A stretch of DNA of 64,000 nt from Prorocentrum cordatum (taxonomy: Eukaryota; Sar; Dinophyceae; Prorocentrales; Prorocentraceae), in assembly GCA_963575745.1 (NCBI GenBank), contig CAUYUJ010013991.1, positions 141,501 through 205,500 of the forward strand, in the 5' to 3' direction. Both the position numbers and the translations under genes were made by a program. Below the pieces are notes generated by a model. It saw only the letters and a list, made by a program, of their open reading frames with translations. It did not search any database and was not told the origin of the DNA. Positions 1-64,000 of this stretch are shown here, piece after piece (the first letter of the stretch is position 1; each line of letters begins with the position of its first letter).

Positions 1-378
1 AAATTGCCGCGTAAGGCCCCGTACATGATCGTAGCCGTGCTTTTCCTGCCGTAGCTGCATTCGCCCGGGCCTGCGGCCCCCCGCCCAATTCACACAGCAC
101 CGTCCTATATGCTTGACGTAATACGCCTGAAGACGCATGGAATTGCCATCCGTGAGTCCATTCACCTAGAGCAAGTGGCATTGGGGGAGGCGCAAATGGC
201 GAATTATCGACCGCAAATGTGCCCCAGAGAAGTCTGTCGTTCCAATTGGCATTGTCACAGAATCGGCCAGCCTCTTCAGCGGCGCGGAGGCAATCGGGTT
301 GAGCCCCCGGTACCAAATCTGGAGCGTCGTCCAGGTTTGTGAAGTGGAATAACATATCTCGGCCGATCGTCGGAAATC
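1..378 (-). other. 3' remnant of element A, no intact gene
   Basis: No open frame of its own. On the minus strand this is the continuation of the reverse transcriptase frame that stops at 379. Comparison with the related copy at 30.0-30.6 kb suggests that one lost base near 379-385 creates the stop and that coding once continued into this stretch. Confidence 0.35.
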
Positions 379-2097
379 CTAGATAAGGCTCCGCAGCGAA
401 TCCGCCCAACTGGCCCAGTTCGCAGCTGACGACAGGAGAACAGAGTCCCGCAACCCAAGACCGCCGCAACGTGACGGCAATCTAGCTTGTGCAACCCATG
501 CGTCGTAGTGTACATCGTGTAGGTCCGGGCCCCGCTCGTCGGGTCCACAAATACCGAACAGTTGCCGAAATGTGTCTAGTACATTCGCGTCGTGAACAAG
601 TGCTGCTGTTCTGGGCGCGCGCGGCGGCGTTGCGCGCGGCAAATGGTTGAGGCGCGGTGCCGCGCAGAAGTATAGCAGTAGCCAGGCGCATTGGAGGGAA
701 GGGAGCTTAGGTAGGAATTTAAGTAGCTTTTCCTTCTCCTCCACTAACGCCAGGCCAAATCCTTCCACATATGCGGTTGTTCCAAGCGGAGCCCCGAGCA
801 TGCGCATCCCTTGTTCCGGTGGCGGGCGGTCGTGCACCCAGAGGTTGTTGTCGCTCCTCGCCGCAAGTCCTGGGGGGCAAGGGTTGACAATTTTACTCCA
901 CGCGGCCAATTTTCCGACGTTGACGTCGATGCGACACGCATTACGCAAGGTACCACGTACATCGTCGAAGATGGCGGCCGCATCCGCGGGAGCGCAAATG
1001 ATGTATATATCGTTCAAATATGCGATGATTTCCGCTCCTGCTGGCAACTTGGCCCGAAGTTGTCTCAAGGCAGGGTCCAATGCTAAACAGAATAATGCGG
1101 GCATGAGGCCATCCCCTTGTTCCCCGCCGCCCCCTTGGGTGATTGTGCGCATGGCGCCCCGATTGTTTCGCCATTTGAATTGAGATGGCACGGCGTACCA
1201 CTGCCGTGCGAATGGTGCCAATTCGTGTAAGGACCCATGTGCCATCAATTGTTCGAACATACGGGCCCGACGCACATGGTCGAATGCCCCCGCGCAGTCT
1301 ATGTTAAGTACTGCCTTATCCGGGTCTGGGTCGGTCAGATATTGAATAAGGTGCATTGCTGCATCTGTCCCACTTCGGTCGTGTAACCCGAAAGTGAATG
1401 GCCAAGTTGCGGTTTTGAGGGCGTCATGGTACTGTCGTGCAAGGGTTTTCGCCACCAGCCGCCTGAACGCGTCTTCTGCTGAAACGCAGCGGACCCGGGA
1501 ATTCGGCTTCAGTATTGCAGTTAACGACGAGAAGAGCATGGCATCCCGAACGCTCGTAGGTATCTCCGCCCGTGCCACCCACTGAACGACTTCATGTAGA
1601 GCGTCCAATTTCGCGTCGCCCTCTAAGCATGGTTTGAAGTATTCGTATCGCGCGCCCCACAGGCCACCGCTGAGCCCTGTCCGTGCTTCCCGCAGCACAG
1701 TCGCAAATAGATTTCTATCTAGGTGGATTGGTTCCGCGGGGGCGAATTGAGGACAATTATTTGGTAGGTCTTCCGATGGTTCTTCTGGGCGTAGCCTTCG
1801 GTCCGTGAGCTCAGCATAAGTGTTGTCGTCTCCGGGTGCAAGTCCGTTGGAGGATATCACCCGAGCTGCATGGCTGAGTTCTCCTTGTTTGATAAGCGAA
1901 AGTATATTCTCGATTTGCTTTGCCTCCTTCGCGCTCGCATTGTCATGCTGTCGTGCTCCAGTGCTGTCGGTGGTCGGGATTGTTTGCTCCGCAAACCATA
2001 GCAACTTGTCCCAATCCCCAGAATCGAATAAAACGATACGTCGTCTGAGTATCCGCTCCCCGGATTTCCCGCCAAGCGTCGTAGTGTGCAATAGCAT
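379..2097 (-). pseudogene. Non-LTR reverse transcriptase fragment (element A), catalytic Asp lost
   Basis: A 572-codon minus-strand frame with the layout of a non-LTR retrotransposon RT. RT motif A is present as a LNIDCAGAFDHV segment that keeps its Asp. Motif B is present (GGGGEQGDGLMPALF). Motif C reads AYLNDIYII at about 1005-1025, where the family has YxDD, so the first catalytic Asp is Asn and activity is unlikely. The N-terminal part carries a DSGDWDKLL signature shared with the copy at 30.6-30.9 kb. The C-terminal part (PSLQCAWLLLYFCAAPRLNH) is also shared with that copy. The start given is only the first in-frame codon: coding sequence continues upstream in other frames, and the stop at 379 looks like a frameshift. 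Element class is known biology; decay is inferred. Confidence 0.8.
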
Positions 2098-2329
2098 ACG
2101 TGGGACAAGTTAAAACTTCCAAGCCCGGATGCATGTATTTTTCGGCCCTGCGGTCTCGATCCCAGGATGCATTGGCATGGCCCTCTAATACACTTGGGGG
2201 CCGACTTGAGCGCACGGATCGGTTTGTCGATCTCGATGTTCCAGTCGATGCCTTCGATGTGGTGCCATCCGTTTCGTAAACAAGCCACTCCTGCAATTTG
2301 ATGATGTGGTGGCTGTGCATTCGGAGTTC

Positions 2330-2725
2330 CAATATCAGGGGCCTGTTTATTTAGGCCTCCATCCGGCTGTGGCTGCACTGGCGTATGTGATTGCAATGTG
2401 CGTGATAAGAAATACCGTACTGCAAGTGTTTTGTAGAGTCCCACCGCAATAGCAACATACACTGTTTCCAATGTCCGCGCATCCGGTGGGATTTGGGCAA
2501 ATTGGTCCATAAGTCCCTCCTGCAATGGCCTATTGAGGTAACCGTGTACCGCATGCACAGTATGTCCAGCTATGTACGTAAACCCTTTTCATCAACAATG
2601 CCAATTTGCCGCATGTTGAGGCGAATCATTTGGAGGGCACCCCGTGCGGCCCCTACCGGGACCAAAGTATGGAAGGCAGGATGGTTTTCATAAAATACTT
2701 CGATCATGTGTTCCCCGTCGCGGCG
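2330..2725 (-). pseudogene. Element A upstream coding segment with GYLNRPLQE motif
   Basis: Minus-strand coding remnant just upstream of the RT. It reads through HPAFHTLVPVG, IRLNMRQIGIVDEKG, then HAVHGYLNRPLQEGLMDQF and an aliphatic segment. The two halves are in different frames, and the break falls at an AAAAGGG run near 2583-2589, consistent with one missing base. A plus-strand frame at 31.4-31.7 kb has the same pattern (AIRRAYRHLGM, then GYMDRPLQE), which supports this as real ancestral coding sequence. I do not recognise the domain. It may be an ORF1-type or linker part of the element. Confidence 0.45.
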
Positions 2726-3630
2726 AAATAGAAGCCTCACCGAAACTCCAAAACGGCAGTGCGGAAAAATGCCAAAGGCAAACGGTTTGCGCCGCTGTCC
2801 GGAGCTTTGTCTGCCGGCGGGGCCGCGCCGCCGGTTGCCCTGCCTTCCCGGCCGGCCCCCGCGAGCGCTGTCGCCCGTGGCGTCCCCGGGCCGGGCCGTC
2901 TTCCAAAAGTTTGGCGGGCAGCAGGTTCCCCTGCTGATTTGCGCGACGTGTCGAAAAGAGACGCGGAGCGGAAAAGATGGAAGAACGGAAGAGGAAGCGG
3001 GGGAAAAAAGAAGCGGGAAAGAGCGGGACGGAGCAACAAAAAACGGCACTACGCCGGTTAAAGCCGTGGTCCATTCCGCCGTGTGCCTATCTTCGTCGTC
3101 CTCCTCGTGTATCCTCCTTCCTCCTCCCTCGTCCCTCCTTCCGCCTCCCTCCTCCCTTCCCCGTCCCTCTTCCCTTCTCCTTCCCTCCCTCTCTCCTCTC
3201 CCTTTCTTCCCTCGTCCCTCCATCATTTCTCCACCCTTCCTCCTCGCTTTTCCATCCTTCCCCCTCTCCCTCCTCCCTCCTCACTCCCAAGTCAAAGGCG
3301 CGAAACAACCGTCGTTTGCCATAATTCCCCGCATTTTTTCCAGGAGCCGGGGAACGGGAGGGAACCCTTTAATTATTCATCATAATGCCTTATTTCTCCT
3401 GTTCCTCTCTCTTCGCTTCCTAGTCTTTCTCTTGGTTTAGCCTGGTTTGGACGCGTGGGCGGGCTTTGCAAATACTTTGCATCGAATAACCCCGTGCGGG
3501 CAAAAAATAAACGAAAAGGGGGGCACCGAAACGAGGAAGACGATGCGAAATCAAAACAGGTCAAGTCAACAACTACGTTCTCTTACCTTGCTATGCCCGG
3601 TATAGGAACACAGAAACACCAGAACATGTT
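2726..3630. repeat. GC-rich spacer and T/C-rich microsatellite, no gene
   Basis: 2726-2970 is GC-rich with no recognisable product. 3095-3290 is an irregular TCCTCC/CCTTCC tract that opens long artefactual frames on both strands. 3291-3630 is unique sequence in which I see nothing. Confidence 0.6.
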
Positions 3631-3651
3631 CCGTAGCCTTATTGGCTCAAG
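3631..3651 (+). other. Spliced-leader (DinoSL) relic
   Basis: Matches the dinoflagellate spliced leader core at 19 of 21 positions by hand alignment. The two mismatches lie in the central T tract (CTTATTGG in place of CATTTTGG), and the GGCTCAAG end is perfect. It is followed by TCCACATC and not by a GT donor, so it is a relic in a re-integrated cDNA and not an SL RNA gene. A short plus-strand frame begins with ATG at 3711, about 60 bases downstream. Confidence 0.7.
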
Positions 3652-3710
3652 TCCACATCTGCGCTTCCGCTACCGAGCATCTCATTAATTTTGTTTCTTT
3701 ACTCCGTGCA

Positions 3711-3981
3711 CATGACGGCGGACGGCGGCGAACACACAGCGAGCAAACAAGGAAAAAACGCCGCGGCGGTCGCGCCACCGGGGCGCCGGCGGGGCGCCGC
3801 CGGGACGCTCCGGGAGGGGGTTCGTCGTCGTCGTCGTCGTTTCTGCCCCCGCTCCTCTTCCTGCTCCTCCTCCTCTCCCTCTTCCTCCCCCTCCTCCTCC
3901 TGCTCCTCCCCCTCCTCCTCCTCCTCTCCCATCCCGCTCCGCGCCCCCCCCTCCTCCTCCCCTCTTCTTTGTTTAAATTGA
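3711..3981 (+). CDS. Short frame downstream of SL relic, possible retrocopy remnant
   Basis: The first ATG after the spliced-leader relic opens a frame starting MTADGGEHTASKQGKNAAAV, which soon runs into a GTC/CCT microsatellite (Arg- and Ser-rich low complexity). Only the first 30-40 residues look non-repetitive. I do not recognise it. Kept because of its position relative to the relic; it may be untranslated sequence. Confidence 0.2.
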
Positions 3982-4004
3982 CGGACACAACGCGCAATGA
4001 CTGC

Positions 4005-4200
4005 AAGGTCCCGAAACGCATTTTCTGAGTTACCGAAGCGAATTTTCCAAGGTACCGAAACCAATTTCTGAGGTGCCGGAACGGATCGTCCGAGGTACCG
4101 AAACGAACCGACCGAAGTACCGAAACGGATTAGCCAAAATACCGAAACGGATATTCAAGTACCGAAACGGTAGCGGAGATACCGAAACGGATGCTACCGC
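4005..4200 (+). repeat. Tandem TACCGAAACGGAT repeat, about nine copies
   Basis: Degenerate tandem units of 19-22 bases, each with a core close to GTACCGAAACGGAT. It directly precedes the end of the degenerate coding region on the other strand. Confidence 0.8.
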
Positions 4201-4216
4201 GATAATGCAGGTATCA

Positions 4217-5439
4217 TTATGTGCCGGAAGCTGCCCAAAAGATTAGCACGTTTAGAAATGACGATTGTTGTTGTTCCACTCGCTCCAGAATTAGAGTATC
4301 ATCCGCTCCAACCGGGATGCCGCCCACCAAACTTAGCAATCGGTGTGCAATGTCGCGTGCAGGCCGGTTGGGTCGGATGCGCTCGAAATTGGTTTGGTGG
4401 GGTTCGTCTTCCGCGTCGGCGTCGGAACGGTCATGGCGCGTGTCATCAGCCCCCCGCAATGGTGGAGGTGGCGTCGGTGCACCGTGGGCCGCGGGAAGGC
4501 CAACGTGGGCAGGGGGAGTTGGGTCAGCTGGAGGCGGCTCGGTGCCACCCACTGGGGTTGGAGGCTGCTGCGTGGGCGACGCGGGTGCGCCGTCAATTGC
4601 ATCCGGGGCCGCTCTCGGAGCCCCGCCTGCATCGAACGGGGAATTACGAAACGAACGGAGAATGTGGTTAGCAGCATTTCTCAATCTGTCGATGAATCCG
4701 TCTCTCCTGTCACCGTCTCCCTCGTCCTCTTCCGAACCGCTCATGCCGCCGACGTCGCGCGCCAGCATGTCTTCTGTCTTGGGGGACTGGCGGGTCCGAG
4801 TGTTTGGAGACGTGGCCCTTGGCCGAGCGTGGGCGGCACTTGCATCAGTCCATGTATTCGGAGTGCGGCCATTGCTTCGTTTCTCGAGGGGTGCGGGGGC
4901 CGATCTGCGTGAGGCGCTGTGGTGCTCGGTGGTGGATGGGCGGCGGGGGGGGCAAAGACTGGTGGAGGATCATATTCTGCTCTGCCTGATGAAGGTGGTT
5001 CTTCCATCCGTGCTTCGCGGTTTCCCATGACCCTCGCAAATGGGAGCGCAGAAGTCGGGGGATTGGGGGATGGGATCGGGATGGGTTGCGCAAGTGGGTA
5101 AGGCATGGGAGCAGCAGCAGCATTCATAACCGTGCCGGTTGGGACCGTAATCGGTGTTGGTTGTTGTCGTAACGGTAGGCGTCGTTGTCGTAATGCAGTC
5201 GGGTTCCCAGCATCAATTGTCGCCGAAATGGTTTGCTGACGTAGTGGCTCACGCCGCCGTGGCATTCCAGTCGGAGGTCGTGTAGCCAAGGAGCCAGTAC
5301 CCGAACCGTTGGTGAAGCCCAATGCCTGCAAAGCGGCTTCCGCCTCTTCCAGAGTAGATCCCGGGTTCGTAGCTTCGCCGATCCCGACGCCGTTCGAGTA
5401 AGACATCTGCAACAATGAGATTGTGTATGTGCCCACCAT
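4217..5439 (-). pseudogene. Pro-rich protein with GIGEATNPGS motif, frameshifted
   Basis: Two overlapping minus-strand frames read as one broken gene. The first (from 5439) begins with GVGIGEATNPGSTLEEAEAA and continues as a Pro/Ala-rich segment. The second (to 4217) continues as SPKTEDMLARDVGGMSGSEE, a short helical segment (FIDRLRNAANHILRSF), a Pro-rich stretch and a final NFERIRPNRPARDIAHRLL region. The frames switch at a run of five C (plus-strand G at 4781-4785), so one base is extra or missing. From memory of the family, GEA-x-NPG motifs recur in dinoflagellate retroelement proteins. I infer an ORF1-like or N-terminal part of a mobile element; the exact role is unknown. Confidence 0.45.
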
Positions 5440-5620
5440 GGTCTTGCGAACGTTCCCTCAACCTTGGCCCGGGATTCGATGCCTCCCCAATTGGGCAGCC
5501 ACCGTAAGGGGGACAACCTGTATGGGAGGTGGCAACGCACGTCATCGGCAGCACGTGCGCACACGCGCCGGTAGTGATACAATATAGCAATTTCCGCCAA
5601 AAGAAACGTTCAGAATATGC
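5440..5620 (-). pseudogene. Second NPGP motif (CPIGEASNPGP) in another frame
   Basis: Minus-strand sequence reads TGCPPYGGCPIGEASNPGPR around 5460-5520, only about 35 codons upstream of the GEATNPGS motif and in a different frame. Two copies of the same motif so close together suggest a duplicated start region with a frameshift between them. The rest of the frame up to 5968 is repeat-derived. Confidence 0.4.
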
Positions 5621-5765
5621 AAGTGTATGTCCAAATATAACTTGTATCGACACTATGCCGTGCAGTGCCCCATGGAGATACCGAAAAGCAGACCCGGTAA
5701 GTAAACGCACAGAATCTCTCTCGGTACCAACGGGACTCGCGCCCGAACAACGGGACTCGCACCGC

Positions 5766-6250
5766 AGTTGATGGGAATTAAATTGTCGTAATTTCCCGCG
5801 CCGTACACAATGCCTATCGTACTGCCGTGAATATATTGTGCCATGCCGTTGCAAACCATACTGTAGTTGATCGTAGTGACATTGCCGTAACCTTTCGCAC
5901 CGTAAGCTGCCCCGCCGTGCCGAAATGGCGGTTCGCAAGTCTCGTATCACGATCGTGTCGTTCAGCATCGTCGTGCTGGTGCGGGAGCTCGTTTTCGAAT
6001 TCCAACTGGATTTAGCGGTCCGTAATTGATGGGAAATGGATTGTCGTATTTCCCCGTGCTATGCATAATACCTGTTGGGCCGCCGTAGATATATTGTGCC
6101 ATGCCGTTGCACACCACCATACTATAGTTGGTCGTAGTGACATCGCAATAACCTCCGGCATCGCAGGCTGCCTCGCCGTGTCGAAATAGTGGATCTCAAA
6201 TGTCGTATGCCGATCGTGTCGTTCAATCTCGTGTTGGTGGTGCGTTGTAC
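5766..6250. repeat. Two-copy tandem duplication, period about 259 bp
   Basis: The segment starting GATGGGAATTAAATTGTCGTA at about 5768 is repeated from about 6027 (GATGGGAAATGGATTGTCGTA). Both copies share the landmarks ATATATTGTGCCATGCCGTTG and CGATCGTGTCGTTCA. The copies differ by many substitutions, so the duplication is old. Confidence 0.75.
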
Positions 6251-6930
6251 GTGCCGAAGATGGACAAGCTGGTCGTGTTGTAGCCGTCGTAGTATCCGGA
6301 ATCGATGCTGGAGTTGGAGACCGCGGATGAATATCAACAACGATGGGGTCGGAAATCTCAGCCGGAGTCGGAAGATCGGATGCGGGGGTCAGAAATGCAA
6401 ACGTGCTCGGGGTCGGAACGTCCGAGTCGAGGCCCCAGATGGGTCTTTTTTGGGGGCCATCGTGGAGCCTTATGCTGACGAGATTCCCTTCCGAAGTTCT
6501 GGCAGACCCCCCACCTGAGCCTCCAATGGAGCTATCATCGTATCTGTCTTGGGAGCTTTCGTGGGACCTCTTATCGGATTCCGTCTCGGAGGAGGGGGGG
6601 GCGGGCGGAGGAATGAGGGCGGCTAGTAACCAAGATCGGGGTCCGTGCTTTATGACATTCATTCCCCGCACCACCATGGGCACCGAAGTCGGACAAGGTG
6701 GTCGCGTTGTAGCCGTCGCAGTACCCGAAGTCGAAGCCAGAGTTGGAGACCACGGATAAGCATCGGTAGCGACGGGTCGGAAGTCGAAGTTGGACAAGGT
6801 GGTCGCGTTGTAGCCGTCGTAGTGCCCGAAAGCGACCATAGATAAGCGGTAGGAGCCGAAATTGGACAGCTTGGTTCTGGCGTAGCCGTCGTGCACGCCG
6901 GGGTCGACGCCGGAGTTGGTGCCGGACTTG
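6235..6930. repeat. Minisatellite of GGACAAGGTGGTCGCGTTGT units
   Basis: At least four degenerate units at about 6250, 6690, 6790 and 6865 share a GTTGGACAAGGTGGTCGCG core, then TTGTAGCCGTCGTAGT. On the minus strand they encode repeated DGYNATTLSNF, which keeps a long artefactual frame open (6012-6968). No recognisable gene. Confidence 0.7.
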
Positions 6931-6983
6931 GAGTTGGACGAATCGGACCGTAAGTGTCGCAAACACATGCGCAGTCGTCGACA

Positions 6984-7985
6984 TCAGCGTCGGGCGTTGG
7001 TGTTGACGTAGATGCCGTCTCCGCTGCGGAAGTTGATGAGAGCCGAGCCGCCGTTATCATACGTGGTGTCGGTGTTACCGTCGTAGCTGAAATCGGTGCT
7101 GGTCGGTGCGATCCCTGATGCCTGCGATGGCGTTAGGATAGGCGCCAATTCTGGTGCGGATGCTGGTGCTGGCGGGGCCGTTGGCGTAGGAAGTGGCGTC
7201 GATGCTAACAAGGCTGTCCATGCCGAAATCGTGGCCAGCATCGGTGCGCTCCCTGATGCCAACGCTGATGTAAGCGCCAGGTCGGGTACTGATGCTCTCA
7301 ATGTTGACGTCGTAGGCGATGCCTGGGGTGGTGCTGTCAACGCCGTCGTAGCCAGCGTCGGTGCACTCCCTGATGCTAGCGATGGCGTTGGCATAGGCGC
7401 CGGTTCGGGTATTGGTGCTGGCGCTGGTGGAGCCGCTGATGTCGGAGGTAGCGTCGGTGCTATTCGAATTGCCACCTCATCTGCTGATGGGGTTGCCATG
7501 GGGGCCACCCTCAGAGCCCCTGTCGGACGCAGAATTGCCGCTGAGGCTGTCAAGGCTGCAGCCGTAGGAGCCGCCGCCAGAGCCGAGGGCGCCGCCGCCG
7601 GAACTGCCGCCCACGCTGCTGCATGGGACTCAGGCGGGGCGGGATAGGTAAGGGGAGCACCTGTTGGGACTGGAAAAGAACTGGGTGAGGCGGCGTCCAG
7701 TGGGATACAGGAGGAGTGGCTAGGATAACAAACGGATTTGCAAACAGCATTATCCAATCTCCTCCCGTCTGTCGTTCCTCCCTCCTCCTGTGCACCGTGG
7801 CGGGCAGCTCGCCGTGCCGAGGTCGGTAAAAGTACTGGTATGGTGATCGTATCCATTTTACCCGATATGCGCATGATCCCACCAATCAAACACCCGTCGT
7901 GGTACGTATACCGCGCCGACGCCTGCAGAATCGTGCCCTGTATCATTGGAACGCAGAACCAGGTGGCGCATCCGCGCGCGTGCAC
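6984..7985 (-). repeat. Ala/Pro/Ser/Thr-rich repeat region, long open frame of doubtful status
   Basis: The minus strand is open for 333 codons because the DNA is repetitive. A unit with a GGTGC(A/G)CTCCCTGATGC core recurs at about 7100, 7240 and 7360, encoding ASGSAPTLA-type segments on the minus strand and GALPDA on the plus strand. The first 80 codons near 7985 are less repetitive but unrecognised. I treat it as repeat-derived. Confidence 0.4.
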
Positions 7986-8026
7986 CCGACCAGGCGGTAT
8001 AGAAACTCGGTGTCTGACAAGTGGGA

Positions 8027-8509
8027 TTACGACGCCATTTGGCGGAGGCCTGCATTCCCGTTGTCCTGGATATACTTGACCATATTCAAGAGGGCTTGGT
8101 CGCGAGCGTCCGCCATGGCGCGGGCTGGAGGCGCCGGAGGCACTCCTGCGGTCGGAGGGCCCCGGTTCTCAATCTTCTTGCGCTTGGTCGTGTAGTCGCA
8201 GACGAGATATCCGAGCAGCGCCCCAATGGCGACGCCCAGCGCCAGCCACCCCCAGCCGAGGGGGATCGGGCCGAAGCCTGGGATGGACTCGTATTCTGGC
8301 GGATAGCCGATACAGACCAGCGACGTGTGTATCGTCGCAGCCTTGCATTTGCGTGGTAGGGCAGCTGTGAGAATGCACAGATGGATTGCCCACGCGCAGC
8401 CACCCAAGTGCCCCGCCCAGCCCAATCGATATGCCCTGCCACGTTGCCGAGTTGCTGGTAAATCCACGCTGCCACTCGTCGGCGCGCACGCCGTCCGCGC
8501 GAGAGACAA
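8027..8509 (-). CDS. Unknown protein with one transmembrane segment
   Basis: Minus-strand frame of about 160 codons with no ATG at its upstream end, so the true start is unknown. It has a hydrophobic stretch GWGWLALGVAIGALLGYLV (about residues 87-105) followed at once by a basic KRKK segment, the arrangement of a single-pass membrane protein with a cytosolic basic tail. A Pro-rich linker and a C-terminal helix (ARDQALLNMVKYIQ) follow. It lies about 340 bp downstream of the end of LINE C on the same strand, and could be a late part of that element, a captured exon, or chance. Not recognised. Confidence 0.3.
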   Translation of the reverse strand: MSLARTACAPTSGSVDLPATRQRGRAYRLGWAGHLGGCAWAIHLCILTAALPRKCKAATIHTSLVCIGYPPEYESIPGFGPIPLGWGWLALGVAIGALLGYLVCDYTTKRKKIENRGPPTAGVPPAPPARAMADARDQALLNMVKYIQDNGNAGLRQMAS

Positions 8510-8849
8510 GAAATAATATCGGGAATATTGAAGATGTGGTGTAAGAGGTAAGTGAAAGGATGTAGGTTAAGAGGATGCGGGGCCCTGGAGCCCTTGGGCC
8601 CTTGGGGCCCTTGGGGCCGACACCGGCGTTCACCGACCTGGAGGTTGGACAATAGTGAGCGCGCCTTCCTCCGCCTGCTCCCCCCCCCTCCCCCTCCCCC
8701 CCCCCTCCCCCTCCTCCTCCTCCTCCCCCGCCTCCCCCTCCCCCCCCATCCCCCCCCTGCGAGCGCCGAAGCCCGGTCTGCGCCGGCGCCCGCGCTTGCG
8801 CCCCCTCTGCGCTCGTAATCGCCCTTCAGGTCAGCCCAGCAGCGCCGGC
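8510..8849. repeat. LINE C 3' flank with G-rich/C-rich microsatellites
   Basis: 8585-8620 holds tandem GGGCCCTTG units. 8680-8755 is a CCCCCCTCCC tract. Between them is unique sequence with no recognisable gene. Confidence 0.6.
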
Positions 8850-9767
8850 TCACCCGGCCAGTTCCGCGGCCAGGGCGGCCCGGGCGCGCGGCCGCGCCGC
8901 GTCCGAGCCGAGCGCCGTCCGGAGCTGGCGAGCCGCGGCCGCCTGCAGGGCGACTGCCAGCTCGGCGCCCCAGTGGCGGGCGAGGGCGCTGGCCGCAGCC
9001 GCGGCAGCGTCGCCCCCGGCAAGCAGCTGCGCCTGGCCCCGCGCGAGCTGCCGCAGGTGCCGCAAAGCAGCGGGCCCGTGGCGGCCGCCCGTCTCCAGAG
9101 CCAGCGGTGCCATCCGACAGGGCGCGCGCCTGGCGGGGCACCGCTGGCGTTTTTCCGCCTCGGCGTCGCGGCAGACTGCGCCGCCGCGCAGCAGCGGCCC
9201 GGGGCCCCTCGACGTCGCCGGGCACGCAGTAGCGCACCGTGACATCGAGGAAGACCCGCGGGCAGTCCGCCCGCTGGATCTCCAGGTCGAGGATCGCCTC
9301 CTCGCGCTGCGCCGTCAAGCCGGCGGCGCCGCAGTGGGCGCAAGCCGCCCCAGCCGCCGGGCGCGCCGCCCGCGTCGCAACCAGCGCAGTGCCAGCGCCG
9401 CCGGTCCCAAGCTGGCACTGGAGTCTGCCGCGCGACGCGGTAGCCGCATTCGGCGTGGATCCGCTCCCGCGCGGTCTCCAGGTCGCCGCTGCGCGCTTTG
9501 GGCCCGCCCCCGCGCGGGCAGCGCCTAAGCGCGGCGGGCCCGGGCGCCGAGGGGGCCCCCGCAGGGCCGGCCAGCGCGCTGCCCTGAGCGGGCGCAGTTG
9601 TGGAAGGTCGCTCCGGCGGGGGCGGCGCCCTGGCCAGCAGCGCGCCGCCGAGCAGAAGTCGGCGTCCTCCGAGCGCTGCCTGGGGGCACCGGGCGAGGCG
9701 GTCTGCCGGGCCGCCGCGCGCGGGCCGCCGCAGGAGCGGAGCATTGCCCGGTCCTCTTCAGAGTCCA
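8850..9767 (-). pseudogene. LINE C ORF2, 3' half (downstream of the insertion)
   Basis: Starts in the middle of an ORF: DSEEDRAMLRSCGGP, which in dinoflagellate LINE polymerases follows the RT thumb region. Later pieces fit the C-terminal part of the same protein: C-x2-C residues near FHNCARSG, GDLETARERIHAECGYRV, ILDLEIQR then RVFLDVTVR, and MAPLALETGGRHGP before a stop at 8850. These pieces lie in three frames, so there are several frameshifts. The upstream half is at 26266-28098. The frame at 9765 (GAC TCT GAA) continues exactly the frame that ends at 26266 (TCC CTG) once the intervening 16.5 kb and one CA are removed. Confidence 0.8.
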
Positions 9768-9800
9768 CCTGAAGGCCCTGCGTAGTTAGTAACAGTTAGC
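9768..9800 (+). repeat. Left terminal inverted repeat
   Basis: 33 bases beginning CCTGAAGGCCCT and ending AACAGTTAGC. By hand alignment about 26 of 33 positions match the reverse complement of 26234-26265, with one gap; the outer 12 are identical. Preceded by CA, the proposed target-site duplication. A further inverted copy of the outer 11 bases (AGGGCCTTCAG) lies inside at 9951-9961. Confidence 0.85.
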
Positions 9801-10009
9801 GGAACTTCTAATTGTTATTGACGGAGTTATAACTAGTTAGGTTTGGCCAGTTTGAAGCTGTTTTTTAATGTTTATGTCATGTTTTTGCATCTCATGTAGT
9901 TGGACATTGGGGCATCATGATTGGGCGCTTCGTCGATTTGGATCTGCTCAAGGGCCTTCAGATTTTTTTATCGTCCTGGGGCAAACGCGACGGTCCGCAG
10001 CGCATCATG
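9801..10009. repeat. Left subterminal region
   Basis: AT-rich compared with its surroundings, with repeated GTTAG/AGTTAG words and the palindrome GTTATAAC at 9826-9833, also present at 26178-26185 near the other end. Such subterminal repeats are typical transposase-binding regions in CACTA-type elements (known biology; binding here is inferred). No gene. Confidence 0.55.
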
Positions 10010-12094
10010 TTAGCAACGTCGCGATTTGTATTCCACTGGCCAAATGCACGTGATGTCGTTCTCTATTTTCCTGTAAATCACAGGAGCTTTCAGCGAGGTC
10101 AGAGGCATCAGAACAGGGTCTGTATCATCTAAAAAGATGTGTCTGGAAAAACCTTCAGCGGCGTTCACACGCTTAGTTGCAAGCTGCTGGACAAGCACCT
10201 GCGACTCGCCATCGTCGCATTTCACGTGAAACCACACTTGCATTGCTGCATGCATCCCGCCCGACCCCAGAAGTACGATATCACCGCGCTTGATGCGGCC
10301 GAAATCTGTCATGGCTTCGATGCTGGAGACGGCTGTCTGCGTCCCAGGGCACATGCGTTTCAACGCATTCAGCAGCTTCTGTGTTGCTTTCGTTGGGTCG
10401 ACTAAGCCAGGTGAAACACGCATGGTCTTTAAATCGTGCGCGTGCTGCGCAGTGAGTTGGACCATGAGAGCCTTCTCTGGCCCCTTCTTGCACATGTGGT
10501 CTTTGGCGAAACGTTTTACGTTTTTGTGCTTGCGTTCCTGGACAAAGCAACTGAGCGACCCATGTTTTTCAAACATTTCTGGCAAATGTGTTGCCATATG
10601 GTGCTTATACACCCAATAGCTTTCACCATATGCGTCCTGATGGCACCGAAGATGTTTCACTATCGCTGACTCTATCTGCGCGGTCGTGACTGGAAGCCGC
10701 CGCGCCGCCGTGATGATTATGTCAACGGCATCTTGCAATGCCAGCATGCTTGCGATCTGGGGGGCCACTTGATCCGATGAAGGATGCATGGCAATTACTT
10801 GCCGAATATACCTGCACAAAACAGGCAACGCAGAGATCTCTTCTGAGGCACTTGCTTGGAGCTCACCAGTCTCCCATACAGTTGCGGCTGAGTGGTGTTT
10901 ACTCGGCCACGTCCACTTCATGAAATACTCATGCAACTCCATTGCATCACACAAACACTTGCACTGCGCATGCCCTAAAAGTGCTTTTACTTCTCTGTCG
11001 AATATACCAGACACAAAATAAATATGCATCCAGTCAAAGCAAATGAATGACGCAGGGAGATATCGCAAACCTGGGTCCAGCGCCATGTGTTCGGGGTGGA
11101 AGTTCCATCCGTTGTGCTGTGTGATGGTCGTGTACTGCCCCTCTGAAAACTCCCCCCGCTGATATTTATCCCAATCGGGTCGAAGTCGTTCCAGGATCGC
11201 GATGATTGTCGCGTCATCGTTTCTGCGTATCTTTGACGCATCCAAGCACGCGTCTGTCACAAAGAAACCAGATACATCATATGTCAAATAATCAAACTTT
11301 CTATTCAAGACGTTGCGACATAACGCACAGGGTTTGGAACCAGCGTGCCCTTTGTTCATGTGTAGTTCCCGCAATGCCTCTTCGTCCCCTATGACGCACG
11401 ACAGCTTCGCGACGATCGTCGCGTGCGACGTTGCGTCGCCCTTCTCTGGCACGTCTAATGTAACACCGCTCGTCTCAAAATTGAAACCACCAGCATAATT
11501 AAACACACTTCTTTGAGGGTCATCTTGATGCACTGCCCGATGCCACCTGGGATGCTTTTTTTTTATGTTTGCGCACCGCGCAGTGCTAAGCGTGAACCAC
11601 GCATCTTCGTTACCCAAGGACTCGTCGAACTCAGCGAACGACCAGTAAACAGCATCACCCCCCCGATAATCTTTCCCCTTAGCCAGGGGGTCTCGCGGTG
11701 AAATACCATCGAAATATAAAATGATGTGCCACGGCGACGCCAAGCTGCATGGGTGCTCCTGAAGTGAGCGGCGAAACATCTCCCTGACTGGAGCGCTAGC
11801 CTTGCAGCAGGAATACAAAAATGGCCCAGGACAGCGCGCCCAGTTCTCGAAAGTTCTACCACTGACTAAAGGCGTGTCTATGCAACGCAAGACGTTCCCA
11901 TATGCGTTCGACTCTTTGGCAATGATGTTTTCGCTTGCCCTGTATTGTGAGCTCCGTGAAATATTGTCGGGCAACCCATGGTCTCGCACATATTTTAGGA
12001 CACCCGACAGAGCACGCTGTGACAGGTATGAGCCCCTGTGGAGCTCCACCAGCGCCTCATCCGCCTTGCGTTTCCTGGCGGCGGACGCGGCCAT
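10010..12094 (-). CDS. CMC/EnSpm-Chapaev-like DDE transposase
   Basis: A 694-aa product from the ATG at 12094, chosen because a spliced-leader relic ends two bases before it; the frame is open for 51 codons further upstream. Features typical of CMC-clade transposases: ILYFDGISPRDPL (first catalytic Asp about residue 129), GDEEALRE followed by KPCALC (second Asp about residue 237, then a C-x2-C pair), DWMH at about residue 354 with Glu about 14 residues later, and a late HLPEMFEKHGSLSCFVQERKHK segment like the His/Lys-rich C-terminal block of CACTA proteins. The Asp/Glu assignment is by pattern only. No stop or frameshift. It lies just inside the left TIR, reading towards it, as expected for the element's own transposase. 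Expression and activity are unknown. It could also be a distant KDZ-like transposase. Confidence 0.75.
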   Translation of the reverse strand: MAASAARKRKADEALVELHRGSYLSQRALSGVLKYVRDHGLPDNISRSSQYRASENIIAKESNAYGNVLRCIDTPLVSGRTFENWARCPGPFLYSCCKASAPVREMFRRSLQEHPCSLASPWHIILYFDGISPRDPLAKGKDYRGGDAVYWSFAEFDESLGNEDAWFTLSTARCANIKKKHPRWHRAVHQDDPQRSVFNYAGGFNFETSGVTLDVPEKGDATSHATIVAKLSCVIGDEEALRELHMNKGHAGSKPCALCRNVLNRKFDYLTYDVSGFFVTDACLDASKIRRNDDATIIAILERLRPDWDKYQRGEFSEGQYTTITQHNGWNFHPEHMALDPGLRYLPASFICFDWMHIYFVSGIFDREVKALLGHAQCKCLCDAMELHEYFMKWTWPSKHHSAATVWETGELQASASEEISALPVLCRYIRQVIAMHPSSDQVAPQIASMLALQDAVDIIITAARRLPVTTAQIESAIVKHLRCHQDAYGESYWVYKHHMATHLPEMFEKHGSLSCFVQERKHKNVKRFAKDHMCKKGPEKALMVQLTAQHAHDLKTMRVSPGLVDPTKATQKLLNALKRMCPGTQTAVSSIEAMTDFGRIKRGDIVLLGSGGMHAAMQVWFHVKCDDGESQVLVQQLATKRVNAAEGFSRHIFLDDTDPVLMPLTSLKAPVIYRKIENDITCIWPVEYKSRRC

Positions 12095-12096
12095 GG

Positions 12097-12117
12097 TTTC
12101 AGCCCAAATGGCTACAG
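12097..12117 (-). other. Spliced-leader relic upstream of the transposase
   Basis: On the minus strand the sequence TGTAGCCATTTGGGCTGAAA matches the DinoSL core at 17 of 21 positions. Only two bases (CC) separate it from the transposase ATG, so the relic would be nearly the whole 5' leader. It carries T-to-G at leader position 13, as do the relics at 14037, 25835 and 33117. Confidence 0.75.
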
Positions 12118-12535
12118 ACTCGATAACGATGCCAATGCGCATCATAGGATGCATGCGTCGCGTTATGGTAGGGGCACGCTGCATGATGCATCTGAATGCA
12201 GCGAGGCGATAGATCACAACAGAAGTGCACGTTGCATATCGATGCATATGGCATGATACGACGTCGCATCAGAAGGACATGTAGGTGCATAGTGATGCAT
12301 ACGAAGTGCGACGGTAGCTCGCAAGAGAAAGGAGTGTTGCATATTGATGCATGCGACTTGCGATGAAAAGATCGCAACAGACTTGTGTTTTAGACATCAT
12401 GGTGCAACGTCATACAAGCAAGAGAGAGTTCGTCGATGTGGCGCCGCCCACCGCCGCGCTGCAGCTGCGATGCGAGCTCCCAGCCCTGCTGGTCCTCAAC
12501 AACCCCCTGGTCCTCCCCCTCCCCGCGTCGAGCAC
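12118..12535. repeat. Spacer with GATGCAT words every 50 bp or so
   Basis: No gene. GATGCAT, mostly within ATGCAT palindromes, recurs at roughly 50-bp spacing between 12145 and 12350. It lies upstream of the transposase gene and between it and the next gene, so it could hold regulatory or subterminal-type repeats. Confidence 0.4.
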
Positions 12536-13943
12536 CTAACACTTGGCGTCGATCCACGCCAGCGCCGCGCTCCAAGCCTCAATGCGATTCATCGTCGCAT
12601 TGCGGTCGAAGCGGACGCGGCGATCTGCCCTCCCCACAACGGCCCTGAACACCTTCTGTGAAGGCTTGTAGATCACGTAGCCGCACCTGTACGGCGCGTT
12701 GCACTCGCACGTCGGCGGCTTGGGCAGCACGGCGGGCTTTGGCACGGCAGCCGCGGGTCGCCGCATGGCAGGGGGCCGCGCCTTCTTCATTGGCACAGCC
12801 CCCTCGGCGTCTTCGACGCCTGCCCCGCCCTCGGCGTCGCCGACGCCTTCGCCAGCCGCGGAGGGGCGCGTCCTCGCCTTGGCGGTCTTGGCCCTCTTGG
12901 CGAGGAGCGCCCTGAGCTTCTCCTCCTCGTCGGTCAGGTCTGGCTCGGGCTCATCGTCGCGCGGCTCATCGCGCGGCTCCTCGCGCGGCGGAAGCTTCGG
13001 CTCCTGCTGCGGCTCCTCGCGCGGCGGGAGCTTTGGCCTCGGGGGCTCCAGCTCCACGCGCGGCTGCGCAGGCGGCTCGGGCGGCCTGAGAGCCGCGGCC
13101 GCCGAGTTGGCGAAGAGCGCCGCGCACAGCGGTGCACCGAACAGGGCCTGCATGACTTGCAACTGCCCGCCAGCCGTAGGGTCTGGGGCTGTCATTGGGG
13201 GCGCTGCAGCTGCAGGCGAGGTCTTCGCCGCGTAACGCCTGCTCGACTTCCTCGCGTAGTCTGGCGCGTCCGTCTGGATCTCCTCCAAGGCGGGCCCATC
13301 GTCCTTGTAAGCTGATTTCCACCACGGCTCAGCCGACATGTCCTCGGTGCGGTCGAAGTTCCACACCGTGGCGTACCCAAGCGTGGACCAACCCTTGCAC
13401 GTGATGGCCTTGGAGATGGCACCCTTCACCTCTCCGAAGAGCCTGAGCCAATCGCCCCCGTGCCCCTTGCCGCTGCCCCCACGCCGCGAGCGCGGCCATC
13501 TTGCCCTTGGAGCTCTCGGAGAGCGTGTGGGCGCCGATCAGCTTGCACCGAGCGGCGACCAGGCGTATGCACGCCTTCTCACTCAGGTCGCCGCTCTTCA
13601 GCGATTTGATCTCGCTCGCCGTGAAGACCCTCGATGCAATGCTAATCTCTTGCCATTGCTTGGATCCGCCTGGCATTGACAACATGCCTGTCTTGGTCCC
13701 GACGCTCTGGCACAAGCGTGCGATGTTCTCTTGAGTCCAAGTGTTCAGCGAGTGCTCCCTGATTGTTTTCACCAAGGCTGTCGCCTCGTCAGTACTGATC
13801 TGTGACAGGTTGTTGATCTTCATGAGGAGGCTGTCGTGCTGGTGCTGGGCCACGGCTGACGGGCACAGGCCACATGCGATTTGTGTCGATACCCACTCTG
13901 ACATGTGCTGCAGTTCCGCGCGGAGGTTCGGAACCGTCGTCAT
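12536..13943 (-). CDS. Unknown cargo protein, 469 codons with one frameshift
   Basis: Starts at ATG 13943, about 95 bases after a spliced-leader relic. The N-terminal half (MTTVPNLRAELQHMSEW, then a Ser/Lys-rich helical region to SSKGKMAALAAWG) is in one frame. It continues in the next frame as GGDWLRLFGEVKGAISKAI, an acidic/Pro-rich linker (PPREEPRDEPRDDEPEPDL), a basic stretch (KKARPPAMRRPAAAV) and a Cys pair (CECNAPYRCGYV) followed by an Arg-rich tail. The switch is at a run of five C (plus strand, 13476-13480) and removing one base joins the frames. Either an indel mutation or a sequencing error. The acidic and basic tracts suggest a nuclear protein, but I do not recognise a family. Confidence 0.55.
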
Positions 13944-13963
13944 ATGACGACAGTTCCGAACCT
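13924..13963. repeat. 40-bp inverted repeat centred on the start codon
   Basis: Two 20-base arms with one mismatch (AGGTTCGGAAC then GTCGTCAT, and its complement) and no loop. The axis falls immediately next to the ATG of the gene ending at 12536, so in its mRNA the start codon would sit at the tip of a hairpin. It could affect translation, or mark an insertion junction. Confidence 0.7.
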
Positions 13964-14036
13964 TCGCGCCTCGCGCCTCGCGATAGGTCGCGCCTCGCGA
14001 AAGATCGCGCTCCGCGATAGATCGCGATCGATCGCG
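13964..14036. repeat. Tandem TCGCG-rich leader segment
   Basis: Short CGCGCCTCGCGA, GATCGCG and CGATCGAT words follow each other between the spliced-leader relic and the start-codon hairpin. It would be the 5' untranslated part of the minus-strand gene. Confidence 0.5.
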
Positions 14037-14057
14037 ATCGAGCCCAAATGGCTATGC
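14037..14057 (-). other. Spliced-leader relic upstream of cargo gene
   Basis: On the minus strand CATAGCCATTTGGGCTCGA matches the DinoSL core at 16 of 21 positions and has the shared T-to-G change at leader position 13. It lies about 95 bases upstream of the ATG at 13943, on the same strand. Confidence 0.7.
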
Positions 14058-14980
14058 GACGCGGGCCTGTGTGATCTATATTCGAAACGAGAACCCGACA
14101 CCAACTGATGCCAACTTGCAATGCCCCACGCATCGAGGATTGGTGTCGGATGGCAGTGCGAGTCTACCACCTGCAACGGGTTGCATGCATCTTGGCATAC
14201 ATAGAACCGACGCGTATATGGCGATGTAAGTGTTGCCGCGTCGCGCATCCCCGCCAGCCCATCCGACTCGAACGAAGAGCGCAGACCACCTGCAGTTGTT
14301 ATCATCATATGTCTCATCATCATTTTCGTTAAGTGCGCGCGCGCTGATGCCGAGGGGACGGTCCAAGACATCACTCACAGAACTGGCGTTCTGGATTTAA
14401 CCTCACCAATCGGGAGCATCCCAAAGTCGCGATCCTCCGTATCCTCCTCCTCTTCCGCCTCATCCTCTCATCTTCCCCTCCTCATCCCTCTCCTCCTCCC
14501 CGTTGCGGCCTTGGGGCTCTATATGTGGTTCCTCTTGGGGTTTTGGTGCTGCGTCATCCTACAGATATCGTGAGGCGTCGGATGATCCTATGACGCGAAA
14601 AGGCGGAAACGCATAGCACCAATGCCATTCAGAGTGCGAAGCAGTTGTGAGGGAGCGATGGGGGGGGGGGGCACGGCTTAGTAGCGTAGTAGGATGGGCA
14701 AGAGCATCAGCACCAGCAGCAACAGGAGGACAACGACGAGGAGGGACGAAGAGGGAATGATGTGATGGGGAGGACGAGGATGGGGATGAGGATGAGGATG
14801 GGGAGGGAGGGGGGAGGAGGAGGCGGAGGAGGAGGGAGGAGGAGGAGAAGGGGGAAGATGAGGGGGAGGACGAGGCACCTGCGCTATCATGCCGACATTA
14901 TCATCCCAGACTCATCTTGCATTGATGCATGCAGGTTTTTTCTCTGACCCCTCCACCCGTCGTCCGTCGCCCCCGCACCC
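14058..14980. other. Intergenic, no gene seen
   Basis: Mostly unique sequence. A G12 run lies near 14660, a GGA/GAT-type purine tract spans 14700-14875, and a short TCC tract lies near 14435-14500. No supported reading frame. Confidence 0.6.
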
Positions 14981-15421
14981 CTAGCGGGCATCGCGCTCGG
15001 CGCGCGCCAGCTCAGTCTCGGCCCGAACGTGGGCCGCGCTCGCATCATCCGCGTCGAGCAGCGCGTTCATCCACGCGTCCTTGCTCTTCAAAAACGCATT
15101 GAACCTCTTCTCTGCCTATCGGGGGGGGGAGGGGGGGGGGGGGCGATCGCACGGAGGCGGGTGGGACTGGCGACGCCGATGGGGCCATTGACTAAGGGGG
15201 TGGACTCGAGGGCCCATCCCCTCCCCCCTGGCCTCGAGGGGCCCTTGTGATGTTGTTAGTTAACAACCGCCTGCCTTCTTCTCAGCCTGCGTCTTCGCTG
15301 CTTTGGCATGCTTCAATGCCGCCTTGGCAGTCTTCACTGACCGCTGGCGTTCCTGCTTTTCATCCTGCAGCTCAAAGCGCACCTGCGCTTCCATCGCGAT
15401 CGTCTTCGCTGATTTTCCCAT
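14981..15421 (-). CDS. Small Lys/Ala-rich helical protein, one intron
   Basis: Two minus-strand exons give a 93-aa protein. Exon 1 (15421-15275, 49 codons) starts MGKSAKTIAMEAQ and is Lys/Gln/Ala-rich to TQAEKK. Exon 2 (15115-14981) reads AEKRFNAFLKSKDAWMNALL and ends in an RAERDAR stop. The joined product is predicted to be almost all helix, probably coiled coil. The intron (15116-15274, 159 bp) has a GC donor and AG acceptor, phase 0, with AGGCAG at both junctions, a feature of dinoflagellate introns and introner elements. No family recognised. Two plus-strand frames nearby (15977 and 16522) have the same size, charge and helical character and may be paralogues. Confidence 0.6.
15116..15274 (-). 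other. GC-AG intron flanked by AGGCAG direct repeats
   Basis: Joining AAG|GC...TAG|G restores one open frame across the exons. It contains a G/C homopolymer tract near 15121-15143 that would serve as the pyrimidine tract on the minus strand. Confidence 0.55.
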
Positions 15422-15428
15422 GGGCACG

Positions 15429-15498
15429 TGAACCACAAATGGGGGCGCGTAAGCCACGCGTGAACTGGTTCGCAAAGGTGGGCGAATGAACCACAAAT
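15429..15498 (-). other. Two weak spliced-leader-like words
   Basis: On the minus strand CATTTGTGGTTCA occurs twice, about 58 bases apart, just upstream of the ATG at 15421. Each resembles CATTTTGGCTCA with one extra G and one change (about 14 of 21 over the leader). They may be tandem, eroded SL relics or a chance repeat. Confidence 0.3.
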
Positions 15499-15549
15499 GC
15501 TGCTGACGGTTTGCCAAGCGTTCAGCCCCGCCATCGTTGGCGACATGTA

Positions 15550-15827
<278 letters not shown>

Positions 15828-15976
15828 TGAGTAGGGCAGTGATGTGTGATCACATGGTTGGCACTCATGCCATGCGACCGCGTCGCAGACTACATGCGTT
15901 TTCACGCAGCCGAGTTGGTTGAGGGCTGAGAGAACGCAGCTTGTAAGCTGCGGCGCGCGCGCGTGTGTGCGCGACT

Positions 15977-16198
15977 ATGCCTGCCATGTCAGCCGACTTG
16001 AAGGCGCTGCGTGCCAAGCACCGCAAGGAGGACACGGAGCACTTCAATGAAAGGTTGGATACCCTGATCAGGCACAAGCAGCATTGCCAGAAGATGTCCA
16101 AAACGGCGGACCGCAAGGCAGCCAGTATCTCATGCATGACATGTTGCAAGTGGTTGCAATCCATTCACGTCGAAATATATTTGCTGATTAGAGCATAA
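15977..16198 (+). CDS. Small basic helical protein, possibly first exon only
   Basis: Plus-strand frame of 73 codons from ATG 15977 (or 66 from a second ATG at 15986). The first 45 residues (MSADLKALRAKHRKEDTEHF and on to KMSKTADRKAA) are charged and helical, like the product ending at 14981. The last 25 residues look unrelated, so a donor site may lie near 16120 and the rest may be intron. Function unknown. Confidence 0.35.
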   Translation: MPAMSADLKALRAKHRKEDTEHFNERLDTLIRHKQHCQKMSKTADRKAASISCMTCCKWLQSIHVEIYLLIRA

Positions 16199-16204
16199 AC
16201 GTTT

Positions 16205-16400
16205 GGGCATCACCCGATGCAATTGTATGCATGTTCGGTTGTGTTGAAACGCATTGCAATCGGCTGCGAGTAGTTCGCGTCGAAGGGCGCACTTGTGACA
16301 CTATGGGGAGGGGGGGGGGGGGCGTTGAGGCAGCGCCCAATGCAGTCGTATGCATGCGCGTTCGGTTGCGTTGACACGCAGGTATGTACTATCATGATGT
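16205..16400. repeat. Diverged 40-bp direct repeat
   Basis: The word CGATGCAATTGTATGCATG with GTTCGGTTGTGTTGAAACGCA at about 16214 recurs at about 16338 as ATGCAGTCGTATGCATG with GTTCGGTTGCGTTGACACGCA. A G13 run near 16310 lies between the copies. Confidence 0.6.
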
Positions 16401-16521
16401 CAGGGTGTGAAATTGGTTGTGTAATGGCTTGGCGTTGCGACTGTGGTCGCATGGTCTCAAGCGGTTGGGCGAACGGTCGCACTTAGCAACGGCGTGTCAA
16501 CGCCGCGTCTGAACCCCGTCC

Positions 16522-16734
16522 ATGCCCACTCGAAAGGCAGACGCTGCATACAAGAAGATGGAGAAGCTCGTGAAGAAGGCGGAGCAGGCCGCGGATTCGT
16601 TCACGTTGCTCTTGGACAACGCCAAGATGTGTAAGGGTGCGGTTGATCGGGCGAATAATCGCCTTGTGGAGGCAGGTGCTGCCGATCGTGCGCGGGGGCG
16701 CAAAGCCTTGGGTATCGGTGAATACGCCGCCTGA
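16522..16734 (+). CDS. Small helical protein
   Basis: A 70-aa plus-strand frame from ATG 16522, MPTRKADAAYKKMEKLVKKA, then LLLDNAKMCKGAVDRANNRL and an Arg/Ala-rich end. Non-repetitive, Lys/Ala-rich and probably coiled coil. Spacing of LLD and R-x3-L residues resembles exon 2 of the protein ending at 14981, so I suspect a paralogue, but similarity is weak. TGGTCTCAAG about 65 bases upstream resembles the end of the spliced leader too weakly to call. Confidence 0.4.
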   Translation: MPTRKADAAYKKMEKLVKKAEQAADSFTLLLDNAKMCKGAVDRANNRLVEAGAADRARGRKALGIGEYAA

Positions 16735-17894
16735 GTGTGGGTGTCGGGGCGTACTTAGATGGGGGCTCGTTGGGGTTGTGCGTGCAAACGCATGTATGCG
16801 AGCCTTCAGGTTCTCGTTGCAGCTTTTCGCGCGATAAAGCACCCTGCGGAGAGACCGATGACACGAATACGAATGAGGACGAGGAGAAATAAGAATAGGA
16901 TGAGGAGGGTTAGGCGGTGGAGGTGAATGAGACGGAGAAGGAGGATGATGGGGATGAGAATGGTGAGGAGGGATAGGGAGGAGGAGAAGGAGGACGAGGA
17001 TGAGGAGAAGGGGGAGGGCGAGCAGGAGGAGGAGCAGGATGAGACGCCCCCGCAGTCGTCTCCGCCGCCGTCGAACTCGTCGCAGCCAACTCGTCGCCAC
17101 CAACTCTTCGCCGTCGCCGTCGCTATCGCAGCCGCCATGGCAATTGCTCCTCCTCATCTTCTTCCCCCTCCTCCTCCTCCTCCTCCTCCTCCTCCTCCCC
17201 ATCGTCCCCCTCTTCCTCCGCGTGCTCCTTGTCCTGCTCCTCCTCATGCTCCTCCTCCTACTCCTCCTCATCCTCGTTGTCGTTCAATCGTGGTCGTCAC
17301 GGTGGCCGCCGCCCTCTCCTGCACCGCGCGCGCAGATGACGGCGCAGGCGACGGCTTCGACGGCGACGGCGGGAACGAGGAGGAGACATGATGAGAATGA
17401 AGAGGGTGAGAATGAGACGGAGTAAGAATGAGGAGAATGAGGATGATGAGGAGGAGAATGAGGATGAGGAAGAGGAGGCAGAGGAGGAGGAGGAGGTGGG
17501 GGAAGATGAGGAGGGTGATGAGGCGGAGGAGAAGGAGGAGGAGGAGGAGGCGGCGGCGGAGGAGGAGGAGGAGGAGGATAAAGGTAGGAGGGGGAGGATG
17601 AGGATGAGGGGGAGGATGGGCCTTCCCCTCCTCCTCCTCCTCCTCACCCCCCACCTCCTCCTCAGAATCCTCCCCCCTCTCCTTCTCCTTGTCCTCCTTC
17701 TCCCGCGCATCCTCCTCTCATCCCACTTCCCCTTATTCTCGCTCACGCCACGCTCATACATCACTTATCAACATGATCCAGCGCAGCCGCGGGCAGCGCA
17801 GCCAAGCAGACAAGCCAATTCTAGGCGCAACGTCGACCACGAGCGAGATGGAGACCCTCGAAGTTTACTCTAAACATGAGCTCAAACCCTTGGT
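16735..17894. repeat. GGA/GAG and CTC microsatellites, no gene
   Basis: 16860-17035 and 17385-17620 are purine-rich GGA/GAG/GAT tracts. 17155-17275 and 17622-17720 are CTC-rich. All long frames here are Glu/Arg or Pro/Leu/Ser artefacts. 17721-17894 is unique sequence without a recognisable gene. Confidence 0.7.
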
Positions 17895-18190
17895 GTCGTA
17901 TGTCAGAATCTCACATGCGACAAATCTGTCGTATGTCAGAATCTTACATACGACAAATCTGTCGTATGTCAGAATCTTACATACGACAACGTTGTCGTAT
18001 GTAAGAATCGTACATACGACATCTCGCTCTTATATATCATAAGGATTCTATTAACACATCCGTCGTATGTTAGAATCTTACATACGACAACGGTGTCGTA
18101 TGTAAGAATCTTACATACGACAACTTTGTCGTATGTTAGAATCTTACATACGACAACTGCGTCGTATGTTAGAATCTTACATACGACAAC
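17895..18190. repeat. Array of eight 27-bp hairpins at 33-bp period
   Basis: Units start at 17895, 17928, 17961, 17994, 18062, 18095, 18128 and 18161. Each is a near-perfect palindrome (GTCGTATGT, then a short centre AGAATCT, then ACATACGAC) followed by a six-base spacer such as AACGTT or AACTTT. The spacing breaks once, where 35 extra bases follow the fourth unit. Spacers vary while the palindrome is conserved. The 33-bp period keeps both strands open as SYVRILHTT repeats, probably by chance. Not a CRISPR array: spacers are too short and no cas genes are present. Confidence 0.9.
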
Positions 18191-18407
18191 CCCCACCATA
18201 ATAGATCATGCCCGACGGAGGAGAGGCAGCGCGCGGTCTAGAATGAACTCCACGCTTGCTGCCGCGCTGGTGGCGGCACATTAATGCGACAGCGGCGGCT
18301 TCGGCGCCGCTTTGGTAGTGGTGTCTGGCGCTACTGATCAGCTGCGAACAGCCGCCTCCGCCCAGATGTCGGGAGGAGGAACACATTACATATCCAGTTC
18401 TTGGCCC
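18191..18407. other. Intergenic, no gene seen
   Basis: Unique sequence downstream of the hairpin array, without a supported frame. Confidence 0.5.
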
Positions 18408-19679
18408 TCATCCTTCCCCCTCGTACTTTGTAAGAACCGTTGAAGGAGGAGGGATGAGGGGGCCCGATAGAACTAGATCTGTATTGTTTTCCTCCACCCA
18501 TATGCGCCAATGCGTCCGCTTGCTCCACCTGACGTAGTCGGCCTTGCCGCGGTCCGACATCAGGTCCTGCAGCCCGTCCAGCTGCTCCTTGGTGGCAAGG
18601 GCCTTCGCCAGCCTGATGTGGCGCCCGCCGCGGGACTTCTCCTCGCGCCAGCCCTTGCCGCCGTCGTAGCCTTTATCGCCCTTGCCGCCGTCGTGGCCCT
18701 TGCCACTGTCGATGCCCTTGCCACTGTCGTAGCCTGTATCGCCACGGTCGTAGCTTGGATCACCGCCGTAGCCCGTGTCACCGTCGTAGCCCTTGCCGAC
18801 GTCGTAGCCCTTGCGATCGTAGCCCTTGTCGCCCTTGCGATCGTAGCCCTTGTCGCCCTTGCGGTCGTAGTCACGGCTGTCGTAGCCACTGTTGCCGTAG
18901 TTGTCGTAGCCACGGTTGTCGTAGCCACTGCTGTCGTATCCGCGGTTGTCGTAGCCACGGTTGTTGTAACCACGGTTGTCGTAGCCACGCTGGTAGTTGC
19001 CACTCTTGTCGTAGCCCTTGCTGTCGTAGCCTCTGTTGTCGTAGCCCTTGCTCGAGCCCTTGTCGTAGTCGCCCCAGCGCCTGCGGTCGTACCACCTGTT
19101 GTCGTAGTCATCGTCGTCGCGGTCGTACCGCGAGCTGTGGTGGTCATACCACTTGGAGCTGTACGGGTCGCAGCGGCGGTCGTAGCCCTTGTCGCCCTTG
19201 CCACCGTCGTAGCCCACGTCGCCCCTGTCACCGTGGTAGCCTTTGTCGCGGCCCTTGTCGATGTCGTAGCCTGCGCCGCTGCCCTTGCCATCGTCGTGGC
19301 CCTTGTCGAAGCCCTTGCTCGAGCTGCCTTTGCCACCGCCGTAGCCCTTGCCACCGTCGGTGATGCCCTTGCCACCGTCGTAGCTGGCGTAGTCGTAGCC
19401 CGTGTCGTCGCCATCGCCGTCGCCCATGAACTCCTGCAGGCCCTGGAACGAGTTCAACTCGGGATCCAGCGCGGGCGCCAACTCGAGATCATCGAGCAAG
19501 CCGTCGGCCACGCGCGAGCGATCGTACTTCGCCAAGACCTTCGCCGTCGGCGGCGTGCTTGGCGGCCGAGGGGCCACCTTGCTGGTGGGCTGCAAGACCT
19601 TGGCGGCCGCGGCGCGCCGCCGCTGGCTGAGATCCTCCGCCGCCTCCAGGAGCAGCGTCACCGCGGTCTCGTCCGCCAT
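18408..19679 (-). CDS. Tyr/Gly/Asp-rich disordered protein with GYDKG-type repeats (paralogue 1)
   Basis: Frame of 423 codons from the ATG at 19679, chosen because upstream sequence is a CAG repeat. N-terminal about 100 residues are ordinary (MADETAVTLLLEAAEDLSQ, later RSRVADGLLDDLELAPALDP). About 260 residues of GYD(K/N/S/R)-x repeats follow, with Tyr about every five residues. Then comes a short conserved block HIRLAKALATKEQLDGLQDL that ends MSDRGKAD and is shared with the gene at 20328. The last 40 codons may read into an intron (CAG|GTGGAG near 18530). Composition resembles phase-separating, prion-like scaffolds or adhesive proteins, but no catalytic or binding domain is visible. Divergently placed relative to its paralogue, about 650 bp apart, within the large transposon. 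Confidence 0.6.
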   Translation of the reverse strand: MADETAVTLLLEAAEDLSQRRRAAAAKVLQPTSKVAPRPPSTPPTAKVLAKYDRSRVADGLLDDLELAPALDPELNSFQGLQEFMGDGDGDDTGYDYASYDGGKGITDGGKGYGGGKGSSSKGFDKGHDDGKGSGAGYDIDKGRDKGYHGDRGDVGYDGGKGDKGYDRRCDPYSSKWYDHHSSRYDRDDDDYDNRWYDRRRWGDYDKGSSKGYDNRGYDSKGYDKSGNYQRGYDNRGYNNRGYDNRGYDSSGYDNRGYDNYGNSGYDSRDYDRKGDKGYDRKGDKGYDRKGYDVGKGYDGDTGYGGDPSYDRGDTGYDSGKGIDSGKGHDGGKGDKGYDGGKGWREEKSRGGRHIRLAKALATKEQLDGLQDLMSDRGKADYVRWSKRTHWRIWVEENNTDLVLSGPLIPPPSTVLTKYEGEG

Positions 19680-19862
19680 GGTGCTGCTGGTTGCACTGGT
19701 GATGCTGCTGCGGGTGGTGCTGCTGGTTGCACTGGTGGCGCTGCTGCAGCTGGTGCTGCTGCGCGTGGAGCTGCTGGATGCACTGGTGGTGCTGATGCAG
19801 CTGGTGCTGCTGCGCGCGGAGCGCTGGTAGCTGCTGCGCGTGGAGCGCTGCAGCTGGTCGCG
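19680..19862. repeat. CAG/CTG-rich repeat upstream of paralogue 1
   Basis: Irregular CTGCTG, TGGTGCTGCTGG and TTGCACTGG units. On the minus strand it reads as Gln/His-rich or Ser/Thr-rich low complexity depending on frame, so I treat it as leader and not coding. Confidence 0.65.
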
Positions 19863-20327
19863 CACTGTCGCGACCCAAGCAACGCTCGGGCCTAAACGGC
19901 GGTGGCAACGGAGGAGGATGAGGTCGGGGAGGGATATTCACATCATAGCGTAGCATTGCATGGCATACCATAACCAACATCATGGTTCGCGGTACTGAGT
20001 TCATTGTGAGGTCGTGTGATGCTGAGTTAATTGTGAGGCTGTCTCGAGCGAGCGCAGACGACGATGTTAACGCATCTCATTTTCAAGTTCACATCCCCAA
20101 GTCAACTCTGAAACAACGCATGCGTTGCTGCATGCACCCATGAGTGCACAGCGCGAAACGATTCGCGACGCAGCCGCGCCCCCTCACCCGAATCGCCCCC
20201 TCACCTGAATCGCACCCCCCCCCCCCTCCCCCCATTTGCGCGCGCTGCTGTTTCTGGACCGAGGCCCCCTGGAGGACCCCTTTCTCCTCCCAGGGGGGCG
20301 TGGCCGCGCGCGGTGGCGCGCGCGGCC
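19863..20327. promoter_or_regulatory. Intergenic region between the divergent GYDKG genes
   Basis: About 460 bp separate the two divergent paralogues and must hold the start of both transcription units. A C-rich run near 20214-20230 and two GGTACTGAGTT / TGCTGAGTTAATTGTGAG words near 19990-20040 are visible. No promoter consensus is known well enough in dinoflagellates to call a site. Confidence 0.3.
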
Positions 20328-21576
20328 ATGGCGCGCCATGACAGCGCCGAGGCGCTGGCGCGCCTGCACGAGGACTGCTGGGGTGAGAGCCACAGGAGAA
20401 GGATGAAGGGGGATGGGGGGGACGAGGAGGAAGACGAGGATGATGAGGAGGAAGAGGAGGAGGAGAAGGAATAGGAGGAGGAGGAGGAGGAGGAGGGAAA
20501 GGAGGAGGAGGAGGAGGAGGAGGGAGGTCGGCGGATTTTCGCCCTCCATACAGGAGCTCCAGCGGGAGCGGCGGATCACAGACAGGCTGCTCGACGTCAC
20601 CGAGCTCTTGATTAAGGGCTACGACTACGACAACAGTGGCTACGACAACAGTGGCTACGACAAAGGCTACGACAAGGGCTACGACAAAGGCTACGACAAG
20701 GGCTACGACAAAGGCTACGACAAGGGCTGCGACACGGGCTACGACAGCGATGGCAAGGGCTACCGCGACGGTGGCAAGGGTTACGACGATGGCAAGGGCA
20801 AGGGCTACGACGGTGGCAAGGGCAAGGGCTACGACAGTGGCAAGGGCCGCGAGAATGACGGCAGCGGCAAGGGCCGCGACAAAGACGGCGACAGCGGCAA
20901 GGGCCACATCAGGCTGGCGAAGGAGCAGCGTGACGGGCTGCAGGACATGATGTCGGACAGCGGCAAGGCCGACGACAAGGGCGACGGCGGCACGGGCAGC
21001 GCCAAGGGCAGCTCGAGCAAGGGCTTCGACAAAGGCTACGACGGCGGCAAGGGCAACGACAAAGGCTACGACCCGTACGGCAGCTCGAGCAAGGGCTACG
21101 ACACGGTCTACGACACGGGCTACGTCAATGGCTACGACAAGGGCTACGACAAGGGCTACGAAAAGGGCTACGACGATGGCAAGGGTGCTGATGGCATCGG
21201 TCGCGGCTGTACAAGCTACGACGGTGGCACGGGCATCGACGACGAGGCCATGGGCTACTACGACGGTGGCAAGGGCTACGATGGTAGCAAGGGCAGCACC
21301 GACGGTGACAAGGTCTACGACGGTGGCCAGGGCTACGACGATGGCGAGGGCTACAACGGTGGCAAGAGCATTAACGACGGTGGTAAGGGCAAGGCGACGG
21401 CCCTCGACAGCGGCGGGGGCTACGATGACGGCAAGGGCCCCGACGAGGGCAAGGGCATGAGCATGGGCAGGGACGCCGATGTGCCGAACAGCGGCATGCG
21501 CGACGATGGCCCTCCGCATCTTGAGCTGAGTTCTGTTACTGAGTCCCCGCCGCCAGCGGGGCCAGATTCGGACTGA
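20328..21576 (+). CDS. Tyr/Gly/Asp-rich disordered protein with GYDKG-type repeats (paralogue 2)
   Basis: Main exon 20554-21576, preceded by a good acceptor (TTTTCGCCCTCCATACAG). A possible first exon starts at ATG 20328 or 20338 and ends at a GTGAG donor at 20383, leaving a 171-bp purine-rich intron; the first-exon frame is uncertain. The exon opens with ELQRERRITDRLLDVTELL, matching RSRVADGLLDDLEL of paralogue 1. GYDKGYDKG repeats follow, then HIRLAKEQRDGLQDMMSDSG, then GYDDGKG-type repeats to an acidic end (TESPPPAGPDSD). Here repeats lie on both sides of the conserved block; in paralogue 1 only before it. Function unknown. Confidence 0.55.
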
Positions 21577-22264
21577 GCACGCGAGGCAAACATAGAATAG
21601 AGATTGGAGGGGGAGGGAAGGGGAGGTGGGAAGGCGAAGAGGGAGTGGAGCTACTGGAAGCTAAGCGTCGTCTGGCGCATCTCCCGTCGGCGAGTGAAAA
21701 CAGAGGGCGGCCCATCACCTGGTGGCGAACCATCGCCTGGCGAACCATCACCTGGCGGCGAACCATCGCCTGGCGAACCATCGCCTGGTGGCGAGCCATC
21801 GCCTGGTGGCGAGCCATCGCCTGGTGGCGATCGCCTGGTGGCGAGCCATCGCCTGCTGCGACTGGCGGGTCATAGTACTCCTCGGACCCATCAGCTTCAG
21901 CCTCATCACGTGCCTCGTTATCTAAGCGATCACGAAGGGATTGGGCTGCGTTGTTGATGTACGTGGGAGTCCAATCGTCCACTCGCTCCTGCAGACGCTT
22001 GCCGTCGACCACCATGAACACCGTCCTGCGACGTTTGTCGCATTTCACACCTTCCACCCCTGCTGGTGCTGACCGCAAGCGATGTGTTGCCTCCTGACTG
22101 CATGAAACCGCTGCTGCGATAGATGCAACCCGTATGTACTCAAGTCCCGTTGGCGTACATTCGACCCACACCTTCTTAGTAGCATTCAGCTCAAACAGAA
22201 GCTTCAAGGTAACTGCATCGTGATGCAAATGCTCATCACCATGGTCGCACTGGACTGCGGGCAT
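21536..22264 (-). CDS. Unknown protein; N-terminus related to the gene at 23363-25779
   Basis: A 242-aa frame from ATG 22264. Residues 10-60 (DEHLHHDAVTLKLLFEL, then VWVECTPTGLEYIRVASIAA) share HLH-x-DA-x4-LL and a CT-x5-Y core with the N-terminus of the large gene ending at 23363, so this looks like a diverged or truncated paralogue. Later: VKCDKRRRTVFMVVDGKRLQ and WTPTYINNAAQSLRDRL. From about residue 145 the frame enters a GGCGAT/CCACCA minisatellite (21715-21850), where a 14-base unit among 18- and 15-base units breaks the frame, so the last 90 residues are probably not original. The 3' end overlaps the end of the plus-strand gene at 21576. Confidence 0.45.
   Translation of the reverse strand: MPAVQCDHGDEHLHHDAVTLKLLFELNATKKVWVECTPTGLEYIRVASIAAAVSCSQEATHRLRSAPAGVEGVKCDKRRRTVFMVVDGKRLQERVDDWTPTYINNAAQSLRDRLDNEARDEAEADGSEEYYDPPVAAGDGSPPGDRHQAMARHQAMARHQAMVRQAMVRRQVMVRQAMVRHQVMGRPLFSLADGRCARRRLASSSSTPSSPSHLPFPPPPISILCLPRVLSPNLAPLAAGTQ
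21715..21860. repeat. CATCGCCTGGTGGCGAAC minisatellite
   Basis: About nine units of 15 or 18 bases built on CCATCGCCTGG with or without TGGCGA. One 14-base unit near 21825 shifts the frame of the overlapping minus-strand ORF. Confidence 0.85.
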
Positions 22265-22269
22265 ATATA

Positions 22270-22690
22270 TCGAGACAGTTTCTGGTAGACCACCATCCCG
22301 TTAGGGCACATGTCTAGAATGCGTTCTCTTCTACGCCCTTCACCCCCTTGGGGGAGTGGTTTGCCTGGACGGTGGTTCCAAGAAGGGCTCATATATACTT
22401 CAAGATGTCCACGGATATGTCCCAATATCACGCGATGCCTCAACATGCAGGCATGGATATCACGCGACCCAAGATTGCCCAAGCTTGTCCAAGATATCAC
22501 GCGATCCAAGATTGCCCAAGAAGTCTCAAGGTCAAGAGATCGATCCAAGAGTGGTCCAAGAGCGGCCTATTCACGCAAGCGAATTAAGGCATCTCCTATT
22601 CCTCCTCCTCATCCTTTTTTTTTGTCATCCTTATGCTCCGTCCTCCTCCCCCTTTCCCTCCTCCCATTTCTCCTCCACCATCCCCCTCTG
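22270..22690. repeat. Spacer with ATATCACGCGA repeat
   Basis: Between 22410 and 22570 the word ATATCACGCGATCCAAGATT, followed by GCCCAAG, recurs three times with spacing of about 40 bases, partly degenerate. 22620-22690 starts a T/C-rich tract. No gene. Confidence 0.6.
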
Positions 22691-22692
22691 TT

Positions 22693-23112
22693 TCAGCCCC
22701 TCCTCCTCGCCCCCCTCCCCCGCCACTCCACCTCATCATCCAATGTATCATCCTCCTCCTCTCCTTCCTCCTCCCCTGGTGGGAATGCGCGAAGCGTCCA
22801 CGATTGCGACATATCCAGAGAACTCCTATTGTTCTTAATGACGCTGGCCCTGTCGCAATCTTGCTGAAGCAATGGGTCGGCCTGCTTCAAGTGGTCCCAA
22901 ATGGCCTCGGTGCAAGCGGCGTTGCGCATCTTCAAGATCTGATCGAAAAACGAATTTGTCGCCAGAGGCGATTGGCTCTTGGCGGGGTTGGGCACAGATA
23001 TAATTTTTTGCAGCTGCCCATCCGCTCTCGACAGCTCCACGAAGAGCCCCCCTGCCGTATGCATCACCGCCCTCGGGACCCATGGCTCGCGATCCTTAAG
23101 GCCGCCCCCCAT
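22693..23112 (-). CDS. Unknown cargo protein
   Basis: A 139-codon frame from ATG 23112 (MGGGLKDREPWVPRAVMHTA). The segment GLFVELSRADGQLQKIISVP and a following helical part (TEAIWDHLKQADPLLQQD) look like ordinary protein. The final 35 residues (GEEEGEEEDDTLDDEVEW) come from a T/C microsatellite and may lie past the true end or a splice site. No family recognised. Same strand as its neighbours at 21536 and 23363; it could be an exon of a larger gene. Confidence 0.4.
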   Translation of the reverse strand: MGGGLKDREPWVPRAVMHTAGGLFVELSRADGQLQKIISVPNPAKSQSPLATNSFFDQILKMRNAACTEAIWDHLKQADPLLQQDCDRASVIKNNRSSLDMSQSWTLRAFPPGEEEGEEEDDTLDDEVEWRGRGARRRG

Positions 23113-23362
23113 CGATGACCGTGCGGAGCTGCACGCGCACTGCCATCTGCAGCTGCAGTGCGTGCGCAGATGCAGCGTGCACTCGCTTGGACACAGCCAC
23201 GCGCCTGCGGGCCGATGCAATGGACAATTGCAGACGAGTCCGATGCGTGTTGACGCAATGATGCAACGATTGCAGAGGAACGATACCGACGATGCTTTCA
23301 TACATTTCATAAACACCCCCACGACACATGGATGTGTAACCGATGCTGCCAACACGCGAGCC
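23113..23362. other. Short spacer, no gene seen
   Basis: Unique sequence with several GATGCA and TTGCA words similar to those at 12145-12350. It separates the end of the 747-aa gene from the next frame. Confidence 0.5.
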
Positions 23363-25779
23363 TCATCGCTGCCTGGCCTTCTTAGCCGCGGGCGCAGCAG
23401 GCACATCGTCTACCTTGCGCTTGGGCATGAGCGATGCCAGCTGGGCGCTAAGGACATCGCCCTTGTTGATGGCGCACTTGTTTGTCAAAATTGGTACATG
23501 CACTGATGGGGCAGCTGTAGACTTGACGGTCTTGAGCTTCATGTTGGGGGTGCCGTGCTCACCTGAATCCTGTGCGAGCCAGAAGGGGATGACGAGCGAA
23601 GACGGTGCCTGCTTCAGCCCTCCAACGCCAGTGTTCGTCTCAGCCTTAGGCATCTTGATGCCACCACTGGGGGCCAACACGATATTGAACGTCAATCCCT
23701 TGGGGTCCTTGTATGTCTTCATGAACACATGCCCACACTGAACTATATCAGTCTGCTTCTTCAAGTAGATTGCCGAAGAAAGTGGGACAAACACCAGCTC
23801 TTCAGCCTCAAACGAACGCGTTACGGTGAGAGCACGAAGCTTAACAGGCGTAATCACGCCACTCAAGTACTTGAGACAGTTGCCGTTCTGGCTGTATACA
23901 TCATCCAAGGCCAGCCTGATTTTGGCCTCCTCGATACCCCACTGGTAATCGACAGACTTGAGGGGGCCATGATCAGCGAACTTGTCGGTCGTTTCCTCTA
24001 TGGGGGAGCAGCGGGAAAAAAAAAGATGAGACATGACGATGCAGAGCCAAATGAGATGAGGGAACGACGAACGAGAATTCAAAGGTGTGGGGGTGCACAT
24101 GCATTCCGCATGCATTGCGACGAGGTCGCAAGACTGTCCTTCATAATCGTGGACACGACGAACTTGCCACGTAAGAAGTCGTCGATGGGGTGGCATGTCG
24201 CACTGCCCGTGGCCTGAAGCTTCAACTTCACGCCAGTCGCAGCGTCGATGGAGATCAGCTCGTAAATGTTCTCACCCAAGGTGTCGCTCGCCAAGGCGAC
24301 TTTGGCGCCAACCTCAAACCCCTTGTCGATGAGCTTGTCCACTTGGTTCGACCACTTGCCCGAAGCGGTGTGCTCTTTCACATCTGAGCTACGCGCCTGC
24401 CCTGTCACGGCTTTGGATGCGCCCTCGCGACCGATCTGCTTCCATGGGCTAGCAACTGCTTTGCCAACGTGCGTTGCCAACGCAGTGGTGAAGCTGACCC
24501 CGATGTCATTCAGCGTCTTGCAAGTGCCTAAGCGCTCATCGGGCTTGTTGAACACGAAATGAACTACGCGAACGTCAGTCAATCCCACGATGGTCCCGTA
24601 GGCGACCGTGTCTGCCGTGATGCCCTCACCGCATGCGATCTGTCGCACTTTCTGAAGAAATGCATCGGCCACCATTACAATCGTAGACTTCTTATCGCTC
24701 GACAAGGCGGTCACGTCGCCTGGCTTCAAAAGCATCTGATGGCCATCCCTCGCGAACTTACCCGTCGCACATGTCATCGCCTTCATGCATGCGAGCTTGG
24801 ATGTCGCAGCGGCCCCCTCATGCTTGATCTGCACCTCGGCGAGAGACTTCGCCATTGAACCCGTGACCACGCACTGGGAGGTCAGCTGCCGCGAGAAGTC
24901 GCGAAGCTCGTTCAGAAAGATCGGGTTGCCGAGGCCGCCAGACAACTCCTTCACATATTTTACTAAGCCATCGATCTCCCCAGGAAAGAGAGAGCCTGCG
25001 CGAGTCGCCTCGCGGATCACACTATCCCAATCGATCATGGTGCCACCCGTGTGGTGTCGGTTGGCAATTGCTGCGATCTTGCACATGAGACTCATGCGAG
25101 ATTCGCATCTGGCAATTTGTTGGCCTGCATTGCCAGCCTCCTGAGCAAGATTACTAATCCACGGGAACTCCTTCACGAACTCGTACCGAAAGACCTTCCA
25201 CTCAATTCCTTCGTCACACGCCTTAGCGTAGTCTGGTTGAACCTCCCGTAACCTCGTCAGTGACAATTTCCCTTGGTGCGAGATTCTGTCGAAACGCTCT
25301 GGCATGACCGTGGGTACTGGAACCCCTGCGTTGATGCAACGCAAACCCATGGATGTGTGGCCGCACGTATAGGATGCGAACTTTGCATCGCAATCATACT
25401 GCGGCAGCTGGCCCGCTGAGTCCTCCATTATTTTGAAATTGAAGTTCTTGATTGTATTGTACTCAGGCGTGCCCACTGGTGGAAGTTCCATGCAAGCTGG
25501 ATTCTGGAGGGCTGAGTTCTTGAATCCATTTTTGAAGATCTTGGAAATCAAATCCATAACCTCGCTCGGAATGATTCCATATCCGTAACGATTCTCTGTG
25601 CACACCATCATATACTTCGAGTGTATTTTTTCTACCCTCAGGCAGTCTATGCCTCTTGCAATGCTGCATGCGTCTTCAAGTAATGAGACCACCGCTGCAT
25701 CAGGATGCAAGTGCATGTCCTTGATGGCCATCATCTTGGGGCGGACCTCCGCGATCTGCTGTTCACGGCAGGCGTTCAT
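23363..25779 (-). CDS. Unknown 747-aa protein, two exons, nuclear-localisation-like tail
   Basis: Exon 1 from ATG 25779 to 24171, exon 2 from 23997 to 23363. The join (C|GTGGCAAG ... CCCCCATAG|AG, phase 1, intron 173 bp) is my best fit; the acceptor has a clear pyrimidine tract, the donor is less certain. N-terminus MNACREQQIAEVRPKMMAIK then HLHPDAAVVSLLEDA; middle ASYTCGHTSMGLRCINAG, EFPWISNLAQEAGNAGQQIA and DFSRQLTSQCVVTGSMAKSL; exon 2 begins near ETTDKFADHGPLKSVDYQWG. The C-terminus PKRKVDDVPAAPAAKKARQR has two basic clusters like a bipartite nuclear signal. A spliced-leader relic lies 56 bases upstream. No stops or shifts. Family not recognised; its N-terminus resembles the frame at 21536-22264. 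It sits next to the right end of the transposon, opposite the transposase, so a role in transposition (a second element-encoded protein) is possible but unproven. Confidence 0.65.
23998..24170 (-). other. Proposed GT-AG intron, 173 bp
   Basis: Exon 1 frame hits a stop at 24079 and the second frame opens across the same stretch. Acceptor CCCCCATAG at 24006-23998 follows a T9 tract. Donor chosen by phase. Confidence 0.5.
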
Positions 25780-25834
25780 CACGCCGCGTGCAGGAGGACG
25801 CCACGAGCGCCAGCAGCAATCCTCGCCCAAACGG

Positions 25835-25854
25835 CTGGAGCCCAAACTCTAGTG
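25835..25854 (-). other. Spliced-leader relic upstream of the 747-aa gene
   Basis: On the minus strand CACTAGAGTTTGGGCTCCAG aligns to the DinoSL core with about 15 of 21 matches and one gap. It keeps TAG and TTTGGGCTC and the T-to-G change at leader position 13 seen in three other relics. More eroded than those; 56 bases upstream of the ATG at 25779, same strand. Confidence 0.55.
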
Positions 25855-26233
25855 ACATTCAAAAACATGTGCAACAGGAGGGTTGCGAATTCGAAATGAT
25901 ATGTTGCATTTGCAATGCACAACATTCTTGTAACGCTCGATACAATATTCTGAATGCGTTCGCACGCAAGTCTGGATCATGATTTCCGATATGCGTGATC
26001 CCGAAAATCCAGACACATGCATGCGTTTCTGGAGGCAACATCCAAGGACAACCCGATGCAGCAGCTCTGTTTTCAAGTAAGCATGTAAAAGTTAGCGAAG
26101 TTAGCAACTTCGCTAACTCAAGCTATCTACCTCCAAATGCACCGCCCGAGTTAGCCGACTTAGTAACATTACTAATGGTTATAACTTACTTGCAACCTAG
26201 TTGCAACTTACTTATAACCTACTTACATGTGCT
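25855..26233. repeat. Right subterminal region with hairpin
   Basis: AT-rich. A perfect inverted repeat with 13-base arms and a 3-base loop lies at 26090-26118 (AGTTAGCGAAGTT). Further in: GTTATAAC at 26178-26185, TTGCAACCTAGTTGCAA, and tandem ACTTACTT/ACTTATAACC words. Resembles the subterminal arrays of CACTA-type elements. No gene. Confidence 0.6.
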
Positions 26234-26265
26234 GCTAACAATTAGTAAGGCCGAGGGCCTTCAGG
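26234..26265 (-). repeat. Right terminal inverted repeat
   Basis: 32 bases, on the minus strand beginning CCTGAAGGCCCT and ending TTGTTAGC. Partner of 9768-9800. Followed by CA (26266-26267), the proposed target duplication. Confidence 0.85.
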
Positions 26266-28098
26266 CAGGGAACCCATCAAGGAAGCGTAATTCTTCTGGT
26301 CAATCCTTGCAGTGAGCGTCCGCTGGAGCTTCTTGTGAGGCTCGGTGGCAAGCTCGGCCCAAGTCGGCAGCCTGTCTGGGCCGTCTTGGCCCCAGCGGCG
26401 CGGCGGCGGCGGCAGCGCGGCGAGCTCCGCGAGGCTGCTCCGGCAGGAAGCGGCCAGCGGCAGCGGGCTCGTGTCCAGGTCGTCCAAGGAGGCGAGCCCC
26501 GTCCTTTCCCGCAGGGGGCCCGGGTTCTGCGCCCAGGGGGCGGCCCAGGCCGCCGGGGCCAGCTCCCCCTGGCCACGGAGGCCGCGGCCGCCCAGTCGCA
26601 GCGGGAGCCTGCAGCGCAGCTGCTCCGGGGGCGTGAGCTGGTCCAGCCGCGCGAGCTCCTCGTGGGCGGCCAGGAGGGCGGCGTCGTAGGTCGCCGCCGC
26701 TGGCCGCGCCTGCCCCGGGGGCGTCGTGCGCAGCGTGTGCGTCAGCTTGCCGGTCCCGCAGTGCCGCAGGATCAGGGCCGCCGTCTGCGCCGCGGGCAGG
26801 TGCGGGGGGGCCAGCGAGGGCAGCTCGGCCACCTTCGAGAGCAACCCGGCGGCCCGCGTCGCAGCGTCCTCAGCGCTCTCCGTCGCGCAGTCAGCTGCGC
26901 CCAGGTCTGCCCGGCGCCCCTCGTCTGGGCGCGGGAGCTCCCGCGGCTGCGGCTGCTCGGAGAGCGGGGCCCCGACCAGCGTCAACCCTCGCGTTTGCCA
27001 GTGCGCCTCCAGGCCGGGCGGGCACGCGGTCCGTGGTGACCACGCCTGCGTTTTGCCCGGCTGCAGCTCCAGTCCCAGCGGGGCGAGCGCCTCTTGCGCC
27101 GCCGGCAGCACCTCCGCGGCTAGCTCTGGCGGCGCGAGAACGACCAGGTCGTCCAAGTAGGCGAACACGTGGACGTCGCCCGGCGGGAGCCCGCGCGCCT
27201 CTGCCCGCCGGCGCAGGTCCTCCTCCAGCGCGCGCAAGTGGGGGCGCAGGCCGCAGGCGAAAAGGAGGGGCGCGAGCGGGTCGCCCTGGTCGACGCCGCT
27301 AGTGGCGCGCAGGCGGTGGCAAGTTCCGTTGCTGTCCCCAAAAAAGTACTGCGAGCGGCGCCGGCAGAAGAGCTCCGCGAAGGGGAGGGGGGAGGGATCC
27401 ACCTCCGCCAGCTCCCGGATGCAGGCGGCCCGGCCCGCGGCGCAGAAAACGTTTTTTGCGCCCAGGGCGGTGGCCACAAGGTGTGGCGAGGCTTCCAGCA
27501 GAGCGCGCACCGTGTGCGCCAGCCGTTCTGTCCCGGCGGCCGTGCCGATTGCAAACTGCTGCCTGCCGAGCGCGTCTCGCAGGTGGTCCCGTCGCGCGGT
27601 TGCCAGCGCGCGGCCCACCAGGCGCCGCAGGATGTTCGGCGCCGCGATGGGCCGAATGCCGCGCTCGCCCTTTCGGAGCGGCGTGAGTTTCGAGGTAGCG
27701 AGGGCGGCGGCGGCGCTCTCGGGGATTCGCCCCTCGGCCAGGCGGTCGCAGACGCCGCAGAAGGCAGCCAGCGCCCCGGGGTCGGAGAGCACCACCCGCC
27801 AGTGCTCGAACCTGCCGCCGCCGACGGCGGCCCCTCCTCCTCCTCCTCCTCCTCCTCCTCCTCCTCCTCCTCCTCCTCCTCCTCCTCCTCCTCTGCTTAG
27901 CGGAAGTTTTTCGGAGCCCAGTTCTCGCGATTTTCGGCGCTCCTGCCCGAACATTTTTCGGCAATCGTTTGGAACAGCAAAAAAAACTTTCGCTGTGCTC
28001 CACGAACACAGCGACCTGCCCGATCTCCCTTTGGAAACCCCGCCACCGTTGGCCGAACTCGAGGTCCTCTGATCTTCCTCCTCCTCCTTCCCCTCCAC
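26266..28098 (-). pseudogene. LINE C ORF2, RT half (upstream of the insertion), motif A Asp lost
   Basis: Open minus-strand frame. RT-like sequence begins after a CTC microsatellite (27833-27896) at about 27830: SKLTPLRKGERGIRPIAAPN, motif B GVDQGDPLAPLLFACG, motif C FAYLDDLVVLAPP at about 27145-27170 (both Asp present), and thumb-region sequence to HKKLQRTLTARIDQKNYASL. The expected motif A Asp reads Gly (ALGAKNVF near 27450-27470), which should abolish activity. The frame leaves the LINE at 26266 and ends 24 bases inside the inserted TIR (TAA at 26242). The 3' half is at 8850-9767. Residues before the microsatellite are probably not part of the element. Confidence 0.85.
27833..27896. repeat. 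(CTC)n microsatellite within LINE C frame
   Basis: About 21 tandem CTC/TCC triplets, read as poly-Gly on the minus strand. It marks the 5' limit of recognisable LINE C coding sequence. Confidence 0.9.
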
Positions 28099-28555
28099 CT
28101 GAACTTTTTACTGTTTTTCTTTCGGCCTCCGCCTCGGAACTTCATTTTTTCCAAGCAAAAGTGGAAGGCTTGCAGACCAATCGATCAATCTCACAAGAAG
28201 GGCTTGGAATTGTTGAAGCGTGGCGGCGCTCGCTGGTGTACACGATGCAGTGGGGCTCCTCGCGAATAAACAAATTACAAATTGAAAATATAGATTCCGT
28301 CGCGCGCGGACAACGCTTTGATTTATGGCAGAAGCTACGAATAGGTCAACATTAATTGAAGGCGGTGCTACAGCTGGGGGCAACTTGACATGGAATTGCG
28401 TTGGGATAAGGTTCGAATTATGCACGTGAAGGACACGATGCAATTATTGACGTCGCACAAGGAAGAAATAAAGGCAATTTAGTGCATCTCGGGACTACAA
28501 TGAACAATCATGGGCCTATATATGCAGAATTCAACAAACGATTAGGGCAGGCTTA
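28099..28555. other. Intergenic, no gene seen
   Basis: Unique sequence, more AT-rich than average; no supported frame or repeat. Confidence 0.6.
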
Positions 28556-28754
28556 CATATATACATACATACATACATACATACATACATACATACAAAC
28601 AAACAAACATACAAACATACATACAAATAAACAAACATACATACATACATACACACATACATACATACATACATACATACATACATACATGCATGCATGC
28701 ATGCATGCATACATACACACATGCATACACACATACATATATACATACATACCA

Positions 28755-28787
<33 letters not shown>

Positions 28788-28840
28788 CACATATATATAC
28801 ATATATACGCATATATATATATATATATATATATACAAGT
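28556..28840. repeat. TACA/ATGC/TA microsatellite cluster
   Basis: Tandem ACAT units (28556-28690), a short GCAT stretch, mixed ACAT/ACAC, then TA-rich blocks at 28755-28782 and 28810-28836. Open Tyr/Ile/His frames on both strands are artefacts. Confidence 0.95.
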
Positions 28841-28959
28841 GGCACGTGTGTGCCCAGGCTCATACAACAAGCTGAAGGGGCGTTTGAAGCAGGAGTGACA
28901 TGCAACAGCGAAGTCGCACTCGAGCGCAAGTGGGGTTGCCACACCTTGCGATGTGTGTA

Positions 28960-29570
28960 CCAGGGCCCCCCAGGAAGCCTCAGGAGGCCCGACTTGGATA
29001 CCAGGAGAGGCTCCAGGAGGCCCCAGGATTGTGAGTGTTGTGTGTGTGTGTGTGTGTGATGTGTGCTTTGTGTGGTGCGTGCTTTTTGCGTGTTGTCGGT
29101 GTTGTGTGTGTGTATGTTATGTTTGTCTAGCGTGTGATGTGTTGGGCGTGATTTGTGTCTCTGTGTGTGCATGTAGTTCTGAAGCCCCAGGAGGCCCCAG
29201 GAGGCCCCAGGCGGCCTCAGCAGGCCCAGGAGAACTCCAGGAGGCTCCGAGGCGGGGTCTGGGGTACCAGAAGGTCCAGAAAGCCCCAGGAGGCCCCAGG
29301 AGGTTCCAGGAGGCCCCCAGGAGGCTCCGAGGAGGGGTCTGGGGCTCGATTTTGGGAGGATGTCTCAGGCGAAACCGCCATTCTCTGAGAATCGGAGTCA
29401 AAATCATTGAAATTACCATGTGTTTTTGAAGGTTTTATGATAACATGTTGGAAATCCTATGTGTTTTTGGACCCTGACGTCACGATCTGCGTGAGGGGTG
29501 CCACCGATTTTCAGAATTTCGAGGATGTCCCGAGCGAAACGGCCAGAAAAATCGCGAACGACGGACGCAT
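28960..29570. repeat. GGCCCCAGGA repeats, GT tract and duplicated GAGGATGTC motif
   Basis: GGCCCCAGGAGG-type 10-12-base units occur at 28965-29030 and 29180-29335, split by a TGTG-rich stretch (29035-29170). The word GAGGATGTCTCAGGCGAAAC near 29356 recurs near 29521 as GAGGATGTCCCGAGCGAAAC, and ATGTGTTTTTG occurs twice (29430, 29460). No gene. Confidence 0.75.
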
Positions 29571-29611
29571 TAATCGCCTCTGAGCTCTACTCCCTCGGAG
29601 AGGTGCGTATG

Positions 29612-29612
29612 A

Positions 29613-29660
<48 letters not shown>
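29612..29660. repeat. (AT)n microsatellite
   Basis: About 24 uninterrupted AT dinucleotides. Confidence 0.95.
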
Positions 29661-29664
<4 letters not shown>

Positions 29665-29895
29665 CCGTCCCCTTGGCGCTTACTGGGCGCGTCCAAGCCA
29701 TCTGTGCACGCGCTTTGGCGTGTAATTATCTGCTCTTCGGCGTCCTCCTCCTTTCCCTTACGTCCTCTCGGCGCGCACTTGGCGCGTCCAGGCCATCCGG
29801 GCATACGTTTTGGCGTGTAATCGTGTGCTCTCGCACGCATTTGGCGCGTTGCATCTTTTTGCCCTGCCCACGTGCTTTTGGCGTATGACTGTTTC
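29665..29895. repeat. Three-copy 100-bp tandem repeat
   Basis: Copies at about 29672, 29773 and 29845 share GGCGCGTCCA-GCCATC (first two) and TTTTGGCGTGTAAT or TTTTGGCGTATGA (all three). Diverged. Confidence 0.65.
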
Positions 29896-30048
29896 GGCCA
29901 GAATACCCCGCCAGCTGCGCAATAGATAGTCCGAACGCAGTTCCTTTTTGAATGGCACCCGGTAAGGCTCGGCATATTTCCCGCATCAATCCGCTCTGCT
30001 GCTTTCATCACGCGCCCCCTCACGGCATTTCTCGCATTTGGTCCTCCG

Positions 30049-30943
30049 CTACATTGATGCAGCAAGTTGTAAGAGATTTGTTCCCTTAGATGGCCCAAAA
30101 CATAAAATTGCCACCCACCCGACCGCGCAATTGGGTTGGTTGCGACCTGCTTGCAGGACCCTTCTTGCTGCCATGATCAAACGGCTTTGGATATCTTTGC
30201 CGATCTCGGGAAATCCACGAATCAGATTGTGCAATGAGTCAGCCCAGGTTGCCCAGTAAGACGCTGGGGGGAGCCTTGTAGAGCCCCTGAAGCCCCGGCC
30301 CGCGCATCGGAGAGGCAACGTCGCTGGCGCAACCCAAATTATGTAAGGGATACCATGTAGGGATCCCGAAGAGCTACAACATGTTGCGGTCGCACGTGAT
30401 TGCTGCTGTCCTCGCCTGGGATGGCGGCGTCGTCCGGAGGAGGTGGTTGAGTCGCGGCACTGCGCAGTGGTGTAACAGGAGCCACGCCATTTGCAGCGAA
30501 GGGGTCTTTGGTGCAAGTTGTAGTATCTTCGCCTTCTCTGCAACCTGCGCGTTTCCGAATTCCGCCACATTCGCATTTGTGCCAAATGGTGCCCCCCAAA
30601 CCCGTATTCTTTGTTCCTCTTGTAAGTTGTCGTGCGCCTATGCTGTGGCTCCCCGTGCGCGTAAACCCGGAGTGTCCGCTTGTATCTTGAATAATTTGTT
30701 CTCCGCGTCCCTGACGCTCTGCAGTAATTTATCCCAAGAGCCTGAATCGACTATGCGGGCTTTGAGTTCGCGTTCGCTCGCATCTCCTCCATTTTGTGTG
30801 GCGTAGCAATCATCGAAGTAGTGAGATAAACAACGTCCATGTTTGTGCCCAGGTATTGTTCCCACAGCTCCCCTTTCGAAAGCCTTCTGCGCAATTTCGA
30901 TGCCTGCTGAAATTGTTCTCGCTCCGCGTGTCCCCCGGCCCAT
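30049..30943 (-). pseudogene. Element A deletion derivative lacking the RT core
   Basis: The 5' part (30943-30640) carries GDASERELKARIVDSGSWDK, matching SGERILRRRIV-DSGDWDKLL of the copy at 379-2097. It then jumps to the C-terminal part: GAPFGTNANVAEFG, then TPSLQMAWLLLHHCAVPRLN and YWATWADSLHNLIRGFP, which match the end of the first copy. The roughly 350 residues with RT motifs A-C are absent. Several frame changes show decay. It supplies the downstream sequence missing after the stop at 379. Confidence 0.7.
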
Positions 30944-31003
30944 TCAGAAGCCCTGCCCATGAACTGACGGGAAAAAGGACGAAGAGACACATCTAGGGAA
31001 ACG

Positions 31004-31717
31004 ATGCGAGCAACCAGGGTGAACCTACAAATTTTGACCTTGGAAGGCCTCTTCGGGCCATCCCTGGGGCCGGGGCGAGGGGAAGAGGGAGATGAGGAGG
31101 ACGAGGACGAGGGTGCGATCCTTTGGGGGGATATTTTGAATGACCTCGTCGACGACGACGGCGACGACGATGCTCCTACCCCCGCCCTCCCGATGGCGAT
31201 ATTCCCGACCGACATCCAAATCCATCAAAAATCGAACGACAATCTGCGATGGCGCCGGGCGGAATCACGGGTGCGACGACGATTCCAACAGGAACTACGG
31301 CAATGGGACACCATATTTGCTCACTTGCGTCCTCCAACAAAAATTTGGGGCGCAGCCTATCAAATCCTCCAGATGCTGGACGCAATGCCGCAAGAACACG
31401 ACCGATGAGATCACTGGTGGTCTGGGTTCAACAATCCAATCCTTTGGGTTGGTGCTGGATTTGAAGACCCACCTCTCATTCTGACCTGGATGGCTCATGC
31501 CCTACATCAATTCCCCATGACACTGCGCGGAATGAGTGGCATTATTACGAATGTAACGTTGCACGGAATATTTGCCGCTATTCGCCGTGCATATCGACAT
31601 CTTGGGATGCGGGATCACGGCGGTCTACGACAATGGTTGGAACAAGGAGGGTTTCCAATTGTAAATCTGCAGACAAATGGGTACATGGATCGGCCTTTGC
31701 AAGAATCCAGCGAGTAA
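31004..31717 (+). pseudogene. Plus-strand coding remnant with GYMDRPLQE motif
   Basis: Two plus-strand frames appear to belong together. 31004-31408 has an acidic start (EEGDEEDEDEG) and RRRFQQELRQWDTIFAHLR. 31440-31717 reads MAHALHQFPMTLRGMSGIIT, IFAAIRRAYRHLGMRDHGGL and NGYMDRPLQESSE. The second part matches the domain upstream of element A at 2330-2725 (IRLNMRQIGIVDEKG, GYLNRPLQE). I infer a fragment of an element A relative in the opposite orientation to the deletion derivative next to it. Domain not recognised. Confidence 0.45.
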
Positions 31718-32561
31718 CGCATACATATGCGAACGCAACATATCGTGAATTGACTTATGCAACCGCGGCAATATGCATTTACGCAAATCCGTCCTTCCGG
31801 AATTATCTGTTCGGCGAAATCTGCAAGAGGAACACAATCAGATCACCGCGACAACAATCATAACCGCATCGCGCACCAACTACTTTGCCAACCCCTACGC
31901 GCGGAACCCTATAGGTTTCTCCGGGGGAGGAAGGTTGACCCAGCCGCTGCCTGCCTTGAGGGGCGAGGGCCCAGGATAACCAAACGAACTGAACACAGCT
32001 AACAACAAACATAGCAAAGGCGTCTTACCAACATCGTAAACTGCAAACTCGCTTAATAAACGCAGCACGTCGATGAAAACTTAACGCTTTGGCATGTCCC
32101 CCAATCTTATTCACGCAGCGCATTGACAAACTACTGTGTTATTTTGAAACTCCCAAATGCCTGCGGTCGCACGCTCCCGCTCTTTTCCTACTCTGCTGCT
32201 CCTACAACGTGCGAAAATGAAATAAATCTCAACACGCCGCCTCGGCAGTGTCGCGACCACTATAGTGGGCTTGATTCTGGCGAACTTTAAAGCTGTCCGG
32301 CCAGATGACTCAAGGCATCGGGAAAACTTCTCTAAAAGTGTAGTGGAGTGTGGCGGTCCACGGTGACTCCCCATTCAGATAACCAGCTACTACGATGGCC
32401 AACCGTACTTCACAGGTGTTCACTGCGGGGTAACATGTCACTTGCGTGGTCGCGTCCACTTTGTCTCAGTACAAAGTAAAGGCAAGTGTGGCCATCACCA
32501 CGTACATGTGGTGCGGTGAAAAGAGCCGTGCTGTGGCTGTGAGCTCTTTGCTTGCTCGCGC
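31718..32561. other. Intergenic, no gene seen
   Basis: Unique sequence with no supported reading frame. 32450-32560 would be the 3' untranslated part of the minus-strand retrogene. Confidence 0.6.
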
Positions 32562-33095
32562 CTACTTGCCCTTCGTGAGATCGCGCATGCGCTTGCTCGC
32601 GCCTGTCAGGATCTCTGCCAAACTGCTCATCTCATTCATCTTGTGAATGTCAATCAGAGCGTCCTCCACGCGCTGCTCCTCAGTGACTGGTGGGGTCCCG
32701 GCCCGCTTTGGAGACCTCGACCTGTCGCCCTCAGACGACTCCTCCTTGGTGTCCGGCCTGCGCGGAGAAGGACCGCGAGCAGGCTCTGCCGCTGCCGGTG
32801 GCGGCGGCGGCGGTGCCAGCAGACGCGCCCAGGGGTCTGTGACCCGCGTCCACGGTTTCTTGTCCTCTCAGCAGTGCACGATAGGCTGTGCATCAGCCAA
32901 CTGCTGGGCTGCTGCGTTGTCCGTCTCGTGGCATTTCGAGTTCCTCAGGTGCTGTTTCACGCGGTAGGCGAGCGCCTTGCTCGTCTGCAAATCCGTCGTC
33001 ATGTCCGCGGCCGTCATCTCAAAGTATTGTGGCCTCCCTGCTGGGCAATCAGGGCAGCGCGCAAAAGCAATCTTCACTGACTTGGAAAGACTCAT
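32562..33095 (-). pseudogene. Spliced-leader-tagged retrogene, 177 codons with one in-frame TGA
   Basis: ATG at 33095, 21 bases after a clear spliced-leader relic. The frame reads MSLSKSVKIAFARCPDCPAG with TSKALAYRVKQHLRNSKCHE to codon 75, meets TGA (32868-32870), and continues in the same frame through KKPWTRVTDPWARLLAPPPP, a Ser/Arg-rich part (GDRSRSPKRAGTPP) and a helical end (SSLAEILTGASKRMRDLTKG) to TAG at 32562. C-x2-C and H-x5-C could form a zinc finger. No intron, short leader and a single nonsense codon fit a processed mRNA copy. A selenocysteine reading of TGA is possible in principle but nothing supports it. Function unknown. Confidence 0.65.
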
Positions 33096-33116
33096 GGCTT
33101 CTCAGCAAAGGAAATG

Positions 33117-33137
33117 CTCGAGCCCAAATGTCTGCGG
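33117..33137 (-). other. Spliced-leader relic of the retrogene
   Basis: On the minus strand CCGCAGACATTTGGGCTCGA matches the DinoSL core at 17 of 21 positions, with the T-to-G change at leader position 13. It begins 22 bases past the stop codon of the copia A frame, so the retrogene is inserted right behind that element. Confidence 0.8.
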
Positions 33138-33158
33138 AAGACCAGCGCGTCGATTGAT

Positions 33159-33680
33159 CTATATTGCCGCCTTTAATGACACGTTCGATTGACCTGGCAA
33201 CCTAACCTGTCCTATCTTTCCAAGACACTTCCACGTGGAAGACTGGTCCCAATGTTTCGCGCCTAAATCTGCTGCGTTCTCCTTTCCAGGCACTTCGCGC
33301 ACCGCAATTTCCTCTTGGTTGTCTTGGGCCCGCGGGGGCTGAGCGTGCAAGCGACGAATTTTGCCTGCGCCTTTTCTGGTTGCTATTGTTTTCGCTGAAG
33401 AACTGTCTGTGTGTAGTCGGCATTTCGAGGTAATGCCAAAATCTTCCGCTATAGCTTTAAAACCAAAGCATGTGCCGATGCCTTTCGCGATGCTGTAAAA
33501 TTCAGACTCCCCAGAACTCAGGGCAGGCGCTGTTTGAATGGAAGAATAGCTGCGTATGCAATGTCTCCTGTGAAACTGCACGCCCACGTTCGTGCTTTTT
33601 TTATGCCTAAGCGTCCGGCGCGGTCGCTGCCCACGTAAACATAACAAACGATTGCGGGGGTTGCATGTGGAGCCTTTCAC
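33159..33680 (-). pseudogene. Copia A RNase H domain
   Basis: Family hallmarks: ALSSGESEFYSIAKGIGTCF, then CRLHTDSSSAKTIATRKGAG and VPGKENAADLGAKHWD, the copia RNase H and its C-terminal tail (usually DxxTK). Open to a stop at 33159, 22 bases before the retrogene's leader. Confidence 0.9.
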
Positions 33681-33918
33681 ACGTGCGAGGACAATTAAGC
33701 AAGTGTCTTCCTATTCTTTCCAATGTCTCAAAATCTGCAACTGTCGGTTTCGGCATTCATCGCGCTGCTTCTTCCCCTGCAAATTGAAGCTCTGCGCGAT
33801 CTAACGCCAGAAAGTTAATGCGCATACACACGCTACGAAATACTGATGCCATCTGAGCATCCAAGACTTCAGCATCTGGGTCAGCACTTTGTTTTATCCC
33901 TGGTGCGGTCACGGATTT

Positions 33919-34855
33919 TCAATTGCCGCGTGCTCTGTCAAGACCCAACTGCGACACAATGATTTCGGCATGTCGGTTGTCTGGCTCGTACTCCAGAAAC
34001 GGATTTCTAGAACTACTGTCAAGGCACCAACGAATGATCCGATTCAAACATCGAATCTCTTGAGTGTGGTGTTGGAGGCCACCCAAGGTACCACGATCTT
34101 TGATCTCAAACTCTGACTGCATGTATTTCGTAAACCAAGACAAATCTGCATCCGAACCAACTGAAATAAAATCGCCCCCATGAGCATAGCATCGGAGATC
34201 TCTTGTTTTGTGTTTGAGAATACATGGGTTCCAAGCACCTTGCTCAAAACCACCCTTTTTCATTGCAGCTGTGTATTGTGCCTCCCAAGTCAAAGCGGCG
34301 TCGCGAGTGCCGTACATCGACGCGTTGTCGACCAACCATGCCAGGGGGAGCGTCCTCCGGTGGAAGCTGCGCGTGCACCTCGCGAGTAGCGGGCGCATGA
34401 AAGCGTGCAAGTCGAACGTCCAAAACGCTCAAATACTTGCGGGGCGAACGGTCCTTCCCTTCAGTCATGCAAAAGCCCAAAGTAAACTTCAATGCCTCAA
34501 GCGGCGGTGTTGCCGCAAAAATGTCGCCCCTCTCGTCCAAACGTTCCAACTCCTGTGCAACAATGCGAGAGCGATATTCCGGTTTAGATTCGTCTCCTTC
34601 ATTTACATCTACCCGGCGCGTGCCTATCGGAGGGCGTCCGGTGCGTTCCAGACACTCTGAAAGAGGCGCCTTTGTGTGCGCGTTGTGCTTGTGCACTTCT
34701 TTCATTTCGGCCTGCTTGCCTCGCGCGCCATTGAGGCCTCGAGCGGGGCCCCCGAGATGTCGCCCCAATGCGTCGCGTGGCCCCCGGTCTGAGGTACCGG
34801 GGCCTCTCGGCGCAAAACAGCGCCGACCCCGTTGAGAGACAACGTGTGCGAACAA
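33919..34855 (-). pseudogene. Copia A reverse transcriptase, YxDD motif damaged
   Basis: Two frames. PPIGTRRVDVNEGDESKPEY then FAATPPLEALKFTLGF and LDVRLARFHAPATREVHAQL (palm start); next GTRDAALTWEAQYTAAMKKG and ILKHKTRDLRCYAHGGDFIS. The catalytic pair, normally HGDDF in this family, reads HGGDF (34168-34191). A frameshift near 34330 joins the two parts. Confidence 0.85.
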
Positions 34856-37800
34856 TGCAATTCGTTTGCAAGGCCTTCCAACGCGCCTGAAAAGAAATGA
34901 GACAATTTTACGCGGGTGCCTGGATCACGCTGCGCGCGCCATTTCTTCAACGACAACAAACAATGATTATAATTACTGCCCCACGCGTGCTGCTTATTAG
35001 TTGTCTCTCGACACGCGTGCAAATACAACTTACCGCGCCTCTTCTGTTCACTGTGCATTTCGCGCGAAAGCCTCGCATGAACAACTTGTTTCTGACTGTC
35101 TGGGCTGCGCAAGCCAGCTCCTGCAACAAGCACTGGGGAATTAGAATTAGCAGCAATCTCGGCCGCATCTCTGTGAAACCTTTCGCAAAGTCCCACGCTG
35201 AACCGTCGCGAGGGTTAACCCGAGAAATATCAATAATTAATGGCGGATCCAAGCCACGACGCGCCCCAAACTCTGATTCGCTTTTTCCTAGTAGCTCACA
35301 AATCGGCGCGTCAAAACCTAGTTCACGGAAAGACCCCCGCAACAAATAAAACGAATCAGAATCCAACTCCTGAGCGATGCTACTATGCAGTGCGCTCAAA
35401 CCTCCTTCGCTTGACATGGGCGCGTCCTCGTGGGAACCATTTAGCCCTATCCCGGCGGGCCCAGAAGCAGGGGTCGCCGGTCCAGGTTGCGCTGGGAATT
35501 CAGGAGCACTCTGTGGTTCCACGGATGGCTCCATCTGCTGATCCGGGGCGTTTGCGGCAGAAGTGTCCACTGACGCGTGCCCTCGCTTGGCGTCGCTAGT
35601 GTCGCTTCCGGAGACTGGCCTCGCAATCTTGGCTCGACCTGCGCGTTCGTCCATCTCCCGTTTTTGGGTGTCTGCTCGGATTTGCCCGTGCGGTGTAGAT
35701 TTAATCAGAGGGTGCATTCGGTTACGGCGCGCTTGCGAATGAGCGACATGAGGTTTTCCTTCCCGGTGTGCTTCGCAACCTGGGCATTTGGATGACTAGC
35801 CAAACTCAAGTAAATCAGCCGTGCGGATGCAAAGTTGCCTCGGAATCACTGCGCGGCCCTCCGCCTTCGAGAGAGGAACGGGCACGGGGGGCCCATCAAA
35901 CGCATCTGGCTTTATCTCAAGACTGACTTTCACACCGGGCTCATCAATTTTGGGGTTCGGCTTCCAAGGCGTGCCTTTCGTATGCTTCAAATGATCAACC
36001 GAGAAACGCAACGATGGAGGTCGTCTTCGGCGCGACCAGGCTTTTGCTGCACCGTCAGGGGTGCCAATGAAAACCTCATCAGAACTGTCGCTAATTCCAG
36101 CAGGAACGCCGTCCAACAACTTATTCTCTAACTTGTTAAACCTGCCTTTACTGCTTACCGCGGGGGCATAGAAAACAAACTCCAAACTGAGGTAAGGCTT
36201 TCAAGTGTCGTTTTCCTTTAAACCTCTCGTATGGTGCGCGGCCGTCCGCGCCCGCCTGGCATCGATTCAACGCGCGCGATGCAAAACTTACAAGCCAAAA
36301 TAACAGTGGATGTTCGCTCGGGATTTGCCGGCCTGAGCCTGTTTCCAAAGCGCCCTTTGCATCGGTGTGGACTGAACGCTCAACCGCACCATTCGACTAA
36401 TGATCACCTACCGGGCTGGACTCAAACATTATTTGGTAGGTGTCGTCACAACTCGCACGTGCCTTTTTTTTTTCCTCCAAACCTAAGATCGATATCGATG
36501 GCTCTTGGTCCGATTTGAAAATGAATTTCTTGCGACCTAGACTACCGATGTCATCTACCAAACACTTCACTGCATAGGGATGCGTTTTGGAAGGTACAAC
36601 TCTACTAGATCTACTGCCAGAAACATGACCAACTAATGCTACACACGTGCATGTCGGATCGTCGTGCTGTCTAGAAAGCAAGTCTATAGACACTCTGTTC
36701 ACAAGGCGAGCGCGCTGGGACGCATCACAGCGACCCAACATCTTACCACGGCCCCTAACACAGTGAGGGCACCAAGAACGACATTGACAATGAAAGGTAT
36801 TTTCGTGATCAATGATTTCTTGCTGTGTAGGCTCATCTGGATTTCAACGCTTCGGTAAAACACGCACCTCTTCATATTCAGATGGTTCCACCGGAGGAGC
36901 TTCTACGATAGGCTCGGGTGGCTCCACGTCGAATTCGGGGCGATTGACGCGTCAACTCTAATCATGGCCTGCGGGGGCGGCGCGGACCCGCGGGCAGATT
37001 CGCCAGTGCTGTTTCTGCCGGGATGCCTTGAAACAGTGCCGGCGTCGAGTTCCACATCCGTGTTGCTGTGCGCGCCAAGAGATAAAAGGTTGAAACTTAC
37101 GGTTTTGGTTTAAAAACTGTTCGGGAGTTTGCCCAGGATGCTCGCAGAGCCCGGTGTGAAACTACATGTTTGGCAAATTCGGGGTCTTGCGCCTTCCTCG
37201 ACTGCCGCCGGAAAAATCCCGGCGACCCCCGTGAAGGTTTGTCCTGTGTAGCGCCGCCTGGGCCCCAAGAGCTGCCACCGACGGCAGATGAGGGCTCCGC
37301 AGTGAGTTTTGAACCGGGGTGCAGAATCTTAAACTCCATCACGTACGCATCGTTCTCCCTGTCGAAAGGTGTTTTCTTGCCAGTTGAGATGTCGTACATA
37401 AAACCACCGGACTTTGAGGGGGCAACAGATTTGTCTCGATCGCAACAATTAGAAACATAACACAACGGATTCCTAACATCTGCTACGCGGGCCTGCAACG
37501 AACAAATTTTTGTTCCTATCTAGCGCCTTCAACTTCCCGCTCCCTTCATCTGGAATTCTAGCCCCGCAGGCGCTCCTGTAGTCCTGTCCGTTGGGGGGGC
37601 CCTGTGCCTCATGAGACTGAGCTCGTCGGGCAAGGGGGCGACGCTGCTGCCGGGGCTCCCGGCAGGGGCACAGCCTGCGCGCCCTGTCGGAGCGCGCGAT
37701 GCCGCGCTGGATGGGTCGACGAGGCAGCCGTGCCCATATGCCTCTGAAGCCGCGCGTGCTGCCGAGCTTGAATCGCCTCATTGAACGCCGGCCTCACACC

Positions 37801-37946
37801 GTTCGGGCGCGTCATAAGAACGGGAATGTTCTAGCCCGTGTGGCTGTGGAGCGCGTGGGCGTTGACCGTCGTCCAACCTGCGCGTGGCAAACTTAAGCGC
37901 GCCGCAGACATAGGACCCCGAGCCTGTTGCCAAGTAAGGTTGCCAA

Positions 37947-39120
37947 TCATCGTGCCCCACGACGCCGGCGGAACTCTCTGAGCACGCGCCGGCGGAAACC
38001 GATCGCCCCATATGCAGCATGTGTACTTGACCACCACCGCCAGTGTGCAATCGTAGATCGGGTCGTACAGCGGATTGGACTGCGCCAGCAGTTATGCAGT
38101 AACCCCTCCGCGTTCTTTAGTTCCACCGATGGCGGCAACAAAACGGCGAAGGTATCGCAGGCCGGTGTCGGACACAACTGAGACTGAGGCACCGTGGCCA
38201 GTTGTGGGCAAGGCTCCCGTTCGCCACAACGACGCCTCCCTTTCGCCCGTCGGTGCCTGACCGCCATGAATTTCCTTTTCCGCGCTGCCAGAGTACGGAT
38301 TCGCCTTCTCTCCTGGGTGCGCATCACTCGCCCTGCGGCCAACTCATGTCCGAGATTGCGCATCCAGGGTTTGACTGGGCGCCAGAGCTGATCAGCTGCA
38401 CGTCGAAACCACTTCCGAGCATACCCGCCGCCAGCTATCAAGCCTGATTTTTTGGCCTGCGTCCACAGGCCTTGCGCCCTAGAATCATGGATGCAAATCT
38501 TCACCGCTTTGACTTGCTGATCGATGTTCTTCGGGTTGTCCGATATAAACTGAATCGAAACGTCGTCGACTAGGGCTTCCGGGGCGACGCAGGGGGCGAT
38601 AGCGTTGAGCCTCTTCAGGGCTCTGAAACAAAACTCCTGTCGCGTGGTTGCACCCAGCAAGGATGCCTCGGTGCGCGCAGAAGTGTCGAGACCAGCTCCC
38701 GAAAGCGCGCAGACGCCGAGGCTGCCTGTGGAAATCCACCAGCACCCACGCAAGTCGCATCGGGAGCCGAGGGCTTCGGTCTCGACCCAAACCTGATCAT
38801 ATCGAATCATGTCGAAACGCCTTCTCATATCCAGCAGCGCTGATATCGAGATGTCGCCAACCAGTTTGGCAATGTCGGCGGCGAGGTTGTGAGCGAAAGC
38901 GCTGCCAGAGGGGCTGTGCCGACGCCGCGCGCCCCAAGACTTCCAGACCGTTGTGCCGATCTTGCCATTCAACTGTGAGGGGCTTGCGGAGCTTGCCCCA
39001 GATTCGGCAAAGCGTGGAGATGAGAGCAATGAGAGGGGTGCCTCCTTCTGAGTTGGCCGGGCGCGCCAGCTCGTTGCGCGCTCTGTCGGCTGGCCGTGCC
39101 AGGAACTGCTCGCATAGCAT
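37947..39120 (-). pseudogene. LINE B reverse transcriptase
   Basis: GGTPLIALISTLCRIWGKLR (fingers), then in a second frame NLAADIAKLVGDISISALLD with motif A LLDMRRRFDMI, HRGILAGCNHATGVLF in a third frame (motif B), and motif C EALVDDVSIQF with both Asp present. Downstream LWRPVKPWMRNLGHELAAGR is typical of the thumb/C-terminal region of this LINE group. At least three frame changes. Confidence 0.75.
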
Positions 39121-40009
39121 GGAAAGGTGAGCGATGGCTGCACAAGCGAGGGATGGGGGCCGCTGGGCCCAGTCGCCGTGCGCGCGGAGTTACTCAAGAC
39201 TGCGCCCTGCACCATGCCTGTAGTGATGGCGGGCAGCTCTGGCCAGGCGTCCGACCCAAGTGGGGGCCTTGACCTTGGGGCAGCTGTGCGTGGCCCACGC
39301 GTCGGCCCAAGGTTTGAGCTCATCGTCGGCGCGCTGATGCGGTGCACATCGCGCCGTGGACGAGACAATCTCTTGGCCGGCCTTCACCTTCGAGAATCTG
39401 TGCGACTGGGAAGCGATTGCTTAAAACTGGGCCCTGGCCCAAGACACCCAAGGCTGAGTGGGGCGGTTCTCGGCGGCCGAAATCGCCGCTTTGGCCCTGG
39501 TATAAACCGAGCACAAGACGCCGGGGCAATCGGGGCGGGCCAGGGCGGATACCCACCGGAAAATAATTCACGCGTGTGACAGTCCAGACAAGCCAGAACC
39601 TTTTTGCACCGCGCAACGTTGGCCATGAACTGCGACAGCTCTGAGTAACTGCAGCAACTTAGAATATTGCATGGGGGCAAGCGGGTGAGGGCTGTCTAGA
39701 ACTTGCAGGCGCTTTATCTCCGAACTTCAGTATTGGCGCATTTTATCGAAGTGTTTAGCCCATCCCATCACTGAGGCCCAGGCGCGCGCCTCGGGGTCCT
39801 TATGCGCCCTCTTCTTGGGGGGGGGGTCCAGACAAGCTTTTTCCACTGGGCCCCCTGAGTTCAGGGCGGCCCGCATGGGCCTCCGCGGAACTGCCGACGC
39901 GGCCCCGCCTGGCCGCGAGCTCTCGTTCCACCCCTTCGAGGACTATATCCAAAAAATCTGGGAGCTGCTCGGCGGAGCTGATTTGCGGGGTCGCCACCTC
40001 CAGTGCGGC

Positions 40010-40720
40010 CCCTCACGGATGGACAGGGAATCTCGCGCAGCCAATAGGAGGAACCGCTTGGAAAGTCTTCGGCAGCCTGGCAGCCCGCGCCCGCGCGGGA
40101 GCGCCCTGGGCCAGGGGCCGCAACGCGGGGAGGTGTGGAAACTCTTGGGCCCAGACAGGGTTGGCGGCAAACCTTGGCGCTAGCCAGCTGCTACACATAA
40201 AATAATCAACCCTCGTGCCTGAGGCCGATTGGCGACAAGTCGTCGCGCTGGCAACGGGCGAGATGCCACTGGCAGCGGCGAGCCAATCATTTTGGTTCAG
40301 CACATCCACCTCCATGTTGAAATCGGCGCCGGCCGCCTGCGCCATCTGCATGCGGTTGAGCACTGCGAGATGCTCAATCAGCCGCCAGAGGATGGTGGAG
40401 TTCTGCGGCCCTAAGCCTTGGCCGCCCTTGAACTGCCCTGAAATGAACGCCGCGCCGCCTGGCAGAAACGAGTGAGCGTGGGCGGCGACCAACCGACCTG
40501 GGGCGATCTCATGCGACTATCGCCCAGGAAGTGAGGTTATCATGATGCTGGCGCGCGTGAATGCCGCCGCGCCACCTGCTGTGCCTGGCCCGCCGTCTTC
40601 ACTAGGAATAGCACAACTCCAAAGCCCTCTCCAGCCTGTGTCGTCCACCTGCGCATGCCTCTCGCCGAGCTTGTCCGCCGCCACGCGGTGCTCTCGCGCC
40701 ATCGCCGCGTCGGCCTCCGG
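40010..40720 (-). pseudogene. LINE B EEP-type endonuclease
   Basis: GWRGLWSCAIPSEDGGPG, then (new frame) GGQGLGPQNSTILWRLIEHL, GADFNMEVDVLNQNDW (family GDFNM, first residue changed) and TTCRQSASGTRVDYFMCSSW (family GS-x-IDY-x-x-S). These are the second half of the exonuclease-endonuclease-phosphatase fold used by LINEs for target nicking. Confidence 0.75.
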
Positions 40721-40930
40721 CTCGGACTGATAGTCGGTGAGCGGACCAAGAGACGATGAGTTGAACGTGACCAGGTCGGAGAACATGCCTTGGCGTCGCC
40801 TGCTAGGGCGCCCGGCGCCAGCGGCTGACCCAGTGCGAGAGGTGCTCGCGGCCATGCCTCCAGCCAACCCGCGAGGGGGGGGCTCGAACGGCGGTCCTGG
40901 GCCTCCGAAGAGCGCCGGCCGACCGAAGGT

Positions 40931-41428
40931 TCACGCGCCCCTGGCGCATCGGCCATCGACGGCTGGCCGCAGCGGCGCCGTGCTCGAAGCCGTCGCGGAA
41001 ACCGAAGTACCCTTGGTCATCGCTGTCCTCGCTGCGCCCGCGCCTCCTTCAGCAAGCACGAGAGTCGACGCCGTCGACCCTCCAGAATCAGGCTCACGTC
41101 TCGCTGCTGAAACGAAAGGAGTCGCGGGGGCACCCGCCAGGCCATCGGCTCTTCCCCCAGCAGGCAAGAGGGCCGACACCATCGATCCTCTAGAACCAGG
41201 CTCACGCCTCGCTGCTGAAGAGAAGAGGGGCACCAGGGCGGCCGACGCCATCGCGCCAACATCCCCTTCAGCAGGCAAGAGGGTCGACACCGTCAACTCT
41301 CCAGAATCAGGCTCACGCCTCGCTGCTGACACTAAGGGAGGTGCTGGGGCAGTCGGCCCGAAGTCGTCGCAATCAAAATCGAACGGGTCAACGTTCGGGT
41401 CGCCCATCAGATAGACTGCGGCCGCCAT
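40931..41428 (-). repeat. Three-copy coding repeat in LINE B
   Basis: Units of about 115-120 bases starting near 41060, 41180 and 41290 contain CTCACGTCTCGCTGCTGAA and GGCAAGAGGG(C/T)CGACACC. On the minus strand they encode SAARREPDSGGSTVSTLLPA-like segments. The frame starts MAAAVYLMGDPNVDPFDFDC. Confidence 0.7.
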
Positions 41429-41591
41429 CGGCGGCTGAGACAGTCATCATTCATCATTGCAGCGGTAGATCGGTTGACACACCACAAACACCACAACGAC
41501 CTAATCAGTCGTGGTCCTGAGCCTCTTGGCCACGCCGCAGACCGTGGCGAGGTGACGATTGAGCTGCTCGCGGAGGGCCTCTGCGGTGGGC

Positions 41592-42643
41592 TCAAGCGCC
41601 CCTTTCACCTGCGGGCTCGACGTTGACCCCGCGCGCTTTGAGGTGTTCCTTGCACGTCTCGGCGTCAAGTCCGTCGATATGAGCTGCCGTCGCTGCCTCC
41701 TCATCGACGGGCATGTCTGCCGCGGCGCCTGCGCCGCCGCCTCCGAACGGAGAGGGCGGCGTGGCAGGCGAGGGCTCCGCCTCCTGGATGCTCGCTGCAG
41801 CAGCTGCATGATGCGACGGAACGGCCTTGAGGCGGTCGATGATAGCAAGACATATTCGCAAGATCTTGAGCGAAGTCGCTGGTGCCACCCAGCGCCGAGA
41901 TGACCGCCCAAAATTGCTGCACCGTGGCCTCCAGCCCAGGGGTGAGGGTCTCCACCGACGGGTTCTTGTCATCGGTCCTGCACGTGACGGCAGTCTTGCG
42001 TATCCGATCTTCCAATTCCATGATAGCTTGGGTTGCATCCTTCTCGTATTGCTGAACCTTTGCCAATTGCTCCTGAGCCTTCTCCGCTGCTGTTGGGGCC
42101 GCCTGCAGCTGGCCAGCAGCCCAGCGTGCTTGGCCCTGGCGGCGGCAAGCTGGTGGGATAGACCCTGGAGGTTGGCTTCGAGGGGCTTCGCTGCTTGCAA
42201 CTCAGTCTGAAACCGATCGCGTTCAGCAGTGAACTTAGCTTTCTCCTCAGTGTCGGTGGGGTCGAGCTGGCCCAGAATGTGATTGAGCTTCTGAATGCGG
42301 GCTCTCTTACTTGCAACTTCCCCTTAGGCACACGACGTCCAAAGCGGGACCGAGGGGGCCGCGGGCTGCTGTCCATTAGTCCGACCCAACTTTTTCCAGC
42401 TGCTGGCGAAGTTCGACGATCTGCTTTGCCATCCTGTCCTCGCGAGCCTGCGCAGCACTGTCAGAACGACGCGACGGCTCTTTGGGAGAGGGGGGCACCT
42501 TTGTACGCACTGCTCATGTGGAGCCCGCAGCGCGCACACCACATGTGGCCGGCACGATTGATCCAGCTGGTGCCAGACAGCTCATGCTTACACCACTTGC
42601 AGTACCAAGGCTCTGCGGCGGCACGACGGGCCTTGGACCCCAT
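41592..42643 (-). pseudogene. LINE B ORF1: zinc ribbon plus coiled coil
   Basis: ATG at 42643 begins MGSKARRAAAEPWYCKWCKH and CARCG, two C-x2-C pairs forming a zinc ribbon. Then, after frame changes, REDRMAKQIVELRQQLEKVG and a Glu/Lys/Gln-rich helical region (LQAAKPLEANLQGLSHQLAA), a Gly/Pro-rich linker and a final EETCK-like DGLDAETCKEHLKARGVNVE segment ending at 41592. Such proteins bind element RNA in LINEs (known for the class; inferred here). Confidence 0.65.
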
Positions 42644-42835
42644 GGCAGCAGACTGGGGAGTGGGATCCACAGGCCAGCGCACAGCCTAGCCGTGATGAGT
42701 GCTGCAGTGCGTGGGGCGAACCACGCACTGCTCGGCCTGGGGCGAACCAGGCGAAAGACGAAAGCTGGCCGCGGATTAGCGGTATCCACTTTATTCCCAA
42801 GGGAAACCAAAACCTTGAGCCAAACTGGCTACGGA

Positions 42836-43040
42836 GAGGAGGAGGAAGAGGAGGAGGAGGAGGAGGAGGAGGAGGAGGAGGAGGAGGAGGAGGAGGAGGG
42901 GGAGGGGAGGAGGAGGAGGAGGAGGAGGAAGAGAAGGAGGAGGAGGAGGAGGAGGAGGAGGAGGAGGAGGAGGAGGAAGGGGAGGGGGAGGCGGAAAAGG
43001 AGAAGGAAGACGAGGCGGAGGAAGAGGAGAGCAGGAGGAG
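42836..43040. repeat. (GGA)n microsatellite
   Basis: About 200 bases of GGA/GAG triplets with few interruptions, directly upstream of LINE B's start. Confidence 0.95.
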
Positions 43041-43109
43041 GACGTATACCATATTGCTCTATTCAAAACGATTATCCCAGTGCGACCCTACCTAGGAGTT
43101 GGAGCATTT

Positions 43110-43575
43110 AGGAAAGCAACATCTACATCTACACCGACAGCTACATGTACATCTGCACCTGCATCTACATCAACATCAACAGCGAGACTCACATCTACAT
43201 CTACATCTACACCTACATCTACACCTACATCTACATCTACATCTACACCTACATTCACATCTACGTCTACGTCTACACCTACATCTACACTTTCGCATTG
43301 GTTTTGCTTTTGCTTTTGCATTGCCTTTGCTTTCGCTCTTGCCTTTGCTTTGCTTTGTGTTGCTTTGCGTTGCTTGCTGTTGCTGCTGTTGCTTTGCCTT
43401 TGCTTTGCTGCTATGCTATGCTATGCTGCACTATGTTATGCTATACTATGCTGCGCTATACTGCGCTGTGCTATGCTACGCTAGGCTGCGCTATGCTATG
43501 CTAGGCTATGGTATGCTATGTTATGCTGCGCTATGCTATGCTATGCTGTGCTAAGCTAAGCTAAACTAAGCTAAG
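43110..43575. repeat. ACATCT, TTTGCT and CTATG microsatellites
   Basis: 43115-43285: hexamer CTACAT with variants. 43290-43415: TTTGCTTTTGCT/TTGCTGTTGC units. 43416-43575: CTATGCTATG pentamer changing to CTAAG. No gene. Confidence 0.95.
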
Positions 43576-44408
43576 ATGATATACGCAAAGCTAAGGTAAA
43601 GGGACGTAGCTGGGGGAACCGCGGGGCGGATGCCGGGGGAACCGCCCGGGGCGATTTGCACTGCCCGGCCCCTTTAAGCAGAGCCAGTAAGAACCCTTCT
43701 AGGCAGAGCCTAGGTAGGGAATAACCCAACGGGCCCCATCTCTCTGCTGCACTTTCGCACCGCATCGATCCGTCAGGGTCCCGGCGACGCGATCAAAGTA
43801 GGGCAGCAACATCACCCGTGGTAAAAAATTGCAAGGCCAAGATCTCAAGGTATGCAACTTTCTCATCTTCGATTCCCAACCCGCGCACGCGCGCGCGTGC
43901 GAGCGCGCGCGCGCCCTCGGCCACCACCTCAGCGAGGCCCGCCCAGCTCCACGCTCGGGCCTGGCGAGTGCTGCGCCGCGCGCGCCGAGGCGCCGCGCAA
44001 CCCAGCAGAGGCCAGGCCGAGGGGGAGGGCCTCCGCTGGGATCCTGGCGTAGCACTTTCTTCACAACGGGCGTCTTTGCTACGACTCGGCCCCCGGGACC
44101 CTCGCAGATCGAGCCGGCTCGAAAAATGCAGAGAGAAAGATGGAATCTAGGGTTCTGGCTGTGAGTTTCCACGATGTTTGAACTTTTTCGCAGCGGAACG
44201 TTGGAGGCTCAGCGGTTGGCGCGGAGGGGACATGATTTCGATCTCGGTCATGGTGACAATAACCACCTGCTCCAGATAATATTCCCCTGGGGATCGTAAA
44301 GTTCGGGGTCCATGGGGGATAATATATGTGTGTTCCCGGAGATCTCAGCATAATGATGAAGATGAGGACGATGATGATGATCAAGATGATCCTAAACGTC
44401 CATGAGAA
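43576..44408. other. No gene seen
   Basis: Partly GC-rich (a CGCGCGCG stretch near 43880-43915), partly unique. Open frames overlap on both strands and none resembles a protein I know. Confidence 0.6.
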
Positions 44409-45180
44409 TAATGAACACAATCCATGGGAATCCTTAGGAAATCCATCGGATTCCTTAGGACATCCATGGGATTACTTCGGACATCCATAGGTTTCCTCAG
44501 GAAATCCGTAGGGTTCCTTAGGGTAGTCATAGGATTCCCGAGTACATCCATACGTGTCCTTAAGAAAACCATAGGACCCTCTAGGATATCCATCGGATTC
44601 CTTAGGAAATCCATCGGATTCCTTCGGCAAGCTGTACACATTCCAATGGAAGTCCAGAGGAGAAGGACGAGGAGGATGAGGAGGAGTCCCAGGACCAGTT
44701 TCCCCCCAAAACTTCGATTCGGGACCTGAGGTTTTTTAGTTGTGAAACTATTGTTCAGTCATTGCCAATAGCGCATGTGTAGGAGCCCATGGCGGCTCAT
44801 TGGCGGGGATGTTTTACTTCTTGAAATTATCACGGCAAAGCAACCTAACAGCGATGTGTGTAACCATACCTGGAAGCATTCCCCTTAATATTCAGGAGAG
44901 AATCCAGTTGTAGAATTCTGCTGTTCTCGCAGTCGCAGTCCCATTCGCACTGACAGTCGCAGTGGCAACGGCCTTCGGATCCAGTGGAATCCTAAGGATT
45001 CCTAGGGATTCATAAGGCATCCTTAGGCATCCTTAGGAATCAATCCTTAGGAATCCTGATTCCGATGGATTCCCAAAGATTCCTGAGGATGCTTAATTAT
45101 GCCTACGGATTCCTAAGGATGCCTACGGATTCCTAAAGATTCCTATGGATTTCTAAGGATTCATACGGTTTCCTGCGGAT
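44409..45180. repeat. GGATTCCTTAGGA 24-bp and 12-bp repeats
   Basis: 44409-44640: about ten units of 24 bases with core ATCCATCGGATTCCTTAGG, read as FLRNPMDV repeats on the minus strand. 44975-45180: 12-base GGATTCCTAA variants. Between them 44641-44974 is unique and apparently gene-free. The same core returns at 46960-47330. Confidence 0.85.
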
Positions 45181-46380
45181 GCCTCAGCCTGCCTCAGTTT
45201 CAGCCTCAGCCTCAGCCTGCCTCGGCTTGCCTCAGCCTCAGCCTCAGCCTGCCTCGGCCTCAGCCTCAGCCTGCCTCAGCCTCAGCCTCAGCCTGCCTCA
45301 GTCTCAGCCTGCCTCAGCCTCAGCCTCAGCCTCAGCCTCAGCCTCAGCCTCAGCCTCAGCCTCAGCCTCAGCCTCAGCCTCAGCCTCAGCCTGCCTCGGC
45401 TTGCCTCAGCCTCAGCCTCAGCCTGCCTCGGCCTCAGCCTGCCTCGGCCTCAGCCTGCCTCAGCCTCCCTTCCTCCCCCCCCGCCCCTCCTCCCTTGAGC
45501 GAGGAACAGATCGCCAGAATTGCAGCGAACCGCCAGGCCGCCCGCGCCCGCAAGGCCGAGGCGGAGGCGCGGCGCAGGGCGCCACGGAGAGGGAGGCTGT
45601 CTTTTGCTTCCCACTTCTCCCCTGGCCCCTGCCTTTTTCACTAGGCCCCACGTGTGGGCCAACAGACATGAGCACGGCGACCACGCCAACGCCACCGTCC
45701 CACCACCACCACCCCCCCTTCCCCCCCCATTCAGCCTCACCTTGTCTCGGCTTCGGCCTGCCTCGGCCTCATCCTCATCCTCATCCTCAGCCTCAGCCTG
45801 TCTCGGCCTGAGCCTGCCTCGGCCTCAGCCTCAGCCTGCCTCAGCCTCAGCCTGCCTCAGCCTCAGCCTCGGCCTGTCTCAGCCTCAGCCTGCCTCAGCA
45901 TCAGCCTCAGCCTCAGCCTCAGCCTGCCTCGGCCTCAGCCTCAGCCTGCCTCGGCCTCAGCCTCACACTGCCTCAGCCTCAGCCTCAGCCTGCCTCAGCC
46001 TCAGCCTGCCTCAGTCTCAGCCTCAGCCGCAGCTTGCCTCAGCCTCAGCCTCAGCCTCAGCCGCCAGCCTGAGCTTCAGCCTCAGCCTCAGCCTGCCTCG
46101 GCTTCAGCCTCAGCCTCAGCCTCAGCCTGCCTCGGCCTCAGCCTCAGCCTGCCTCAGCGTCAGCCTCTCAGCCTCAGCCTGCATCAGCCTCAGCCTCAGC
46201 CTCAGCCTGGCTCAGCCTCAGTCTCAGCCTGCCTCAGCCTCAGCCTGCCTCAGCCTCAGCCTCAGCCTACCTCGGCCTCAGCCTGCGTCAGCCTCAGCCT
46301 CAGCCTGCCTCAGCCTGCCTCAGCCTCAGCCTCAGCCTGCCTCGGCCTCAGCCTGCCTCGGCCTCAGCCTGCCTCAGCTC
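45180..46380. repeat. (CAGCCT)n hexamer repeat in two blocks
   Basis: CAGCCTCAGCCTGCCTCGGC-type units fill 45180-45470 and 45740-46380. The segment between (45471-45739) is unique or C-rich; a plus-strand frame there (ARNRQAARARKAEAEARRR region) is short and unrecognised. The long Ser/Ala frame through all this is repeat-derived. Confidence 0.95.
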
Positions 46381-46830
46381 GGGCATTCAAAATATGGCAC
46401 AGGACTGGTGTTCTGGGAACACGAAGATCACGAAGTGGCCCACAGTTGGCTCCGGGCAATCAAAATAGTGTACAGTAGTTGTCTTCTGGGAACACGAAGA
46501 ACACGAAGTGGCCTACAGTTGGCTCTGGGCATTCAAAATGTGACCTGGGAATCGTGTTCTGGGAAGACGAAGATCACGAAGTGGCCCACAGTTGGCTCTG
46601 GGCATTCAAAATGTGGCCTGGGAATGGTGCTCTGGGAAAACGAAGAACACGAAGTGGCCTTCAGATGGCTCCGGGCAATGAAAATGTGGCCTGGGAATGG
46701 TGTTCTGGGAGCACGAAGAACACGAAGTGGCCTACGGTTGGCTCCAGGCATTGAAAATGTGGCCTGGGAATGGTGTTCTGTTGGCTCCGGGCAGTCAAAA
46801 TGTGGCTCCTGGCAATCAAAATGGGAAGCC
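46381..46830. repeat. 73-bp tandem repeat, five full copies
   Basis: Copies start at 46381, 46454, 46527, 46600 and 46673, then a truncated copy at 46746 and fragments. Core: GGCATTCAAAATGTGGCCTG, then TTCTGGGAACACGAAGAACA and CGAAGTGGCC. Confidence 0.9.
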
Positions 46831-46959
46831 CCCGGTTTTCCCCGGCTTCTCCCGGATCCTGCCCAGACCCCCCTGGGGAATCAGGATGCTCTCTCTTGAC
46901 CCCACTAGAAACCTATTCGGGCTGGGCGCGCAAGGAGGAGAGGAGGAGGAAGAGGCTTC

Positions 46960-47330
46960 CCAGGGAAATCAACAGGATGCCTTAGGAAAGCCATCGGAAT
47001 CCTTAGGACATCTATAGGATTCCTAAAGACATCCACAGACGACCTTACAAACCTATCGACTTCCTTAGAACATCCATCGGACCTCGAAGAAAACCCACAT
47101 GGGAATCCGTAGGAAACACATAAGAAGCCATGATACATCTATAGGAATCCGTAAGACATCCATCGGATTCCTTCGGAAATCCATAGGAGTCCTTATGAAA
47201 TTCCATGGGGTTTCTTAGGACATCAATCGGATTTTCTTAGGACATCTATGGGAATCCTCAGGACATCCATGTGCATCCTTAGGAAATCAAAGACTCTTGA
47301 ATCCATAGGATTCCATGGTATCCTTAGAAA
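46960..47330. repeat. Second block of the 24-bp ATCCATCGGATTCCTTAGG repeat
   Basis: Degenerate 12/24-base units with the same core as at 44409-44640, mostly CCTTAGGACATCCAT and GGATTCCTTAGG variants. Confidence 0.85.
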
Positions 47331-49560
47331 TTCGCGACTATCCCCCGCGATGAAAAGTTCGACCTTGCCGCCTCTCTTCCCTGACCGAAACTGTATTGGG
47401 GGCCGTGGATAATCAACACTCAGTACGCAAAGGGGAGGGGGGTAATTGATTCTCCGGAGGTGGTGGTTACTCGGTCTGCTTAGGTGGCCGAAATATTACC
47501 GCCAACACCGAAATCTAGGATCAGTCTTCTCAGGGTGGAGACACCCAGGGAAAAATCGTAGCCCGATGGATCGGCGCTAGGCCCTCGATAGCGACACCGA
47601 ACGTTCCTGGGAGAGGTGGGTTACCAGTCCCAGTCGAGCTGGCGATGAATGGGTGATTGGGGGTTGATGCTCAGCCTATCCTGTCCCATGGTGCTCGTTC
47701 AGTTTTGGGACCAAAATTCGAATCTCTGGCAACCACTCGGGGCGATCCAGGCAGCTCTGGACGCCTCTCAGCGAGGCGCAGCTGCTGAAACATATCACGA
47801 AGCAGGAAAAACTTCCACGAACGAGCGAACACCTCCGAAAGCTGGCGTTATTTCGACCCCTGGCGCTGCCTCAGCAGGCGTGGTCATCAGAATTGCGGGG
47901 AAATGCCTACGAACCATGCCACTGGGGCCTTCGGTGGAGCTCCCTATGAGTCCACTCGTCCTCAGCTGGCCGCACGCAGAGGGGGGTAGGGGGAGGGGGG
48001 AAGGCTTCTTAGAAGGAGGTTGCTTCTTAGAAAGCGCCGGCCTTAAATCTACAGACAAGGCCCGCGCCTTCCAAGAGGCAGGGGTGCTTCGAAGAAGCCT
48101 TCCCCCCCCCCCCTGACCCCCCTTGCGCGTGGCCCACTCAGGGCCCCACCCCTCGGGGGCCCCATCTCTGACCCGCCGACCACTGGCGCCGCGGGCGCGG
48201 CGCCGCGCCGGCCGAAGGGGGGGTCGCCCTCGGACCGGCGCAGCGGCGCGGGCGCCCACGGGTCGGCGCCGCTGCCCCGCCAGCGCGCTGGGAGGGGCCG
48301 AGCGTGCAGGGACCGTGTCGGGCTCGCGGAACTTTCGGAAGATCTCGGCTGCTCAACATTGCAGGGCCTGTGTCGGGATCGTCGAACAGCTTCGGAGGTT
48401 TTCGGGCGCTTTCGAAGCCTAGGATGGCTTTCCATCAGCTGCGCCTCGGCGAGAGCGTTCTGGGGGTGCCGCCGGAGGCCCGAAAGCCAGACCCAGGGGG
48501 CGATGCATCGAAGTCCACTCGCCCATTGGGGGCCTTGTTTTCATTCTTGCCGCTCTCGGTGGGAGAGGGGAGGAGTTGGATTGGGGAGAATATGGAGGAG
48601 GACAAGGAGGAGACAAAGCATGGGGGAGAGGAGGGCCTCCTCCAGGGCGAAAAGGAGGAGGGCGATGAAGAGACAGGAAGAGAGCCTCCGCAGTCACAAG
48701 GACGACGATGAGGATTACTGCCAGATGAGCTTGGATGATTCTCATGTGGGGCTTTACCGTCGAGTACTTTGTTTTATTTCCACTCTCGCCCTGCCCCGGG
48801 GCAACTTTGTGAGCCAGGGCCGCCAAAGCACAGGGCGCACGGCTGGCACCCCGCCGAGGCCGGGCTGGTCCTTCTTCCAAGGTTGTGGCTGCATGCCCTG
48901 GAGCTTACCGCTTGGGCCTCAGAGACGGTGGACGACCAGTAAGAAGAGTACGACCCTGCTTCGGCAGGTGGCCGCGCGCTCGCACGAGGGAGGCCCCGCC
49001 TCCCTGCTCCAGCTGCTGCTGCTGCCTGCGATTGCGCTACACTGTGCTCGCGCAGCCCCGCGGGGTGACCAATTAATCTTCAGGTGGCTCGCCACGGTGG
49101 CGCAGCGCAATCCCACAAGCCCTCTGCGGAGATTGTCTAAGCCACTCTCTATTCGAACCCACCTCTTCTCCTTCGGGGAGGCGTTCATCCCTCCCCCTAC
49201 CCTGTGTCTGGACGGGCGCGACCGGTTAGAGCGTCCAAGATGGCTCCAGATAGCCCAACATGGCCTCCAATATCGTACAGATAGCGCAGTCTGTCTCAAG
49301 GTAGCATCCAACATGCCTCTAAGAAGCTCCACGACTGCACCGAGACGGCTCCGAATGGCCACGGAGCCTCCCAGGGATGCCACCAAGACGCACACACCAT
49401 TCCAACGCATTGGGAGAGCAGATAGTTTTGCATTCTCGCCTTTTCGCTTGCAATAGCTCCACCATGGCCCAAGACAGCCCCTAGAGGGGCCCAGGAGGTC
49501 TCCAAAACGGCCCAAAACCCGAGACTGTGCTAAGAGGGCCCCAAGAGGCCACTCTCCGAG
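47331..49560. other. Largely unique region without a supported gene
   Basis: Several long frames exist (for example plus 48359-49456) but their translations look random (Arg/Ser/Pro-rich, no conserved motif) and frames overlap on both strands. 48300-48420 holds a two-copy repeat of TGTCGGG-TCG-CGAAC. 48570-48690 is GGA/GAG-rich. 49230-49560 has a degenerate GGCCCCAAGAGGC-type repeat. Confidence 0.5.
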
Positions 49561-49870
49561 GCGTTTCTGGCTGAATCGTCGTCGTCGTCGTCGTCGCCTT
49601 CTTCTTCCTCCCCAATGCTTCCCCTCCTCATCCTCTTCCTATTCCTGCCGCCTCATCCTCCTCTCCTCCACTTCATACTCCTCGTCCTTCCCTTCCTGCT
49701 CGTCCTCATCTTCCTTCTCCTCTTCCGTCCGCTATATTTGGGTTCACCAGAAAGTGAGTGGGAGGAGTGTGTCCCGTTGATCTCATCTTCCTTCTGCTCG
49801 CATTCCTCCTCGTTCTCCTCTTGCTCCTCCTCCTCCCCTCGCCCTCTCGCATCCTCCGCCTCCTCATTCG
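49561..49870. repeat. GTC and TCC microsatellites
   Basis: TCGTCGTCGTCG at 49577-49597, then irregular CTCCTC/TTCCTC to about 49865. No gene. Confidence 0.85.
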
Positions 49871-50089
49871 ACAGGGCGGCGAAGGCATACGTGGTTCACT
49901 GCTGGGCCTGCCCAGGCTGATCCAAAACTTCGGTTTGACGGCTTCCCCCCCTGTGTTCCACTGCATGCTCCTACGCTTCCCTGATCACTGCAACTCGCTG
50001 GGGCAACGTTTCTGGGTGGGCTTGTAAGAGCGCGCGCAGCGCCTAGAAATGGAACACAACGAATTGGTGGAGATGTAAGGGGGAATGAC

Positions 50090-50665
50090 ACGAAAGAAGC
50101 GGCTCCTGAAGGAAACGGGTCCTGGACCCTGTGGCTTCTCCCCGAGACTGAGTTCTTGTCTGGGGTCGTTATTTGAGAACCCTGGGGCCCGTGGAAGGCC
50201 CCCAAAAGCCAAAGACTGAGAGAAACCGCAAGACCCGCTTACCTCAGGACACCTTTCCCTCATGACGAAGAATGGACGATGACGTGGACCACGAAGGCGG
50301 CGGCAAGGAATGGCCAGAGCGCCCTTCAACCAAGAGGACCTGCAGACCAATGAACACCGAAACCATCGAGGAAACCCAGACACGCACGAAGTGTCTGGAT
50401 GCCCCCGCACATCGGCCCCAGGTAATGTGGGATGGCGACTAAGACCAAGCACGGGGAAACAATGATGCAATTGCATGCCGCGAAGAAGCAAGTCCTGAGG
50501 GAAACGAATCACGGATCCTGGGCCTTCCCATGGGACCAGATTCTTCATTCCGAGCCGTCTTTTTCACGGTCTCAGGGCCCGTCGAGGGCACCAAAAGACC
50601 AACCACTACAGAACAAATCCAGGACGCGATTCCCTCGGGGCCTGTTTTCTTCATGACGATCCTGG
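50090..50665. repeat. Diverged 180-bp duplication, copies about 388 bp apart
   Basis: Copies from about 50094 and 50483 share AAGAAGC-x-GTCCTGA-GGAAACG, ATCCTGG-CCTTC, TCAGGGCCCGT then GG-C-CCAAAAG, and end at CATGACGAAGAATGG / CATGACGATCCTGGG. No recognisable gene; the frames are not conserved between copies. Confidence 0.7.
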
Positions 50666-51139
50666 GACAACGGAAGGGATCGGAAGAGGGAGGTGACGCG
50701 AGGCGCTGGCATGACACTTCCCAAGAGGACGGCGCTGTCAACAACATGGTGGGCGGCCAGAACCCAGGAGGTGCTAGTTCAGGGAAAATGATGTCCACGA
50801 CCACGGCGTCGACGAAGAACGAGTGACAATTTGGCGCAAATCAGGATACACATATCGAAATATGTACACCTATAAATATACGGACACATGCATATGGGCG
50901 TGTCCTCAAGTCCTGGGCCCAGTCCTCTAAGCTGGAATCCCCACTCCAAGCCTCAATCCTCAAATTGCCAACTCTATCGAAGCTTGGCGCAACTCGTCGG
51001 GGGCTTGTCGCGTTTTCTCGCGTGATTTTTGTCGGGCCCGAGAGCGCCCCAAGATGGGCCCAGAGGGCCCCAAGTGGCCCCCAAGACGGCCCAAGAGTGC
51101 CACGAGTTGCCGACCGACCGGTCCAAGACCCTTCGAAAA

Positions 51140-51370
51140 GGGAGCCGGGGCTCACCCTGGAAGCCGAAATGGGGAGGGCGTCCAGCTTCCGACCCCCCCC
51201 CTTGCAGCAGGGGAGTGTGGGGGGGGGGAGCTTCCGAAGCACCCCCTTTTGCAAAAGGGACGCCCCAGCTTACCCCGGCTTCGAATAGGGGGGCCCCAGC
51301 TTCCCAAAGGGAGGCGGGGCAGCTTCGGACCCCCCCTTCTTTTGGAAGGGATGGGGGGGGATCTTGAAGC
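51140..51370. repeat. AGCTTCCGAA / CCCCCCTT quasi-repeats
   Basis: Four or five degenerate units of about 45 bases combining CAGCTTC(C/G)GA with runs of C then AAGGG and runs of G. Many 7-9-base G or C homopolymers. Confidence 0.65.
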
Positions 51371-51479
51371 GGGGGCCCCCCTTCTGTTCTTCCCGTCTCA
51401 CGCAGTGCACCCTTGCATTCACGCATACGTATGAGCAGTCTAGCACCAGGAAGTAGCAATGTTCCGATGACTCCGGCGG

Positions 51480-52470
51480 TTCCTTCTGGGCGTTCTCTGG
51501 GGTTTCTTGACCTCCAGGGCAGGCTCGGTGGGTCCAAGGCAGCTTCCACAGGCCCCCACGACGGCAAGACGGCTCCAAGAGCACTCCCAGACGCCCCCAG
51601 ATGGATTCCAGACAATGACTTCCACTCATCGATTTCCATGAGGTGCTCCAAGACGGCCGAAGAAGACCCTAAGATCGCCCCCAAAGCGGCCCACGAGGCC
51701 TTCAACAAAAACCCAACACGACCCAACATAGCCCTTCAGCGGCCCCAGAGGTTCCCAAGAAGCCGCAAAGAGACCTCACGCGGCCCCGGCCAGAGATCCT
51801 ACAAAAGCCCCCAAGAGGCCCCGAAACGGCGAACAGATGCTCAAGAAAGCCCGAAGACGACCCAGAAGAACCCCGTCAACCTCGGAGGTTTCCAAGAGGC
51901 CCCACCGCAAGACGGCACAAAAGGTCTTCAAGAAAACCCAGGACGACCCAAGATAACCACATCGGCCCCGAAGGTCCACAAGAGGCCACGGCCCCCAACC
52001 ACGACGCAAAAATCCAAAGATACTCCCACACAACATCCAAGAACTCCCGAGATGCATCCAGAAAGACCCTCACATAGATCCAAAATGCCACCGACCTACA
52101 ACCCAAGCCAACAGGCCCCCAAGACGATCCAAGACGGCTCGCGGAGCACTCCCAGAACAACGCCCCCAGACGGCTCAAGATGGACTTCGGATGGTCAAAC
52201 ATCGACCCACCACGCCCCAAGAAGTTCAAACATCACTCCCAGCCTCTAGCCACAATTTCGGCGAAGACGGCCCAAGAGGCCACACAGGTCGCCCCAGGAG
52301 CCCACGAGCACCTCAATAAATCCCTAAGGCGACCCAACAGACCCTCATGCCCCAGAGTCCCCAAGACGCCCACAAGAGGCACACGCGGCCTCCAAGAGAC
52401 CCTACGAAACCCCCAAGAGGCCCCAAGACGGGCCACGACAGCTCCGAGATGACCCACGAGAGCCCCACAA
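51480..52470. repeat. GGCCCCAAGACGGC degenerate 10-12-bp repeat
   Basis: A loose array of CCCCAAGACGGCCC / CAAGAGGCC words about every 12-30 bases. It keeps a 278-codon plus-strand frame (51413-52249) open. Its Pro/Lys/Ser/Thr-rich translation has no recognisable domain, and I treat it as repeat-derived. Confidence 0.7.
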
Positions 52471-52814
52471 CGGCCCCGAAGGTCCCAAAGAGGGCCAACG
52501 GAGGCCCTAACAAAAATCCAACAGAGACTTCAACACATCCAAGAGGCCTCCGAACGGTACCTAAGAGACCCCAGCATGTATTCACAAAGACTCGCACCCA
52601 CAAACCAAGCCGGGTGGCGGGCTGGTCGAAGGTCGATCTATTTTTTACGCGCTGCGATGCTTCAGGCCAACACGGCCCGAAGCCACGCGCCAGATGCTTC
52701 CAAGAAACCTTTGCACCCACTCGCCCCCCGCCCACAGGCCCAGGATCAGCTCCATGTTAAAAAGGTACCTGGTGGATTTTAGGCCCCCGCTGCTCGTTGC
52801 CTTCAAGATTGTTA

Positions 52815-52930
52815 GCTCTCTCTTTTTTATCTCTCTCTCTCTCTCACGCTCTCAGCCTCTGTCTCTCTCACCCTCTCTCTCTCTCTCTTACTCTCTCCCT
52901 CTCTCTCTCACTCTCTCCCTTTTTGTCCCT
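52815..52930. repeat. (CT)n microsatellite
   Basis: CTCTCTCT blocks with short TCACTCTC interruptions. Confidence 0.95.
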
Positions 52931-53330
52931 CTCCCTGGTTGACGCTCGGCTTGCGTTATTTTTGTTTGCGGGTGGAGACGGCTCAATCGATTCTCGTTGG
53001 GGGGGGGGGGCCGCACAAAAGGTTCCCTTTGTGCGTGTGCGGGGGGTGCAAGTTGATTGGGATTGAAGGGGGAGTCTGGCCCTGGGGGAAAGGTCACAAG
53101 AACAAAACACATCCCCTCTGGATCCACTGGCCCCCTTTTCTTCGGGCCAAGGGGCCCAGACCCATGTGCGAGGAGGCGACGCCAGGGGCCGTCGGCAGCC
53201 AACCTGGGTATGGGCGGCACGCCCAGGTCCGTCGGCAACACCATCTCCTCCTCCTCCTCCGCCTCCTCCTCCCCCGCGTACCCCTCCTCCTTCCAATGTT
53301 CCTTCCCCTCCATCCTAAAGACCCCACACT
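52931..53330. other. No gene seen
   Basis: G12 run near 53000, a CTCCTC stretch at 53245-53290, the rest unique. Frames overlap on both strands with no recognisable motif. Confidence 0.6.
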
Positions 53331-55120
53331 ATCCCATATTACGGGTTCCCTGTGAAGGACCCCTGCCAACGATCCCTTACTAAGGGTGGTTTACGAAGGA
53401 CTCCATACTTGGGGTTCTATATTTCGGGTTCTTAGCTCAGGATTCCTTACTCAGGAATTCTTCGTGGTGGTTCCTTAGTGAGTGATCGCGACAACGGGTT
53501 CCCTACTACGGATTCCTCAAGGACTCCAGACTGGGGACTCCTTGTCCAGGGTGCCTTACTAAAGACAAGTTACCAAGGGTTCCCCGACAGGGATTCCCTA
53601 CTAATGATTCCTTATGCTGAAATCCTGGCTTAGAGCTACTAAGCAATAGTTTCAAGCAACTATTCTCTACGGGCGGACCCTTACGAAGGACTCCTCATTT
53701 GGGATTCCTTACTCCGTACGAGGGATGTTCAAGTCAGGGTTCCTTGCGATGGAATCCTTACAGACCCCATGCAACGGATTCTTTACTAAACATTCTCGAC
53801 TGATGATTCCTTACTAAGGTCGTTTGGTTCACTACAGTGGATTCCTGGCTCAGCCTTTATTTAAGGACTCCTGGCGACGAACTCATTGATGAGGACTCCT
53901 GTCTTCCCAGCCCCTAACAAGAAAGTGCTTTCTCATACATGCTTATAGAAGATTTCTTACTCAATCTTCCTTACGAATGCTTCCCCATGCATGGGTCCTT
54001 ACTAAGAAATCCATGACACAACTGTCATAACAATGATTCCGTGTTACGAACTCCCTACAGGGGATCTCTTACAACATATTCCTTACAAATGATCCGTAGT
54101 ATGAACTTCTGAGTAAGGATCCTCCACCTAAGACTCCTTGCGAAAGACCGACCCCCTATTGAGGATTCGTTGCAATGGACTGAAGGACCCAGTACGAAGG
54201 ATTTCCTACTAAGGGTCACTCACTAGGGCATCAAAAAGGGTCCCATTCTGATGGGTTCATGATTGGCGATCTCTTACTCAAGCTGCCATGCTAAGGATTC
54301 CGTGCTCAGAACTCATTGATAACGATTCCCTTCTTCTGATTCCTTCTTAAGACATGTTGAATCACAAATCCTATTGGAAAGCCCCTGCTAAGGATTCCTT
54401 GCGAAAGAGTTCCCCACCAATGATTATTTGCTAAACAATCCAGACTAAGGCTTCAGGAACAGCGATTCGCTACTAAGAGCTCCCTACGAAGGACCTCTTT
54501 CACCATATTCCTTACCAAAGATCCTTACGAAAGATTCCTTACTGCGCATTCTCCAATCGGGATTCCTTACAACTGGCCCCCTGTTTAGGATTGCTTACAA
54601 CAAGTCCTTACAGAAGGCACCCTTACTGAGGATCCCTCAGTGCGGATTTCCGATGGAGGATTCCCTGCCCTGGATTCCTGGTCAGTGTTCACTACTAAGG
54701 ATTCCCTACTGTGGGCCCCTTACCAAGGATTCCTGAACACGAATCCCTTGCTATGGCTTCCTTACAAAAGGAGTCCATGCAGAGAAACCATTCCTGACAT
54801 ATTCGTACTAACGCTGCCACACTGAAAAGCTTTACGAACAACTCATTGTTAATGATACCAACCTTCTTTTCTTACTAAGAAATGCTGACTCGTAAATCCT
54901 CACTGAGGACTCCCAAATACGGGTTCCTTACGAAGGCTTCCCCCAGTGGGGGTTCCTTACTAAGAAAGCCTTTCTCGTGGTTCCAGAATATTGGTTCCTT
55001 TGTACGAGCGCCCTAATTAGAACCTCGCGCAACACTTTCTGCACAAAAGATCATTACAACATATTCCTGACTAAGGCTCCTCCACTCAGGATTTAGTCAC
55101 AAGAATACCGTACGACAGAT
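53331..55120. repeat. GGATTCCTTACTAA satellite, about 1.8 kb
   Basis: A very degenerate array of 12-14-base words around GGATTCCTTACTAAG / GAAGGACTCC, spaced irregularly at about 25-35 bases. No frame longer than 61 codons. The core GGATTCCTTA is shared with the 44.4-47.3 kb repeats. It resumes at 56141-56215 after an inserted element. Confidence 0.85.
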
Positions 55121-55126
55121 TCATTA

Positions 55127-55832
55127 CACCCCCCCCAACCTGACGCCAAGGCCCCTGACCTGACGCTTCCCCCGCCGGCAGTGGACCTGGCGCCTTTGAA
55201 CGTAACCTGACGCCAAGTAGTTAACCTGACGCCACTCCGCTGGCACTCGCCCGGCGCGCGCCCACCCTTCGGGCGAAGGTACCGCTCCCGATCAAGACCG
55301 TGGCTGGCGCTCAAGCGGCGACGCTATATCCGATAAAGGAGGTATCCGGCGCTGATGCGGGAGTCCCGTCCCCAATGAAGGACGCGGCCAGCGCGCAGGC
55401 CGCAGCAACAGTCTTACCCATGAATCGGGTCGGGCGAAAGGGGGGGATAGCAAAGGGGGGGTTTGAGAATCAGCTCGCGTAGCTGATTTTCCCGGCGCCT
55501 CCCGGCGCCAGAGGCGGCCATGATGGGCCCCTCGGTAGGGCCGAAACCAGCTGCATGCAGCAAATCTCGTAACCCCCCCTTTCCCAATCTCCCCCTTTCG
55601 TCCGGCCCGAATGAATGCGGCCAGCGCACGGGCGAAAGCAGCAGTCCCAATCAGGGATGTGGCTGGCGCTGCAGCGGCAGCACCATGGCCATGGGGGTCG
55701 GCGCTGAGGCAAGAGTACCGTTCCCAATGATGTCTGATGGATGTGCTCAGCACGCCCAGCGCTGAGGCGAGAGTACCGTTCACAATGAGGGATATTGCCA
55801 GCGCCGTCGTCGCCGCCGCCGCCGCCGCTGCC

Positions 55833-55879
<47 letters not shown>

Positions 55880-56140
55880 TAATGAAGCAATATCCGCCAT
55901 CCCCGGCGGCATGTGGGGCCAAATGCTTGTGATGCTATGTTTTTGACTGATACTTCTGCCACTCGACTTCCTCAAATGTGGCCGGCGCTCAAGCGGTAAC
56001 TTAATTTTGAAAAACTTCGCGCCGCAATCGCTCACCAGAGCCCACCGGCACTGCCGTTCCCCCAGCCAGGGCGCCACCGGAGCCCACTGGCAGAGGGGCT
56101 GGCGTTAGGTTAGGTGCCCGGCGTCAGGTTAGGGGTGGTG
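55127..56140. mobile_element. 1-kb foldback/MITE-like element inserted in the satellite
   Basis: Ends are inverted: CCCCCCAACCTGACGCC on the left (55127-55147; AACCTGACGCC repeats at 55203 and 55222) and GGCGTCAGGTTAGGGGTGG on the right (56120-56140; GGCGTTAGGTTAG at 56101). Inside: GCTGGCGCTCAAGCGG at 55304 and GCCGGCGCTCAAGCGG at 55981; tandem GATATTGCCAGCGC / AGAGTACCGTTCCCAATGA units; a (GTC)n tract at 55835-55878; and a large imperfect hairpin (55421-55615). No coding capacity. Satellite sequence lies on both sides, so this looks like an insertion of a non-autonomous element. Confidence 0.65.
55421..55615. repeat. Imperfect 195-bp hairpin inside the 1-kb element
   Basis: Left arm 55427-55468 (GGGTCGGGCGAAAGGGGGGG...) pairs with right arm 55565-55608. 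The similarity continues inwards (GCTCGCGTAGCTGATTTTC against GCTGCATGCAGCTGGTTTC) towards a centre near 55518. The inner AATCAGCTCGCGTAGCTGATT is itself a small palindrome. Confidence 0.75.
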
Positions 56141-57129
56141 GTGTACTCAGGATTCCTGATTAAGGATTCCCACGAAGGTTCCCTGGCTAAAAAACCATGC
56201 GAGGATTCCTACATAGGCCAAAGAAGCCCTGGCGCAGTTTGGATACAGGAAAGAAGGAGAGAGGGAGAGAGAGAGAGAGATATAGAAAGGGAACGAGAGA
56301 GACAGCCACAGAGGACTGAGAGAGAATGAGAGCGAGTGAGAGAAAGAGTAAGAGAGAGAGAAAAGAAGAGAGAGAGAGAGATGTCCGCATGTGATTTGAA
56401 TGGATCAGGCCCCCTTCGGACCTGAAGCTCCAAGATTACCCAAATATCCACCACGACGGACACCAAGAGGGCCCGTGACCACACCACCCCCTCCTGGACA
56501 CCACTAAAATATATACTTTCTCGCAAGGGCTCCACAGGCCTGAAATGGCCCCAGGATGGTCCCATCGTGGCCCCCAGAGGCCCCCAACGCCCCAAGAAAC
56601 GCCAACAGCAGCCCCAAGAGAGCCTCAGGCAGGATAGCCCAGTGAAAACTCGCGCCATCTCCAAAGCATGCGCGTCCCGACTCCGCGCTGGCCAGACCTA
56701 CCCCACTGCTCCTCGTCTCCCCTATTCATCGCTCTCCCCGCCTTCGAGTCTCGAGTCAGCACGCCTAACTGAACTTCGTATGCAGGGTTGCCTACGGCCC
56801 CCGCTCCACCTAAGGCCCCCAAACTGCCACGTCTCCGAACCGCCAGTCTCTTTCCACCATTTCCCGCATTATCCGCAAAAAACGTAACCGTTTATCGGAG
56901 GCCGGGGGATGAGATCGCAGTGGAATGGAGAGCCCCCCCCACCAGGAAATCGGTTTCGGCTTCGTGTTCGTGTCGTGAACGCGGGCGCGGCGAAGCTGCG
57001 TGGGCGCGCGAGAGGAAGGACCCCGACGTCGCTGGGGCGATTCGGATGCAATGGACCGCCCCTCCGCCCCCGGTGGGCGCGCGTTGGCCGAGGGTGTCCC
57101 ACCGTGGTGTCCCGTCGGTGTTCCGTCGG
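56141..57129. repeat. Satellite remnant, (GA)n tract, no gene
   Basis: 56141-56215 continues the GGATTCC satellite. 56250-56385 is GAGAGA-rich. 56386-57129 is unique or Pro/Arg-coding GC-rich sequence with overlapping frames on both strands and no recognisable gene. Confidence 0.65.
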
Positions 57130-57835
57130 CGGTGGGCGGGCAGTGGCCCGGGGTGCCCCGTTTTGGCATCGGTAGTGAAGTCGATAGCGAGATCGATACT
57201 GATATCGCTGAAATGAGAATTGTAGTGAGATCAAAGGTGAGATCGACAATGGTGTTGATTGCGACATTGGTTGTGGTATCGAAATGAAATCGACAGAAAA
57301 ATCGGTAATGATATCGATCAATCGCTGAATCCATTGGTACTAAGACCAGCCGTGAGGCCGATAGCCGGTTCGATCGAGTGAGATCAAAAGCGGGGACGGT
57401 AGTGACATTACATCGCAATTCAACATCGTCATCACGCGTCATCGCTAACTCGAGGGCGCGCCACCAGCACAGTAATAATCACACCCATCACGCTTGCCAG
57501 CAGTTCGTTTTTTAACCCCCCACCCCCAAACCTCCTGATCACCCGAAAAGGTGGTCGTATACGTAGACCCAGACGGCCACCCTTCGGGTGATAAGGAGAT
57601 TCGGTGGGGGGAGACACCAACGTATCACTCAATCCATCTCGCTATCGATCTCAATAGCAATCTCACTATCGATCTCACTATCGATTTCACCATCTTACCA
57701 TCGATCTCAGTATCGAACTCGCTATCGATTCCATTATCGATCCCAATATCGATCTCAATATCGGACTCGTCTCGATCTCCCTATGGATCTCACTGTAGAT
57801 CTCACTTCCGATATCACTACTGGACACCGACGGGC
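57130..57835. repeat. ATCGATCTCACT repeats in two inverted blocks
   Basis: 57160-57370: GAGATCGATA, GTGAGATCAAA, TGATATCGAT words. 57640-57825: tandem TATCGATCTCACTATCGAT. The two blocks are largely reverse complements of each other, with a GC-rich spacer between, so they could fold back. Confidence 0.75.
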
Positions 57836-58377
57836 CCTCTTGGGGTGCTCCAGGGGTCGAGTGAGCGGATCGGCGCCAGCCACGCAGCGAAAGCAAGGAA
57901 GATAACCTTTCCACGAGGCGCAGCGGCGCCAATCTCATCATCAGCACAAGCAAAGGACACTGGCTGGCCGCCTTGAGCACAGGCGGCGACGGAGCGGAGA
58001 GGCTCCGAGGGGGACGCTGCATATACACTTTGACTCTGGCACCATCTCCAACTCGCAAGTATCGTCGGAGAAGCAGCCATGCTCGTAGACGTGATACAAG
58101 AGCAGTCGTCCACGAGCAAATACAGCATCACCCTAAAACAACATCTCAGTAGCCCATGGCCGGACCACGCAACTAGCAACCGACCTCAAAGAGGCAAGCT
58201 GCTGAGCATACACAAGCACCAGCATATGAAAGCACATATCGTAAAGATCTCCGCATATGTGTCCGAGCGGTGAGGCTTACAAAAGGATAGGCACGATCCA
58301 CATCCTTCAGCATCAACTAGTAACAGCACGTGAAGCAGCAGGCGACACAACAAGCCATATGTGAATCTGGTCCTTGA
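57836..58377. other. 3' flank of copia B, no gene seen
   Basis: Unique sequence downstream of the polyprotein stop. A 3' LTR may lie here, but its partner would be beyond the window, so it cannot be recognised. Confidence 0.4.
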
Positions 58378-61300
58378 TCAACATTCGCCATTGCCCAGTA
58401 CCAAAGCGTCAACAATCACACCTCGAGCCACTGTACCCTTGGTAAGAGCATCACACAACATATCTCTCGTGCCACATCACAGCAATCCAGTCAAATAACC
58501 GCAGTCGGGTCTATCTCGCATGGCACGTACAGCGTACAATTGGCTTCGAACATTGGGCATGGCGATCTCTTCAGCAGTAATAGCTGTGAACACAGCGTGG
58601 GCATCACCAAATAGATACAAGCTCATCTCAATCTTGCCTGAGTTCACCGCATCATGCAACTCCTTCGCGCCGCGAGACCCCGTCCACACTTGATGCCAGA
58701 AACCGCGGTGCAGCATACCAAGCTCACAGGCTACCATCTGGTTGGTCAGCTCAGCTCCAAACGTGCTGCGGGTGACTCTCGGCTGCTTTCGACTGTAGTA
58801 ATCTATCACATGCATCGGGCCACCAGGAACGCCATCTCGAATCTCAATGAGTACCAGGATGGCTGCACGAACTACAAGACAGTCAACGTCATCAGCACGA
58901 TAATCAGAGTCAGCTATCGCACAGAGACACACAGGCGGCACCAGACGAGCATACTTGATACTGGAAGGCTTCCTCTTGATCCACTTCAGAAGGGTGTTGA
59001 GACCTTTGATGTCACCGACCGTAACCTTCTGACTGTGCCTCTGGAAGCGACCAACAAACACAGCGATATCAGCGCGCGTGAGAGTGAGCCAAGCTACGCC
59101 TCCCAGAAGACTCCAGTACATGCCCTGCAACGCGCTGTCCACCAGCTCTTCATCGGGCTTGCCGGGGAGCAGAGTGCTGCTGATCGGCCGAAGCTGGGAC
59201 ACGTAGTGGTTCTGGTCGATCGTGATCGCCTCGCTCGCCTCATCCTGGGAATGCTGAATGCCGACACACTCGAAAGGACCAGGTTCACAGTTGCGTCTTC
59301 GTACTTCTCACGAAACTTAGCGAATATCACTCACGCGTCTCATCGCTGCAAGCGCCCTTCAAGTCATCCACGTGAGTACCAAGAACGGCGACCAACACTG
59401 CATTCTCAAACATCAACCACAAATGCCGGTCAGCTTCGGTCGGGAAGAAGCCCAACTCCTTGAGGGTGTCCGACAAGTCCACCTGCCAAGCCCACGGAGC
59501 GTCGTTCGTGCCGAAACCTGGCTTCTTCATATTCAAGGTTTCCGTGACCTCGTTGAAGTTCTCGAAACCCTCGACCTGCTTCAGCAGTGCTGCGCCATCG
59601 GGAGGAAGATCAAACTGCAGGCTCCGCATCTTGAAACCGAACCTCTCTGCGAGCTCCTCGAACGTCTTGCCGCGCAAGAATGCCATCGAGACGTCGAGCG
59701 ACCACAGTGTCCAGCCATGCTGAGCCGCAATAGAACATATCACCCTCTGGCCCCAACGGGAAGCAGTTCCCGCAGCGGTCCGAATTCGATCCTTCTCGTG
59801 CTTCTGCCAGTCTTTGAAGCCGCGTACGGTCAAGCGTCCCTTCGCGTCGCGATTGCCCTCGATGATCTTCCTCTTGATGACCCAGCGAGAGTCGATTCGA
59901 TTATCCGCATCCTTCTTGGCCATGCGCTCGATGACGCCACGAGAGACCCAACGCTTCAACTCCTCAAGCTTTGCCGCAACAACCAGATCATGATGTTGCC
60001 TGATCTCGGCGGCAAACAGATTGTTGAGAACACGTTCTATGACCGGCGAAGCCTGGGTCTTGAATATATTCATCACCAACACCTGACCCTTGGCAATCTT
60101 GTTCGGAGTAAGCCCCAGCCGCCAAGCTTGTCTCCGAGAGAACTCAACACTGATAGGCCCCTCAATGTCCTCAGGCGTGAGCTCGACAGCTGGAACTTGA
60201 CAGCCGAAATATACATGGGCTGCGGATGGAGAAGCCGTCTCCATGAAGATAAAACCCCAGAAAAGATCCTCATCCTCGGCATTTGTGTCAACATCACTGT
60301 CTGCCACAGGCACATCAGCTGCAGCGGGAGGCTCCTCAGAGGCATGAGGCAGACAAGGAGCAACATGAGGTCGAGGATTTCCACTCTCATCCGATCCAAT
60401 CGACAGCTGCCTCTTGAGGTCACCAGGCAACACAATGACCGGCGGTTCGTCCCTGCGACGGGCCTTATTGAGCTGCTCGTCGTTCACATCTTCGCTCCTA
60501 GGTCGACGAACTCTCGGAAGACGAGTGCCCGGTGGGAACGTGCCTTCGTCTGGATCGACCTGCTCGCACATGCGACCAAGGTGCGGCACATCAGGAACAG
60601 CCTGTCGAGCAAGCTCGATGTCTTCCAACGCGACAATGAAGAACTGCAAGAAAACCGTGTCTTGCCACTCGTCTCCGGACAGCGTCGGAAGAGAAAGCCG
60701 CACTGTGCCGAGAGCTTGTTGCCAATGCCAGTCGAGCGAATGACCTACCTTCCAGAAGATGAACAGTGTCTCGTCGACACCATGCATGCACTCGAGATCC
60801 TTGGCACCATGACCCAGTCGGCCACCACTGCAGCCTTGCAGTCTGAGATCACACGACGCAACATGCAACATCGCGTGGAAGATGATGGGATACTTGGCAC
60901 AGCGTCTAGACAACTTCCAGCCAGTCGAAGTGTTCACACACGCCAAGGTTACTGATCCCTTCGCGATGCTCTCGGCGAACTCCTGCACCAAAGTCAAGGG
61001 TAACTCCCAGTGCTGCCTGTAGTGTCCTGTCGCGACCATCACGTCCATGCTAAGAGCGTGACGTATATCGGCTAATCGGCAACTGAGCGTCCGCGACTGC
61101 CACTGCACGTCCACCACGCCTTCCTGCATGCGATTGACGTTCGCAACTGTAGCCAGGCCTCGCCAGCCTGAGACATCCTTGTTGGGCGGGTCGCGCCAGA
61201 TGTCGACCAAGTCGCCCAGCTGCAGGTTCTGACACTCACCAGCTGGGCGAGTGCGAGATTGAATCGCACGATCCATACGCTGCTGTGCAGAGGCCCCGAC

Positions 61301-63999
61301 CACCGCCGCGATCGCCACCTCGCGCAACCGATGGATGTGACGCGAAATGCAGTCGATGCCGTCATCCTGGTCCTCCAGCGCTGTGGCAGAAGCTGGCTCT
61401 AGATCCGTGAGCATCGGAATGGTGCGACCGAACGCAACCTTGTAGGGCGTGATGTTGCCAGAAATCGAGATCATGCAATTCTTGGCCAATGCGCACTCAT
61501 CCAGGATGGCTTCGTCGGGAACAGGCGTGCCGTCACGGGCGCACTGCTCATCAACCAAATGCAACTGATTACGCAACAACTCGCGATGCCGTTCCACCAT
61601 GCGAGCGTGAGCTCCCTTCGGCCGCAGATTCAGCTTGAACTGCCAGCGCGAGGCCCAATACCTGGCCTCGTCGCTGTCGAGAGCCCCCATCGCGATCCGA
61701 AGTGAAGACAGCAGGAGCTCCGAATAGCCTGAACCAGTAATGCGTGATGGCACCGGTGATGGTGCCCGTGTTGCGGTCCGTGATGATCGCCGCGACCGAG
61801 AAACGCACAAGGGTGTCTAACATGTGCATCGCAATCTTCGTCTTCCAGAACAGCAGGTCGATTTGTACGTCTTGATTGAAGTCGGTGATCACCCTGCTGG
61901 TGGCTATGGGTCGTTTGCCCTGCCGATGCCAGGCGCGACAGGCCGGACACGTATCGCGCACAATCTGAATCAACTCGATCGCCTCCTCAGGCGCGCCAGC
62001 GGCAATGAGCATCTCCTTGAGACGCAGCGCAGGCGCATGCCACATTCTGATATGCAGCTTGCGCAGAGTCCTTCTGATGACCATGGTATTCATCGCACGC
62101 CCCATGGACCAGTCGGACCAGTCACCACCTTCGGCATTTGCCTGAACCCCGATCTCGGACCTGGCTGCCCGGGACCTTCGCTGAGCAGCAGGCGGCTGCA
62201 CTCTGGTAACCTGGTAGGATCATCCACAGGCAGATCTGCTCCCACCGCAGCATCCACTCCTGGAGGTCGCGCAGGCGGCGGCGGTGGCGGCGGCGCGGCC
62301 ACCACCTCTGGTACTGCATCAGGCGCCGGGGCCGCCGGCACAGGTGCGACAGGTGCGGAGGCAGACGCTGAGGCTGACGAAGATGCCGCAGCATCGGCCT
62401 CCAAGGAGGACAGGTCGCCACCACCAGGATCATCAGCAGTCGAGTCGCGATGAGCAGGTACGCGTGCTCCAGCGGCTCGAGCAGGCGCAACGGCAGAAGC
62501 AGACCTGCCTCTTGGAGCCGCGGCAGATGAGCCAGCGAGAGCCTGGGCAACGGCGCTACCCCGGGTCTCCACCCACTTCTAGCGACATCGTTGGTCATCA
62601 TGGTGGCGAGGGTCTGATCGAACTGCTCCAGCAAGGCACCCTGGACACTCGGTGCCAATAGGAGGAACGTGGGGATAACGGCAAGCATCGCCACGGGTGC
62701 GTCGAGGGTCATGTTGCGAAGCTCTGCCCAGACATGCCGAACACGTGATATTCTTCAAAGGAAAGGCCGACATGCTGTATCTTGGTGCCGTCGCTCGCCA
62801 TCGACGCTCTTCTGGACGTTCGCGCCCACGAACTGAACTCTCCATCCGGCTCAGCAGCTGCTTGGCGATGGAGTCAACGTCTTCACTGTAGCGAACGTGA
62901 CGATAGACACTGGTGGAGAACAACATCGGCGTACAGTCGGAGTCCTTGACGGACCTGCGATACCCCATCTTGCACTTATTGATGAAACGGCCGGTCGCTT
63001 CAGCATCACGTTCGTCTGTGGTTAACTTCATCCAGTGGACTCTAGGCGACTTGGACCTCCAACGCTCCCGAAGGATGTCAGCAATACCATCGGCGATGAG
63101 CGAGGCCATGCGCCACGGCCACCTCTGCAACTTGCGCGTCACGTGACTTCCTTCAGCATGCGCATGTCGTTGACAGGCTCGGTGGCCCTGACAGAGCAGC
63201 CGACGAAAGCGTCGAACAAGCCGTTCGTCACTGGACATCAACTCTGTAGCCTTCTTCACCGGCAGCCGTGACTTCTCCTCCACTAGTCCCACCTGGCACT
63301 GATGGAACACGGCTGACACGACTCGAGGATCCGCACGCAGCGAAAGCCAGCCTTCGAGCTCGTAGACGTCGGAGCCCAACGGCTGCTCATTAAGAAAATG
63401 ATTGCCAACGGCAAGTTGGTGACCAGCAAACTCAGCACCGCACGATCCCAGGTGAGATGCCCTGGCACGACTGGCCCCCCAAGTACCCGGATTCAAAACT
63501 CTGTTGAGATGGTGCCGGCCATTCATGCCAGTGCATGGCGTGGAGAGAACGATCACAACAGGCTGGCAGTGCATAACATACTACCATATCCATTGCAAAT
63601 CAAAGCGGCGACTGAGATCAACACCACAACGCAGATCACAGGATGGTCCTCGCTGGAAGCCTTCACGATGCAGGCGTCGAACCCGCATCTGAGTGGTACG
63701 CTCCTGACCGCCGCAGATCTCCAGCACATCACAGTAGTAGTGCTCATCTGCAGGCAGCCCCCAGTCCAGGTACATCGCCTTCGGGTCGTCGTAGTAGTAG
63801 ACCTGCTCAGCACGATCCGCGAACCTCCAAGGCTGATGTTCAGAACCCTGGCCCAGGAGAAATATGCCGTCAGGACGAAGCGAGGTGAGGTCCTCCTCGT
63901 CATGCTCTGAGGCCTGCAAGTCACTTCCTCATCGTCAGCGCAGGCGGCGCGGTATACATCATAGCTGTAGTCGTCACACCACAGATCTGGACCATCCAC
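58378..63999 (-). pseudogene. Copia-like polyprotein (copia B), partial, lightly damaged
   Basis: Minus-strand polyprotein entering from the right edge. Gag/protease-side region 63574-62579 (VVIVLSTPCTGMNGRHHLNR, HFLNEQPLGSDVYELEGW, RRLLCQGHRACQRHAHAEG). Integrase from about 62105: Zn-binding LHIRMWHAP...CPACRAW, core VQIDLLFWKTK, FTSDRDGG, then WASRWQFKLNLRPKGAHARM. RT about 60000-59330: DSRWVIKRKIIEGNRDAKGR, GWTLWSLDVSMAFLRG, FGTNDAPWAWQ and THVDDLKGA (both catalytic Asp kept). RNase H about 59200-58378: TLTRADIAVFVGRFQRHSQ, IADSDYRADD, FGAELTNQMVACEL and RDMLCDALTKG. Lesions: frame change at a C5 run (61684-61688), apparent single-base losses near 59325 and 59275, and TGA in place of a probable TGG at about 58477. 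Few lesions suggest recent activity. Confidence 0.85.
59327..61690 (-). CDS. Copia B integrase C-terminus to reverse transcriptase, main open frame
   Basis: The longest uninterrupted part of the copia B polyprotein, nearly 790 codons after the frame joins at 61686. Integrase C-terminal features: NITPYKVAFGRTIPMLTDLE and LQLGDLVDIWRDPPNK (chromatin/DNA-binding SH3-like part). A long acidic linker with DVPVADSDVDTNAEDEDLFW precedes RT. RT opens SRWVIKRKIIEGNRD and holds motif A LWSLDVSMAFLRG and motif C GTHVDDLKGA. It ends at a TGA produced by an apparent one-base loss. Translated only if the upstream frame break at 61686 is a sequencing error or frameshift site. Confidence 0.75.
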   Translation of the reverse strand: MGALDSDEARYWASRWQFKLNLRPKGAHARMVERHRELLRNQLHLVDEQCARDGTPVPDEAILDECALAKNCMISISGNITPYKVAFGRTIPMLTDLEPASATALEDQDDGIDCISRHIHRLREVAIAAVVGASAQQRMDRAIQSRTRPAGECQNLQLGDLVDIWRDPPNKDVSGWRGLATVANVNRMQEGVVDVQWQSRTLSCRLADIRHALSMDVMVATGHYRQHWELPLTLVQEFAESIAKGSVTLACVNTSTGWKLSRRCAKYPIIFHAMLHVASCDLRLQGCSGGRLGHGAKDLECMHGVDETLFIFWKVGHSLDWHWQQALGTVRLSLPTLSGDEWQDTVFLQFFIVALEDIELARQAVPDVPHLGRMCEQVDPDEGTFPPGTRLPRVRRPRSEDVNDEQLNKARRRDEPPVIVLPGDLKRQLSIGSDESGNPRPHVAPCLPHASEEPPAAADVPVADSDVDTNAEDEDLFWGFIFMETASPSAAHVYFGCQVPAVELTPEDIEGPISVEFSRRQAWRLGLTPNKIAKGQVLVMNIFKTQASPVIERVLNNLFAAEIRQHHDLVVAAKLEELKRWVSRGVIERMAKKDADNRIDSRWVIKRKIIEGNRDAKGRLTVRGFKDWQKHEKDRIRTAAGTASRWGQRVICSIAAQHGWTLWSLDVSMAFLRGKTFEELAERFGFKMRSLQFDLPPDGAALLKQVEGFENFNEVTETLNMKKPGFGTNDAPWAWQVDLSDTLKELGFFPTEADRHLWLMFENAVLVAVLGTHVDDLKGACSDETRE

Positions 64000-64000
64000 T

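Follow-up and report, generated by a model that had tools for sequence, protein, structure and literature searches.

Among the systems closest to the locus described here, transposons of the CMC/CMCT group are defined by a transposase with a DDE triad and with C(2)C and H(3–4)H motifs between the second D and the E; they generate target duplications of 2–5 bp and in most cases end in 5'-CA..TG-3', according to their description (PMC12730594). The same source assigns CAC..GTG ends and 3-bp duplications to EnSpm, and 2- or 3-bp duplications with ends of TGT..ACA or CATCA..TGATG to Plavaka (PMC12730594). Large members are also on record: two reports describe enlarged EnSpm families of 16–20 kb with 4–5 ORFs in the red alga Chondrus crispus (PMC6431247) and a 20.5-kb CACTA element in soybean (PMC2613891). 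Neither large size nor a multi-gene content is therefore a novelty on its own.

The element analyzed here lies in a 64,000-nucleotide stretch of Prorocentrum cordatum DNA, which we call the window. The host is a bloom-forming dinoflagellate, and dinoflagellate genomes are huge and repeat-rich. With high confidence, we read the element as a DNA transposon that carries several genes, has amplified recently, and encodes a transposase of the CMC/RAG-Transib lineage. A first-pass annotation had proposed that a giant TIR transposon, with cargo and a CMC-like transposase, sits inside a LINE; further copies, 2-bp duplications, empty sites, and a diverged sister element (below) uphold this proposal. 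The element proper spans 9768–26265 (16,498 bp), the earlier limits of 9766–26267 having taken in both copies of the flanking CA. Its features are as follows.

8089–9765, minus strand: host site, LINE frame downstream of the insertion, no codon-phase signal
9766–9767, no strand: target-site duplication, left copy (CA)
9768–9779, plus strand: left 12-bp terminal inverted repeat, CCTGAAGGCCCT, one half of a perfect inverted pair
9780–9962, no strand: left subterminal region, with AGTTAG at 9784, 9794, and 9835 and GTTATAAC at 9826
10010–12094, minus strand: transposase, 694 codons from ATG, with DDE, C(2)C, and H(3)H motifs, a RAG1/Transib-like model, and a C-terminal BAH-like domain
12548–13450, minus strand: protein B, C-terminal part (30% identity with the sister's B)
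13488–13943, minus strand: protein B, N-terminal part (46% identity with the sister's B)
17894–18190, no strand: array of 33-bp palindromic (hairpin) units
18411–19676, minus strand: protein E (GYDKG), conserved ends flanking a Gly/Tyr/Asp/Lys repeat (37% and 53% identity with the sister's E at its two ends)
20536–21573, plus strand: second GYDKG frame, an inverted partial paralogue of protein E, unmatched in the sister
21923–22297, minus strand: protein D, second part (33% identity with the sister's D)
22807–23109, minus strand: protein D, first part (42% identity with the sister's D)
23372–23998, minus strand: protein C, second exon-like part
24136–25779, minus strand: protein C, first part, with database relatives and several identity groups in its own genome
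26090–26118, no strand: right subterminal hairpin of 29 nt with AGTTAG repeats
26254–26265, minus strand: right 12-bp terminal inverted repeat, exact complement of the left
26266–26267, no strand: target-site duplication, right copy (CA)
26266–28107, minus strand: host site, upstream LINE half (RVT_1, E 1.4e-10)

The CA noted earlier on both sides is thus in place, and GC content drops sharply inside each border (0.795 to 0.502 on the left; 0.482 inside and 0.756 outside on the right). The terminal motif occurs four times in the window with at most one mismatch (0.66 expected), and an internal copy with one mismatch lies at 9951–9962, within the left subterminal region. AGTTAG and TTATAAC repeats are found inside the element ends. 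The ends had been called near-identical, with matching subterminal repeats; this holds perfectly over the 12 bp and for AGTTAG, which occurs on both sides, but past 12 bp the likeness is patchy, with a local alignment score of 65 against 58 for the best of 200 single-base shuffles.

Once 9766–26265 (16,500 bp) is deleted, the LINE halves read on the minus strand as a single open frame, 1,173 codons long. RVT_1 and codon-phase bias are confined to the upstream half, and the codon-phase test gave no signal in the downstream half, so that frame restoration alone is weak evidence. The claim that excision restores the LINE frame is right in that the frame is open once the element is removed, but what the anatomy records is an insertion; the genome comparison showed no excision event, and no movement was observed.

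The predicted empty sites were present. When the joined LINE flanks with a single CA were compared with the window's own assembly (40 of 180 candidates scored), 37 of the 42 listed matches crossed the junction at other places, with 74–95% identity. The window's own site matched as two pieces (query 1–228 and 227–500) that overlap by exactly CA, and the other three listed rows comprised one partial match and two fragments. The junction-crossing matches are empty paralogous LINE sites.

We searched the same assembly (4,128,499,153 bases, 4.13 Gb, in 21,875 contigs) with the first 335 bases of the left end, scoring 40 of 203 candidates. The 40 listed matches include at least 39 other copies at 97–98% identity, the window being the 40th. 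Half of them (20) start at 9768 (query position 3), 10 at query position 2, and 10 at position 1, a spread that is expected because the flanking dinucleotide shares letters with CA. Thirty-one of the 40 copies, window included, were examined; for 10 of them two stretches, each at most 10 kb long, were fetched, and for 20 the ends alone. Taken as best-scoring matches, they lean to young, well-kept copies. Both ends are present in 26 of the 31, 17 of which were read at the ends only. Among the remainder, C16664 matches over its first 2.25 kb only, C1776 runs off its contig, so that its aligned copy lacks the last 68 bp, and the right end was absent from the stretch fetched for C16544, C14544, and C19610. 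The two-ended copies measure 16,295 to 16,681 bp, with one exception of 17,265 bp that contains a run of N.

A matching 2-bp duplication flanks 23 of the 26 two-ended copies, and all 23 are pyrimidine–purine (YR) steps (CA 7, TA 6, TG 6, CG 4); the anticipated CA/TG-type duplications are thus joined by TA and CG. The flanks of the other three disagree (TA/CA, TG/CA, and CA/TG). In C19877 the right end was positioned manually, beyond a small deletion, automatic placement having given a mismatch; leaving this copy out gives 22 of 25. Nine copies, window included, were aligned through and show 98.1–99.2% pairwise identity over the whole interior, so the same cargo recurs in eight others, as had been anticipated.

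Judged by its transposase motifs, the element is of CMC type, with the C(2)C and H(3–4)H motifs situated between the second D and the E. Among the best-scored database candidates, 14 relatives of the transposase are listed, at 87% to 30% identity. In the transposase alignment, D128 is kept in 14 of 14 rows, D236 and C255/C258 in 15 of 15, and H498/H502 and E519 in the 13 non-gap rows of 15. We read D128, D236, and E519 as the putative catalytic residues from this motif pattern rather than from a structural alignment. The predicted fold is RAG1/Transib-like (model pLDDT 69.8), with 8–12% sequence identity to Transib/RAG1 in the alignments, and the C terminus adopts a BAH fold in the predicted model.

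The transposase had been described as intact. Its CMC-type motifs are indeed present and its frame is open, but a short stretch between T-runs near 11499 and 11564 is out of frame with respect to its relatives. Two indel places, both at T-runs, are common to all eight other aligned copies, and the homopolymer indels in these copies may be read errors. The frame is open from end to end in two of the nine aligned copies, one of them that of the window.

From the 53% identity group of protein C matches, 17.5 kb were fetched for one copy, C20527. This sister element is 14,628 bp long, ends in CCTGAAGG..CCTTCAGG, and is flanked by TG and CG. It shares all five genes with the window element, arranged in identical order (C, D, E, B, transposase) and all on one strand. 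Identity is 56% for the transposase and 44% and 39% for C, with the values for B, D, and E as listed above. In the transposase, B, C, and D, third codon positions have diverged most; for protein E such an excess is not clear (0.44/0.35/0.43). Because this set is preserved in a diverged sister, down to gene order and strand, the five genes are probably a fixed complement of the element rather than accidental cargo. In the sister, B, D, and C each occupy one frame (523, 339, and 763 codons), whereas in the window each is in two parts, which points to introns or to damaged frames in the family of the window element.

The interior had been credited with a transposase and at least eight other candidate frames. 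Five genes are matched in the sister, but 20536–21573 (the second GYDKG frame), 16483–17283, and 22289–22867 have no counterpart there, in a test that left out frames 15260–15889 and 17340–17873. The hairpin array is confirmed. The two paralogous disordered proteins are borne out insofar as 20536–21573 is paralogous to E, but not by the sister. The antisense and low-complexity frames were rejected as genes. For two of them, 16486–17283 and 22289–22864, a codon test was negative, although its model had learned from this element's own transposase and protein C and is thus not independent. Simple repeats are abundant in the element interior.

In the nine aligned copies, the frames of C are open in six (first part) and eight (second part), the first part of B in eight, the parts of D in nine and six, E in eight, and the second GYDKG frame in eight. 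Openness across copies was not taken as gene evidence, since frames 16483 and 17340, used as controls, likewise stay open in eight of nine. Singleton changes gave no general sign of selection in these nine copies, with pN/pS of 1.22 for the transposase, 0.82 for C, 0.26 for the first part of B (15 changes), 2.15 for D, 1.71 for E, 0.56 for the second GYDKG frame, and 1.01 and 0.61 for the control frames. Changes common to a two-copy subgroup in the second GYDKG frame amount to 21 N and 2 S. The counts are small, but the pN/pS pattern broadly resembles that expected of copies in decay since a recent burst.

Protein C has 25 listed relatives among the best-scored database candidates, from 98% down to 34% identity, and 69 matches in its own genome (59 of 2,053 candidates scored), which fall into several identity groups. 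Neither the proteins of the element (second GYDKG frame left out) nor the sister's five gave a Pfam match above the cut-off, and a Pfam scan of ten window frames found no family. Searches of PHROGs, NCBIfam, and Pfam with protein C likewise found no family, and Foldseek returned no match for it at E ≤ 0.001. PDB sequence searches with the transposase, C, B, and D gave chance-level matches only, Rfam and tRNA scans found nothing, and neither did a search of GTDB genomes with alignment A1. For protein C, kinship with ParB was unsupported by profile comparison, made against P1 ParB alone (hhalign probability 0.1%), a protein that is atypical among ParB proteins, and a SET-like reading of its last part received no support from the PDB and Pfam searches.

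Several other origins can be weighed against these data. Capture of host DNA by a short CMC element, or nested insertions into it, accidentally at one locus, might leave a simple-repeat-rich interior and two frames that are inverted paralogues; however, the presence of the interior in eight other copies at different places and the identical gene order of the sister largely rule this out, and we regard it as extremely unlikely. Size, five genes on one strand, and the lack of Pfam matches above the cut-off would also suit an integrated DNA virus or Polinton-like remnant using a DDE enzyme for integration. Among the tested proteins, which represent part of the interior, none matched a capsid, polymerase, ATPase, or protease in Pfam, however, and searching IMG/VR with alignments A1 and A2 gave no relative, making such an origin very unlikely. 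The run of N in one copy and the homopolymer indels, possibly read errors, might hint at an assembly artefact, but the borders agree among 26 copies that lie on separate contigs and in unlike flanks, which in practice excludes this and leaves it a negligible probability.

Closer to the data is another enlarged EnSpm/CACTA element of the Chondrus crispus type, whose extra frames would be accessory genes of the same sort. The transposase motifs match the CMC group, and the published families are of comparable size and ORF number (PMC6431247), a likeness by description. EnSpm/CACTA elements share the DDE transposase, the C(2)C and H(3–4)H motifs, and the TIRs, but they differ in their CAC..GTG ends and 3-bp duplications, whereas the present element has CC..GG ends, 2-bp YR duplications, and a BAH-like tail on its transposase. 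We consider this assignment unlikely, though worth keeping in view.

For the recently amplified multi-gene transposon that we favor, the anatomy is consistent with cut-and-paste movement. The DDE transposase would bind the 12-bp ends together with the AGTTAG/TTATAAC repeats of the subterminal regions, cut the element out at its inverted ends, and join it to a pyrimidine–purine step with a 2-base stagger, the fill-in of which would give the 2-bp duplication. The BAH-like tail may steer the transposase to chromatin. By their conservation, proteins B, C, and D could be partners in transposition or its regulation, and protein E, a disordered Gly/Tyr protein, may keep the transposition complex together. 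That copies are many and open transposases few suggests that the enzyme is provided in trans by a minority of them; most copies would decay after insertion and then be mobilizable only in this way.

For a complete 16-kb element that amplified recently, the locus brings together the ends, the target rule, the empty sites, and a gene set in common with a deeply diverged relative, which makes the element's transposition biology and genome share directly testable. A protist RAG1-like transposase with a BAH-like tail bears on the diversification of RAG-type recombinases, and two families of uncharacterized environmental proteins, the relatives of the transposase and of protein C, gain a transposon context. 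In open-licence papers, we found no earlier description of this family, the five-gene conservation, the BAH-like tail, or the YR target rule.

Compared with known systems, the element agrees with the CMC/CMCT group in its duplications (2 bp in 23 of 26 copies, within the 2–5 bp range) but not in its termini, which are CC..GG in both the window and the sister element rather than 5'-CA..TG-3'. Plavaka, ESTA, Lanisha, Mirage, and Chapaev, likened here by description alone, share the motif set; Plavaka also allows 2-bp duplications but differs in its ends. By their descriptions, the ends and duplications fit neither EnSpm nor Plavaka. Subterminal repeats are also typical of CACTA elements. Large plant CACTA elements, such as that of soybean, are alike in size and often carry captured gene fragments, whereas the gene set found here is common to diverged elements. 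Transib/RAG1 shares the RAG1-like transposase fold, but Transib duplications are 5 bp. Starship giant transposons use a tyrosine recombinase captain; the recombinase found here is DDE/RAG-like, and the ten frames scanned gave no Pfam family. A "new class", as first suggested, is too strong, given the CMC/RAG-like transposase and the enlarged multi-gene EnSpm families reported in PMC6431247. We tentatively raise, with slightly less than even confidence, a separate superfamily of eukaryotic TIR transposons, defined by YR insertion and a conserved five-gene unit (a fusion of RAG1-like transposase and BAH-like chromatin reader, a protein whose putative fold is ParB-like, another two conserved proteins, and a Gly/Tyr scaffold that is disordered), that would comprise many families, perhaps across dinoflagellates.

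The element carries an array of palindromes, and the remainder of the window holds further repeats and reverse transcriptase frames.

17894-18190, within the element: tandem 33-bp palindromes
382-2109, minus strand: LINE-type reverse transcriptase (RVT_1), a further one besides the host LINE
5768-6244: 261-bp unit, ∼1.8 repeats
45181-46780: long GCCTCA repeats, then 5.5 tandem copies of a 73-bp unit
59327-61816, minus strand: RVT_2 (Copia-type) frame

The palindrome array lies within the stretch common to the aligned element copies, and folding of three of its units yielded strong hairpins.

In the copy on contig C16664, similarity to the element stops within the transposase, after 2.25 kb. 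Three other copies (C14367, C18133, and C14035) are flanked by unmatched dinucleotides (TA/CA, TG/CA, and CA/TG, respectively), all of which are pyrimidine–purine steps; in two of these pairs the dinucleotides are reverse complements of each other. Recombination between element copies is perhaps the source of these unmatched flanks.

Among the matches listed, relatives of the element's protein C in the same assembly fall into several groups, with 72%, 63%, 53%, and 49% identity to the protein C reference (59 scored of 2,053 candidates; one group member read). Because these relatives split into several identity groups, their sequences point to additional, putative families of the same transposon in this genome.
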